Of a stretch of 64,000 bases of DNA, positions 1 through 64,000 are shown piece after piece. Position 1 is the stretch's first letter, and the number at the start of each line of letters is the position of its first letter. The stretch covers positions 45,088,501-45,152,500 of the forward strand of contig NC_080557.1 of NCBI RefSeq assembly GCF_030253575.1. Reading direction: 5' to 3'. The notes under the pieces are model-generated. The model worked only from the letters and a program-made list of their open reading frames with translations, was not told the origin of the DNA and ran no database searches. Made by a program: the position numbers and the translations under genes. The stretch is from Rhododendron vialii. Lineage: Eukaryota; Streptophyta; Magnoliopsida; Ericales; Ericaceae.

Positions 1-1313
1 TAAAGAACTAATTGAAATATTTAATTTGGTGCGAAGAAACTCGTAAAATGATGGTACTTTATTTTTTGATCCAAAAATTGCACATCTTTTCGTATGGGAC
101 TATCAAAATGGTACGGAGGGAGTACATTTTTTTGGAGGAAAAGGAAATCAATAGACTGCCAATGGGATCATATGCCAGATGCACCCCTCCACTTGAGACA
201 ACAAAATTTGGTTCTAAGGGGCATATCATCTCCAATGTCTCAATCTTTAGTGTTGATCGAACCTAGCTGTCACAATTTAAAGTCTTTGGTATCAGTTGGT
301 CTTCGATATTCACTTTTCTACTAGATCTACTTCCATTGTTGCTCAAGATACGTCCTTATATTGGATACTATTTTGAATTTTGCCTACTTATTTTAGATCT
401 TGCGACTACAATGCTTCTCTAATATTACTATTGATTGTTAATTCCTCTTCTAGTTCATCTACAATGATAACATCTATGAAGCACTGACATTCCTAGAGGT
501 CGCCATTTCCGCGTATTGGATGCGGGGTGTCCCTTCAAATAAAGAGGGGGACATGGCATGGACTTGTGGGGAACCTGGGACACGTTCAGGGACATTGCGG
601 GGGTAGAAGTGTAGTGTTTTTTAATTTTTACAGGGGTAAACATGTTATTTATCAAATATTTGGGTTTTAGTGTAATCAAACCTTTTAATAATCCTATATG
701 TGTACATTTACATATATGTCTGTATGTGCCGGTACATATTCGTTGTATCTATGTCGCTATGTCTATGAGTGTTTATCTTGCATATATAAATGTGTGTATG
801 TAACAGTATAATAGCAGTACAGAACAATGTATATATCTTACACAAAAAAGTGGTATATGTCTGTATACAAAATGTTACTGCATACTTTTATGACATATTT
901 TTATGTTTTTTTTTTTTTTCCCGTGTTCTCGGCGTGTTCGTATTTGTGTCCATGCTACACATGATAACATCACGTGCAAATAGCATGCATGATGGAACGT
1001 CATCTTTAATATGTTCAATCATTTTGATGACAAGGTTGGAAAATAGGCAAGTACTCCAATGACCCAAGGCATAGTGCACTTATTTCTGTCGTTTATTTGT
1101 TTGTACTTACAACCCTGCAGTCCATCAGTCTGCTGCTAGAGGATTGTACTCACAACTCTACATACAGTTTCAGTTCAATGCCCCGCATCTGGTAACCACA
1201 GCTGGATAATCAACTCTTTGGACAGCTTTATAAAGGCACAAGTAGTACAAATTCATCTCGTTTTATGGTGATGTGGTTTTAACTCTGGGTTTTTAACTTG
1301 TTGGCAAATCTAG
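1..1313. other. Gene-free left edge, AT-rich
   Basis: No coding potential was recognised here. Open frames are short, lack family motifs and overlap low-complexity runs. If the exon at 1314 is real, this stretch would be an intron of the same gene, but no upstream exon was identified. Confidence 0.4.
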
Positions 1314-1386
1314 GAAAACTGAGGAGCAGAAACCGAGGGAACAGAAGCCAAAAGCTAGTGAAAACAAGCCTGTTATGAACGAGTGA
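1314..1386 (+). CDS. Possible 3'-terminal exon of a gene that begins outside the window
   Basis: A pyrimidine-rich stretch ends in a TAG acceptor at 1311-1313. It is followed by one leading base and 23 codons, then TGA at 1384-1386. The predicted tail is very hydrophilic (Lys, Glu, Gln and Pro rich, ending PVMNE), which is typical of a charged C-terminus. About 450 bases resembling a 3' untranslated region follow. No domain is visible and no other exon was found, so the family cannot be named. It could also be a chance open stretch after an acceptor-like site. Confidence 0.3.
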
Positions 1387-4380
1387 TGACCTTGATTGAG
1401 CTTTGGCATCAGATAGGAATCTTTTAGAGGATTATAATGAACTACTATATGAAGTGTGTTTGGTTACCGATGAGACTTGTACTTGGGGTTCTGTAAGATA
1501 TTCCTTCGAATGTGCTGTTGAGAGATACTAGATGTTATGGGCAGTTCTTCTGAATGCACGATGCTTTTATCCTTTCATGTTTGGAAGCCTGGGGCTTGCG
1601 ATAGCGGCCTTCTTTGGAATTGCATGTAAATTTACCGGCTCCAACGTGGTTTTCATCTCGTCTTTTCTCTTCTTTGTTTGTTCTCTCTGGTAATATGAAT
1701 TTTTTTTCAGCTACGCATACTCTGTTGCTTTTTGGGTTTATGAAAAATTGAGAATTTTGCTGTTGCATAAATATCCTCGGGTGGATCGTACCAAGGATGG
1801 GTTCTAGATGAGTTTTCTATTGAAGGATTCACTTGTCATTTTATCTAGTCTCTAATTATTTCACTTTTGCTTTCTTTAACACCGAATTCGACTCTATGAG
1901 ATTGTACGGTGCTCGGAGGAGGAAACACATGATTGTAGGGTGTTGACCAGCAAAGAGATCCTTTCTCTAGGAGAAAAGAGCAGAGGAAGATGGATATAGC
2001 CCGAAGGGTTAGTTTGGCTGGTTGGTAGGTTTGCTCCTCGTACAATTGACTAAGATTCGATTCTTGGGATTAGGCCCCAATAAAGTAATTTCGTTTGAAT
2101 CCCTTGGTCCCAAGGAGAGGATGACCTAATTTTAATCGAATCGAGGTGCACGTAAATTGACTCAGACATCCCTCACGACTGAATCAAAAAAGAAGAAAAA
2201 GGAAGATGGAAATAGCCAACAACTTTGTGCCCCATGAATCATATTTTCTTCATTTATTAGATTTCAGTAGTGCTGGATTCTTACATTAGTCTCTACATGG
2301 TTCGGTGAAATCAACTCAGTGAAAAACAAAGCCAGGTGAGACATGGTGAAAATTCGTTTGCCCACTTTGACAGTGGTTAAATGACACAATAAGCCACAAC
2401 TACGTGGTAAGTCGACTCACATGGCTTTCAAGTGTGCTGAGTTAGCAGTAGTTGTGGCTTGTTGTGATAAATCTTTGTATACGTAGTATTATTGTAACAC
2501 AAGAACAATGAGAATCCTATAAACGAGCCGAGCTGAGTCTTTTATTAAACGAGATTTTTTAATTGAGCCGAGTCACCCTTAACGAGCCAAGTTTTTGTCA
2601 AACGAACCGAGCTAGCTCGTTTACTCAACGAGCCGCAAACTTGAGTTCGAATTCAACTCGTTTACTAAACGAACCGAGCCGAACTGAGTCTTAACGAGGC
2701 GAGCTGCTCCAAGCTCGCGAGATGCTCCATTCTTTTATAGCCCTAGGCCGGTGGATAAAGTCATCTAAAATTTTTGAACGGATTTGTTATTGTCGAAGAA
2801 TCTCGACAAGCTGAATCTGAGCTATGGTCTAGTTTTCTTGGTTATTGACTTATTGCCTGTTGGGTAATATCGGAAGCTTGAAGACAAGACAAGGGGGCAT
2901 CTTTTTGAGCCTATTTGGTTTCGACAGTACACAATAGTAGTTGTCATTGTAGCTCATCGGAAGCCACGTTACTGGAAACTAGCTGGTATTCATTGGAGGA
3001 AAGAGCTAGAAAACAAAAGATCTGCACTAGTTGTGTTGGCCCCTATCGCGGATCGCGGTTGGTTGATAGGTTTATTTTTCTCTCTATATAATTGACAACG
3101 GTTCGACTTTTGGAGTTAGGTCGTAATAAAGTTTTTTTTTTTTTTGTGTATTCCCTAATCTTGGCCTTTAACCCGACTAGAAAGAGAATTAGCTGAGACA
3201 AGCGTAAACTATCTCGAACACTTCTGACCGGCGAACCGAAAAAGAAAAAAAAAGGATAAAGACTTTAGACTTAACTACCAAAGGATAAAGACTTAAGGGT
3301 CCTCTTGTGTTGAAAAGTTGAGAGCCCAGAGGTTCATGCATGGCAAGCAATTGAGTGGTGGCATGAGTGCCTTCCATGTGCATATGAAATCCCATCTACC
3401 TTCCGAACCGGGAGATGGTATATGGTACGGTGAATATCCGGACCGTCTGTACGGCAATTCAACGGTTTTATTTCATATTCATCATCCGAGCATCCGAGCT
3501 ATATTCACTATTGAGATGAAATATGGACCGTTAAATTGTCGAACGGATGGTCCGGATGTGCACAGCACAATGCCGCACAACACCTCCCCTGGGTCGCTTC
3601 CTTCCATGGTACCCACCCGACCTAGAATGACCAGACTTAGTCATAGCTGATCCGTTTGGGGAGAAAATATTGATCCGTCAATATTAATTGTTGTTTTCTT
3701 GGATCTGAGTGGGTTATTAGGTGAATTTGAAGAAAATTTGGTTATGTGTAAACTAAAAGCCTTCTGTTTTTTGCAAGTTTTTCTGGACAGGATATACACA
3801 TCAGTATTAACAGGTTATAATGTGAAAGCCTTGTGTTGTACTCCTTGCCCATTTATAGCAGCTGGATGAGATTAGCAAAATTTCTAAACTGGCTATAGCG
3901 TGGCATGTATCCATAATAGCCCTGTAGCAGTTTGTTATGCGGTGTTAATTAAACACGTGATTTTGGCACTCCATTTTTAGCATGTGACACTTTACTTTCT
4001 GTTTTGCAATTTTCTATAATCAAGACACAAAGTGGAGTGCGACTAAAATTGAAGTTCCAAAATCAATTTACTAACTAAAAGGATAACAAAAAGGTTATAA
4101 AGGACAATAGTCCTACTCTTTTTTCTTTTTCTTTTTTACTGTTAGGGATGTTTGAACTAGCTTATCGCTTACGCATATCTCAACTAATTTCTTTCAGGTC
4201 TGGTCAAAGGTAGGCCCATTCAGACTCAAACTAGCGGGTTCACAAGAAATTATTTATTTAAGATCTAATCCAAAAAATTAAATCCTAATCAATTGTATGA
4301 GAAATAAACTTTCTAATCAATCGGACTATCCATTTATTGCCCATGTTAGTTAGACTCTCTCCCTCCCTCCCTTTAATCTT
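1387..4380. other. Intergenic, degraded repeats
   Basis: No gene was recognised. The stretch 2515-2725 is a low-complexity repeat built from variations on a GAGCCGAGCT / AACGAGCC motif in both orientations, as in old MITE-like plant repeats. The piece near 2100-2170 resembles, in reverse orientation, a dispersed repeat that recurs near the FATA genes. A small inverted-repeat element lies at 3435-3557. Confidence 0.5.
3435..3557. mobile_element. Small inverted-repeat element (MITE-like)
   Basis: The left end (from ATCCGGACCGTCTG at 3435) and the right end (GGATGGTCCGGAT, ending 3557) are imperfect inverted repeats of about 30 bases around a short AT-rich centre. There is no coding capacity. 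No target duplication was confirmed. Confidence 0.55.
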
Positions 4381-4389
4381 TATTGTCCT

Positions 4390-4640
4390 TGTTAGTTAGA
4401 CCTCTCCCCTGCTCCCTCTCCCTCTCCCTCTCCCTCTCTCTCTCTCCATTCCCTTTAATCACGCCTTTTTCGCTTTCACAATCACAGTCAAAATCACCCA
4501 TACCTTTCCCATTTGTTGTCACAACAAAACAAAGACCAGATACCATATCATCATATAACTCACTTCTCTTCTTCCTCATCCCACCACCATTCTTCCACTT
4601 CACAATTCCACCCTCTCTCTCTCTCTCTCTCTCTCCACCT
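4390..4640 (+). promoter_or_regulatory. Pyrimidine-rich leader of the 4651 gene
   Basis: CT-rich tracts at about 4405-4447 and 4612-4636 lie just before the ATG at 4651. Such Y-rich leaders are common around plant transcription start sites. No clear TATA box was assigned. Confidence 0.35.
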
Positions 4641-4650
4641 GAGAAAGAAA

Positions 4651-5907
4651 ATGTCTGACCCCAAGACTACCACCCATTTCTCCACTCTTCTTATCTCTGC
4701 CCTGCATCTGATATTCTCTTTCATTCTCTCTCACCCTGTCTACTTCTCTTACTTCGTCTTCTTCTTCTCACCATACCTTCTCAAGCTCCTCTCCTTTCTC
4801 TCTCCTCTCTTCATCACCACCTCTCTCCTCCTCCTCCTCGGTTTCCTCACTCTCTCTCCCGTCTTCCTCCATAAGAAGAACTCTGCTCTCGAACTACCCG
4901 AGCCCAAACTGGGATTCTTCCTCTCGACGTACCATTCAATTATACGGAGATTAAGGCCGTCAAAAACAGACGAAGGCGGCGAAGAGCTTGATCATTTTGA
5001 GGAGCTTGAAGCCTTCAAAATGGTGTTCAACCCGTCAAACGATTTCCACGCAGTCGAAAATTCAGTTGAGAAAACAGAGGAACTCTGTTTCTTTGATTTG
5101 GAAGAGAAAACTGTGGAAATTGATTGGGAAGAAATCGCTCAGCCAACTAAGGAAGCCAAGACGCTAGAAGGGTTTTTCAAGGAATTGGATGAGTTTGAAG
5201 ACTTTGTTTACAATGTGGAACAGAAGAAAGTAGATGCACCGGACATGAATTCCAATAAAGTTGAAGTGAAAAAAGGAGTGGAATTGGTGGGAAGAGGATC
5301 CGAGGAAATAGGTGATAAAACAAGTAGGGATATCGGTACTGTTACAGCTCGTGCCGATAATGGCGGAGAGCATACTTCAAAAGCTCGTGGGAAGTCCGAA
5401 AGAAATGTCGATAGAACTGATAATGGAGGAGAGTACACTTCAATGTTCTTGGGAAGCCCACGTTCGAGAGCGCTGAAATCAAATCTCGGGAACTATGGAT
5501 CGATGAGGAGGGAGGTGGAGTGGAAGAAGACGTTGGCGTGCAAGCTTTTCGAGGAGCGGAACAATGTGGATGGCGGCGAAGAAGGGATGGATTCGCTCTG
5601 GGAGACGTATGACAGGGATTCGAGTAACAAGGCCAAGGCGAAAAGCAACACGAAGAAGAACAAGAACAAGAACAAGAACAAGAAGAAAGGAAAGTCTGGA
5701 GATCGTTACGATGACGATGAGGAGGAGGGGGAGGAGGAAGAGGGCATAGATGGGAGATTATGTTGTTTACAGGCTCTGAAGTTTTCAGCAGGTAAGGTTA
5801 ATTTGGGAATGGGGAAGCCTAATCTTGTGAAGATTTCCAAGGCTATCAAAGGGTTTGGATGGTTGCACCATGTCAGCAGCAGGCCTGGGAAAAAGGGTCA
5901 CAAGTGA
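4651..5907 (+). CDS. Membrane-anchored acidic/basic plant protein of unknown function
   Basis: An intronless frame of 418 codons plus stop. I chose the ATG at 4651 rather than an upstream in-frame ATG at 4513, because the extra 46 residues are Ser/His low complexity coded by the CT-rich leader. Residues 11-73 are strongly hydrophobic and could form two or three membrane segments. The middle (about 90-300) is acidic and hydrophilic. A short motif MDSLWETYDRD is at 313-323. A Lys/Asn-rich run follows, then an Asp/Glu run, and the last 50 residues (from RLCCLQALKF) look like a conserved globular tail. Architecture of this kind (N-terminal membrane segments, an LWE-Y motif, a short conserved C-terminus) is seen in uncharacterised plant families. 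No enzymatic motif is visible and I do not assign a function. The frame is intact and codon usage looks genuine. Confidence 0.8.
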   Translation: MSDPKTTTHFSTLLISALHLIFSFILSHPVYFSYFVFFFSPYLLKLLSFLSPLFITTSLLLLLGFLTLSPVFLHKKNSALELPEPKLGFFLSTYHSIIRRLRPSKTDEGGEELDHFEELEAFKMVFNPSNDFHAVENSVEKTEELCFFDLEEKTVEIDWEEIAQPTKEAKTLEGFFKELDEFEDFVYNVEQKKVDAPDMNSNKVEVKKGVELVGRGSEEIGDKTSRDIGTVTARADNGGEHTSKARGKSERNVDRTDNGGEYTSMFLGSPRSRALKSNLGNYGSMRREVEWKKTLACKLFEERNNVDGGEEGMDSLWETYDRDSSNKAKAKSNTKKNKNKNKNKKKGKSGDRYDDDEEEGEEEEGIDGRLCCLQALKFSAGKVNLGMGKPNLVKISKAIKGFGWLHHVSSRPGKKGHK

Positions 5908-6542
5908 GATACAGATAGATATTAAGTAGTAGCTTTGTGTTATGTAAGTTGCATAGCTATGCATGTGTAGTTGTTCTAAGAAATTATAAGTATATATCCT
6001 CTTTGTTGTTGGTTTTTATCTCCCATATCCAGGAGATTTGTGCATTGGCTTATGACCTTTTCTTTTCTAGTGATTTTTGTTGATTTTTGGCTTGGTTTGT
6101 CAAGATGGGAATATGACCTATGTTGCATGAATCACGCAAAATGTATAAAGTATTCGTGTCGGATACTGGAGACAAGGATAAGGATATGAGATATGTGTCG
6201 GACATGTCTAGTTGAACAATAAATTTAGCAAACATATTGTCTAATCAAAATATTTGTACATCTTCTGGTGTGTTCCCGTATCCTCGAAATGAAGATTACC
6301 TCAATCCGATACTTGGACATGTACATGCACCCGATGTTAGTACCCGAGTCTATGCAATACACAACCTCCCATTTGGCCTGATAATTTTCCAAGCTCAATT
6401 GGTGTTAACTAACCTCTGAGTAGCACTTTAGACGAGGAACTGAGAAAGTTGAGAGAGCACATGCTTTCATGAATGAGTCAATGACAGAACAGAAACTTTC
6501 TTTAAGAGGCATGTGGGGACTATTTGATGGAAAGCTGCATGT
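5908..6542. other. 3' flank of the membrane-protein gene
   Basis: Contains the likely 3' untranslated region with AT-rich polyadenylation-like sequence near 5980-6000. Otherwise nothing was recognised. Confidence 0.4.
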
Positions 6543-6551
6543 ACTGAAACT

Positions 6552-6837
6552 AGGGGTGGCAAATTGAACCCAGACTTATTAACAAATTTAGACCCATCAA
6601 CTAGAAAATAAATCCAATTCAACTCATTTATTAGTTGGGTAAGAATGGGTTCAAACCCAGCTAACCCATTATTAGTTGGGTCATAATTGGGCATCAATTG
6701 GATCAACTTAAATGACTCAATGGGTAATGAAAGTAACCCATCAAATTCCATCTCTTAATTGGTCTCTTTTGCAATTGAAAAGTGGAGGAGTACGCCCCCT
6801 CTCTCTCTCTCTCTCCCCCCGCCCCCCAGGAGCATGG

Positions 6838-6876
<39 letters not shown>

Positions 6877-7556
6877 CGCCCCCCAGGAGCATGGCCTTCT
6901 CTCTCTTTTATTCAATTGTTTTGTGCTAAATCACACGCGTCTAAAAATATTTTGAATGGTTCGAATTAAAAATCAATTGTGACCGGTAACAATTATTTTG
7001 ACCAGTCAAAATTGAAAACACATCTCATCTATTAATTGCGCGAATGGACCCGTGAAATTGTGCTCCACCGTGAATAAATTTTTCTCATGGTAGTCCCGCA
7101 AAGGGTTTGGATTAAAAAATTGACTAATTTTTTTGTCCTTATTCAATTTTTTTTTGCATTTTTTTTTGTTTTGTGTCATATTTTTGTGCTTATTAATTTG
7201 TTTTGATGAGAGGAATCGAAAAAATAAAAAAATTTTGTCGAAACTTATAATTTTTTGAATAAAGACAAAAAAATCAATAAGACAAAAAAAATTACTTATT
7301 CTCATCTTTTTGAAAAAATTTATGAGTTTTGATCATAACTTTTTTTTACTTTTCTAATTTTTCGATCATAATTTTTAGTATATATGTAATTGGGTTAATG
7401 GGCGGGTCGGGTTTGCTTTAAAATAAATGGGTCGGGTTGGGTATGGGTAATTAGACTCATAGTTAATGGGTCTTTAATGGGTCATTGACCCATTAAAGAC
7501 CCAACCCACTAACAACTTACCCAATTTGACTCAAACCCGCCCGTTTGTCACCCCTA
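6552..7556. mobile_element. Non-autonomous Mutator-like element with 9-bp target duplication
   Basis: Terminal inverted repeats AGGGGTGGCAAA (left) and TTTGTCACCCCT (right) bound about 1 kb. They are flanked by a perfect 9-base duplication ACTGAAACT at 6543-6551 and 7557-7565. A 9-base duplication is the signature of Mutator-like transposons. The interior has no transposase frame. It holds a CT microsatellite block (6800-6910) and an AT-rich palindromic filler (about 7080-7370) that recurs elsewhere in the window. Confidence 0.75.
6800..6910. repeat. (CT)n microsatellite with duplicated GC-rich spacer
   Basis: CT tracts alternate with a spacer CCGCCCCCCAGGAGCATGG that occurs twice, at about 6819 and 6876. 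It lies inside the 6552-7556 element. Confidence 0.85.
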
Positions 7557-7565
7557 ACTGAAACT

Positions 7566-8566
7566 ATACGTCCACTTTTGACATTACTATCCACCATATT
7601 TTAGTAGATTTTCATGCTTGCATTCCCAGCAAATCCGGCGGAAACTTAGTTGCCATTTGATATCGTCTCAATCGACATCCTTTGGCCAGTTAATGGGTAG
7701 TGGTGTCCTTGTCTGTCACGTGTCGGATACCAAAACATGTCGGCATTGGCACTGTGTAGAGCCTTCTTGTGGTTACATGAGTCTGGTGAAACTCATGAAA
7801 TTGCTTTGAAGAGGCTTCAGAAGCAGAATTATGGCAGTGGAAGCATGTAGTCTGGTATCTTACATATGTTACTACTGGAAAGCCTTTTGTTTTGGGGTCC
7901 AACTGATGGAATGAGTTTTGAGATCTTCACTTGACTTGGGGACAAGCAACCTTGTCCACTAGAGAGTTCTCGCGTCGTTAATTTCTAGACTCTAGAATTA
8001 GTTGAGGCTCACTCAAGCTAACCTGAACATTAAAAAGCAGCCTTTATTAAATGTTTACCCCAAAATAAGAGACAGTAAGAAAGGCTTGGGTATCACAGGC
8101 CTCACGTGGGCTCTGAGTAGTCCATTCCAAACAATTTGGAAAAGCAATCTAATTATTCTACTGACTAAGCATAACCACAACAAATAAACAAGGAAAAATG
8201 TTGAAATTGGTAATATAAGGGAAAACCAACAAGAAAGAAACTAAAATATCCCACATCCATTGGATGCAGATATTTTCCAAAAGTTCAGACAATATACGCT
8301 GTAGTACTCTTCCAAGGCGCTAATCTAATTATTCTACTGACTTCCGACGATAAACTGCTGCAAGTTTCACTAACAATGGAGAAATTGCTCATACGGATTA
8401 CTCACTTGAAACAGTTTTGTTCAGAAGGACACAAACAACAAAAACCTGAATCTGAATATGTATGTGTGTACAGTTGATCTTAAATTCCTTTTCTGTCTAA
8501 ATTGATGAATCTACAAGAGAGCTATTGACTCATTTGCTGGACTGTCACTTTGCACAACTTGTCTGT
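7566..8566. other. Intergenic, 3' side of the first B3 gene
   Basis: No gene was recognised. The part closest to 8567 is expected to hold the 3' untranslated region of the minus-strand B3 gene. Confidence 0.4.
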
Positions 8567-10533
8567 CTATCCAGCAGCTATTTTCTCTTTCCCCTTGTAG
8601 CTACCACTCCCACTCGGCCCTTCACCCCCCGGTCGGATCGGATTCGTCCCGGCATCTTTTCTCACAATCTCAATGAGGAAGTGCCTCAAGTGCAAGGGCT
8701 CAACCGGTTTGTAAAACTTGATCACATCCCCAGCTTCCAAGCTATTCTCTTTCACAAACTCATCCCACTCCTTTATGATCATGTACGAATTCGCATTGTA
8801 GTATATAACATCCATGTACCAATCCTTGGCTTTAGCATCCGTAAACCTCACTATCTCCTTCCTCCGGTTCGCACCCGGAACGTGCATTATCGCAGGGAAA
8901 TGAGTTTCCACCTCTGTACTGGGCATGAAAAGCCTACTGTATCCAAGATCACCGGTGTTCAGCTCGATCTGGAACAGGAAATTCTCCCTCCTGAAGTCTG
9001 GAATTTCGGGTAAACTCTCCACGGTCCTCTCGAACTTTACCAGGAAATGATTGACGGAAAAACGCGGGAGAGGCCTATAGAAGCCGATGACATCCGCGGA
9101 ATCCCATCTGTGCCAATTAGCGAATTCTGTCCACCCTCTTAAAAACATGTATGCTTTCTCATCGGTATAGTATACGATTGACATTTCCCATTCCTTGTTG
9201 TGGCGGTCAGTGATTCGGAGTTTAACCATATTGCCGGAGCTAAATGTTGATGGAGTAGGGAAATAGTCTGATGTTTTTGCTTCAGGAAGGACTAGCCGGT
9301 TGCTGGGTTTCAACTGGATTTCAAAGAGCAAAATTCCAACCGGCTCGGAATCATCAGGTGGGCCGGAATCTTCAGAGGAATCCCTGAAAAGGAGAAGGGG
9401 AGAAAAGGTTACTTAAGTTCATCTGAAAAAAGAAAATTGTTGCTTTATTCCTCGGACTAGACAATCTTTTCGGGACGAGTAGTATGTTCGCTTTCATTCA
9501 AGAACCTGACCAAAACAATCGTTGCATAATCCTTGTAGTTCCATTGGTAAAAAGGAATTCCTGTTTGGTTTTCGAGAAAATGGGAGAAAACTGGAATGAA
9601 AACCTACACGGTCATGATTCTTCTAGGGAATCAAGAAAGCAAACTGATCAGTATAGGAGATTAAAAGGATAAACCCCTCTATGATTTTCTGTTTGGTTGT
9701 CGAGAAAATGGAAGAATTTGAACGGAAAACCCATATCACACGTTGTGCATAAATAGGTATAATCATGCTTTACAGCTTTACTCACAAATATCAAGAAGTT
9801 CTCATCACAGAATTTAAAGAGAATTATAGGGTAAAACAAATATCTCAAAAATAAAAGATGGTCATGATTATTCAAGGAATTTAATCAAAAGATCTCATTT
9901 ATCATCCCAGTGGTTGCGACAGATGGTAAAACAAATATCAAAAGGATAAACCCCACAAGGATTTTCTGTTTGGTTGTCGAGAAAATGGTAATAATTTGAA
10001 TTGAAACCCATATCACACGTTGTGGATAGACAGGTGTAATCATGCTTTACTCACAAATAGCGTTTCCGTAAGGGATTCAAGAAGTTCTCATCACAGAAAA
10101 CATAAAACCCTAAAACTGATCAAGGGTTTCTTGACAAAGAAGAGGAAGGAGCAAGTAGTTACCCCGATTCCGATAGCGAGAAGACGAGATTTGGATCATA
10201 CCCTCGTGGGGTTCGAGAGAGTTCTCGCTTCTTCAATGGCAAAACTGGCCGAGGAATGTTTTCCCTTCCGAAAATCTGCTCAATCCTCTGTTCAATCCTT
10301 CGTTCAAACTCAGACGACCCCTGTGCACCGCTGGAACCCTCTGTTTTTGCCTCTTCTGGTTTTTGTTCGATTCCTGTGTTTTCTTTTCCGGATGGGTTAG
10401 CTGTCGAAGAAGATTCGTTTCCTTTAGGGGGGATTGATTTCTCTTCCTCTTCTTGTTGTTTTGGGTCTGATAATTTCCTCCTTTTCGCTTCTCTGTCATC
10501 TGGACCTTCACCGGTGTCTCCGCTTTCTGACAT
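8567..10533 (-). CDS. Two-repeat B3-domain protein, copy A (two exons)
   Basis: Exon 1 is 10533 down to 10163 and exon 2 is 9383 down to 8567. The intron has a GT donor at 10162-10161 and an acceptor CAG at 9386-9384. The join splits a Gly codon (phase 2) and gives 395 residues. The N-terminus (MSESGDTGEG) is charged, with a basic KRRK patch near residue 18. Two B3-like DNA-binding folds follow at about 144-242 and 259-365. The second is better preserved (SRLFMPSTEVETHFPAI, WYMDVIYYN, AGDVIKFYKP, HFLIEIV). The tail is Gly/Ser/Lys rich. B3 proteins are plant nuclear DNA-binding factors; targets cannot be told from sequence. A (CT)n tract lies in the leader just before the ATG. The gene is paralogous to 15241-17244, with the same intron position and phase. 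The alternative of two separate genes is unlikely because the spliced frame is continuous. Confidence 0.85.
9663..10096. repeat. Direct repeat inside the intron of B3 copy A
   Basis: A unit of about 150 bases (9663-9810), containing TTTTCTGTTTGGTTGTCGAG and a CATATCACACGTTGTG motif, recurs at about 9941-10096. A shorter third trace is near 9556-9585. It looks like a tandem duplication within the intron and leaves the splice sites intact. Confidence 0.7.
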
Positions 10534-13179
10534 TTTTTCTTGATGGTTTCTTGAATGTGGAGAGAGAGAGAGAGAGAGATTGTTGGCGGCAAGAGACTTA
10601 ACTGACTTTTTTGAATGAGTTGCTGAAATTACAAGAAAACCTATGGGAGCTCATCTTATCTCCTCAACGAAACAAACAATTGATCAGAATTAAGAAGGTT
10701 TGGGGCGTCATAATTTCGCCATTTAGATGGTCATTGTGCATTCCAATTTATACAATTTTGCGAGTTACTTTTTTTTAAATGATTTTCACACTCTCCTTGT
10801 ATATTTTTTGCATCTTTTTTTTTTGTCGAGTTACTTTAAAAAAAAATAATTTCCACACTTTCTTTCTTATATATTTGTACATTTTTTTATGTCTTTATCC
10901 ATGTGAAATTATCAAATTGCCTCTCATGAACAAAAAAAAAAATAAATAATGCATGAGGAAAAAAGAGGAGTATGAAAATTATTTTCTTTTTTTCTTTTTG
11001 AACCATTGGGTATTACCTCAATATACCCAAAAAATATCCCAAACACCCTTTTCAGAAAAAGAGAAAAAAAAAATCCATTTTCACCATTGAAACAACTTCT
11101 AAATTGAAAATCTTTTAGTAATTATGTGAAAAAAAATTTAATTGAAGATTAGGGCTCCAAACGATATAAGATTCGCAAATTGAGATTGGCACTGCTTCCA
11201 CTATTGACCATGGAACAACATGGAATCGTTTTTTTTTTTTTTATAGCTAGATGGAGCTAGTCTCTGGCTTATATATGAACCATACCCAACTAGAAACAAT
11301 ATATGGAGAGCCATGTCCATCCGTAGGGTAGTCCTATGGTACACACCCCTTATTAGGGGGTGTACTGTACGCATCATGATTTTAAACCCTTGGATTTCAA
11401 AGTAAATAATCCGGACCACCCATTTATTAAATCAATTTATAAAATAAAAAAAGGCTTAGCAGATAACAGGTTGTTCTCTCCTCCTTGACTTTCTCTCCCT
11501 TTCCCTCATGTGTAAAATACAACAAATTATATAACATAACCAAAATTGTGATGACAACACAAAAAATTGACACTTTCTTACCACAATGTATCGTACCAAA
11601 AGAAATCGATCAAAAGATACTAGATACAAGACCAAAATATATCATAGCACAATCAATAATTATTATACCCAAGCAAGATACATATCTAAAATATCACAAA
11701 TTAAATATTGTATAACTTAACATTCTAATAGTCCTGATCGATCATTTTAAAAATACACTCACTAACGACATTTAGATTGTACAGTCAATTTATAGTATTT
11801 GGTATGAAACCTTGTCCTCTGTTGTAGTTGAATGTAATGTAGCCATGCGAATGTGACACAATAATGACGATCAAATCCGTTGAATTTTTTATGTTAGGTG
11901 ATTAAGTCACCTACATAAATTTTTGTCTCAATCAAGTTTAGAAAGCTCCATCATCGGCACGCAAATGAATAATAGAATGATATTTTTCATCCAATAGTGT
12001 CTAGCTATAAGTCATCAACTTCATTCTTGGTATGAAAGACCTAATTAATATTATGTAAAAGATAGACGATTTTGATAAAATAAAAAATAAAATAAAATAA
12101 ACACCTTACGTGAGGCTCAGATGGTGCATTATTATATTTTAATGTTGTATTGAAATTGAACAACGAGATTTGTTGAAGTATGAAACTTTAAGAACTAACT
12201 ATGTAATTTATCCTAAAAAATAACAAATTCTTTTAAAAAAAATAGGAACGAAGGGTGTAAGACTTGAACCCCATATTTTTTAGATAAATATTCAAACTCT
12301 AACACTTTATCACAATGGTACACAATTGAGAATTTGTAATTCTAAAGGCTATTAATTAGTATATAATATTTTCTTGTATGTAGGAGCTTTATTTTCAAGT
12401 TAAAAATTTGAGAAGATAAAGACCTCAAATGCCTCCGTCCTAGTGTTGGGCTTATACTTGTAGATCATATTATAGCCTATGTTATTGGTGTAAATCAATA
12501 TGTCGACTATAATAATTTTTTTTAAAGAAAGTACAATGACAATAAATTTACAAAATTATTTAGATTTTACTTTCACGACCTAGTTCCAAGGACCATCATT
12601 AAATTTTGATTGGTATGCATAGGGTGAAGGTTTGACACCGATCTATGTGTCAAATATATAGTGACAATTGTTAAGTGCACCGCCCTGAATATTAATAAGA
12701 TTGGGTATTAATATAATTAATTTCACCAATTACAACAAGGGGAGTAATTTTCACACTCTATTTTTTGATATTTACACTTATTTTTTTGTACTCCATTTTA
12801 GTGTCGAAAGTGTATGCATTTGAGACAGTAGGATAATTATTTTTTTAGTGACCTCTCATTTTTCCACGAAGGAATTTTGATTTTTTGAATTAAATTTTGT
12901 AGAGAAAGAATTTGATTTAGACAATATTTTGAGAGGAAATTGTAGTTGTATTCAAAAATTTGGGTATAGTACTTACTTTTTGGTGAATTTCTTGAATGAA
13001 AATTTTGTGCGAGAACTTCATTTTTAGTTTAAATTATTGAGGTATTGTGTAGGGACAAATAAGAATTTGAAAAAATAGTATGGAGGGAATCGAAAATTAA
13101 GATAATATGGTGGAAATTTTAAATTTAAAAAAATAATGTGGCGGGAATTGAAAATAATTAGTGGTATTGTATTTTGCCA
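10534..13179. other. AT-rich intergenic DNA
   Basis: No gene was recognised. T- and A-runs are frequent. A repeated segment containing CGAGTTACTTT is found near 10759 and 10827. Short palindromic stretches such as the ACACACCCCTTATTAGGGGGTG area near 11340 suggest decayed MITEs. Open frames here are low complexity and AT driven. Confidence 0.5.
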
Positions 13180-14175
13180 ATTATAACTATCGTTTACTGA
13201 ACATTCCGATTGAATTTTTTTTATACAACACGTTGTGGGTATGAAAACGTCAATTTATGGTGTTGTCATAATAAATTTAGTTATATTATTGAATTTGCGG
13301 TATGGTATTTTGCTAATAATAACTATCGTTAACTGAGCATTACAATTGATTTTTTTTTATACGACACGTTGTGGGTATGAAAACACCAATTTATGGTATT
13401 GTCATAACAAATTTAGTTATATTACTGAATTTGTGGTATGATATTTTGTTGATTATAACTATCGTTAATTGAACATTCTGATTGAATTTTTTTATACAAC
13501 ACGCTGTGGGTATGAAAACACCAATTTATGGTATTGTCATAACAAATTTAGTTATATTACTGAATTTGTGGTATGATATTTTGTTGATTATAACTATCGT
13601 TAATTGAACATTCTGATTGAATTTTTTTATACGATACGTTGTGGGTATGAAAACGTCAATTTATGGTGTTATCATAACAAATTTGGTTATATTACTGAAT
13701 TTGTGGTATTTTAGACATGTGTTATTACGAAATATTTTAATTAATTTCCTTTGGTACGATACATTGTGGTAAGAAAACGTTAATTTATGGTATTGTCATA
13801 ATAATTATGGTTTGTTATATAATTTGTGGTATTTAAATATGTTTTCTTTTGATACGACACATCGTGTTAAGAAAATAACAATTTTAGGTGTTGTCATAAT
13901 AATTGTGGTTATTTTATAAAATTTATGGCATTTTACAAATATTTTTGGCTTAAGTATAACAATTGTTGATTCTGGTACAACATATTTTGATTTTGTTACG
14001 AAATATCATACAAGTCTAAAAAAATTTAGTACGATTCATTGTGGTAAGATGATGTCAATTTATGGTGTTGTTATAACATTTGTGGGTAACATTATTTAAT
14101 TTTTGATATTGTACGCATATATTTGGTTAGGGTACAAGTATTATGGATTTCGGTACGAATAATTATGGTTACATA
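13180..14175. repeat. Satellite-like tandem array, about 135-137 bp unit
   Basis: A unit containing a GACACGTTGTGGGTATGAAAA-like core, then a CAATTTATGG(T/G)(A/G)TTGTCATAA motif and an ATTTGTGGTAT-like motif, repeats at starts near 13202, 13339, 13474 and 13609. It continues as decayed partial units to about 14170. Units 3 and 4 are almost identical; later units are shortened and diverged. No coding capacity. Confidence 0.8.
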
Positions 14176-15240
14176 ATAACAATATTTTTTAATTATGGGT
14201 AACCTGCTAATGACCTGTTCAACAGGTAAATTTTAATGTACAAGTCGTAACTAGAATCATAAATATGTATTAAAAAATCAAAAATCGGCATAATGAAAAT
14301 CACAAATTGTCATAATTTAGGCATACGGTATACCCTGTGTACAATAGCTTCCTCCCCATCTGTACATCAAAATTAGAAACAAATTAAACAAGCCTTCTTA
14401 GCTAGACGATGAGCTACCTAATTACCGGTTCGATGCAAAATTCGATATTATACCTCAATAAAACTCGAAGTCTCTATTCTAATTTTCTCGATCACGCGAC
14501 ACCAAAATGACTCTTGAATTAAACATGCAACTTCAAAACTGAATATCCTTTACTAATCATGTGAAGAATTTAATTGAAGATTAGAGCATAATTGATATTC
14601 CTTGATAGCTACAAGCCTACAAGGAGATAATCTCTCTGAATTATGAGCCATACCCTAATCTCTCAACTATCTCATACTGATTCTTGCTGACAAGAAAAAA
14701 AAAATGCTTGCTTTGCTATCTGCAATCTCTTTGGCAATGTCTACTGATGACTATTGGACAGGGGAAATCTAAATCTCAAAATGCACGTATATGTGTCTTG
14801 CACGGTTGCTCCTATAGATCTCAATCCTTGCACCTCGCTTGCGTTTTCAATCATCGCTCTTGCGGGTTTCAGAAGCTTGAAATGTGTTTCAAAGACGCTT
14901 ACACGCTCGCACTCACGTCCCAAGCCATATATATGACCTGTGACTTTAGATGCTAATCATTAGCCGACAAGCCATGCATGTAAATGTGTTGATCAAAAAC
15001 AAATAAAAATGCATGCATCTATGGACAGAGCATACTGAGTTATGAACCCTGCATCATCTTCTTGAACCCTAACCTCACTATGAACTACCACCTCATAGTG
15101 ATCCTTGCAGCAAAAGGGAAAATGCTTGCTTTACTAAGTTGAAAATTCTAGCGCTACAACTTTTTTTGAGAGACTATCACTTGATTACTTTCCCCCCATA
15201 AGCACTGATTCAATCACCACGGGCCACCACTTTCCGGTGT
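14176..15240. other. Intergenic, 3' side of B3 copy B
   Basis: No gene was recognised. Two similar stretches containing AAAATGCTTGCTTT occur at about 14700 and 15120, suggesting a decayed local duplication. Confidence 0.4.
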
Positions 15241-17244
15241 CTATCCGTCAACGATTTCCTTCCCCTTGCGGCTACCACTACTAGTACCCGGCCCTCCACG
15301 ATCCCCGCCCCCACTTGGCTGATTCAAGCTAGCCCCACCGTCTTTCTTCTTCACAATCTCGATGAAAAAATGCTTACTGTGAGAAGGGTTCTCAGGTTTG
15401 TAAAACCTGATCACATCCATGGCTTCCAACCTGTGGTTTTTCACGAACTCATCCCACCACTTTATGATCATATACTTCTCGGCAGTATACCGTACGATTT
15501 CCATGTACCAATTCTTTCCTTGAGCATCGGTAAACTTCACCACCACCTTCTTCTGGCTTCTCTTGGGGATACGGATCGCAGGGAAATGCTCATGCACGCG
15601 TTCTAAGGGAAGGAAAAGCCTCGCCATCCAAATGTCGCTCTCGCCCAACTCTAGCTCGAAAAGGAGATCTTCGGCCCTGAATTTGGGAGCGATATTCTGG
15701 CACTCCGTTCTCCTCTCGAATTCAATCATGTAATGGGCTGCGTGAATACGAAAGCCGGGTCTATAAAATAGGATCAAACACGGAAGGAAATAGCTCAGCA
15801 TGTAGAGGCTGGAAATCTGTTGCCACTGATTTGTGTTGGTAAAACCGTCTATTTCTCGGTTGTATGTGAACGGCACGTCCCATAGCTGGCCCCTGAAATC
15901 GTCGATTTGTAGGTTCTGTTCCCCTGCTGTATCGCAAGATAGAGTGGGGAAGTATTCTCTTGCTATTCCAGCAGGAATGGTCAGAATGTTGTCGACAGGG
16001 ACCTCCATTTCGAAGAGGAAAACGTCGTTTTCGTCCTCGTCTGAATCAGGGTCGGCATGTGGGTATTCTCTGCCTTCTTCAGCAGCTCTGGGTTGTTCCT
16101 CCTGGTTGGCCCCCTGAGATGAGTCTCTGAAATTTGGAAGGAAGCACAAGTACTAGTACCCATCAGTCAATGTGGTAGCATAAGGCAATTGAAACAGAAA
16201 GTAGAAAGAGCTTACGCTTTAGATGAAAATGAGGGAAACAAAATCTGATTTTTTTTGTAGTAGTATTTTTATGGGTACTGTTTCATAGGTGACTAATCAA
16301 ACATACTATCACATTGCGCCCATGATCCTATGTGCTGAAAGATAGTATGCCCCCTGTGTCGCGTGCACTCAGCAAAGGGCACACCATTTTTCGTTACAAA
16401 GGATCTCAGGCCGTCACATTGTGGATTAAATTTGTAAGAGATACTCAGACAAGACATAAAGAAACACCTTCAAAAGATTTGCATCAGATGCACATTAATT
16501 GAATTGTTTTTTTTTTGTAAGTAATGAATTTCCCTCTGTGAAGAGGCCTTCATTGTGATATATTGAAAGCAAGTAATGTACTAGTAAATACAACTTCTCT
16601 CTCCCCAAAATCTAAGTACGGCGCTATCCATGAACACATGTTAAGGTTAAAAAAAACACATCTTTTCCGAAACTGATACAGAGCTGTGTTTGGTTATCAA
16701 GAAAATAAAAAAAAGTCATATATGAACAGATTAACATATATAAGATTCATGAATTTCTTGACATAATTGCGCAGTAGCTTCTTCTTCTTTAAGCAATATT
16801 TTCCTGTTTTCCATTACAACCCAAAAAACTCTGCATTTTATTGGAATGTAAATATGGGATTGACTGATGAATGACAAATAGGAAGAATCAAGATATATAT
16901 TCCCCAAACAAATGGGTTTTGTTGGCGAAGAGCAGAGTAATCAAGTACCCCAACTCTGCTTCTGGAATGACATTGCTCGTGGGGATCTGGGTTTGATCGT
17001 GGCCTTCAGACGAGTCGCCCGTCTGTTTCTGTCTCTTTGATGGGTTTTCTTCGAATTCTCCAGAACCAGAAGGCCGCCCTTCATCTTGTGATTGTGGGTC
17101 TTCGGAAGAAGAAGGGTTTTGTCCTTGGGTAACATTCTCCTTTGGTTTCGCTTCCTCTTCTTCTTTTTCCTTGCCCCCTGAATCCATTGTCGCCTTCCCT
17201 CCCCCGTCAATTGGGCCTGCATCAAGTTCTCTGCTTTCAGACAT
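15241..17244 (-). CDS. Two-repeat B3-domain protein, copy B (two exons)
   Basis: Exon 1 is 17244 down to 16949 and exon 2 is 16126 down to 15241. The GT donor is at 16948-16947 and the CAG acceptor at 16129-16127. The join splits a Gly codon (phase 2), exactly as in copy A, and gives 393 residues. The N-terminus (MSESRELDAG) is Gly/Glu/Lys rich. The first B3-like fold (about 134-235) is degenerate. The second (about 252-357) is well preserved (ARLFLPLERVHEHFPAI, NWYMEIVRY, WWDEFVKNHRLEAMDVIRFY, HFFIEIVKK). The tail is Gly/Ser rich and ends in RKGKEIVDG, like copy A. The leaders are also similar, with a GA/CT microsatellite and an ATCAAGAAA stretch before the ATG. This is a dispersed tandem duplicate of copy A; it is probably a nuclear DNA-binding protein with unknown target. 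Confidence 0.85.
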
Positions 17245-18840
17245 GGCTTTCTTGATTCTTTCTTGGTTGAGGAGAGAGAGAGAGGGGGGGAGGGAGAGAG
17301 AGAGGGGAGGGAGGGAGCTTCTTTATTTGAACTGGCAGTATACATCGTTGACGGTTACAGTGTACAGATTTCTCAGTTCCGAAGGTTTTCGTTAGTTGGC
17401 CGTTGGCGATGCCTATTAGTTATACAAATCCTAATTCAGTGAAATAAAATTGAGTTTTTTTTTTTGTGCCAGGTGGGTATCACTATCACCTGGTACCTGA
17501 GCAGCCCATCCAGGCTTTCCAAAAGTATTTTGGACGGCCTAGATTAAAACTCTCTATCTCCTCTCACCCCATCACTCTCTTTCCTCTTTCTCTCTCTAAA
17601 TCCGAGTCCTCCAAAATCGAAATGGACGACCCGGATGCACTGCTAGGCACCACGTGATGACCGCTCGGCACCCAAAAATTTGTATATACTATTTCTCACC
17701 ACAGCTGATGTTTAAAAATAAATAAAAATCCCCACCATGCACACCTCCTTTTTCTATTATGCTATTTTATATCTTATTTTTACGTGATTATATACTCAAA
17801 ATGTGTTTTGTTTGTGGTAAAAAATATTTATCTAAATACTGCTAATTAGGTCCAATCTAATTTTCATACTCGATTAAACAAATGAGTTCAATGGAATCGG
17901 GGTAAAATTTATGGGAGCAATTATTGGAAAAAAGAATGAGGAAAACATACCTTCCCAAAAAGCAATAAATTATATCATATCTATTTTCTTAAAAATTTAT
18001 AACACATTAAATAGTTCGGCAAACCAACTTATTTTTTCAGAAAGTATAGAAAAAGTTATTCTTAGTTTTTAGTGAACTATTAGTGATGAATAAATGCTAC
18101 AAGACACAAGTATTTGAATGCAGATTCCAAAATATATGCATTCATAATGGTTCAACACACGTGTACCCAATACCACATATGTGCAACCTACACGCATTAA
18201 ATGGGTCATAAACACGGACAGAGATGCTGTCAAGCGGGGATCTTTAGCACGGTGTCGAGCGAATCAACTGCTTAGATTCGATCTGAGCTGTCTATATCGA
18301 TATAAATGACCGGATGCCGAGCGGTGGAGGTGCTCGGCAACATAACACATCTATATGTGAAATTGCAATAGAGTATTTAGCAGTTATAGACCCTTTGGAC
18401 AGAGGAGTGAGAAAAGAAAAGAAAGAGATGTGTTCTCCCTTATTAGCAAGAAAAGAAAAAAAAAAAGGGGGCGTGATTTTTCACCCTCCCATTTAAATAG
18501 CGGTGAGAAATCAAATTCTCACGGACGACTGGTAGAGTTCCACCGACTCTCGGACGAGTTGAAATTCTCTCCCGCAAACCTGGTACTCTCTCTCTTCTCC
18601 GGCGACGCACAACCACTTGTCCAACGACGATTCGACAAGGGGTGGACCACACGCTCCCCTTTTTCACGAAATCTCGCCACTTTTGGCGAGAAACGGAACT
18701 GGGCTTGGAAGAGGTTCTGGTCTCCCTCCGTCTCTCACCTCCTCTCGCCTTCTTCCCCCTTCCAAACGAGGGAGAGATTGAGCTCTCTCTCCGTGCCTTT
18801 ACTTTTCTTTTCTTGCGAACTCTCGCGTATCAAACGAGCT
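17245..18840. other. Intergenic between B3 copy B and the FATA array
   Basis: No gene was recognised. Pieces at about 17470-17680 and 18225-18350 have partly palindromic GC-richer sequence (GGACGGCC, GCTCGGCA motifs) related to the small element at 34870-35041, so they are probably MITE remnants. Frames at 18314-19014 lie in the FATA promoter and leader and have no homology signal. Confidence 0.45.
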
Positions 18841-18846
18841 GTTATT

Positions 18847-19051
18847 GTATATAGAAAAAGTGACACTTGTCTCTGGAAATCGGTCAACAATTGTCAATTC
18901 AGTCCACAACCAGTGCCATCTTCGGATCCAACCAAACCACACCTCTTGTTTCCATCGGCAACCCAAGACTCTCTCTCTCTCTCTCATACTCCATCATCAG
19001 AAGAAAGAAGATAGATAGACCCATATACATCCAGAGAGAGAGAGAGAGAAG
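18847..19051 (+). promoter_or_regulatory. Leader and possible core promoter of FATA copy 1
   Basis: A TGTATATA candidate TATA box lies at 18847-18854. A (CT)n tract lies at about 18968-18985 and a (GA)n tract at 19032-19050, ending directly before the ATG. The string AAGAAAGAAGATAGATAGAC is shared in variant form with the other FATA leaders. The TATA assignment is tentative. Confidence 0.4.
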
Positions 19052-19618
19052 ATGTTGAAGCTGCCATCGTCAAGCAATGCTACAGGCGCAGACATCAGTA
19101 ACCCAAAAGCCCTAATCGAGAACCACCGCCGATTCCTCGGCGCTTCTTCTTCGAGGCTCAAGATCTCAATTTGCAGACGGAACGCCGCCGTTTCATGCGA
19201 GGCTTATTCTTCTGCTTCTTCGTCGGCTCCAATTGTAGTGGAGCCGCAGGGGAAGGACGCTGCCGCCGGCGGCGGCTTCGAGAAGAGCGTGGCTGACCGG
19301 CTTCGGCAGGGGAGCTTGACGGAGGACGGGCTTTCTTATAAGGAGAAGTTCATAGTCAGGTGTTATGAGGTTGGGATTAACAAAACTGCCACTGTTGAAA
19401 CCATTGCTAATCTCTTGCAGGTAATGCGCTCCCTCCCTCCCTCTTTCTCCCTCTAGATGTGCAAATTCATTTACTTTAGGGTTGGATTTGATAGTAATTG
19501 ACTAGAATTCTTCCAATTTCCCTTTGACTTGTTTGGAATTTGAAATATCTTTGCATGTGCTTGATTTGGATCTGTGGAAACTGCTCTTGAACATAATTAG
19601 GAATTGTGAACTTTGAGC

Positions 19619-19664
<46 letters not shown>

Positions 19665-22600
19665 TAGCAATTTGTGGATTGTATTGCTTTTTAGGTTGTT
19701 TGGATAACGATACCCTGCTTGATTTTGATAATCTTCGTCTGCTTTCTTTTACTGTCATATTGCGTATTGCTGTCTACTCGGTTATGTATTGAATCAATAC
19801 AGGAATATGACTAAATTACTAATATCAATGTTAAAGCATCCAACTCATAACCAATTGGTTATGAGTGGAGAGGCCGCCCAGGCTCGTAAATTAACCAATG
19901 TGAGACAATTCCAAGTTTCCAACAATCAACATCCCCACATTTTTCAGTATTAGTTTTCCTGCAAAGTTCTTGTCAATTTTGTTTATGTAGGAGGTTGGAC
20001 GTGTAACCATGCCCTTGAGTGTGGGAATGGCTGCATTAGTAATACCAAATTAGGAATGAAAGAAACAGTATTTCGTTTACTCAATAGCAGGGCCACAGCA
20101 AAGGCAAGCAAGGCGTCTTCCATGGGACTCCAAAAGTTTGCTAAATTGAGGGCCCCCAAAAAAGTTGAATAGTATTTAGTAAATATTGGTTTATAAAATT
20201 GTATGCATTCAACATGAGCATGTCAATAAGTAAAAATTGATTGTACGAGCATAATTAGCACTTTTGCCGCTATAAATGTAAAAAGAGGGATATTTAAGTG
20301 ATTGTGTTAAGTCTTTGTAATGAGATGTGTAATTTTGAAATTTTATCGCATTGAATACTACTCTGTAATAATTTTGCTTTTTTGAAGTTGGCTTGTCTTT
20401 TTATCATTTTGCTTGTAATGCATAAAGGGCCTCATTTTCTTAAATTTGTCTTGGGCCTGCAAAATGTCCAGGCCAGCCCTGCGCATACTGTAACGTTCTT
20501 GTCAATTCTGTAATGTAGGAGGTTGGATGTAACCACGCTCAGAGTGTGGGATTTTCAACGGATGGATTTGCAACGACTACTACCATGAGAAAATTGCATC
20601 TCATATGGGTGACTGCTCGCATGCACATCGAAATTTATAAATACCCTGCTTGGTGAAAACTTTTTGCTCCCTTATTTGTGGATATTGGAACTGCAACGAT
20701 ACTTTTGTTTATCTTCAGTAATATTTGGGACAGGAGTGACGTGGTTGAAATAGAAACCTGGTGCCAAAGTGAAGGTCGGATTGGGACTAGACGTGATTGG
20801 ATTCTCAAGGACTATGCTACTCAAGAAGTCATTGGGAGGGCTACGAGGTGCATACTCTCTTTTTCAGTTCCTTAATCCTTACTATTACAATTGATGATCA
20901 ACCCCTCCCTACCAACTACCAAGCCAAGCTTGTGCCCTGATCAATTGAGGTCTGCTACTTGCACTGGATCCCACCTCTTGTGCCATATTAGTCTTTGTGT
21001 AGTGAGGGTACTATCACACACTGTTATTTGTTGAGTGCATGTATCCACTAAATGCTTCCAATCCTTTAGATTGCCATTGTAGAAGTTAACCCATTGGACG
21101 GTATACACCTTGTAACTTATATGCTTGGGGCCATTATGTTACCCTCTAACATGTACGAATTATTTCTACAATATATACTTGCAAGTGTTTTGGCCAGTTT
21201 CACTACCAATCAGAGTTACCTTCAACCCAATGCATTGTACTAGTTTTGGAGTAGCAGTATTCATGCAAATGCTTCTTGCGCGGGAATTTATAGAACTGCA
21301 ATGTAGGGATCTGTAGATTGTTGGGTTTTATTCTGTTTATTTTTCCTCATCGTCAAATAATGGTGGTGTTTCTTTCCTCTTATGCGTGTAGACGCGTTTC
21401 ATTTGATTTTCTGATTATAATCAAATGAAGATCGGTCAAGGACTCACGATAGCCAATGTGTCTATTAGACCCTCCAACCTGATAATTCTCCTGAATATGA
21501 ATGTTTTATGGTTGGGCACTTGGGCTCTTCGAGAAACTGTAGCTTTAGGTAGTTAGCCATCATGATTTCAAGATTCCCCTTGCAGACAGCACTGAATGTT
21601 TATTTGCTCCCTTAGTTGATATCGCTGTCCAAACTCCATACTACGTTTGACTATGTTTTTTAATTTGGAATTCAACAGTTTCTATTTTTTACTGCAGCAA
21701 GTGGGTAATGATGAACCAAGATACTAGACGACTTGAAAAAGTCAGTGATGATGTCCGAGAGGAATATTTGGTTTTCTGTCCAAGAGAACCAAGGTAAACA
21801 ATGTTTCTCTTTAGGATATGACTTTCTCAATAATGACATCATATGTTTGTCATATCTTATTGATTGTTGCAGTATTGTGCATAAGCAGAATCTCCCGTGT
21901 TATGATTGATTCTGGAACATGATAATATTGTACTGCTTCCTTTGCCCTCTCTGTCATATTTTTCTTTCACTTTGCAAACCTCTTCTGTTACAAACTGATG
22001 AAGCACGTAATTGTGTGTATTAGCAACTTAAAGTGTCATGAAACAAAATATGCATTTGTGCTTCTTGGTTGCCCATGAGTTTGCTCCTTTTAATTTTGCG
22101 GTGCGATTTTTTTATCTGACCGAGCAATAGGGATCCTTAAAGCTGATCATTACAAATGTTACGTTTCATTGGAGTGAGTTTGACATATGAGATAAGTACC
22201 TTTCGCCCCATTATTGGACCGGGTGAAAATGTCGGAACTTACCGGACACGGAATTTTCTACCTTAGCACTGTTACAGGAAGGCTGCTGTTTGACCCCTCG
22301 CACACAACTGGCCCAAGCTTTCCCTGTGGAGGAGCCCTTGACCCACAGCTGAGAGAGAGAGATTTATCCAAGTGGCTTGCCTATATTATATTCTCTTGTA
22401 TTCGGTTGGTCAAACCGACGATTCTCTTTTAAAGCTAAACATATAGAGCCTAACGTAGGAAAATGTTGAATATACCCAAAAATCAGGCACACCCAATTGG
22501 GTAAATCCATATGCCCCAATACTGCTGTCAGCTATAAGGATTGTTTTTCAATTATTAGCAAAGTCCTCTCTAGTTTTGATCCATGGCTATCTAGAGAAAT

Positions 22601-24374
22601 TTTGTTTATCAATTCTTTTTTCCTCCAATGTCATCAACTTGCATAAGATTGTTTTATCCTTGTTGATGCATCTCTTGTTATTATTTTTGTTGTGGAACCT
22701 AGGTTAGCATTTCCAGAAGAGAAAAATGGCAGTCTGAAGAAGATAGCCAAATTGGAAGATCCCGCTCAGTATTCTCGGCAAGGATTGGTGGTAAGAATAA
22801 TATCATTCTACATCTCTAGTTTGTGGCTTAGTGCTTACTCACCTACCCACATGTTTTGGAATTTGTAGCCTAGAAGAGCTGATCTGGACATGAACCAGCA
22901 TGTAAACAATGTTGCCTATATTGGTTGGGTTTTGGAGGTTGGTAAAGTTGAACTTCTTTGTCATCAATAAGTCGTTTTTCCCTAATACTCCCTAGCTCAA
23001 AGAGAAACGACGATCAGTGCAGACTTTGTGTAATGAAACATATAAAGGATCTTTTATTCTTTTGTACGAACTTTTATCTTCATGAAAATCACAACTCTAA
23101 AATTAAATCCTTCAGATAATTTGGTGCTCCTGAATTAGCAAAAAGGCACTGGTTCGTTGATGGCAGCCAACTCTGCTGTCCAGCTTGAACCATGCCCCTG
23201 ATTGGTGGACTTTTCCCCTTTCTCTACTACATTGAAACTGAGTTTGTGAGTTATTGTCTTCTTTCTATTTGGTTGAAGAGGAGGACTTGCTCATGTTTTG
23301 GGTATATTGCCATTTCAGCAAAGAAACGTTTCATCAGTGGAACTAAAAGAACACCAGACTAAAAGAACACCAGAAAATGACAGAAAACCGTGATAAGACT
23401 TTTTTCTTTCCCTTCCTTCAGAATGCTTCTCATACACCAGGGATGGAGTGTGTGCTCAGTGCACTTAAATAAATGTCTGCCACGAGGTATGGTTGGCTGT
23501 TGGTGATAAATAGAACCTTTCAGATACTCATCTGAACTTTTACTTACTTAGACCGTAGATGCCACCCTTGTGTTCTTGCCTTCATGCCGGTTCTGCAGAC
23601 AGTGTCGGGAGCCTTGTGCACTGGCACTTTTGACTATGGATTCCTATTCCGTCACCATTGCTTTGAAATATTGTTTCCAACTAAGTTACATGGACTCTTG
23701 AAATGTAAGAATTGCCCATTTCAGACACTTCATGTTTGCCAGCCGACTGACTTTCTGCATGACATGATCTATGGCATCTTGTAATAGTAATTTACCTCCG
23801 AAAATGCAAGAAACGTGTTAAGAGATATGAATATTTTTATGGCCCTAAGTCCTTGACATGAAGATGAAATCCAAAGACACAGCTGACACCAGCACAAGTC
23901 CACATAACATAGGTTGTCACCGGATGGTTCTCACAACAAATTTTGGGACATTGAATGACATGCAGCTCACTCAATTTATTCAGCATCTAGTTGACTAACT
24001 CTTTTTTTTGGCACTTCGGAAATTATCCAGTTGACTAACACAAACACTTTTGCATTATCTTTTGTTTACTCTGACAGAGTGTGCCTCAAGAAATCATCCA
24101 CACTCATGAACTAGAAACTATCACCTTAGATTATAGACGGGAATGCCAACATGATGATGTTGTTGACTCTCTCACGAGTCCAGAACCATTTGAGGATACA
24201 AAAGTGTCAGAGCTTAATGGAAGCAACGGATTGGCTGCAGCAGCCGCAAAAGGCAATGAAGACTACTGCCAGTTCTTGCATTTGTTGAGATTGTCTGGTG
24301 ATGGGCTTGAAATAAACAGAGGCCGAACAGAGTGGAGAAAGAAACAAACAAGATATGCTAATCATTCAGTTTGA
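19052..24374 (+). CDS. FATA: Oleoyl-ACP thioesterase FATA, copy 1 (seven exons)
   Basis: Exons: 19052-19420, 20519-20652, 20734-20847, 21698-21793, 22703-22790, 22869-22937, 24078-24374, all with GT/AG borders. The spliced product is 388 residues, normal for FATA. The enzyme hydrolyses oleoyl-ACP in the plastid stroma and releases oleate for export. Residues 1 to about 60 are a Ser/Ala/Arg-rich plastid transit peptide. The mature part begins near RLRQGSLTEDGLSYKEKF. Hotdog-fold signatures follow: TTTTMRKLHLIW, RRDWILKDYAT and SKWVMMNQDTRRLEKV. Catalytic Asp274, Asn276 and His278 lie in LDMNQHVNN, and Glu312-Cys313 in LDYRREC; this spacing matches that recalled for plant Fat enzymes. It keeps canonical residues (LEDPAQ, SKWV, EEYLVF) that copies 2-4 have changed, so it is probably the ancestral-type gene. 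A FATB identity is disfavoured by the exon-7 and LEDPAQ signatures. Confidence 0.95.
19620..19660. repeat. (CT)n microsatellite in FATA copy 1 intron 1
   Basis: About twenty uninterrupted CT units. Confidence 0.95.
19850..19935 (-). mobile_element. TRIM/LTR fragment in FATA copy 1 intron 1
   Basis: The segment AAAGCATCCAACTCATAACC, followed by CCAATTGGTTATGAGTGG and CCAATGTGAGACAA, resembles the minus-strand TRIM remnant at 60150-60235. No complete element was found. Confidence 0.4.
19991..20053 (+). pseudogene. Exon-2-like decoy in FATA copy 1 intron 1
   Basis: A TGTAG acceptor followed by GAGGTTGGA repeats the real exon 2 start (20519). The frame is open for 20 codons, then reaches an in-frame TAG at 20051. 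The start resembles exon 2; the rest has diverged. The same decoy exists in the other three copies. Confidence 0.7.
20088..20481. mobile_element. hAT-like MITE in FATA copy 1 intron 1
   Basis: The ends CAGGGCCA (left) and GGCCAGCCCTG (right) are inverted and fit the CAGGG-type hAT terminus. It is absent from the equivalent site of copies 2-4. No 8-base duplication was confirmed. Confidence 0.5.
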
Positions 24375-25950
24375 TCTTACTCCGTCTTTCTTCCATATAT
24401 TCCTAGTTCTTTTTTTCTGTTGTGTTCTATTTTTTGGTTTCTTTCTGCTTTCCTTTCTTTTCCTTTAAATGTTGTTGTATTTTCATTTTTTGTATCTTTT
24501 ACCCCTCATTTGGGGTGTTTTATCTTCCAAGCGACTTGCTCCAGAAAGAAACCAGATAATTATTTGAGTCTTTTTGTGCTTGCGTGTAGACTAATAAACA
24601 ACTTGAAATCAAAGATTGGTTGAAATTATGCTTCCGGATACCTCGTAAGTACGCGCACGTCTGAAACTTTATTTTGTGAGCTTTTGGGTCATTGTTTTTT
24701 TTACTGATATTTGAAAGTCCTGATTGTAATGTTTGGCCTCCATTGTTTAAATGCCATGCCTCTGATTTTCCTTTCTTTTCTTGTGAATTCCAGATTTTCT
24801 GAATTAGAATTTACTTGAGAGAATGAGCTGTTTAATTTGGTTTCTTACAGGCTGACTGGGCACTGTGTTGTTCTAGTGTGTTTTTTTTTTTATGGGAAAG
24901 GCAAGAAATGCTTGTTGTTCGGTATGGTTAGTGAGGCTTGACCCTATTCTTGTGCATGATATTTATTACCGGTAAAAGTTAAAAAAACACATCGCAACAG
25001 TTGATTGATGAGATCGACAGTCCGTGTGTCGCACTACATGGACTGTATCATTTAAATCTGAACTGTTCGAAGCCAAAACAGACGGTCGAGATCGCGCGGA
25101 GCCGTAAATAACTTTCTCCCGTCTTTGTAATTCTCTGTTCTGAATCATTATTTCCTCTAATTAGTAAATCATTGCAAAATCAATTACGTTATGTTCGATC
25201 GTACTATAAGACAACGTGGCTCAGAATTTGGAGCCCTACTGGCTACTTGTGATAATAACCGTCTACTACTGTCGTAAAACAACACCTTTGTTTCTTGGGT
25301 TTTTTTTTTTTTTTTTTTTAAGTCACATGTCTGGGTCAATTTACACGGATTCGGGGGTGCTATAGTACCCCCTGTGTAGTACATGTATAGGGCGGCACAC
25401 AGCCGTCAATCTTATCAATCAACGGTTCAGATCAAAAATCAATTATGACCGGTAAATCGGTCATAATTAAAAATCATATCTCAACCATTCATTATCAAGA
25501 TCGATGGCCCGTGTGCGCCCTACGGGGTGCCTTGCAGGACCTTACATTACAAGATTTCCCAATCCAATTTACACATACTTCGGTAAATTTTGAAACTTAA
25601 TTCCACCGCCAACATGCGAGAAGTTCCAATTAAAACCTGAACTATGACCCGAAAGCAAAAGAGTTGATAGTGCATAAACTTCTAAAGTAGACATAACTAT
25701 CTTCAGTCGATTGATTAAGGTCCTATTTTTAAAAAATATATATTTTTAAAAAATATTTTTTAAGTACTTATTTTTTGTTTTACAAGTTTACAATACATTA
25801 CTTTTAATTTAAAAAATAAATACTTAAAAATAAATATTTTTTTTCCTTAGTGGAATCCAAAATCATGATTCGAGACGGTTCAGAAAAACGGCCAATTCAA
25901 TTCGATTCTCGGTCGATTTGACGATTTGAGCCAACCAGGGAGCTGGGAGA
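24375..25950. other. Spacer between FATA copies 1 and 2
   Basis: Begins with the 3' untranslated region of copy 1, which is homologous to those of the other copies. The stretch 25010-25560 holds decayed MITE sequence with GATCGAC and ATGACCGGTAA motifs in inverted arrangement. The dispersed repeat (AATTTACACATAC... AGAAGTTCCAATTAAAACC) lies at about 25545-25720, followed by an AT-only palindromic stretch to about 25850. No gene. Confidence 0.55.
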
Positions 25951-25954
25951 ACAC

Positions 25955-25964
25955 GACACGTGTC
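25955..25964 (+). promoter_or_regulatory. G-box/ABRE palindrome in the FATA copy 2 promoter
   Basis: GACACGTGTC, a perfect palindrome with a CACGTG core, lies about 205 bases before the ATG. The surrounding CCAACCAGGGAG...TTCGGCAAGAATG block is shared with the copy 3 promoter. G-boxes are bound by bZIP and bHLH factors; activity here is inferred. Confidence 0.6.
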
Positions 25965-26051
25965 TCTGAAGTTCGGCAAGAATGTTATGGCAGTCCAAAA
26001 TGATGGGCCAGCGGCATGCACCTTGTTCCCATCGACAACAATGTCGTCTCC

Positions 26052-26168
26052 GTCTCTCTCTCTCTCTCTCTCTCATCTAAGAAAGAAGATAGTAGCTAGA
26101 CAATAGACAGATACTACGTACAAGTACAACCAAAGAGAGAGAGAGAGACGTGGTTTTAGAGAGAGAAG
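26052..26168 (+). promoter_or_regulatory. FATA copy 2 leader with complementary CT and GA tracts
   Basis: A (CT)n tract at 26052-26074 and a (GA)n tract at 26134-26148, plus GAGAGA right before the ATG, could pair in the transcript. The same arrangement occurs in copies 1 and 4. Confidence 0.5.
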
Positions 26169-29100
26169 ATGTTGAAGCTGCCATCTTCGTCGATGTCCTT
26201 ATCGTCGTCGTCGTCGACATCATCATGCAATGCTGCGTTAATAAGGAAGCAGTGCCGATCATTCGGCGCTTCTTCTGATTCTTCTTCGAGGCTTAAGGTC
26301 TCGATACGCCGACGGAACGAGGCCGTTTCGTGCGAGGCGGCTGATTCTTCTGCTTCTTCGTCGGCTCCGCTCGTAGCCGAGACGAAGGAGAAGGACGCTG
26401 GCGGCCGCGTAGGGAAGAGTGCGGCTGATCGGCTTCGGCAGGGGAGTTTGACGGAGGACGGACTTTCTTACAAGGAGAAGTTCATAGTGAGGTGTTATGA
26501 GGTTGGGGTTAACAAGACTGCCACTGTTGAAACCATTGCTAATCTCTTGCAGGTCTCTCTCTCTCTCTCTAGATAGTTATGAATATCGCAACTGAACAGA
26601 TGGTGTACCGTACCCGTTTGCTAGTGGAGTAGTTGATTAGAATTCTTCCAATTTCCCTTTGACTTGTGGCAATCCATTGGTCCAATCGCCTTTGTCCCAT
26701 AGGTCATAGCTAACTCTGTTAGGTTTGTGAGTAATTATTGGTGCTTTAAATTTCAACTACAGTAGCATTTTTTTTTTTGGCAATTCGTGGATTGAATATC
26801 TGTTTGGATACAACACCCTAACTGAATTTGTACTACTGTCATATTGCATGAAAAATTATTCGGTGGAGAACTGTGACAGTGCCCAAGACATGCATCTCCA
26901 TTGCCATACATTTATGTGAGGCCCAAGGCTACAAGTATGTAGGTTTCACATAGATGTGCGGTAGGAGACACACGGTGCCCAAGGACAAGGAATAATCTCT
27001 CCATATTGCATAGCGTGCTCTAAACGGCTATCGGGCTAGTGAACCAATATAGGAATGACTTGTGACGAATTCCTATATTTGTTCGGATTTCTTCTTCTGT
27101 GGCGTTCTCGTCAATTTTGTTTAATGTAGGAGGTTGGATGTAGCCATGCTCAGAGTGTGGACATGGCTGAATTAGTGATTCCAAATTAGGAATGAAAGAA
27201 ATAGCGTAAAAAATTATTACACTCTTTTTTGTATTTCATTTTTATTGTAAGTCTATCCTTGCCAATTCTGTAATGTAGGAGGTTGCATGTAACCACGTTC
27301 AGAGTTTGGGATTTTCAACGGATGGATTCGGAACAACTACTACCATGAGAAAATTGCATCTCATATGGGCGACTGCTCGCATGCACATCGAAATTTATAA
27401 ATACCCAGCTTGGTGAGAACTTTTGCTCCCTCATTTGTGAGTTTTGGTCACGTAATGATAGTTTCATTTAACCTCCGTAATACTTGGGACAGGAGTGATG
27501 TGGTTGAAGTAGAAACCTGGTACGAAAGCGAAGGTCCGATTTGGACTAGACGTGATTGGATTCTCAAGGACCATGCCACACGTGAAGTCATTGGTAGAGC
27601 TACGAGGTGCATTTTCAGTTTCTTAATCCTTACTATGAAGCTCGAAACTTATCCCTTCCCCTACCAGCTACCAAACAAGCCTTGTGCAGTTGTGCCCCAA
27701 TCAATTGAGGCCCACTAGATGCATTGAGGCTATTATCAAACATTGTTGAGTGCACGTATCCACTGAATGTTTCTGATCCTTTAATCCATTGGACGCTATA
27801 GACCTCGTTACTTATGTGTTTCGGTCATCATGTTGCCAATTAAAGTGAACAACTTTTTGCTGTCATATGATGATATCACCTAGTTGCGCACTTGCAAGTG
27901 CGATGTGCAGTTTCATTACCATTTAGACATTTACCTTCAACCCAATGCATTGTCCAAGTTTTGGAGAAGTAGTATTCATGAAAATTCTTTCTTTTGTGGA
28001 AACTTATAGAACTGCAATGTAGGGCTCTGTAAATGTGTTTTGCCTAGATTCTCATCCAGTATCTTGAAACTCCTTACCTCAACAAGACAACAATAGCTTT
28101 CCTCATTACCATCAAATGAAGATCGGTTTAAATAGCCAACCTTATAATTCTCGTGACCATAAATGTAATTATGGTTGGGCTGTTCGAGAAACTGTACCGT
28201 AGGTACTTAAAGATCTCAAATTTCAAGATTTCCCTCCACAGGATGTTGATCATAGATTTGCTTCCTTCATTTATATAGCAGTCCAAATTTCCTACACATT
28301 TTTATGTTATTTAATTTGAAATTCAACAATATCTAATTTTTACGCAGCAAGTTTGTGATGATGAACCAACATACTAGACGACTTGAAAAAGTCAGTGATG
28401 ATGTCCGAAAGGAATACTTGGGTTTCTGTCCAAGAGAACCAAGGTACAAAAAGTTTTCAAACTATGATATGACTTACTCCACTACCATATGTTTGCTAGC
28501 TTAAGCAGAATTCCTATGTTTAGATTCATTCTGCAACCAGACCAGGTTTTACTGCTTCCTTCAGCCTCTCTGCCATATTTTTCTTCCACCTTTCAAGCCC
28601 TTTCTGTTATCAACTGATGAAGCATGAAATTGAATGTGTTAGCAACTTAGAGTATCATGAAACAAAATAGGCGTTTATGCAGTTCTTGGTTGCCAAGTGA
28701 GTTTGCTCCTTTTCTGCGGTGATATTTTCATGCCTAGTAAATTTTCTTGCTTGCTTGACAAATGTTATGTTTCATCCAATGGAGGTTGACATCTGAGATA
28801 AGTACCTTTTGCCCCATTATTGGACCGGGTGACAATTAATGTCAAAACTTACCGCCAGGGGATTTTTCTACCTTAGGAATAGTACAGGTCAGACCGCTGT
28901 CCGACCCACCACTTGCTACCAGCCTTAAATGGAAGGAGCTTTTCCCGCGGAGAAGCCCTTGACCCACAGCAGAGAGAGAAGGTTGGATATATCCAAGTAT
29001 TCTGTCTCATATTCCCAAGTATTTTGTTGGTCAAAACCGAGGATTCTCTTTTAAATCTAAAGTAAACAAATAAAGCCTAACGTACGAAGTATCAATTAAA

Positions 29101-30914
29101 TTCCTTAAAATCAAGCACACTAAATCGGGTGAATCCATATACCAAATATTGTTGTCAGCTATAAGGTTTGTTTTTCAATTATTAGCATAGTCCTCTCAAG
29201 TCTTGATCTATGGCAATATAGAGAAATTATTTTTAATCAATGCTTTTGTCCTCCAATGTCTTCAACATCCATAAGATGGTTTGTCCTTATTGGTGCACAT
29301 TCTTTTTGTTATGGAACTTAGGTTAGCATTCCCAGAAGAGAAAAATGGCAGTCTGAAGAAGATAGCAAAACTGGAAGATGCCGCTCAGTATTCTAGGCAA
29401 GGATTGGTGGTAAGATCATTCTATTTCTCTAGGTTGTGGCCTACTGCTTCCTCACCTACCCACATGCTTTGGAATTTGCAGCCTAGAAGAGCTGATCTGG
29501 ACATGAACCAGCATGTAAACAATGTTGCCTATATCGGATGGTTTTTGGAGGTTGGTAAAGTTGAACTTCTTTATTTTCATACTAAGATTTAGCAAAAGGC
29601 ACGGTCTATTTTTATCAGCCGACTCTGCTGTCCAGCTTGAATTTCCTCTATTTAGTATGAAGAACCATGCCCCTGATTGGTGGACCTTTCCCTTTTCTCT
29701 TTTAGTTTGAAAGTGAGGTTGTGAGTATATGTCTTCAGAAGAATATATGGGTGAAGGGTGAGGAGTTTCTTATGTTTTGGTTGTCTTGTCATTTCTCATT
29801 GGAATACCCAGCAAAGAACTGTTATCGTCAGTGAAACTAAAAGAAAACCAGAGAAAATGACAGACAAACCACGATTAAGACTTTCTTTCTTTCATCAGAA
29901 TGCTTCCAATACTAGGCATGGAGTCCATGTCTTTTAAAGAAATGAGAGTCCGCCATGAGGTTTTATCAGGCTTTTGATCCTGTATAAAACCTATCAGATA
30001 CTCATCGAACACATGGGTGCCTTCATGCCTGTTCCCATGTGTTCTTACCTCCATGCATGTTCTAATGTCTGCTGACAGTGGCGGTAGCCTTGTGCGCTGG
30101 CCCTTCTGGATTCCTATTTCGTCGGCATTGCTTAAGATCTCGTTTCCGCCTAAGTTACAGAAGCTCTTGAGAATGTAAGAATTACCCATGTCCGACGCCT
30201 GAACTGTGGCAAGGGTGACCAGTATGTGTCTGGGCTTTTCATGCTTACCTGCAGACTCACTTTATGCATGGAATGATGTACGGCACCTTGATTTTTCTTG
30301 TTTACCTGCAGACTCGCTTTATGCCTGAAATTATTTACCGACAGCGTGTAAAAACAATGTACCTCAGAGGCTTAGAAACAACAAGAAACATGTTAAGATA
30401 TAGTTTTTTAGTGTCCCAAAGTACTTGAACTGAAAATTAGTGGAAATCCAATGACAAGAACTTGCAGTTGACACCTGCACAAGACTATGTAACATAGGTT
30501 TCACCAAATGGCTCTCAGAACAAATTTTGGAACATTCAATGACATGCAGCTCACTTTCTTTATTTAGCATCTAGTTGAATAACAGCAACACTTTGGCATT
30601 TTTTGTATACATGACAGAGTATGCCTCAAGAAATCATCGACAATCATGAACTAGAAACTATAACTCTAGATTACAGACGGGAATGCCAACAACATGACGT
30701 CGTTGATTCTCACACGAGTCCAGAACCAGTTGAGGATACAAAAGTTTCAGAGCTTAATGAAAGCAATGGAACGGCTGCAGCAGCTGCAGAAGGCAAAGAA
30801 GACTACTGCCAGTTCTTACATTTGTTGAGATTGTCCGGTGATGGGCTTGAAATAAACAGAGGCCGTACAGAGTGGAGAAAGAAACCAACAAGACATGCTA
30901 ATCATTCAGTTTGA
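26169..30914 (+). CDS. FATA: Oleoyl-ACP thioesterase FATA, copy 2 (seven exons)
   Basis: Exons: 26169-26552, 27279-27412, 27493-27606, 28348-28443, 29322-29409, 29482-29550, 30618-30914. The spliced product is 393 residues with no frameshift or stop. The N-terminal 65 residues are a Ser-rich transit peptide, longer than in copy 1. Catalytic Asp279, Asn281, His283 and Glu317-Cys318 are all present at canonical spacing. Changes relative to copy 1 include EVGCNHAQSV to EVACNHVQSL, SKWVMMNQD to SKFVMMNQH, EEYLVF to KEYLGF, LEDPAQ to LEDAAQ and YIGWVLE to YIGWFLE. Several fall near the substrate-side sheet and could tune specificity; that is inference. The donor of intron 1 (GTCTCT) is weaker than in copy 1. 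Introns 2-6 and the 3' flank are nearly identical to copy 3. Expected role as copy 1: plastid stromal release of oleate. Confidence 0.93.
26850..27002. mobile_element. Mutator-like MITE in FATA copy 2 intron 1 (shared with copies 3 and 4)
   Basis: Terminal inverted repeats GAAAAATTATTC / GAATAATCTCTCC are flanked by the 9-base duplication ATATTGCAT at 26841-26849 and 27003-27011. Copy 1 has a single unfilled site at the matching place. The same insertion is at 39821-39957 and 51200-51352. Confidence 0.75.
27130..27189 (+). pseudogene. Exon-2-like decoy in FATA copy 2 intron 1
   Basis: A TGTAG acceptor, then GAGGTTGGATGT, CATGCTCAGAGTGTG and an in-frame TAG at 27187. The first 33 bases parallel real exon 2 (27279). 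Confidence 0.75.
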
Positions 30915-32097
30915 TCTTACTCTTGCTTTCTTCTCACGCCTTCATGTTTTACTCCTAGTTCTTTATTCCTGTTGTGTCCTCTTTTCTTTTGGGTTCTTTT
31001 ACCCCTCATTTGGGGTTTGTTATCTCCCATTTGCTCCAGATAGAAAGCAGATAATTATTTGAGTCTTTTCGTGCTGGCATGTAGACTTATAAACACCTTG
31101 AAATCAAAGATTGGTTGAAATTATGCTTCTGGATACTGCGTATGTCTAAAATTTTATTTTGTGAGCTTTTGGTTCTTGGTTTTTACTGATATTTGAGAGT
31201 CCTGATTGTAATGTTTGGCCTCCATAGTTTAAATGTCATGCCTCGCTTTTGCTCTCTTTTCTTCTGAATTCCAATTCCAGATTGGCTGAATTAGAAATTA
31301 CTTGATGGTTGCATATTATAGTGGGCCGAAATAACCAAAGGTTCGGAGAGCTCAAAAGGGCACAAGCTGGAACCCACTGTCCAGTTGTCTCAGTTCGTCT
31401 GGAAGTCAAGGCATGCCTCAGGAAGACCCTCCGCTAGTTTGTCGAACGTTAGCCAAACCTCAGCTACCCTGCCGAACGTTTCCTCTGTTTCACATGCATG
31501 TCACTCAGTAAGCCTGTCTGTCATTCGGGAAATGTGACAGCGCTCGATGAAGTATAATCGTTCGGCGCGACCTTGCTTCGTTTGGAGAGGTTGGTTGTCG
31601 TTCGGTTAGTCGGTTACCGATCGGGGACGTATCTTCTCGGAGACGGTACTCGACCGTGGTTGTTGTGAAACATTTTGGAAGCTTCCGTTGATAGGCGAGG
31701 TCACCACTCTGACATTGATGTGTACAGTCTGCAAGCATGGGCAGGCGGCGTTCATTCATTTAATGACTCTGACATGTGACGCCATCCGAGCGTCACTACA
31801 CGCGTGGGAGACACTGCCGATTTGGGCAACACTCCAAGCCTTGCCTATAATTATGAAACCACCCCTTTAACTGCAAGGGTCTGAAAAATCACTATTACGC
31901 TCCTCTCTCTCACCATACTTTCTGACTATACTTCTCTCTATCTTCTTCCTCCTCTACTTACTAACTTGTTCGTCGGAGCTTCTTTCCAGAGGAACATCTC
32001 CTCCGGTTTGCAGGTACACCCCGCCACCGCTTCATCCTTCTACGGTTCAACAACAGGAAGAGAAAGGTTCAAGAGGGTTCAAGGATGTTTCAGCCCC
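30915..32097. other. FATA copy 2 3' flank with an inserted LTR-like segment
   Basis: The 3' untranslated region and flank run to about 31308 and match copy 3. From about 31309 to 32097 a GC-richer segment interrupts the homology, which resumes at 32098 (ATATCCTTGCAGCTCAC). It carries a TATAATTATGAAACC stretch at about 31846, a pyrimidine-rich zone, then TTGTTCGTCGGAGC and CCTCCGGTTTGCAGG motifs, as in LTRs of plant Gypsy (Tat/Ogre-type) elements. Borders and target duplication could not be fixed. Confidence 0.5.
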
Positions 32098-32639
32098 CAC
32101 GGATATCCTTGCAGCTCACGATTCGGTTTACATATCATGCAAGAACGATACATGGAATTGGTTGAAGAATGGTAATTACATTGGGTGCTTTTATTATTTT
32201 TTGATTAATTATCATTGATTTTGAGGTGGGTCTTTTGAGTCGGCACCTGTTCAGAATTAACAGTTGTATCCCTTCCTTTCATGCTTGTTCGCAATTGACG
32301 GACGCGTTCTTTTTGAACAGTCTCCAGTTCCTCTACACGTGCATATCTCTTGTCCCCCTTTCATATGGAGATTGAATTTTCCTATCGAAGTTTTCTTTGA
32401 TTTTTGTTGCATTCATGTCCATTCGTATGAGAGAGTACAAACATAACATGGTTCGACAGACCCTCCAATCATAGTGCTGCTTTGAGGGATTCCAATCACG
32501 TAATGCTAGAAAAATAGGCGTTCAATGCAAACCGTGAACACCATAGCGAGGTCAAAATCTATCTTAAGTACAAAGTGCTACACTCGTCAAAACATTTTCC
32601 AACAAAGACTCCTTCTTTGATTTGTTTTTTTAATTATTA

Positions 32640-32870
32640 TTTATAACTCAGGTGTCCAGATCAGCTTACGTACCCCTCGATCAATTCTGAAGTTCAAACC
32701 CCACTGCCTACATGCGAAGAGCCCAATTAAAATCGAAACTATGAACCGGCTCCGAAGAAGTTAATAGTAGCAATTTCGAACCTGAACACATTTATTTTTT
32801 AGCCTAGACAGCTTTTACTAACGTACACATAACTGTCTTTGGTTTATTAAGTAGTACATAACTGTCTGTA
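32640..32870. repeat. Dispersed repeat upstream of FATA promoters
   Basis: The segment containing AGCTTACGTACCCCTC, CCCACTGCCTACATGCGAAG and CCCAATTAAAA recurs at 45955-46165 and, more diverged, at about 25545-25720, 33068-33195 and 36060-36150. Coding capacity is absent. Confidence 0.6.
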
Positions 32871-32921
32871 TTAAAAATCACTTTGATTCAAGAATGGCCA
32901 CTTGAGTTCCATTTGACAACC

Positions 32922-33020
32922 TTACCAACCAGGGAGTTGGGAAAACATGACTCCTCCTCCCTCTGTAATTCGGCAAGAATTGCCATCGCAGTCGAACTGA
33001 AATTCGGCAAGAGCAGAACC
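32922..33020 (+). pseudogene. Orphan FATA promoter fragment
   Basis: ACCAACCAGGGAGTTGGGAA followed by GTAATTCGGCAAGAATTGCC matches the promoters of the FATA copies, especially copy 4 (46730-46785), but no gene follows. The G-box of copies 2 and 3 is replaced here by ACATGACTCC. The next FATA ATG, at 35269, has its own promoter at about 35058. Confidence 0.65.
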
Positions 33021-33869
33021 ATGCCCCCAAATCACCTTCCTTGTTTCTTGGTTTTTTTTTTTGTTTGGGTCAGTTTACACATACCTCAATTAATTCTGGG
33101 CTCAATCCCGCCATCAATATTGGGAAGCTCGATTAAAGCCAAAAGAGCGCAAAAGAGTTTATATTGCGTAAACAACTATCTTCGGTTTATATATACTTAT
33201 AACCTGTTTGGCTGAGCACTTTTTCTTTTAGCACTTTTTGTTCTTATTAATTTTTTTTTTGCGTTTGTTAGTTTTGCGCCAAACCTTTTTTTTGAGACGA
33301 ATCGGAAAAATGAAACTTTTTTACTTTAACCCAAATATTTTGAGAAATAAGTAACCCCTTTTTAGCAAAAACAAAAAAAGAAGTAAAAAAAAGGACAAAA
33401 ACGAAAAGGAAAAAAAAAAGTTCTGAAAGTTGTAGTGGAACGTGTTACACGATTTTGGATAGAACTCAACTCCAAAAGTTAGCTATTGAAGTAAGGGTGC
33501 TCTCACGCTTATATTTTCTTCTTATTACTTTGGTAGTGGGACTTCACTTCACATAATGGTGTCTTATAAAAAAAAATTATCATATATCACGATTCGATTT
33601 GATTCACAGTATTTAAGGATGAGATCTCTTTAAGGATTCACAAGAAAACGACCAGGATAAAAATCAGAAACACCCCCTCATCTATCACTCTTTATCACTC
33701 ACATACACCTTTTTATCTATTAAACTCATCACTTACACCCCCTCGTTTATGTTACGGTATCACTTAACCCCCTCACTCGTAATTTCCGTGAAACATTTGG
33801 ATGGGGTAAGAGGAAACATGAAAAACATGTCAAATATACCCTCCATTTTGAATAATCCCTTCACAGTAG

Positions 33870-33905
<36 letters not shown>

Positions 33906-34869
33906 GAGGAGGAGGAGGAGGACCACTGGCAACCAACTCTTCGCAAAAATTGCGACACCACTGGTCCACTATCACCGATTAATTTCGTATTTTCTTTGGA
34001 GCTATTGATACCCATTTCATCAAATCAAACACATCTAGAAGGGAATCGAAACACAAAAAACTAAGTTGGGAACCATATATTATCAAATTGAACATAAAAG
34101 ACTGAAATGGATCCAAAGATCAATAATAAAGTAGAAAAACAATCTTGTATTTGGGAACAATTTCGGATCCGTTTGGAACCTATGGAAAGAAAAAGAAAAA
34201 AGAAGAAAAATAAGAGCTATTCACTAAACTTGAAATTTTTATTTTCTTCTTTCTTCTTCTTCCAATCAAACAACAAAAGGGAAATTTTTTTTAATTTTTC
34301 TTTCTTTTCCCTGAGTTCCAAAAAGAGCCTTCGACTCCAAAGAATAATAATAGAGCAGACAAAAAAAGCCCACTTAATGCAGGAGACTCTAAGAATGGCA
34401 ACGAGACGGTTTTTTGCGTATCCCGACTTGACTCGAAAATTATTACCCGATCCCGGCTCGGTATTTTTTGGGTACCCCGTTCCCGTCCTGATCAGGGAAA
34501 GGGTTTACCCGCCCCGTTCAGCTCCATAAAAAATTTAAAAAATTCTAATCTAAAAGCAAATTACGAGTAAAAGAAAATAAGTATAAATAAAGTGTTAGCT
34601 TAGTATGAAGGTAAGAATATAAAGGCTTTTTAGTATAATAATAATACGATTAGGGTAAAAATTTAAAATTTGAAGTATTATTGATAATTAGATTAGGATA
34701 AAAGTATAATTTTATAAATAAATATATTTCGAGGCGGGATACTATCACCCCGAACCCGGCCGGATTTCAGTATTTTTACCCCGACCCGATGCCGGAGAAG
34801 GTGGTGGAAAACCCGCTCTGAACCGAACGGGGCAAGGCAGGTTCTGGGTGGGGTAGGGCGGATCCGAGT
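33021..34869. other. Spacer before FATA copy 3, repeat-rich
   Basis: Contains another copy of the dispersed repeat (33068-33195), AT-rich palindromic filler (about 33200-33420), a TRIM-type LTR fragment (33450-33545), (GA)n plus (AGG)n microsatellites at 33871-33922, and a GC-rich element with imperfect inverted ends (about 34390-34870, built of CCCG-containing motifs). No gene. Confidence 0.5.
33450..33545 (+). mobile_element. TRIM-type LTR fragment
   Basis: The string AACTCAACTCCAAAAGTTAGCTATTGAAG-like sequence, CTCACGCTTAT and GTGGGACTTCACTTCAC is repeated at 61627-61735. These motifs resemble LTRs of small plant retrotransposons (TRIMs). No primer site or second LTR is close by. Confidence 0.5.
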
Positions 34870-35041
34870 GGGTACCACGTGGTGCCCGTTTAGCGAATCC
34901 GAGCCGTCCATTGCATTTTTGGACAGCTCGGATTTGGAGAGAGAAAGTGTGAGGATGAGAGGAGAGAGAGGATTTCCATCTGAACTGTCTGAAAGTGTAT
35001 TGGACGGCCTGAATGTGCCAAACGGGTACCACTTGTGATAC
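34870..35041. mobile_element. Small inverted-repeat element in the FATA copy 3 promoter region
   Basis: The left end GTACCACGTGGTGCCCGTTT and the right end AAACGGGTACCACTTGTG are inverted repeats around a GGACGGCC/GGACAGCTCGG-containing centre. It ends about 230 bases before the ATG, just where promoter homology with copy 2 begins. A related piece is near 17470-17680. Confidence 0.55.
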
Positions 35042-35083
35042 CGGCAAAGAAAAATTTCTCCAACCAGGGAGTTGGCTGAACAC

Positions 35084-35093
35084 GACACGTGTC
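35084..35093 (+). promoter_or_regulatory. G-box/ABRE palindrome in the FATA copy 3 promoter
   Basis: GACACGTGTC, identical to and in the same context as the site in copy 2, lies about 176 bases before the ATG. Confidence 0.6.
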
Positions 35094-35208
35094 TCGGAAG
35101 TTCGGCAAGAATGTCATCAGAAGTCCAAAACCACTGGCTCATCGACAACGATGTCTCTTCTCTCATCTAAGAAAGAAGATAGACAGATAGACAGATACTA
35201 CGTACAAC

Positions 35209-35245
<37 letters not shown>

Positions 35246-35268
35246 CGACGTGGTTTTAAAGAGAAAAG

Positions 35269-35641
35269 ATGATGTTGCTGGCACCTTCGTCGACGTCCTT
35301 ATCGTCCTCGTCGTCATCATGCAATGCTGCGTTAATAAGGAAGGAGTGCCGATTATTCGGCGCTTCGAGGCTCACGATCTCGATACGCCGACAAAACGAC
35401 GCGGTTTCATGCGAGGCGGCTGATTCTTCTTCTGCTTCTTCGTGGACGGCTCCGATTGTAGCCGAGACGAAGGAGAAGGACGCCGGCGGCGGCGTAGGGA
35501 AGAGCGCGGCTTACCGGCTTCGGCAGGGGAGTTTGACGGAGGACGGACTTTCTTATAAGGAGAAGTTCATAGTGCGGTGTTATGAGGTTGGGACTAACAA
35601 AACTGCCACTGTTGAAACCATCGCTAATCTCTTGCAGGTAG

Positions 35642-35688
<47 letters not shown>

Positions 35689-38600
35689 TATGAACAAAGG
35701 GGAAAAAACATACTCGGATGTATTTTTAACACATTTCAATACACTTTTCACACAATTTTATACACTTTTTCACATATTCAAAACACATTTTAAACCTTAA
35801 TAATAACCCATTGGATTAACTTGAGCATTTTCCTTTATTGAAATCTATCGAAATTCTTTATACACTTCGATTAGTTCGATATGAGGGAAATTAGATTTTA
35901 ATTTATGTAGTTTCACCAATTCATTTAGAAGAACATTTTTTATTTTATTTTTTGATCCGCTAGAAGAGCATATCATATATCCAAAATCCAAATTATTCGT
36001 ACATAACTTCATAAAGTTTAGATGAGCAAATTCGTGTATGTTTTGTTTCTAATCATCATCCGGGTCTGAACTAACTTGCGTACACCTCAATTGATACATC
36101 CTAAATTAACGACAGATCAAACTTCCTACACCCCAAAATATGAAAATTTGGCTTTCATGAGCAAATCGTGGACGTTCACAATTGGATTTGCTAGTGGAGT
36201 AGTTGATTAGAATTCTTCCAATTTCCCTTTGACTTGTTGAAATCCATCGGTTCAATCACCTTTGTCCCATAGGCCATAGCTACTAAGAGTAAGTTCACTG
36301 GCGCAGGTAAACTAGCTTTATAGCTATTTTATCTCACCAAAAGAAGAAAAATATTTCTACAACAAAGTAGATAAACATAGAGGTAAAATGTATTTATGAA
36401 CAGTGTTTCGGCACTTTTACCTATCTATTATTCATCAGGTATGTAATTTATAATATTATTTTCTCTCTCCTCTCTCCATCCCTCTCTCTCTTCCTCTTTC
36501 TTCTTTTTTTAAAAAAAAATTGCACTTTGGTGCACTGTTGGAGAAAGAAAGAAAATATGTTTTAATAGAGGATATGTTAAATAGGTAGTATTGGTATAGT
36601 GTTGAAAGAAATGTGAGTAGGTAAAATAAAAAATGTGCATTATTCACAAGTTTTTTTTACCTAATTATTGATAAACTTGCTCTAAGCTGCAACTTGGCCC
36701 TTATTTAACGAAAAATTCTAACACCACACCCATTCACACACTCACACTCACAATAAGGGTGGGGCCCACACACACTGGGTGTGTAGTGTGTGCGGGCTCC
36801 ACCCTTGTTGTGAGTGTGGGTGTGTGATTGGGTGTGTAAATGGATGTGGTGAAAGAATGATTGTTATTTAACTCCCCCATTTAACTCTGTTAGGTTTGTG
36901 ATTAATTATTGATGCTCCAAGCCCTCATTCTCCACCGCACATTGTGGTGAGATCCACACATTTTGCCTTAGTTCCCACCACAGAGGGGGGGAAAACTTAG
37001 TTGGATTATTAGTTAGGCAAATGCGAACGGTTGCCCCTGGGGCACAAGAAAAAACATGTTAAATGAGCTAAAATGTTGGTAAACACCATTTTAACTTGTA
37101 AAGATACTTAATTGCACTGGTAAATGAGGAGTTCTCCAACTACTTGTATTAAATATAGTTGTATCAACCGGTGATAGTGACAAATCTACCCCCGTTTTTT
37201 GTTTCAAAAATTAAACTCAAGGTTTATGTTTGCTATATATTCACATATCCACATAATAAATGACTGAAATTTTCTTGGATAAATAAGAACGGAATAGTAT
37301 TGGTTGCTATATATTCACATATCCACATAATAAATGACTGAAATTTTCTTGGATAAATAAGAACGGGATAGTATTGGTGGGCAATTGCTTGTAACAATTT
37401 GTTTTTTAATGAGTTTTTTTTTATTGAGCTCCTTACTCGTTTGGCCTATTTTGGCCAAATGATCCAAATGGATTACTTTTTTTATCCTTGTTCAATTTTT
37501 TTCCGCAGTTATTAGTTTTGCATTAATTTTTTGTGAATTATTACTTTGTTATGATGAGAGTAATCTATAAAGTAAAAAATTAACATCAAAACCCGATCTC
37601 TTTTTTTAAAAAAATAAAGACGAAAACAAGCTACTCATTGGCTTATTTTGTTTTTATTAAAAAAAAAGAGTTTCGATAGTAATTTAAAAATTTTTAGATT
37701 TCTCTCGTCATGACGACATAATAATCTACAAAAAATTAAAGAAAAACTAAAAAATGCCAAAAAAAATTGAATAAAAACAAAAAAAAAATCCATTTTGTAA
37801 GGTTGAGGATGAGGAGGATGACAAGGGGTAGCGCTCATCCCTCCTCCTCCTCCTCTCTCTCTCTCTCTCTCTCTTCCTGAAAATATCCTATTCTCTGATT
37901 ATAGATTGCTTGTTTTTGTTTTTCTCCATTTTTTTTTTTAGTTTATCTTCCTGTAAAAAAACTAGAACGGAACAAATTATATTTGAGTATAGGGGTACTA
38001 CTAGAAACTACTCCTCAGAATTTCAATCACATGCATTTAAGGTTGTTTATTAGCCCAAACTAATATTGTTGTTGATTAAACCATTAATGTCGAGTGTAGT
38101 AGATACAAGATTGATTAGCATTACTCATGAGAAGACAATCAATACAAAGCATATTAAGGATAAGCACATCATTTATGGTTACTAAACTAATACTCTAAAC
38201 TTATGCCTCAGGCTGCTTGTTAGCAGGACCGAGTTAGGCAAACCATTTTTTTCCTTTCCATAAAAAAATTTTGGGAAAAAAATTGAAATAGTCCCTATAG
38301 TTAAGTATTTGTGTCAATTTGGTCCCTGTAGTTGTAATTGGTTTGATTTACACTCTGTACTTTTCATTTTGTTTCAATTTGGTCCAATTATTAACTTCTG
38401 TTAGTCCGTCGTTAGTCCTTTAAACAACAAAATTATATGGCCCCCTTTTTTGAGGTTAAAATAGACTCGTTCGGCTAAATAAGCCAACTGGCTTATTTTT
38501 TTATCCTTATTAAAAAAAATCGTATTTGTTAGTTTTTCGTCAATTTTTTTGGAGTTATTGCATCGTTATGACAAGATAAATCTAAAAAGTAAAAAATTAT

Positions 38601-41600
38601 GATCGAAATCCAATTTTTTTTGAATAAAGACCAAAAAATTGGCTTATTGACTTATTTTTGTCTTTATTCAAAAAAATTAGGTTTCGATCATAATTTTTTA
38701 CTTTTTAGATTTCTCTCGTTATGACAATGCAATAATTTCTAAAAAAATGACGAAAAACTAACAAATACGAAAAAAAATTGAATAAGGACAAAAAAATAAG
38801 CCAGTCGGCTTATTTAGCTGAATAGGGTTACTCATTTTCCTCTTGCCCTAATATACCTTTGAACCAAAACACAACTCATTCTTCCATTCTCCATTGATAA
38901 GGAGGCACTTGGGAAGAAATTTGGTTATAATTTTCTACAAAAAGTTGCCATCGAATTCAGCATTTTCATGATCAGTCATGAGGCATCATAACCACTGATA
39001 TTGTCTACATGTTCAACTTGTGGACAAATACTAAGATACCTTATTTTTCTGCATAGTACTGAAAATGCACATAGAACCATGTCCAAAAGTCACAACATGA
39101 TAAATAACCATGTCCAAAAGTCAAAATATTATATAAACACAGTTCCAAATTTACCATGTCATAACCTAATAGATAGACATAACAAACCACTCAACTAGGT
39201 TACAATAAACTTAACTTAATAGCCCAAGTGGTTATAAAAAATAGTGCCCTGTCATTCCATTCATTTTCCTATACTTGGCCCATGCACTGATTCCTGACTA
39301 GGAATGTTGAAAAATAAACCTAAGCCAATTTTTTTGTCTTTATTAAAAAAAATTGAATTTCAATAATAATTTTTTACTTTTTAAATTCTTCTCGTCATGA
39401 CAATGCAATAACCTCCAAAAAAATTGACGAAAAACTAAAAAATACGAAAAAAAAATTTGAATAAGGAAAAAAAAATAAGGAAGTTGGCTTATTTAGCCGA
39501 ACGGATCTGTTTTAACCCCAAAAAATGGGGCCATATGATTTTGCAATTTAAAGGACTAACGGCGGACTAATGAAAGTTAGTAATTGGATCGAATTGAAAC
39601 AAAATGGAAAGTACAGAGTGTAAATCGAGCCAATTATAACTACAGAGACCAAATTGACACGAACACTTAACTACAAGGACTATTACAATTTTTTTCCCAA
39701 AATTTTTTTATGCAAGTCACTCTAAATTTCTAGCATTTTTTTTTAGCAATTCATGGGTTGAATCTCTTTCTTGGCTGTTTGGATACAACACCTAACTGAA
39801 TTTGTACTGTCATATTGCATGAAAAATTATTCAGTGGGGCACAGTGATGGTGCCCCTTGCCACACATTTATGTGAGGCCTATGTAGGTTCCACATGGATG
39901 TGCGGTAGGAGACGCTCGGTGCCCAAGTGGTGCCCAGGGGCAAGGAATAATCTCCCCATATTGCATTGCGTACTTTAAACAACTGTCGGGCTAGTGAACC
40001 AATATAGGAATGACTTATGACGAATTCCTATATTTGTCCGGATTACTTTTTCTGTTACGTTCTTGTCAATTTGTTTAATCTAGGAGGTTGGATGTAGCCA
40101 CGCTCAGAGTGTGGGCATGGCTGAATTAGTGATTCCAAATTAGGAATGAAAGAAATAGGGGAAAAAACTTAGTATGACTCTTTTTTGTATTTCATTAATT
40201 TGCTGCAAGTCTGTAGCCTTGTTAATTCTGTAATGCAGGAGGTTGCATGTAACCACCCTCAGAGTTTGGGATTTTCAACGGATGGATTTGGAACGACTAC
40301 TACCATGAGAAAATTGCATCTCATATGGGCGACTGCTCGCATGCACATTGAAATTTATAAATACCCAGCTTGGTGAGAACTTTTGCTCCCTCATTCGTGG
40401 ATTTTGGTCATGTAATTTTAGTTTTTATTTAACTTCCTTAATACTTGGGACAGGAGTGATGTGGTTGAAGTTGAATCCTGGTTCGAAAGCAAAGGTGAGA
40501 TTGGGATTAGACGTGATTGGATTCTCAAGGACTATGCTACTCAAGAAGTCCTTGGGAGGGCTACGAGGTGCATTTCAGTTTCTTAATCCTTACTACTATG
40601 AAGCTCGAAACTTATCCCTTCCCCTACCAGCTACCAAACAAATCTCGTGAAGTTGTGCCCCAATCAATTGAGGTCCGCTAGATGCATTGAGGCTATCATC
40701 AAGCATTGTTGAGTGCATATATCCACTGAATGTTTCCGATCCTTTAATCCATTGGATGCTATAGACCTCATAACTTATGTGCTTGGGTCATCATGTTGCC
40801 AACTAAAGCGAATAACTTTTTTGCTGCCATATGATGTTATCACCTAGTTGTGCACTCACAAGTGCGATGTGCAGTTTCATTACCATTTAGACATTTACCT
40901 TCGACCCAATGCATTGTCCGAGTTTTGGAGTAGTAGTATTCATGAAAATTCTTTCTTTTGTGGAAACTTATAGAACTGCAATGTAGGGCTCTGTAAATGT
41001 GTTTTGCCTAGATTCTCATCCAGTATCTTGAAACTCCTTACCTCAACAAGACAACAATAGCTTTCCTCATTACCATCAAATGAAGATCGGTTTAAATAGC
41101 CAACCTTATACTTCTCGTGACCATAAATGTAATTAGGGTTGGGCTGTTCGAGAAACTGTACCTTAGGTACTTAAAGATCACAAATTTCAAGATTTCCCTC
41201 CATGGGATGTTGATCATAGATTTGCTTCCTTCGTTTATATAGCAGTTCAAATTTCCTACACATTTTTATGTTATTTAATTTGGAATTCAACAATGTCTAA
41301 CTTTAACTGCAGCAAGTTTGTGATGATGAACCAACATACTAGACGACTTGAAAAAGTCAGTGATGATGTCCGAAAGGAATATTTGGGTTTCTGTCCAAGA
41401 AAACCAAGGTACAAAAAGTTTTCAAACTATGATATGACTTACTCCACTACCATATGTTTGCTAGCTTAAGCAGAATTTCCTATGTTTAGATTCATTCTGG
41501 AACCAGACCAGGTTTTACTGCTTCCTTCGGCCCCTCTGCCATATTTTTCTTACACCTTTCAAGCCTTTTCTGTTATCAACTGATGAGGCATGAAATTGAA

Positions 41601-43890
41601 TGTGTTAGCAACTTAGAGTATCATGAAACAAAATAGGCATTTATGCTCTTCTTGCTTGCCAAGTGAGTTTGCTCCTTTTAATTCTGCGGTGGAATTTTCG
41701 TGCCCATTAAATTTTCTTGCTTGCTTGACAAATGTTACGTTTCATCCAATGGAGGTTGACATCTGAGATAAGTACCTTTTGCCCCATTATTGGACCGGGT
41801 GACAATTAATGTCAAAACTTACCAACGGGATTTTTCTACCTTAGGAATGGTACAGGTCAGACCACTGTTCGACCCACCACTTGCTACCAGCCTTAAATGG
41901 AAGGAGCTTTTCCCGCGGAGAAGCCTTGACCCACAGCAGAGAGAGAAGGATATATCCAAGTATTCTGTCTCATATTCCCAAGTATTTTGTTGGTCAAAAC
42001 CGAGGATTCTCTTTTAAATCTAAAGTAAACAAATAAAGCCTAATGTACGAAGTATCAATTAAATTCCTAAAAATCAAGCACACTAAATCGGGTGAATCCA
42101 TATACCAAATATTGTTGTCAGCTATAAGGTTTGTTTTTCAATTATTAGCATAATCCTCTCAAGTCTTGATATATGGCAATCTAGAGAAATTATTTTTAAT
42201 CAATGCTTTTGTCCTCCAATGTCTTCAACATGCATAAGATGGTTTGTCCTTATTGGTGCACATTCTTTTTGTTATGGAACTTAGGTTAGCATTCCCAGAA
42301 GAGAAAAATGGCAGTCTGAAGAAGATAGCAAAACTGGAAGATGCCGCTCAGTATTCTCGGCAAGGATTGGTGGTAAGATCATTCTATTTCTCTAGGTTGT
42401 GGCCTACTGCTTCCTCACCTACCCACATGCTTTGGAATTTGCAGCCTAGAAGAGCTGATCTGGACATGAACCAGCATGTAAACAATGTTGCCTATATCGG
42501 ATGGTTTTTGGAGGTTGGTAAAGTTGAACTTCTTTGTATTTTCATACTAAGATTTAGCAAAAGGCACGGTCTATTTGAATCAGCCGACTCTGCTGTCTGG
42601 CTTGAATTTCCTCGTTATTTAGTATGAAGAACCATGCCCCTGATTGGTGGACCTTTCCCTTTTCTCTTCTACTTTGAAAGTGAGGTTGTGAGTATATGTC
42701 TTTAGAAGAATATTTGGGTGAAGGGTGAGGAGTTTCTTATGTTTTGGTTGTCTTGTCATTTCTCATTGGAATACCCAGCAAAGAACTGTTATAGTCAGTG
42801 AAACTAAAAGAAAACCAGAGAAAATGACAGACAAACCACGATTAAGACTTTCTTTCTTTCATCAGAATGCTTCCCATACTAGGCATGAAGTGCATGTCTT
42901 TTGAAGAAATGAGAGTCCGCCATGAGGTTTTATCAGGCTTTTGGTCCTGAATAAAACCTATCAGATACTCATCGAACACATGGGCGCCTTCATGCCTGTT
43001 CCCATGTGTTCTTGCCTCCATGCATGTTCTAATGTCCGCTGACAGTGGCGGTAGCCTTGTGCGCTGGCCCTTCTGGATTCCTATTTCGTCGGCATTGCTT
43101 TGAGATCTCGTTTCCGCCTAAGTTACAGAAGCTCTTGAGAATGTAAGAATTACCCATGTCCGACGCTTGAACTGTGGTAAGGGTGACCAGTATGTGTCTG
43201 GGCTTTTCATGTATACCTGCAGACTCACTTTATGCATGGAATGATGTACGGCACCTTGATTTTTCTTGTTTACCTGCAGACTCACTTTATGCCTGAAATT
43301 ATTTACTGACAGCTTGTAAAAACAATGTACCTCAGAGGCTTAGAAACAACAAGAAACATGTTAAGATATAGTAATTTTTTTAGTGTCCCAAAGTACTTGA
43401 ACTGAAAATTAGAGGAAATCCAATGACAAGAACTCGCAGTTGACACCTGCACAATAAGTACTATGTAACATAGGTTTCACCAAATGGCTCTCAGAACAAA
43501 TTTTGGAACATTCCATGACATGCAGCTCACTTTCTTTATTTGGCATCTAGTTGAATAACAGCAACACTTTGGCATTTTTTGTATACATGACAGAGTATGC
43601 CTCAAGAAATCATCGACAATCATGAACTAGAAACTATAACTCTAGATTACAAACGGGAATGCCAACAACATGACGTCATTGATTCTCACACGAGTCCAGA
43701 ACCAGTTGAGGATACAAAAGTTTCAGAGCTTAATGGAAGCAACGGAACGGCTGCAGCAGCTGCAGAAGGCAAAGAAGACTACTGCCAGTTCTTACATTTG
43801 TTGAGATTGTCCGGTGATGGGCTTGAAATAAACAGAGGCCGTACAGAGTGGAGAAAGAAACCAACAAGAGATGCTAATCATTCAGTTTGA
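35269..43890 (+). CDS. FATA: Oleoyl-ACP thioesterase FATA, copy 3 (seven exons)
   Basis: Exons: 35269-35637, 40239-40372, 40454-40567, 41313-41408, 42285-42372, 42445-42513, 43594-43890. The spliced product is 388 residues with an open frame. A second ATG at 35272 aligns better with the start of copies 1 and 2, so the protein may be one residue shorter. The transit peptide is Ser-rich. Catalytic Asp274, Asn276, His278 and Glu312-Cys313 are retained. Private changes include AADRLRQ to AAYRLRQ, YEVGINKT to YEVGTNKT and PREPR to PRKPR; it shares SKFVMMNQH, KEYLGF and LEDAAQ with copy 2. Intron 1 has grown to 4.6 kb by several insertions, while introns 2-6 match copy 2 almost base for base. It is probably expressed and functional, but the burden of changes in conserved places makes reduced or altered activity possible. 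Confidence 0.9.
35643..35686. repeat. (CT)n microsatellite after the FATA copy 3 exon 1 donor
   Basis: A long CT run starts five bases after the exon 1 end and is complementary to the (GA)n tract at 35212-35241 in the leader. Confidence 0.95.
36287..36682. mobile_element. MITE with TAA target duplication in FATA copy 3 intron 1
   Basis: The ends GAGTAAGTTCACTGG and AATTATTGATAAACTTGCTC are inverted repeats flanked by TAA at 36284-36286 and 36683-36685. A TAA/TTA duplication suggests a PIF/Harbinger (Tourist-like) MITE. Homology with copy 2 intron 1 breaks next to this insertion. Confidence 0.65.
36710..36863. mobile_element. Mutator-like MITE, near-palindromic, in FATA copy 3 intron 1
   Basis: Flanked by the perfect 9-base duplication TTATTTAAC at 36701-36709 and 36864-36872. 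Between them lie long inverted arms built on ACACACTCACACTCACAA and its complement. Confidence 0.75.
37230..37378. repeat. Tandem duplication, 74-bp unit
   Basis: Two adjacent copies start at TGCTATATATTCACATATCC (37231 and 37305). They differ by about one base, so the duplication is young. Confidence 0.9.
37425..37800. mobile_element. AT-rich fold-back element in FATA copy 3 intron 1
   Basis: Long inverted arms contain TTATCCTTGTTCAATTTTTT, GTTAGTTTT-like and CGTCATGACG-like motifs on one side and complements on the other. Relatives occur at about 7080-7370, 33200-33420, 38470-38825 and 39310-39500. Confidence 0.6.
38259..39712. mobile_element. Large inverted-repeat element (about 1.45 kb) with a nested fold-back element
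   Basis: The left end CATAAAAAAATTTTGGGAAA mirrors the right end TTTCCCAAAATTTTTTTATG. Inverted homology continues for about 200 bases (TTGGTCCCTGTAGTTG motif and its complement). Inside, 38470-38825 is itself a palindromic AT-rich element and a half-element lies at 39310-39500. The central 38830-39300 is unique and non-coding. Confidence 0.65.
39821..39957. mobile_element. Mutator-like MITE in FATA copy 3 intron 1 (shared insertion)
   Basis: Same element and same site as 26850-27002, flanked by ATATTGCAT at 39812-39820 and 39958-39966. Confidence 0.75.
40084..40143 (+). pseudogene. Exon-2-like decoy in FATA copy 3 intron 1
   Basis: A TAG acceptor, GAGGTTGGATGT start and in-frame TAG at 40141, as in the other copies. 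Confidence 0.75.
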
Positions 43891-44200
43891 TCTTACTCTT
43901 GCTTTCTTCTCACGCCTTCATGTTTTACTCCTAGTTCTTTATTCCTGTTGTGTCCTCTTTTCTTTTGGGTTCTTTTACCCCTCATTTGGTGTGTGTTATC
44001 TCCCATTTGCTCCAGATAGAGAGCAGATAATTATTTGAGTCTTTTCGTGCTGGCATGTAGACTTATAAACACCTTGAAATCAAAGATTGGTTGAAATTAT
44101 GCTTCTGGATACTGCGTATGTCTAAAATTTTATTTTGTGAGCTTTTGGTTCTTGGTTTTTACTGATATTTGAGAGTCCTGATTGTAATGTTTGGCCTCCG
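43891..44200. other. FATA copy 3 3' flank
   Basis: Nearly identical to the copy 2 flank (30915-31225). It includes the TTGTAATGTTTGGCCTCC stretch present after all four copies, probably in or near the polyadenylation region. Confidence 0.6.
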
Positions 44201-44209
44201 TAGTTTAAA

Positions 44210-44784
44210 GGGCAAATTTTTGTAGTCGTCCCTCTAGTTTTACAGTTGTCTCAATTTTGTCCCTCTAATTTCAATCCTTGTAGTTTGTTTTACGTTCTAA
44301 ATTGGTAAAATCGTTAACACCATTAATGAAACTAACGGAAAAAATATGATTAAAAAATTAAGTGCTCCAATTTTCAATCCAGTTGAACTAGTGCAAAGAT
44401 CTTATTTTTTTGATCATTTTATCCTAGATGGTCGTAATGAATTTTTGCCTCTAAAGCCTTTTAATGAGCACCCGAAGACTCGTTATTTAGTTTCAGGACT
44501 CTCTTAGGGTGCTCATTGAAAAGCCTTAGAGCCAAAAATCCATTATGACCATTTAAGATAAAATGATCAGAAAAATAAGATATTCGCACCGGTTCAACCG
44601 GATTGAAAATTGAAGCACTTAATTTTTTAATCATATTTTTTCTGTTAGTTTCATTAACGGTGTTAACGATTTTACCAATTTTAAATGTAAAACAAACTAC
44701 AGGGACGAAATTAAGACAATTGAAACTAGAGGGACGAAATTAAGACAATCATAAAACTAGAGGGACGACTACGAAAATTTGCCC
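44210..44784. mobile_element. Palindromic Mutator-like MITE, copy 3-specific insertion
   Basis: Inverted ends GGGCAAATTTT and AAAATTTGCCC, with arms extending nearly to the centre, are flanked by the perfect 9-base duplication TAGTTTAAA at 44201-44209 and 44785-44793. The copy 2 flank has the single unfilled site (about 31226). Confidence 0.9.
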
Positions 44785-44861
44785 TAGTTTAAATGTCATG
44801 CCTCGCTTTTGCTTTCTTTTCTTTTGAATTCCAATTCCAGATTGGCTGATCAATTAGAAAT

Positions 44862-45322
44862 TGTTGCGGAAACAAACGATTGAACCAGAACACAAACACA
44901 GAGACAAAGATTTACTTGGTTTCCTATGAATTAGGTATGTCCACGGGGGACAGCCAGATTATGTTTAGGAGGAGGATGATTATAAATCACTCTACTCACA
45001 CTCTCACAAACTGATACAAACAGAATACAAACTCAGATACGTTTCTGAGTTCCCACACAGATACAAATGCTATGGCTGGGGATCAATTTATAGACAAAAA
45101 CCCAAGGCACTGTTTAAGTGCCATGCTCATAGCTCATTTACTTCCAAATCCACGCCTGGGATTTTTCCAGATTTGGGCATGGCTTGTGAAGTCTTCAAAG
45201 GCTGCCAATCACCCACATGGGAGAATGAATTGCATTCAATGCAACCCACGCCAAATCTTCTGAGTAAATGCAAGTCTGCATTTGTACAGGATGGAGCCAA
45301 AACATGGCCTCAAAAGTCAACA
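44862..45322. mobile_element. Solo LTR, 461 bp
   Basis: Starts TGTTGCGGAA and ends AGTCAACA, giving 5-base inverted termini TGTTG/CAACA. It is flanked by the 5-base duplication GAAAT at 44857-44861 and 45323-45327. No primer site or internal region follows. The copy 2 flank shows the empty site (GAATTAGAAATTACTTGATG), so this insertion post-dates the copy 2/copy 3 duplication. Confidence 0.85.
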
Positions 45323-45327
45323 GAAAT

Positions 45328-46730
45328 TACTTGATGTTTGGATATCCTTGCAGCTCACAATTCGGTTTACAATTCATGCAAGAACGATACATGGAATTGG
45401 TTGAAGAATGGTAATTATATTGGGTGCTTTTATTAGTTTTTGATTAATTATCATTAATTTCGAGGTGGGTCTTTTGAGTTGGCATAACAATTGTATCGCT
45501 TCTTTCATGATTGTTCGCAATTGACGGACGCGTCCTTTCTAGACAGTCTCCGGTTCCTCTACACATACATATCTCTTGTCCCCCTTTCATATGGAGATTG
45601 AGTTTTCCTATCGAAGTTTTCTTTGATTTTCGTTGCATTCATGTCTATTCATATGAGAGAGTACAAGCATAACATGATTCGACAGACCCTTCAATCATAG
45701 GGCTGCTTTGAGGGATTCCAATCACGTAATACTAAAAAATAGGCGTTCAATGCAAATCATGAGCACCATAGTGAGGTCGAAATCTGTCTTAAGTACAAAG
45801 TGCTACACTCATCTTGATCATCATTTTATTTTCATCCACTTCCAGTGTTTTGGTTCTAATTTTATTACATTTATGGTTTCATTACAAAAAGTGAATTTAA
45901 ACATTTTCCAACAAAGACACCTTCTTTGATTTGTTTTTTTATTATTATTTATAACTCCGATGTCCGAATCAGCTTACGTGCCCCTCAATTAATTCTGGAG
46001 CTCAACCCCACTGCCTACATGCGAAGAGCCCAATTAAAATCAAAACTATGAACCAGAAGAAGTTAATACTAGCAATTTCGAACCTAAACACATTTATTTT
46101 TTAGCGTAGACAGCTTGTACTAACTTTCACATAACTGTCTTCGGTTTAAATACATAACTGCCTGTATTAAATCACTTTGATAACAATGTCAACTCTCTCT
46201 CTCTCTCTCTCTCTAATCACATTGTTATCTCTCACATTGTTATCTCTCTCTCTCTAATCACTTTGATAACAATGTCAACTCTCTCTCTCTCTTCAATTCA
46301 ATTTGTATAATCCACCTCTTTCACCAAGTTATTTTCAATTGATAACACAGATAATTCATTTAGTCTTTCTTGTGACATGGTTGATCGAATCGATCAATTT
46401 CAACTTTGAAAATCTTTTTTCTCCCGTGGCAACACTAACCGGTATAGTCAATTTAGGGTTGTATTATTCAATAGTTTGGGAGAAATGATTTTGGGAATTT
46501 AGTGGGTTGGGCACTTTGGCTGAATTATGAGATGGCGGGTTGGACATGACTTCGGCTTGTGGGTTGGTGGATTGGACTAACTCATTATCTTTAATTGGAC
46601 ATTTTTTTTCATTCTATTAAGCTTAAAAATAGTCTTATTTAAATCTAAATAATGAAAATATTAAAGTGTTCCTAAAATTTGAGATTTTTGGGATGCCCAA
46701 GTTGGGGCTTGGGGTTGGGCCTGCATTGCC
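45328..46730. other. Spacer between FATA copies 3 and 4
   Basis: Segment 45347-46165 is homologous to 32098-32880 downstream of copy 2. It includes the dispersed repeat. At 46184-46300 a CAATGTCAACTCTCTCTC leader-like unit is repeated, and it appears again in the copy 4 leader (46834). No gene. Confidence 0.6.
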
Positions 46731-46841
46731 TCCTCCCTCTGTAATTCGGCAAGAATTGCCATCGCAGTCGAACTGAAATTCGGCGAGAATGCCATCGCAG
46801 TCGAAAGCCTGTGGCAACTTGTTCCCATCGACAACAATGTC

Positions 46842-46891
<50 letters not shown>

Positions 46892-47055
46892 TCATAAGAA
46901 AGAATATACTCCATATACTAGACAGATACACCCACATACAAATAGACATGCACTAGACAGTTACTCCTACGTACAACGTCTCTCATGTCATAGGAAAGAA
47001 GATAGACACTAGACAGATACTCCTACATACAGAGAGAGAGAGAGAGAGAGAGAGG
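46730..47055 (+). promoter_or_regulatory. FATA copy 4 promoter and leader
   Basis: A GTAATTCGGCAAGAATTGCC block matches the orphan promoter at 32967. No CACGTG G-box is present. The leader has a long (CT)n tract (46844-46888), an ACTAGACAGATAC-type unit repeated about three times (46915-47025), and a (GA)n tract (47031-47054) reaching the ATG. Confidence 0.5.
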
Positions 47056-50000
47056 ATGATGTTGAAGCTGCCATGGTCGTCCACAACCTTATCGTCGTCA
47101 TGCAATATTGCTGCGAGTTCAGACATCAGTAATCCAAAAGCGCTAATAAAGAAACAGTGCCGATTATTCGGTGCTGCTGCTTCTTCTTCTTCTTTGAGGC
47201 TCACGATCTCAACGGGCCGACAAAACGACGCGGTGTCATGCGAGGCGGCTGAATATTCTTCAGGTTCTTCCGAGAAGAGCGTGGCTGACCGGCTGTGGCC
47301 TGGGAGCTTGACGGAGGACGGACTTTCATATAAGGAGAAGTTCATCGTGAGGTGTTATGAGGTTGGGATTAACAAAACTGCCACTGTTGACTCCATTGCT
47401 AATCTCTTGCAGGTGACTCTCTCTCTCTCTCTCTTCCAGAAAAAAGTTGGAGTATGTTTTTTTATACTTCGGAGCCAAATTGCGCATATCTCGATTAATT
47501 CAAAACTTTAAAATTAACAGACGTTTAAACGTCCAGTAGCCTTAAAGTTTGAACATTTGTCCAATATATGAGCAAATTGGTGTATGTTACACCATTGCCC
47601 ATTGGATTTGCCAGGAGTTTTTTTTTTTTTTTTGGTAAGTAGATTTGCTAGGAGTTGACTGGAGTTCTTCAAATTTCCCTTTGACTCATTTAAGTTTGAA
47701 AATATCTTCGTGAAAAGGGTGCGTTCTTTCTCTAAAATTTAAGTAAAAACCTTTAATGGCTTTTTTTTTTCCTACCGATTTTAAGTTTTACCTTTTCCTT
47801 GGAACATCTCCGGCCCTTATTCAAATTTCTACTCATATTCGAGTAAAAAAATCCGAGTAGAAGCTTGGTTTGGTATAAGCATCTCCAACTCTTAACTCAA
47901 ATTTCAAACTCTAATCACCTTTCACCGTCGGCGGAGCTGCAACAAGTCAGGTTTAAAGTTGGGTATTGGTTGAGGACGACAAGCTGCAAGAAGTCAGGTT
48001 TTCTCTCTTGATCTTTGCTATCCTCTTCTGAGTTGACGACTACAAGGAATTATTTCTGGCGACGAACACCATCACAAAGTAGCCGTTGGAAATTCGGTCA
48101 AGGATTTGGTTCTCACCTAATTAATTTGGTGAAAATTTTGAGTAAAAACTAAATTTGGCATAGGCTTGCGGGAGAAGTAGAGCTTTCTGAGTTTAAAATT
48201 GAGTAAGAAGTAAAGATGGTCTTACCTAATTGTTTGGAACTTGTGGGGAAAAAATGAAAAGAATGGAAAGTTGAAAAAATTCCTCCACCATTGTTTGATT
48301 TTGAGAGAAAGGGGAAAAAAGAAAAAACAAAATTCTAGTCTTGTGAATGACCTTTCCTTCCAATTGTTCTCTCATTTTCTTTCGGAAAATCCTATGTGTA
48401 CCGACCATTTTTGGACCGAAACCGTACCGACGGCCGCGCGCGGCCGTCTCCGGCCACCGGACGGCCGATCCGAGCCGTCCAAAAATTTTAAAAAAAAAAA
48501 CCGAGGGGCCCAGCGCGGGAATCAACGTCATCCGATGTGTGTAGGGTGCTTGATCTAAACACCCTATTTTTCGTGTATACATATATACACGAAAAATAGG
48601 GTGTTTAGATCAAGCACCCTACACACATCGGATGACGTTGATTCCCGCGTTGGGCCCCTCGGTTTTTTTTTTTAAAATTTTTGGACGGCTCGGATCGGCC
48701 GTCCGGTGGCCGGAGACGGCCGCGCGCGGCCGTCGGTACGGTTTCGGTCCAAAATGGTCGGTGTATATAGCAGTACTCTTTTCTTTCTATGTTCGTTTCT
48801 TTTCTTTCTTTCACTTTTCATAATTTCCAAACCTAATTGTTTCCATTAAGAGAAAATCTTGTTTACAGAGCAGGTGTAAACAAATATTTACGGAGCTCAA
48901 TCTTGGCCATCCCGGATTTTTAAAAAGTTATTTGCATTCGCGTGAATAGTTAAACTATTTGCGCGAATAGTTTTTTTAAAATGCAGACCATTGATTGCTG
49001 AAACAAACGGCTGAGATTGCACGGCTCCATAAATAAGATGTTTGCAGCCGCTCCGAAAATAAGTCTCTCTTCCCATTATTAAGCTGCTATTTTGGCGAAA
49101 CAGGAGCAAAGTATATCCATACCAAGTGCAGAATAGTTTCATAAAAAAAGCAAAATGGATATTTTGGAAATTGATTTTCGCGAGCGCTCCACTTTTAACG
49201 TGAAGTTTTTATTGTGACGTTTTTTTTTTTTGTCAAAAAGTGAGAAGATTGTATTAATAAACGTCCAGCAGCACTTACAAAACAAAAATCATTACAAAAA
49301 AAACTTGGACAAAACAAAACTAATCGTCTAACAAATACAAAATAAGTAAATCACAAGGCAATCAATGTCTTCATCTTAATCCAGACATGGCCTGACGCAA
49401 AACAACGACACTTTTAAATTGCCTAACATCTAATTAGGAGTCTCAAACGAGAAAAAATACAAAGTTAAGGACAAAAAATACCAAATACCCAAACGATCAG
49501 ATACACTCCACCCAAGTATGAATGCACCAATGAACTATCAAGAACTACAGATCTGTCAAGCCGCCACGGGTTGCCTCGCCAAAAACATCGTATACAGATA
49601 ATAGAGCAAATTGAGTAAGAGGACATACTATAAGGGTTTTTGCTATAATAAGGACATAAATATTTTCCCCTAAAGTCTAAAGAACATTCTGTCCAGAATT
49701 TACAAAAAACTCCTCCCAAATTTGACCGGCGTTGAAAGTGCTTAAAATTCTAGGGTATCCTATAAAAGTGCTTAAAACCTTAGGGTACTCTATATATGAA
49801 AGTACCTAAAACCATAGGGTACCCTATGAAAGTGCCTAAACCGCTAAAATCCTATAATAAGAAAGTGCACCCTAAAATCTTATGAAATTGCTTAAAACCT
49901 TAGGGTACCCTATGAAAGTGCCTAAAAGCCTAGGGTACCCTATGAAAGTGCAATAAGATCGAAAAACACGAAAAAATATATATTTTGTGTTACCAAACAA

Positions 50001-53000
50001 GGCCCTCGTCTCATTTAAGACAATTTAAATGAAAAAATATATTTTTTGTGTTAGCCAAACAAAGTTTTTGTCTCATTAAAGGCAATTTTGTCTTTTCACG
50101 GACTCTAGACTCTAAAATATTTTTATTAATGGACTCTACACATCACAAAAATTTAGGCCGGACTAAAGCTCCTATGAGATTGTTTCATTTGGACTTTAGA
50201 CTAATATGCTGAAAATAAAATGCTGACGCACAGCAGCAGATATCGTTGTGAAGCAATCTCAATTGAGAGAACTCGATTTGTATATAAAATTCGTCTAAAG
50301 ACGAAACTAATAACGAGACAAAACTCTCATAGATCAAACGACAAGTCATTGGTTAATAAATCGTTGATCTGAAGAGACGAAAGAAAAAAAAGAAAAAAAA
50401 AACAAAGAAATAGAGTCGATAGTACCATGGCCTCCTTCTCTTGCAGCCGCATACGGGTATGAAATCCACTGGGGGAGGGGGAGGGGAAGGGAGAAAGGGA
50501 GAAGAAGAATTGTAGTAGCTAGGGTTGAGAGAGAGGGAGAGAGAGATAGGCGGCTGTTATTCAATTCTTAGTTATTGTGACATTAAAAAAGGACCTCGAC
50601 TACGAGTTGTAGGTGATTGGGTTGCCGATTCTTCTTGTAGTTGTTTTGTAGCACTGGAATGGGTGGTTTGGGGATTGGGGTCTAGGGTTTGGGAGAGCAC
50701 TTCTTCTGCTGTTTTTCTTCTCCCGACGGAGTTTTTGGTATAGCATTGGAGAAGGCAAAACCCAAATGGAGCCTTTTGACCCAAAAATTTACGGCCCCTT
50801 TAAATGGTGAGAAAGGATAAGATAAAAAAGGAAAATCATTTCTCATCAAATCTCACCAATTTCTTTTATCACATGAGTCACGACCCACAACTCTGTCTTC
50901 ATGTGCCTCACTCTTGGCCTTGTTCGTTTAACATATTTACTTTGTTTTAACTTTGTTTTTCAATCATTACCTTATATTTTCCTCCAATTATTATCTTATT
51001 TCTCCAATTATTAATTTCATTTTTCTCTTTATCTCTCTTCAATCATTACTCTATTTCTCTCTTCACCCATTACCAAAACTAAAATACCTAAAGTTACTAA
51101 ACGAACAAGGCCTAAATGTTTAGCAATTTGTGTATTGAATATCTTTCTTGACCGTTTGGATAACAATGCCCTAACTCAACTTATGCTGTCATATTGCATG
51201 AAAAATTATTCAGTGCCTCTGGGCCGGGCATCTCCCCTACCGCACATTTATGTGAGGCCCAAGACTAAGTGCATGAGTCTCACATAAATGTGCGATGTGA
51301 GAGAGGCCTGGGCACCACACGACAGTGCCCAAGGGGCACTAATAATCTCTCCATATAGCATAGTGTATTCTAAATGGCAATCGGGCTATGCATATTGAAC
51401 CAAAATTGGAATGCCATGTGACGAATTTTTATGTCTGTTTGGATTTCTTTTTCTGTGACGTTCTTATCAATTTGTTTAATGTAGGAAGTTGGATGTAGCC
51501 ATGCTCAGAGTGTGGGAATGGCTGAATTAGTGATACCAAATTAGGAATGAAAGAAATAGGAAATTTATTATTACACTCTTAACAGCCTTGTCAATTCTGT
51601 AATGTACGTAGGAGGTTACATGCAACCACGTTCAGAGTTGTGGATATTCAACGGATGGATTTGGAACGACTACTGCCATGAGAAAATTGCATCTCATATG
51701 GGTGGCTACTCGCATGCACATTGAAATTTATAAATACCCAGCTCGGTGAAAACTTTTGCTCTCTCATTTGTGGATTTTGGTAATGTAATTTTAGTTTTTA
51801 TTTAACTTCCTTAATACTTGGGACAGGAGTGATGTGGTTGAAATTGAATCCTGGTTCGAAAGCAAAGGTGGGATTGGGATTAGACGTGATTGGATTCTCA
51901 AGGACCATGCTACTCATGAAGTCCTTGGGAGGGCTACGAGGTGCATTTCTGTTTCTTAATCCTTACTACTGTGAAGCTCAAAACTTACCCCTTCCCCTAC
52001 CAGCTACCAAACAAGTCTTGTGCCCTAATCAATTGAGGTCCACTAGATGCATTGGACCGCACCTTTCATGTATTCAGACTATTATCAAGCATTGTTATCT
52101 CGCTGAGTGCATGTATCCCCTAAATGTTTCTGATCTGCTAGTCCATTGGACGCGATAGACGTCGTAACTTATGTGCTTGGGTTATCATGTTGCCAACTAA
52201 ATTGAATTACTTTTTTCTGTGCACTGGCAAGTGCAATGTGCAGTTTCATTACAATTTATACATTTTCCTTCATCCCAAGGCATTGTTCGAGTTTTGGAGA
52301 ACTAGTATTCATGAAAATTCTTTCTTTTTCGGAACTTACAGAACTGGAATATAGGGCTCTATAGAATGCTAGGATCTCGTCTGTTTCTTTGTTTGCCCAT
52401 GGAGTAATGGTTGTGTTTCTTTCCTCTTATGCAATGTAAACATGTTTTGCCTAGATTCTCAATATGTCTCTAGTGGACCCTCCAACCATATACTTCTCGT
52501 GACAATAAATGTTTTTAGGGTTGGGCTATTTGAAAAACTGTACCTTGGGTACTTAACCGTCACAAATTTCAAGATTTCCCTTGTGGAAACCCTGGGATGT
52601 TGATCATGTCCTTTGTTTGTTTTATGTTATTTATATCGGAATTACAAAATTTGTAATTTTAACTGCAGCAAGTTTGTGATGATTAACCAAGATACTAGAA
52701 AACTTGCAAAAGTCAGTGACGATGTCCAAAAGGAATATTTGGGTTTCTCTCCAAGAGAACCAAGGTACAAAAAGTTCCGATGACTTACTATCGCATGTTT
52801 GTAATATCTTATTGATTGGTGCACTATGGTGCTTAAGCAGAATTTCCTGTGTTTTGATTCATTTCTGTAACGTTATAAGGTTTTACTGTTTCCTTCTGCC
52901 CGTCTGCCGTATTTTTCTTTCACCTTTCAAGCCTTTTCTGTTACGAACTGATGAAGCATGAAATTGAACATGTTATCAACTTAAAGTATCATGAAACAAA

Positions 53001-55993
53001 ATAGGCATTTATGCTTCTTGCTTTTTAATTCTGCAGTGGAATTTTCTTGCAAAGTAACTTATCTTTCTTGCTTAAAATAATGTACGTTTCATTCTGTTGA
53101 GGTTGAGATCTGTGATAAGTACCTTTTGCCCCATTGGACCAGGTGACAATATTGAAACTTAACGTCAGGGGATTTTTCTACCTTAGGACTGTTACAGGTC
53201 AGGCTGCTGTTCGACCCCTCACTTACTACCAGCCTGAAATGAAGGAGCTTTCCAGCCAGACGAGCCCTTGACCCACAGCAGAGAAAGAAGGATTTATCCA
53301 AGTGGTGCTCCTGTCTCATGTACCCATGTATTCTGCCGGTCAAACCGAGGATTCTCTTTTAAAGCTAAAGTAAACATATAGAGCCTAACGTACAAAGTAT
53401 CAATTCGAAATACTGAAAAATCAGGCACACTCAATTGGGTAAAACCATATGCCCCAATGTAGCTATCAGCAAGAAGTTAGTTTTTCAATTATAAGCATAG
53501 TCCTCTCAAGTTTTGATAAATGACTATCTAGAGTTTGTACCCTTCTTTTCAAATTTCTTTTTTAGCAATTTTTTGGTCCTCAACTGTCTTCAACTTGCAA
53601 AATGTGGTTTTGTCCTCATTAATTGGTGCATCTCTTGTACTCTTTTTGTCATGGAACCTAGGTTAGCATTCCCGGAAGAGAAAAATGGCAGTCTGAAGAA
53701 GATAGCAAAACTGGAAGATGCCGCTCAGTATTCTCGGCAAGGATTGGTGGTGAGATCATTCTATTTCTCTAGGTTGTGGCTTAGTGCTTCCTCACCTACC
53801 CACGTTCTTTGGAATTTGCAGCCTAGAAGAGCTGCTGATCTGGACATGAACCAGCATGTAAACAATGTTGCATATATCAGATGGGTTTTGGAGGTTGGTA
53901 CAGTTGAACTTTGTTTTCCTAGGGCAGACTTTTGGTAATGAAACATATTGAGGATATTTTGTGTAAACTTCTTTCATCTTCATGAAAATCCCAATCTGAA
54001 ATGACATAATTTGATGCTTCTGATTTAGCACAAGGCTCGGTCTGTTTGTATCAGCCGACTCTGCTGTCCGGCTTGAATTTCCTCGTTATTTATTAGGGCG
54101 AAGTCCACTTATACCCCCTGTGGTTTGGGCCACGTGTGGATACAATTCCTCATATTTAATTTTGTGCATCCGCACCCCCTGTAGTTTGTCAAAACATGCA
54201 GATGCACCCAATTAATGCAAAAAATGTAAAATCAACCAATGGAAACGATGAGAAGTCCAATATGCCCTCTCCTTCTTCCTTGATTCTTCTTCTTCCTTGA
54301 ATCTAATCAATCCATTCCATGTACAAAAAATCGGATCCGAATAGTTAATATTGTGGAGTTTGACGAGTACTACATGCATACCAAAATTCAAGTCAATCGG
54401 AAAATAAAAACCTCATGGTCAAACAGAGTTTATTGTGAAGTAAATTTTCAAATTTAGACTTACGTTTCATTTTAACAAAATAAGATCAGTAATTTGTTGA
54501 TGTTGATTGTCATGATTTTTTACCGAGATACATACTCTTTTCTTCGATTTATACCTTATGAACAACTCGGATTAGATTTTTGGTTAGATTGAAGAGGCGT
54601 GTGAGATACAACTCTGTTAAAATGGACAGAATTGGGTGCGTCTGCATATTTTCACAAACCACAGGGGGTGCAAATGCACAAAATTAAACTTGAGGGGGGT
54701 GTATCGGCGTATGGCTCAAACCACAGCGGGTATAAGTGGACTTTGCCCTATTTATTATGAAGAACCATGCCCCTGATTGGTGGACTCTTCCCTTTTCTCT
54801 ACTATTTTGAATGTGAGGTAGTTAATATATGTCGTCTTCTGAATATTTGGTTGAAGGGTGAGGCGTTTCTTATGTTTCGGTTGTCTTGTCACTTCTCATT
54901 GGAATACCCAGCAAGGAAATGTTTCATCAGTGGAACTAGATGAAAACCGCAGAAAATGACAGACAAACCACAATTAGGACTTTATTTATTTCCCTTTCAT
55001 CAAAATGCTTCCCATATCAGGCATGGAGTGCACATCTTCGTGCACTTGAAGAAATGAGTGTCCGCGACAGGGTTTTATCAGGCTTTTGGTCCTAACTCCT
55101 AAATAAAACCTTTCAGATACGCATCTCAACTTTTAGTTACAACATGGGTGCCACACGTGTTCTTGCCTTCATACCTGTTCAAATGTCTGCGGACAGTGGC
55201 AGGAGCCTTGTACGCTGGCTCTTCTGGATTCCTATTTTGTCGGCATTGCTTTGAGATCTTTTTTCCATTTAAGTTACAGGAGCTCTTGAAAATATAAGAA
55301 TTGCCCGTGTCAGACACTTGAACTGTGGTGAGCATATCCAGTATGTGTCTGGCTTTTTCATGTTTACCTGCTGACTCACTTCATGTGTGGAATGATCTAC
55401 GGCACCTTGCTTTTTCTTGTTTACCTGCAGACTCACTTGATGCATGAAAAAGTGTAATGGTTTATTTGTAAAAATAATGTACCGCAGAGGCTCAGAAACT
55501 ACAAGAAACATGTTTTGAGATGAATTTGTTTTAGCGTTCCGAAGTCCTTAAAATGAAATTAGATGAAATCCGTAGACAAACTCACAGCTGACACCTGCAC
55601 AAGTCCATGTAACATAGGTTTTCACCGGATGGTTCTCACAACAAATTTTGGAATATTCAATGACATGCAGGCTCACTTATTTTATCTAGCATCTAGTAGA
55701 CCTTGAGTAACACTTTTCGTTTTTTGTATACACGACAGAGCATGCCTCAAGAAATCATCGACACTCATGAACTGGAAACTATCACTATAGATTACAAAAA
55801 GGAATGCAAAGAAGATGATGAAGTTGATTCTCACACGAGTCCAGAACCATACGACGGAACGGCTGCAAAAGGCAAAGAAGACTACTGCCAGTTCTTACAT
55901 TCGTTGACATTGTCTGGTGATGGGCTTGAAATCGGCAGATGCTATACAGAGTGGAGAAAGAAACCAACAAGACAAGCTAATCATTCAGTTTGA
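47056..55993 (+). CDS. FATA: Oleoyl-ACP thioesterase FATA, copy 4, most diverged (seven exons)
   Basis: Exons: 47056-47412, 51612-51745, 51827-51940, 52669-52764, 53662-53749, 53822-53893, 55739-55993. The spliced product is 371 residues with an open frame. The second ATG (47059) matches the copy 1 start. Catalytic Asp271, Asn273, His275 and Glu309-Cys310 are retained, with normal spacing between them. Many unusual changes occur: RLRQGSL to RLWPGSL, YKYPAW to YKYPAR (Trp164 lost), YIGWVLE to YIRWVLE (Gly283 lost next to the catalytic loop), one extra Ala before the catalytic Asp, YRREC to YKKEC, and a deletion in the acidic linker of exon 7. Trp and Gly at those sites are well conserved in FATA as I recall it, so activity may be weakened or changed. 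The frame and all splice sites survive, so I do not call it a pseudogene. Introns 1 and 6 are enlarged by insertions. Confidence 0.85.
47433..48390. other. 5' part of FATA copy 4 intron 1
   Basis: No gene was recognised. T-runs (for example 47616-47632) and AT-rich sequence dominate. Confidence 0.4.
48398..48763. mobile_element. Near-perfect long palindrome in FATA copy 4 intron 1
   Basis: Two arms of about 180 bases, almost identical in inverted orientation, meet at a 4-base loop (centre 48581/48582, within CGTGTATACATATATACACG). The arms are GC-rich at their bases (CCGACGGCCGCGCGCGGCCG), unlike the surrounding DNA. Differences are a few single-base changes and indels. It could be a fold-back MITE. 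If transcribed with the intron it would form a long hairpin. Confidence 0.85.
49734..49952. repeat. Minisatellite with palindromic TAGGGTACCCTA core
   Basis: About seven to eight units of roughly 30 bases (CTTAAAACCTTAGGGTACCC then TATGAAAGTGC) with varying degrees of decay. The core TAGGGTACCCTA is self-complementary. Confidence 0.8.
51200..51352. mobile_element. Mutator-like MITE in FATA copy 4 intron 1 (shared insertion)
   Basis: Same site and ends as 26850-27002. The target duplication is ATATTGCAT at 51191-51199 and the slightly changed ATATAGCAT at 51353-51361. Confidence 0.7.
51485..51544 (+). pseudogene. Exon-2-like decoy in FATA copy 4 intron 1
   Basis: A GTAG acceptor, GAAGTTGGATGT start and in-frame TAG at 51542, as in the other copies. 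Confidence 0.75.
54096..54748. mobile_element. Mutator-like MITE in FATA copy 4 intron 6
   Basis: Inverted ends GGGCGAAGTCCACTTATA and TATAAGTGGACTTTGCCC, with homology continuing inward (GTGGTTTG and CACCCCCTG motifs), are flanked by the 9-base duplication TATTTATTA at 54087-54095 and 54749-54757. Copy 3 has the unfilled site at about 42615. No transposase. Confidence 0.9.
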
Positions 55994-56272
55994 TCTCACT
56001 CCGTCTTTCTTGTCACACCTTTCCTGTTTTCTGCCTTTTTCTTGTTGCTGTTGTGTTATATTTTCTGTTTTCTTTCTTTATTTCTCCTTTCTTTTCTGTT
56101 CGTTATAATGCTGCAGTATTTTCATTGTTTTTGTATCTTCCCCCCCTCCCAAGTGATTTGCTCCAAATAGGAGCCAGATAATTGACTTCAGTCTTTTCGT
56201 ATCTGCATATGTATTGAAATAAAAACCTTTAAATTAGACTTCCAAATACGGTGTATTGCCTTAAATTACGCG

Positions 56273-56570
56273 TTGTGAGCTTTTCGGTCAAGTTTTTTTT
56301 TTACTGATATCTGAAGGTCCTGACTGTAATGTTTGGCCTCCATTGTTAAATGACATGCCATAACATTCTTATCATCTGAAACAAATTGGCTGAACGAGGA
56401 ATTACTAGAGAGAATGATTTGTTTATAGGTTGTGAGCTTTTGGGTCATGTTTGTTACTGATATCCGATAAGTCCCGATTGTAATGTTTGGCCTCCATTGT
56501 TCAAATGTCATGCCTTAACTTCCTTTTCGTCCGAATACGAATTGGCCTAACAAGGTTTGTTTAGTTTGGT
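56273..56570. repeat. Tandem duplication in the FATA copy 4 3' flank
   Basis: Two units of about 157 bases begin TTGTGAGCTTTT at 56273 and 56430. Both contain TGTAATGTTTGGCCTCCATT. The other FATA copies have this stretch once, so a polyadenylation region may have been doubled. Confidence 0.8.
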
Positions 56571-57200
56571 TCCTAGCAGGTCGACTATGCACTGTGTTCT
56601 TCCTATTATACCACTGTTTTGAGGGTCTATGGTTTCAGAACTAGATTTTTGTTGCTTGGGTTTTTCCATCTGTTGCTCGTGGTTTTTTTTATATCCAAAT
56701 AACATTATTCGATACCCCTGCTGGTTTAGGAAAATAACAGAAAATCATTTTCGTTTTCCTAGCGGAGTCGTCACCTCCTAAGATGCTGCCCAAAAAACAA
56801 TCAATAGTTGGTGCACATCTAACTTTGTCCTACATATATTGCACTTGCTTGAATCTGAAATCCATTATTTCGGTGTTGTTCTTCTGTGTGAATTCCATAA
56901 TGACCATTAAACTCATCACAAATCCCAGATGGGTCTTCCCCAATCGTCCGGTTAGACTGGTCTATAAGAACAACGCCAGAGCCCCGACTAGGTGCATAAA
57001 TTTTGACAAGAGAAAGGAATTTCACAACAGAAAGAGAAACAAGCAAATGTACAAATGAACATTGACGAAAGAAAATTCAAATCTCCTGCGGGTTAGGCCC
57101 TCTAGATTTCGGCAAAAATCTTCTAACCGAGTAATTCTCTATCAATAGGAGCCAGGGCAGGGCATTGAGGTGGCATATGGTCAAGCATGTACTTCCCATC

Positions 57201-57646
57201 GGGCAAGGGTTCAGTCAAGTGTTACTCCAACCAGTTCAGTCCAGTTTTGGATCTTTTGTGGGCCCTTCCCGGGCCCACATCAATGATCGGAATCATTCAC
57301 TTTTTAGAGCTCGTCGAGTGCAGTGACCACACCAAAAATCACGTTGATCATTTGGTATGATTTCTAAATGCATTTATCTTCAAAAAAATGTGACAAATGG
57401 GTCGCAATCCAATGTTGCGCACTTTTTTTTTTAACAAACTTAATGCATTTAGAAATCATACCAAACGATATCCGATAAATGTGATTTTTAGCGTGGTCAC
57501 TGTTCTCAACAAGCTCTACCACATTGTTTTCAACAAGCTCTAAAAAATGAACAGTTCTGATCGTTGTTTTGGGTCCAGAAAGGGCCCACAAGTTGTCCAA
57601 AACTGGACCGAACTAGTTGGAGTAACACTTGACAGGACCCTTGCCC
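57201..57646. mobile_element. MITE, 446 bp, inverted repeats
   Basis: The left end GGGCAAGGGTTCAGTCAAGT mirrors the right end ACTTGACAGGACCCTTGCCC. The sequence TCCCATC flanks both sides (57194-57200 and 57647-57653), a 7-base duplication at least. Interior non-coding, with inverted AAATCATACCAAA motifs. Confidence 0.8.
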
Positions 57647-57689
57647 TCCCATCAAATGCTTTTCCAGTACTACTGTACGTATGTAGGCG

Positions 57690-57692
57690 TGC

Positions 57693-57733
<41 letters not shown>
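57690..57733. repeat. (GT)n(GA)n microsatellite
   Basis: A GT run passes into a GA run. Confidence 0.9.
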
Positions 57734-57738
<5 letters not shown>

Positions 57739-59258
57739 AACACCACCATTGTAGTTAACTAAGCTAAACAGCTCTGCCTTGCATTGGCTGTATAGGTAAC
57801 AGGAACAACAGCAATCTCAAAAAACTAATGTCACAGTCTTCGGGTTTTGGATGAAAACCCAATGGCAATAGGAATTCAGGTTAAAGTATCAAATTGTAAT
57901 ACAAAAGATAAATACTCGGAGGGTTCGATGAATCTCCAACCACTATTACAATTCCCTCACAATGCCGCAAAGCAGTCTGTATACACCTCCCTGTTCGACA
58001 CCAGAAAGCACCAAGAGCCCGTTAGAAAAGAAAGGAAAACGAAAATAAACTTAAAGCAGAATATGCATGAGAAGCCACAACTTCCATTTTTTGTGGTACA
58101 CGAAGGACATGAAAAAATATAAATACATGCTTAAAGCAAAAAAAGGCTTGTGAAAGAGTTGAGAACACGTACAATCTAGTTTCCAAACAACACAAAGAGA
58201 CTAGTACAATGTGAACAAAAGAAATGGGTCGAGGTTCGGCCAATGTTTCCTGCCTAAAGCGATTTCACTCATAAAGTACAACACATTGCTATTACAAACA
58301 ACTATCTTGCAATGAAATCATGATAGTCTCTGCCAAAAAACTCTCTAAACAACCAATAATTGTCAAGTTCATCATCTTTTCCGGTGCATGTTTGTCATTA
58401 GTGGAGAAACATGATCAGGATCAAACATCGACATCATCCAAAGTACATCAAGTAGAATGGAAAAAAAACACGGAACTTGTAAGTAAAATTCTTGAAGTCA
58501 ACTTAGATAAACTTGAACCACCAACTCATCTACAATCTTACACTTAAGAAATGTGCACCATACGCAATGTGTCTACTTCAACAGTCCAACTACATAACTG
58601 TATTTAGGACAGATTTACACAACTGAGAACGCATCCCATGTGTACTTGTCCAATGAATGCATTAGAAATAAAGAGCTGTGCACTATAGTTCTGAAAGTCT
58701 ATGCCCACTAGCAATGTTGACTTTCAAATGCACAAATTTAATCCAAAAGTAACTGTCCAGTAAATATTTCAACAAAACCTAGGCTCAGTTTTGGATAGAT
58801 GTGGACATGAAGTAATTTAAGCTCAATTTCAAGAAAAGTACAAGAGGTTTAGCCATTAATGGCTTGTGAAATCAGAGAGAATGATGGATTAGATATAGTA
58901 GAGACGTATTTTTTGGTCTCCTTGCATAGGTACAATCTTTATCTTTAACATGAAAATATTTCATGTAACTCCTATTCAATAGTTATATCAAATCCATCAT
59001 GATGCTCCCAAACTTGATGTTGAAATCAATATGCAAGCTATCCAGGATAATAATTTCATATCCCTCCAACTGGAATCCGTCTCTCCAAACAGAGCCTTAA
59101 GTTTTTTATTTTGATATCCAACAACTTGATAACTCCATCAACTTTAAGAAAGTCCTACACTGATAGCTGTAAACAAAACTTCTAGTCACATCAAAGCAAT
59201 ATATTGGAAACCAAAGAGCAACATAAGAAACCATAATGACGATGGATGCACACCTTTT
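57734..59258. other. Downstream region of the RING gene
   Basis: No gene was recognised. The part near 59258 should contain the 3' untranslated region of the minus-strand RING gene. Open frames at 57847-58122 and 58320-58547 show no family signature. Confidence 0.4.
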
Positions 59259-59501
59259 TCAATCAGATGCAGGAAGATAGATCCTAATGGTATCTTTGAT
59301 TGTGACTTTTCTCCGACAGGTAGGGCATTTACCCTGAGCACCTATTGCAGCCTTAATGCATGCCTTACAGAATACATGACCACACTTCGTTGACATCTCC
59401 TCAACGAATGGGCCCATGCATATTGGACATTTGAATATTGGTTCCTTTGGTGGCGGCGGTGGTGGTGGTGGTACTGGTTTCACGCTCTGCACATTCTCTC
59501 T
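59259..59501 (-). CDS. C3HC4 RING-finger protein, 3'-terminal exon (probable E3 ubiquitin ligase)
   Basis: An AG acceptor precedes 59501 on the minus strand. The exon is 80 codons plus TGA (59261-59259) and starts in phase 0 (RENVQSVKPV). After a run of eight prolines it encodes a complete RING finger: CPIC, then CGHVFCKAC, then CPTC, ending RIYLPASD. This C-terminal RING with PICMGPFVEEMSTKCGH resembles plant RNF4-like proteins, which transfer ubiquitin from an E2 enzyme, in some cases to SUMO-modified targets. Family members have an N-terminal region of 100 or more residues, coded by upstream exons that I could not identify between 59502 and the LTR at 62506. The open frame continues to 59585, but that part looks like intron. 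The gene may be complete with unrecognised exons, or truncated. Confidence 0.8.
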   Translation of the reverse strand, partial: RENVQSVKPVPPPPPPPPKEPIFKCPICMGPFVEEMSTKCGHVFCKACIKAAIGAQGKCPTCRRKVTIKDTIRIYLPASD

Positions 59502-59847
59502 CTGCCAATCGTATATAAAGACAAAATCATAATGAACGTCAGAAAAATAGTCCATGTACACCGATCGCATAGGCATATTAGGCATTTAGTTCATATTGTC
59601 CATGTCAATTGTCAAAGAAAACATTATGCACACCATCATGCAGTGATTTAGGTCCAAAGTAGTGCAACATTTTTAAGTCATACAATGCATTGTCTAAACC
59701 CCATAACCCGGGTATGTAGACTCAATAGAAAGAAATCCTGTTCGACAGGTTGATAATCATCAAACCCCATACTATTGGCTGAATAACAGCATTAGATGTC
59801 AGCTATTTATTTAGATGTCAAACAGTTCTTGTCCTTGCATCTTCATG

Positions 59848-60376
59848 TTAAGTAACCAATTGTCCCAAAAGCTTAAGCTATTAGGAAATGGACTCAACAA
59901 TGTATATCAAACTATCTAACACTCATGATAAGTTTGATATATATGATAAGTTTGTGTTTCTTTAAAAAAAATGATCAAAAAAAAAAAACCAATCTATCAC
60001 TCTCCCTCACGTGCAACCACGGGAAATGCAAATTTTCGTAGATATAACAAAACAGAATACGAAAGGGAGAAGCCAAATGCGAACCGGGAACAAATGCAAA
60101 TAGAGAGACTTGAACTCAAGACCTCTTGCAACTTGAGCTTTGATACCATGTTAAAACATCCAACTCAAAACCAATTGACAATGAGTGGCTCATATACGAG
60201 TTTTCGAGGTGATAATTTACCGATGTGGGAAAAATTCAAACACTCCCCCGCACGTGCAACCGTGGCACAAACAAAGGGGAAAATCCTCCAAAAACCTAGC
60301 TCTGATACCACATTAAGTAACCAATTGTCCCAAAAGCTTAAGCTGTTAGGAAATTATATCAAGCTATCTAACACTT
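59848..60376 (-). mobile_element. TRIM-like retrotransposon remnant
   Basis: A direct repeat TTAAGTAACCAATTGTCCCA...AAGCTTAAGCT...ATCTAACACT occurs at 59848-59921 and 60313-60375. Next to the second copy, GCTCTGATACCA at 60299-60310 is the complement of the tRNA-Met primer site TGGTATCAGAGC. Read on the minus strand this gives LTR, primer site, short internal region, LTR, as in terminal-repeat retrotransposons in miniature. A second LTR-like piece with its own degenerate primer site (AGCTTTGATACCA, 60137-60149) is nested inside. No coding capacity. Confidence 0.6.
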
Positions 60377-61458
60377 CAAAACTCAGTCACAGTCTCCCCT
60401 CTTATGCCCCTTCCCTTTTCCCTTTGCTTTTTTATTCCATGTAGGCTTTTCTACATAACTATATCTTTTCTATGAGAACAAAGAACGAGAAAAATGAGGT
60501 CCATCGCAGATAATTAGACATCTTATCACCTGATAAAAAATCGGCAATCATTCAGGCATTCAAGCAAAGGTAACAATCTGAAACTTTTTTGAGATGCCAT
60601 AAGCCAAACTCAAAGTGGTAAAAATCTCACAACTCAACTTCCAAAAACCTTCACAAGTGTTGATGGATGTCCAGCTGCCACATCATCTCCATCGCGAATA
60701 CTTGTCACCATAGACCCCACTCCGGCCACCTCACATCCTACTCTCCGGTCTCCACAGTAACAACCAAAAAGTGAAATGTGGGGAAGAAAGACCATAAGCC
60801 AGGCAAGCGTTAAATTAATAGGTCTGAAAGTTATAGGAGTTCAACCCAAGAGGCAAGAGCAATGCATCAAGGCGAAGGTTTGACTGGTTCATGAAAGGAG
60901 GAAAAGAAATAAGGCGGAACTTAAGTGAGTAGGCAGCAATATCAAATGCGGGACAGAATGGTCGCAGCGTATATTAGGATGTAGACGAGAAGAAAGGGAC
61001 AAAAGTAATACTTCACCAAGAAGAGGCAACCATGGATTCTTACAAGCCTCTTGACCTCTAAACAGTACATATATGTGCTCAAACTGCTTGCATACATAAC
61101 GCAGAAACAGCAGAAGCTCTTCTTTTCTTCAAAAGAAAAAATAGCCTCTCTCTATTTATTAATTATTAGAAGCTATGAAGCATGGATACGAATATATCTA
61201 TGACAACAAGATATAGAGTTGGTGATATGGAAAAATTTGGGATAAGAAGGATATGGGCCCGGGAAGGATACGTTTATAGAAGCATATTATTTTGTATTTT
61301 TAGTATTGTTATAGAAATGTTGAAGAACAGTGAGAAGGTGTGGTAAATTTTAAACACAAATTCCAATATTTAGGAACTAGTTAGTTTAGGAGCCTTATCT
61401 ATATATAAATTTTCAAAAGGCCGACTAAAAGTTTCATTTCAATATCAAGTTTCATTTG
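60377..61458. other. Intergenic or intronic stretch upstream of the RING exon
   Basis: No exon could be assigned with confidence. A minus-strand open stretch around 60660-60770 has no recognisable domain. Confidence 0.35.
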
Positions 61459-61584
61459 CAGTGTTCTAAAAGTCGGCTGCCAAGGCCGACCACTCCTCGC
61501 CTAGGCACTAGGCAGTGGTCCAACGCCTAGTCGTTAGGCGGCCCTTTTCCGCCCGACTAGCTCCTAGCGACTTTTAGAATGTTG
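61459..61584. mobile_element. Small MITE with CAGTGTTCTAAAAGTCG ends
   Basis: The left end CAGTGTTCTAAAAGTCG and the right end CGACTTTTAGAATGTTG are inverted repeats enclosing GCCTAGGCACTAGGC-type palindromic sequence. Such CAGTGTTCTAAAA-ended elements resemble hAT-type MITEs. No target duplication was confirmed. Confidence 0.6.
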
Positions 61585-61614
61585 ACCACATGCCTGACAC
61601 AATAAGGGTTCGTT

Positions 61615-61735
61615 ACACAGTCTTGGGTAGAACTCAACCCCAAAAGCTAGCTATTGAAGTGAGGGTGTCCTCACGCTTATGTACTTCATATTACTTTGGT
61701 ACCCAAGCGATGTGGGACTTCGCTTCACAGGGTTA
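61615..61735 (+). mobile_element. TRIM-type LTR fragment
   Basis: Contains AACTCAACCCCAAAAGCTAG, CTCACGCTTATGTACTTC and GCGATGTGGGACTTCGCTTC, related to 33450-33545. Confidence 0.5.
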
Positions 61736-62505
61736 ATCTAAGAAACTATAGATAGAATTATACAACTTTAATCTCATTATTTTTTCTTCTCTGAGAAGTA
61801 CAGAATAGGAAAACTATCCATGTACTTATTCCTACGATTGCATAATCCCAACTTCATCAAAGTCTGCATACGTGATTACAGCTACGTGCAATAATTGTTG
61901 GATACATATCTGGGAGTATCGCTATCCAACACAGATACGACTCCTCTCTAGAAGTATCCGTGCTTCTCGGATTAAAAGGCTTTCAAGTTTCATCCAAAGA
62001 ATGCACAACCCTTCAAGTTCAATACCCTCTTATCATAATAATAATAATAAAGCATGAAGTTTCTATATGAAGATTCAATATCAAGTGCAGCACTTCAAAG
62101 AGGGAACGACTCCTATTAGCCCTAGGAATAAACCTTTGCTTAATATTGCTTTAACCCTGTAATGATTCTCAAAATATGCAAAGACAAGAAGAACACCAAC
62201 ATCCAAAACAGGAAAATCTACATGCTAGAGAACAATTTGAAAAGAAGTGAGGAAAATGTTCTAGCAAAATTGCTTCCTGACAAAAGATGGAATGCAGCCA
62301 TCCTCTTCTTCTTCTCCCATTACACCCCCTCATTTCATCTCTCCTATGACACATATGCACTAAAAATACCCCATATCAGTAAATGCAAAGCTATATGTTA
62401 TCAGTAAATGCAAAGCTATATGGAAACTACCACTTCAAATGCCATATGCCATAAGTGGCATGACTTGTATTTTCCCTAAGTTATATGTTCTGGATTCGTT
62501 ATCAC
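61736..62505. other. Flank of the Copia insertion
   Basis: No gene was recognised. A 22-base tandem duplication (ATCAGTAAATGCAAAGCTATA) lies at about 62378-62421. Confidence 0.45.
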
Positions 62506-62838
62506 TGTTGAAAAATGTATGCATTATAATTTGTGAAAATTTATATGCATCTCTATTAATTATTTTGATGATTAATTCAATGATATTTTTATTCGGCAAA
62601 TACAAAATTATCGAAAAGTCGATTCCCGAATTAAATATTTTCGTGACCTTGAAATATAGCATAAAGTCTCTTGGATTCATGATTTATATTTACAAAGACT
62701 TTATTGAGCTCAATACATGCTTTAACGGTTTATTTAGATGAAATTGTGAGCCACAGGTTGACGAACCGGCTGACAAGCCGGCTGTCTGAACAGAAAGCTG
62801 TGACAACCGGACGACCACCCGGATGACCACTCTATCAA

Positions 62839-62985
62839 ACGGCTAGTTTCCAACGGCTAGTTTCAAACGGCTAGTTTCCAACGGCTAGTTTCAAACGGCT
62901 AGTTTCCAACGGCTAGTTTCCAACGGCTAGTTTCAAACGGCTAGTTTCCAACGGCTAGTTCCAACGGCTAGTTTCCAACGGCTAG
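62839..62985 (+). promoter_or_regulatory. Eleven-copy 14-bp repeat array with MSA elements in the LTR
   Basis: The unit ACGGCTAGTTTC(C/A)A recurs at 62839, 62853, 62867, 62881, 62895, 62909, 62923, 62937, 62951, 62964 and 62978. Seven units (at 62853, 62881, 62909, 62923, 62951, 62964 and 62978) read TCCAACGGCTA across the junction, which fits the mitosis-specific activator consensus YCYAACGGYYA. The other four read TCAAACGGCTA, with one mismatch. The array ends about 17 bases before the TATA box. Confidence 0.8.
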
Positions 62986-63001
62986 GAAGCATATGGATGG
63001 C

Positions 63002-63009
63002 TATATAAG
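63002..63009 (+). promoter_or_regulatory. LTR TATA box
   Basis: TATATAAG directly downstream of the repeat array. Transcription would be expected to start about 30 bases further on. Confidence 0.65.
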
Positions 63010-63601
63010 GCATCAAGAACTCATTAATGAGTAAATACACAAGCTACAACATTCCATATTATTGCAAGAGCAAATTCTCAAAAGATCAAAGCCAAAAATT
63101 CTCATTGTTCTTCCACTTTCATATTATTCTTGAGAGAAAATTTGTACAAGTCGTGAGCGATAATTTTCATACCTTCTTCACATACTTGTATTTCCTAAGT
63201 GAGTGTTTGAGTCAAACACTTGAAAGCTTAGAAGACCAAATTCGGGTTGGAATTTGGGTGTTATTGTTTTTGAGAAGTTTTCGGAGAAAATTCTTGCGGT
63301 TGTGCTAGCTCCTCGGGAAAGCTAGAGGCATTCGGTTCTTGTAAGCACCCGCAAGACTTACAAGTTGTAATCTTTTAAAGATTAGTCTAACCTTCAAGTA
63401 ATTGCTTGAGGAGAAGTGGAGTAGGGCCGGACCGTGGACAAATCCGGACCGAACCACTATAAACGGGTTCTATCTCTCTATCTCTCTATTTTGATTGCAT
63501 ACTTATTGTTTGCATATATTGTTAGAGATAAATTTTTATTGGTAATTATTACTAGCAATCCTATTCACCCCCCCTCTAGGTTGCATAATTTGGGTAACAA
63601 T

Positions 63602-63613
63602 TGGTATCAGAGC
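63602..63613 (+). other. Retrotransposon primer-binding site (tRNA-Met initiator)
   Basis: TGGTATCAGAGC is complementary to the 3' end of plant initiator tRNA-Met and lies two bases after the LTR end, as in most plant Copia elements. Confidence 0.85.
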
Positions 63614-63657
63614 CTCGGCTCTTGTTTGTAGATTTAACCATCTAAGAGTTAAGATCC

Positions 63658-64000
63658 ATGGCAACCACTAGTAATGTTTCTTGTATCGAAGGTCAATCGT
63701 CCAATAGACCTCCCTTGTTCACCGGAGAAAATTACTCTCATTGGAAAAATAGAATGATGATCTTTATTCAATCCACGGATTATGATCTATGGAAAATTAT
63801 CAAAAATGGTCTCATTATTCCTACTAAGAAAGTTGGAGAAGAGACTATGCCTAAACCAGATTATGAGTGGAGTCATTTGGAAAAGGCTTCAATAGAAAAG
63901 AACTATAGAGCTATGAACCTTCTTTTTTGTGCTATTACTCCCAATGAATATGATTGTGTTTCCGCATGTGAATCGGCTAAAGAAATATGGGATAAGTTAG
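63658..64000 (+). CDS. Copia-type gag, 5' part (cut by window end)
   Basis: The ATG at 63658 opens 114 codons with no stop before the window ends. The start (MATTSNVS), then PPLFTGENYSHWKNRM and the later KASIEKNYRAMN and AKEIWDKL segments, match the gag-polypeptide family of plant Copia elements (DUF4219/UBN2-like). Gag forms the retrotransposon particle; zinc knuckle, protease, integrase and reverse transcriptase would lie to the right. Intact frame, LTR and primer site suggest a fairly young insertion, though completeness cannot be judged from here. Confidence 0.85.
   Translation, partial: MATTSNVSCIEGQSSNRPPLFTGENYSHWKNRMMIFIQSTDYDLWKIIKNGLIIPTKKVGEETMPKPDYEWSHLEKASIEKNYRAMNLLFCAITPNEYDCVSACESAKEIWDKL

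Follow-up and report, generated by a model that had tools for sequence, protein, structure and literature searches.

A head-to-tail array of four FATA thioesterase genes in Rhododendron vialii, three of them with replaced acyl-cavity residues

The analysis of a window of 64,000 nucleotides of Rhododendron vialii DNA, the whole stretch considered here, showed a head-to-tail array of four FATA genes, all on the plus strand. On balance, their sequences tip slightly towards an array made of one housekeeping oleoyl-ACP thioesterase and an Ericaceae FATA branch with an altered acyl preference. Models rebuilt from the window DNA have no internal stops and comprise seven exons per copy, with GT donors and AG acceptors throughout; coding sequences of 1167, 1182, 1167 and 1116 nt, each closed by a single terminal stop, encode 388, 393, 388 and 371 amino acids. 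They reproduce the four intact head-to-tail genes, the seven GT–AG exons and the open frames that a sequence-only reading of this DNA had described. The genes and the partial exon 2 duplicates in their first introns are located as follows.

19052..24374, plus strand: FATA copy 1, canonical oleoyl-ACP thioesterase type, 388 aa (rebuilt model, Pfam); exons 19052-19420, 20519-20652, 20734-20847, 21698-21793, 22703-22790, 22869-22937 and 24078-24374 (including stop).
19966..20068, plus strand: exon-2-like relic (start of exon 2, partial duplicate) in copy 1 intron 1 (self-BLAST, sequence).
26169..30914, plus strand: FATA copy 2, altered-cavity type, 393 aa, with motif TWYESEGPIWTRRDW and SKF (rebuilt model); exons 26169-26552, 27279-27412, 27493-27606, 28348-28443, 29322-29409, 29482-29550 and 30618-30914.
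27104..27204, plus strand: exon-2-like relic in copy 2 intron 1 (self-BLAST, sequence).
35269..43890, plus strand: FATA copy 3, 388 aa, a copy 2 type mosaic with copy 4 type exon 3, motif SWFESKGEIGIRRDW (rebuilt model); exons 35269-35637, 40239-40372, 40454-40567, 41313-41408, 42285-42372, 42445-42513 and 43594-43890.
40024..40158, plus strand: exon-2-like relic in copy 3 intron 1 (self-BLAST, sequence).
47056..55993, plus strand: FATA copy 4, most diverged, 371 aa, with SWFESKGGIGIRRDW, W156R and G274R (rebuilt model); exons 47056-47412, 51612-51745, 51827-51940, 52669-52764, 53662-53749, 53822-53893 and 55739-55993.
51448..51559, plus strand: exon-2-like relic in copy 4 intron 1 (self-BLAST, sequence).

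Exon 6 of copy 4 has 72 nt against 69, with one added codon (Ala) directly before the catalytic loop, and its exon 7 has 255 nt against 297, a 14-residue deletion. The copy 4 protein is 17 aa shorter than that of copy 1.

By sequence, all four copies belong with FATA rather than with FATB. The N- and C-terminal acyl-ACP thioesterase domains (PF01643 and PF20791) score above the Pfam cut-offs in all four proteins. Alignment shows that Asp262, Asn264, His266, Asn269 and Glu300 (AtFatA numbering), the catalytic set given in PMC12713704, are kept in every copy together with Cys301, and the identical Asp-to-Glu spacing bears out the equally spaced catalytic Asp/Asn/His/Glu-Cys noted earlier. Copy 1 matches the AtFatA chain at E = 2.4e-162 (543 bits, compared with 211 bits to UcFatB), which excludes a chance resemblance. 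In a protein search, copies 2 and 3 are 85–100% identical to other FATA matches. With the predicted model of copy 4, Foldseek ranks FatA chains first (63–68% identity, 34% to UcFatB, rmsd above 10 Angstrom). The AlphaFold2 result for copy 4 (pLDDT 53.6, pTM 0.42) is uninformative; the same 40 proteins headed by R. simsii P0001, the copy 1 counterpart, also gave low values (pLDDT 44.4, pTM 0.32), so that with such a shallow alignment the low confidence says nothing on copy 4.

Five FatA-diagnostic residues are described in PMC1770913. Our own mapping, which relied on a primer sequence printed there and on the stretch aligned without gaps and took in all the paper's positions but a sixth (221), places them at AtFatA 107 (Ala), 119 (Gln), 143 (Thr), 174 (Thr) and 207 (Glu/Gln). 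By this mapping, copies 1 and 2 carry all five, copy 3 carries four (T174I) and copy 4 two (T143A, T174I and Ala207). The T174I change possibly means little, since Ile at the equivalent position of AtFatB acted like Thr (PMC1770913). By sight, a Ser-rich N-terminal extension precedes the GSLTEDGL start in all four copies.

Copy 1 is a standard plant FATA, sharing the two domains and the catalytic residues of Arabidopsis FatA (PDB 7HQQ, 9HRQ) and Lemna FAT (8P8K). Because of its near-complete conservation, it would be the ordinary plastid oleoyl-ACP thioesterase that terminates fatty acid synthesis. In contrast with plant FATA, copies 2–4 have V121, A129, C166 and W196, nearly invariant cavity residues, replaced (C166 by Tyr or Phe), and they lie in a four-gene array with an exchanged exon 3. 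At the 129 positions where conservation among 145 reference FATAs reaches 98% or more, copies 1, 2, 3 and 4 carry 0, 4, 7 and 19 substitutions against the consensus, respectively. Changes common to copies 2–4 occupy three of nine conserved cavity positions, compared with six among the remaining 161 (p = 0.007, one-sided Fisher test), the cavity list having been drawn up from PMC12713704 and PMC5830452 after the changes were already known. Taken copy by copy, the enrichment is weak, with p values of 0.018, 0.041 and 0.042 at the 95% threshold and 0.038, 0.078 and 0.016 at the 90% threshold.

PMC5830452 describes FATA as acting on 18:1-ACP and chain-length diversity for FATB. Among FATB enzymes (Cuphea CvFatB1 and CvFatB2; Umbellularia UcFatB, 5X04), the specificity differences between CvFatB1 and CvFatB2 lie in the same cavity region: residues 217–227 of CvFatB2 form the bottom of the acyl-binding cavity, W247 is one of four residues forming more than half of its wall, and the V217F mutant prefers C8/C10 (PMC5830452). 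Our own mapping equates AtFatA C166 with V217, 166–176 with 217–227 and W196 with W247, and it puts a Phe of CvFatB1 (PMC5830452) at the C166-equivalent position. The Rhododendron copies differ from FATB in being FATA by sequence. By analogy with CvFatB2 V217F, the aromatic residue at 166 would lift the floor of the cavity, favouring shorter chains, and W196F with A129G would reshape the cavity wall. Against this reading, position 166 is not fixed among FATAs (Phe in one Eucalyptus FATA, Val in four others), and G173W of copy 2 is shared by four Actinidia proteins whose other listed cavity positions are canonical.

At five of 170 conserved positions, the Garcinia mangostana FATA (UniRef O04792, P0153), which we take to be the stearoyl-ACP-active mangosteen FatA1, deviates from the consensus; three of the five (129, 164 and 166) differ in copies 3 and 4 as well, and two in copy 2. 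It has Tyr at 123, like copy 4, and the small residues Ser and Gly at 129 and 166, in place of the Gly and Phe of copies 3 and 4. In canola, stearate rose with a Garcinia thioesterase (PMC1770913).

The sequence-only reading had proposed selection for dosage or for new acyl specificity. The second part fares better for the extra copies, since copies 2–4 share cavity changes and keep the catalytic residues. Subfunctionalisation by dosage or expression, in which four enzymes would all release 18:1 and differ only in the place or time of expression, agrees with the high overall similarity (exons 2–7 are 88.6–96.4% identical among copies) and with an intron 1 of copy 1 that, by self-BLAST, is largely unalignable to those of the others. 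We nevertheless consider it unlikely: residues near-fixed in the 145 FATAs, several of them lining the cavity, are altered in copies 2–4, the opposite of what dosage predicts, and the copies are old, with no homogenisation with copy 1. Copies 2–4 are not near-identical to copy 1, and the introns of copies 1 and 2 are 22% different. A recent dosage expansion is contradicted by this intron divergence and by the species distribution.

The main rival to an altered acyl preference is relaxed constraint, because copy 4 evolves near neutrality. Copies 2–4 would then be old surplus duplicates drifting to loss, their substitutions at conserved sites being damage that is tolerated and their catalytic residues persisting by chance and through conversion from neighbours, and copy 4 would be near non-functional; we hold this to be possible, though doubtful. 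The omega estimates rest on the four window copies, data from other species being proteins. On dN/dS, which the sequence-only reading had named as a check on copies 2–4, copy 2 is constrained (omega about 0.1, with 3 nonsynonymous and 10 synonymous changes of its own), and copy 4 is indistinguishable from neutral (omega about 0.8, more exactly about 0.79; p = 0.50 against neutrality; 31 nonsynonymous and 14 synonymous changes, 31/45).

The 19 altered conserved positions of copy 4 also speak for relaxation. They are accompanied by W156R and G274R, on positions 100% and 99% conserved, and by T143A, at the equivalent of a position where a Val-to-Thr change made AtFatB inactive (PMC1770913); with these three changes, copy 4 could be poorly active. 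Strange exon structures in the annotations of some relatives, and a copy number that apparently differs among species (copies 1, 2 and 4 in R. molle), point the same way. Against relaxation, every open reading frame, start, stop and splice dinucleotide is intact, and only 3 of the 13 changes specific to copy 2 are nonsynonymous. Neutral simulation of the whole coding sequence gave at least one stop in 85%, 94% and 99% of replicates at 45, 70 and 133 changes, respectively, 45 being the copy 4 count in the mature region and 133 the number of sites at which copy 4 differs from the majority of copies 1–3. Moreover, most departures are shared by three other species, and those of copy 2 also by Vaccinium.

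This sharing can be followed copy by copy. The closest protein to copy 1 is R. simsii Rhsim01G0253700 (97%). Copy 2 is matched, except for skipped parts, by R. vialii RefSeq isoforms X2–X4 (P0012, P0031 and P0156) and has counterparts P0005 and P0058; its departures at conserved positions recur in R. griersonianum (12/12), R. molle (10/10 covered) and V. darrowii (10/12). Copy 3 is identical (100%) to R. vialii RefSeq protein P0007, and its R. griersonianum counterpart RHGRI_002734 (P0155), which has Tyr instead of Phe at position 196, repeats 8 of the 11 departures covered (16 in all). Copy 4 is identical (100%) to RefSeq protein P0121 and has counterparts in R. simsii, R. molle, R. griersonianum and R. 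williamsianum; its departures recur in the first three at 23, 24 and 21 of 28 positions, respectively. In a FATA-only tree, copies 2–4 form a clade with two Vaccinium proteins (support 100/96), and the copy 4 sequences from four species group together at 100/100. Counterparts of copies 2, 3 and 4 carry consecutive tags in R. griersonianum, as do those of copies 1, 2 and 4 in R. molle (three tags). Exons are absent or misread in the annotated models of R. williamsianum and of copies 3 and 4 in R. griersonianum, possibly through faulty annotation, possibly through decay.

The two Vaccinium darrowii proteins in the clade are Vadar_012387 (P0008) and Vadar_023105 (P0026). The former, modelled at 485 aa including a foreign tail, has nearly the cavity residues of copy 2, its exon 7 part resembling, by eye, the copy 1-type P0002. 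The latter, a long-branch sequence, has neither A129G nor W196F; as it lies inside the clade, these changes either postdate its branch or were lost there. Among other Rhododendron species, R. simsii, R. molle and R. griersonianum have likely counterparts, and Vaccinium has them in part; the array, probably old, is therefore not a recent amplification as a whole. Whole-genome duplication was set aside as its source, since P0070 and P0149, FATA proteins whose tags place them on chromosome 13 in R. simsii and R. molle, branch elsewhere than in the array clade.

These counterparts also bear on an assembly artefact, in which unpurged haplotypes or a misjoin would have created the extra copies. The introns of copies 2 and 3 are 96.5% identical, as such an error might leave them, but their 3.5% divergence compares with a stated heterozygosity of 0.89% for R. 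vialii. The window contains no N, copies 2, 3 and 4 apparently lie on the longest haplotype A contig (49,061,468 bp) of a haplotype-resolved HiFi assembly, and R. griersonianum has counterparts of all three under consecutive tags. The collapsed or duplicated haplotypes that the earlier reading had named as its refutation are thus very unlikely indeed.

Copy 3 stems from a later duplication of copy 2 and is, by its sequence, a gene-conversion product, since a contiguous tract matches another paralogue than the flanks do. The two partners, delimited by informative sites, are as follows.

40400..40559, plus strand: sequence-exchange (gene-conversion) tract in copy 3, running from the 3′ part of intron 2 into exon 3, most of which it covers (informative sites).
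51773..51932, plus strand: exchange-tract partner in intron 2 and exon 3 of copy 4 (informative sites, identity).

Over the whole aligned stretch, copy 3 matches copy 2 at 557 of 639 informative sites, compared with a match to copy 4 at 21 of 23 within the 160-bp tract, a value reached by none of 10,000 shuffles. Identity of copy 3 in the tract is 96.9% to copy 4 and 84.9% to copy 2. Polarised by copy 1, the outgroup, the derived sites that copies 3 and 4 have in common stand to those that copies 2 and 3 have in common at 9:2 inside the tract and 10:166 outside. Exon 3 (40454..40567, plus strand, in copy 3) codes for AtFatA residues 157–193 and thus includes 166–176.

The preferred reading, an altered acyl preference beside a housekeeping enzyme, runs as follows. 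Copies 2–4 descend from a duplicate that, on the tree, predates the Rhododendron–Vaccinium split; with the Asp–Asn–His–Glu catalytic centre retained, they would still hydrolyse acyl-ACP with a changed acyl preference. Copy 3 later arose from copy 2, and a tract of about 160 bp with most of exon 3 was exchanged between copies 3 and 4, probably in the direction of copy 3, setting the copy 4 cavity floor inside a copy 2 backbone. A bolder version, which we rate as fairly unlikely, is a long-lived Ericaceae subfamily of FATA-derived thioesterases that has moved off oleate production and releases a non-standard chain (a shorter or modified acyl, possibly towards a family-specific product such as beta-diketones), its specificity being diversified as gene conversion passes the cavity-floor exon from one neighbouring gene to another. 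Beta-diketones of Rhododendron waxes are cited in PMC10638390 and PMC5620584; their link to the FATA array is speculation.

FATA is usually present in one or two copies per plant genome, as the sequence-only reading held and as one table in PMC8459026 agrees (Arabidopsis two, cacao one, shea two). In FATA, thioesterase and Ericaceae literature screened at the level of titles and abstract openings, with few subscription journals, we found no description of a Rhododendron FATA array or of FATA gene conversion. PMC13326988 links FATA to Bio1 and describes an insertion of 17 residues in low-altitude Rhododendron species; this may mix paralogues, as the 17 aa that separate copy 4 from copy 1 in length suggest. 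Waterlogging lowers a FATA transcript in R. delavayi leaves (PMC10341954). The array also bears on herbicide binding, since V121 and W196 are named as FAT inhibitor contacts (PMC12713704). If the preferred reading is true, this natural FATA branch, with its rebuilt cavity and exon 3 exchange, would offer a ready set of variants for probing FATA specificity.

The four acyl-ACP thioesterase (FATA) genes, numbered along the window, are arranged head to tail:

19052-24374, plus strand, FATA copy 1, 388 aa, seven exons
26169-30914, plus strand, FATA copy 2, 393 aa, seven exons
35269-43890, plus strand, FATA copy 3, 388 aa, seven exons
47056-55993, plus strand, FATA copy 4, 371 aa, seven exons

The sequence-only reading had described four FATA genes with seven GT-AG exons and 388, 393, 388 and 371 residues, which the rebuilt models and Pfam confirmed: all exons have GT-AG borders, each protein has one terminal stop, and both Pfam thioesterase domains score above cut-offs in the four copies. 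Its claim of intact catalytic residues was borne out by an alignment in Arabidopsis FatA (AtFatA) numbering, in which all copies keep them.

The array is genuine. Copies 3 and 4 are 100% identical to the R. vialii RefSeq proteins P0007 and P0121 (P numbers denote fetched FATA proteins), and copy 2 is matched, except for absent segments, by R. vialii isoforms X2-X4 (P0012, P0031, P0156). Among the matches listed, there was no full-length copy 2 isoform and no R. vialii entry for copy 1, whose top match was an R. simsii protein (97%). Intron identity is 78% between copies 1 and 2, 82% between copies 2 and 4, and 96.5% between copies 2 and 3. Copies 2 and 3 are unlikely to be alleles, since this 3.5% intron divergence is found in a haplotype-resolved HiFi and Hi-C assembly with a heterozygosity of 0.89%, according to the accessible text of PMC10338486.

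Isoform X3 (P0031) and R. molle Rhmol01G0340700 (P0058) are both modelled without exon 4 of copy 2 (28348-28443), encoding the W196-F220 part, which points either to skipping of the same exon in both species or to a quirk of annotation; P0156 is modelled without exons 3 and 4. Isoform X2 (P0012) lacks 16 residues (KVSELNESNGTAAAAA) of exon 7 (30618-30914), a gap close to the 14-residue deletion of copy 4 and, judged by eye, not flanked by GT-AG borders.

Likely counterparts were assigned by cavity and catalytic residues together with the tree. They are Rhsim01G0253700 (copy 1) and 0253900 (copy 4) in R. simsii, with no intervening tag among the matches listed; the consecutive Rhmol01G0340600, 0340700 and 0340800 (copies 1, 2 and 4) in R. 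molle; and the consecutive RHGRI_002733, 002734 and 002735 (copies 2, 3 and 4) in R. griersonianum, with no copy 1 counterpart among the matches listed. A partial model in R. williamsianum is a copy 4 counterpart. The maximum-likelihood tree had 46 rows, four from the window and 42 drawn from the 166 fetched proteins. The Rhododendron rows omitted from it were P0006, P0007, P0012, P0031, P0121, P0125 and P0156, which are duplicates or isoforms apart from one poorly modelled protein. The R. simsii and R. molle counterparts cluster with copy 1 (support 100/98), with P0002 as sister to the copy 1 rows, and a separate clade comprises copies 2-4 and two Vaccinium darrowii proteins (100/96). The copy 4 clade contains four rows (100/100), and no Vaccinium-labelled protein of the 46 rows lies beside copy 1. 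The array is old and, on this tree, its first split predates the Rhododendron/Vaccinium divergence. The copy 2-3 duplication probably extended into downstream DNA, since the intergenic blocks 3' of copy 2 (32101-32902) and of copy 3 (45340-46194) are 87-90% identical.

Intron 1 of each copy carries a partial duplicate of the exon 2 start, preceded by AG:

19966-20068, exon-2-like relic, copy 1
27104-27204, exon-2-like relic, copy 2
40024-40158, exon-2-like relic, copy 3
51448-51559, exon-2-like relic, copy 4

These relics probably predate the array, since they occur in all four copies. The copy 2 relic, translated by hand, would read EVGCSHAQSVDMAELVIPN and then stop, and the relics are possible candidates for a decoy or poison exon role. 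An inverted repeat of 171 nt, near-perfect (99% complementary) and MITE-like, with a 4-nt spacer, occupies 48409-48754 in copy 4 intron 1; further inverted-repeat insertions at 38256-39715 (copy 3 intron 1), 44209-44785 (copy 3 3' flank) and 54094-54750 (copy 4 intron 6) are seemingly missing from the other copies. The surroundings contain the following features:

8567-9331, minus strand, ORF with a B3 DNA-binding domain match, upstream of the array
13156-13709, tandem array with a 135-bp unit, 4.1 copies, within an A+T-rich stretch (12001-14000, 26.5% GC)
15241-16149, minus strand, ORF with a B3 DNA-binding domain match, upstream of the array
59259-59585, minus strand, ORF with a RING finger domain match, downstream of copy 4
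62838-62985, tandem array with a 14-bp unit (AACGGCTAGTTTCC), 10.6 copies

Near the B3 ORFs, 8564-8902 and 15238-15588 are 70% identical, a second local duplication.

The copies differ in their departures, residues unlike the FATA consensus at conserved positions. The numbering reproduces Val121, Phe123, Trp141, Arg176, Trp196, Tyr217 and Phe220, and the catalytic Asp262, Asn264, His266, Asn269 and Glu300, as in the accessible text of PMC12713704. The 145 references are the 166 fetched proteins (best 120 of 639, 575 and 591 matches, weighted towards close relatives) minus 21 rows taken as Ericaceae, P0002 among these. A conservation threshold of at least 98% leaves 129 positions, and at these the departures number 0, 4, 7 and 19 in copies 1, 2, 3 and 4. 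V121 is replaced by Leu, Leu and Cys, and C166 by Tyr, Phe and Phe, in copies 2, 3 and 4, which share A129G, Q167E, W196F and further changes; G173W is found in copy 2, T174I in copies 3 and 4, and F123Y, T143A, W156R, G274R and an inserted Ala in copy 4. Vaccinium P0026 retains A129 and W196 despite its position inside the copy 2-4 clade. Changes in all of copies 2-4 affect 3 of 9 conserved cavity positions versus 6 of 161 others (one-sided Fisher p = 0.007; p = 0.02 within the N-terminal half). For copies 2, 3 and 4 singly, the 95% threshold gives p = 0.018, 0.041 and 0.042, and the 90% threshold gives 0.038, 0.078 and 0.016; all these values are nominal, since the cavity list, drawn from the accessible text of PMC12713704 and PMC5830452, was compiled once the changes had been seen.

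In CvFatB2, W192, R227, W247 and I268 form more than half of the cavity wall, residues 217-227 form its bottom, and V217F shifts preference to C8/C10 (PMC5830452, accessible text). A constant offset of 51 would map the wall to AtFatA W141, R176, W196 and Y217, all listed as inhibitor contacts (PMC12713704), residues 217-227 to 166-176, and V217 to C166. By this mapping, copies 2-4 altered one of four wall residues and carry an aromatic residue at the V217 position. As described in the accessible text of PMC1770913, AtFatB substitutions at 74, 86, 141 and 174 changed specificity, with Ile acting like Thr at 141 (T174 in AtFatA), and those at 110 (T143, changed in copy 4) and 221 were inactivating. 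A Garcinia mangostana FATA shows 5 departures across 170 conserved positions; three of them, at 129, 164 and 166, coincide with changes in copies 3 and 4 (hypergeometric p 0.006, 0.03), and two of the five with changes in copy 2 (p 0.04). None of the 144 other references overlaps at more than 2 positions, a number reached by a single row that has 30 departures.

The cavity-floor exon was in large part exchanged between copies. Over the stretch from the end of intron 1 to the 3' flank, 639 sites are informative, and copy 3 agrees with copy 2 at 557 of them, while within 40400-40559 (the 3' portion of intron 2 together with most of exon 3, the cavity-floor exon) 21 of 23 match copy 4, a segment score reached in 0 of 10,000 shuffles. 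When copy 1 serves as the outgroup, the ratio of derived sites common to copies 3 and 4 to those common to copies 2 and 3 is 9:2 inside the tract, compared with 10:166 outside it (p = 7e-9). The exchange would have run from copy 4 to copy 3, since the copy 3 flanks are copy 2-like, and it probably predates the R. vialii/R. griersonianum split, since the R. griersonianum copy 3 counterpart P0155 has the same motif.

Relaxed constraint, chiefly in copy 4, is the serious alternative to a changed chain preference. Comparison of copies 1-2, 1-4 and 3-4 over the mature region yields omega values of 0.23, 0.47 and 0.69, respectively. Under neutrality, 74% of changes would be nonsynonymous; by this standard copy 2, with 10 synonymous and 3 nonsynonymous copy-specific changes, is clearly under constraint (p = 0.0002), and no constraint was detected in copy 4 (14 and 31, p = 0.50). 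In neutral simulations, one or more stops arose in 85%, 94% and 99% of replicates with 45 (the mature-region count, simulated across the whole CDS), 70 and 133 changes, and the open frame of copy 4 is unusual for a freely drifting gene. With the conservation threshold at 95% or more, copy 4 has 28 departures, of which 23 recur in R. simsii, 24 in R. molle and 21 in R. griersonianum, with some of the remainder within mis-modelled exons. The R. griersonianum counterpart of copy 3 shares the copy 3 residue at 8 of the 11 positions that it covers, and it has Tyr at 196. Common descent alone explains part of these similarities.

The favoured reading of the array is one housekeeping FATA gene accompanied by an Ericaceae lineage whose acyl cavity has been rebuilt, and this lineage, to which copies 2-4 belong, would probably have a changed chain preference.
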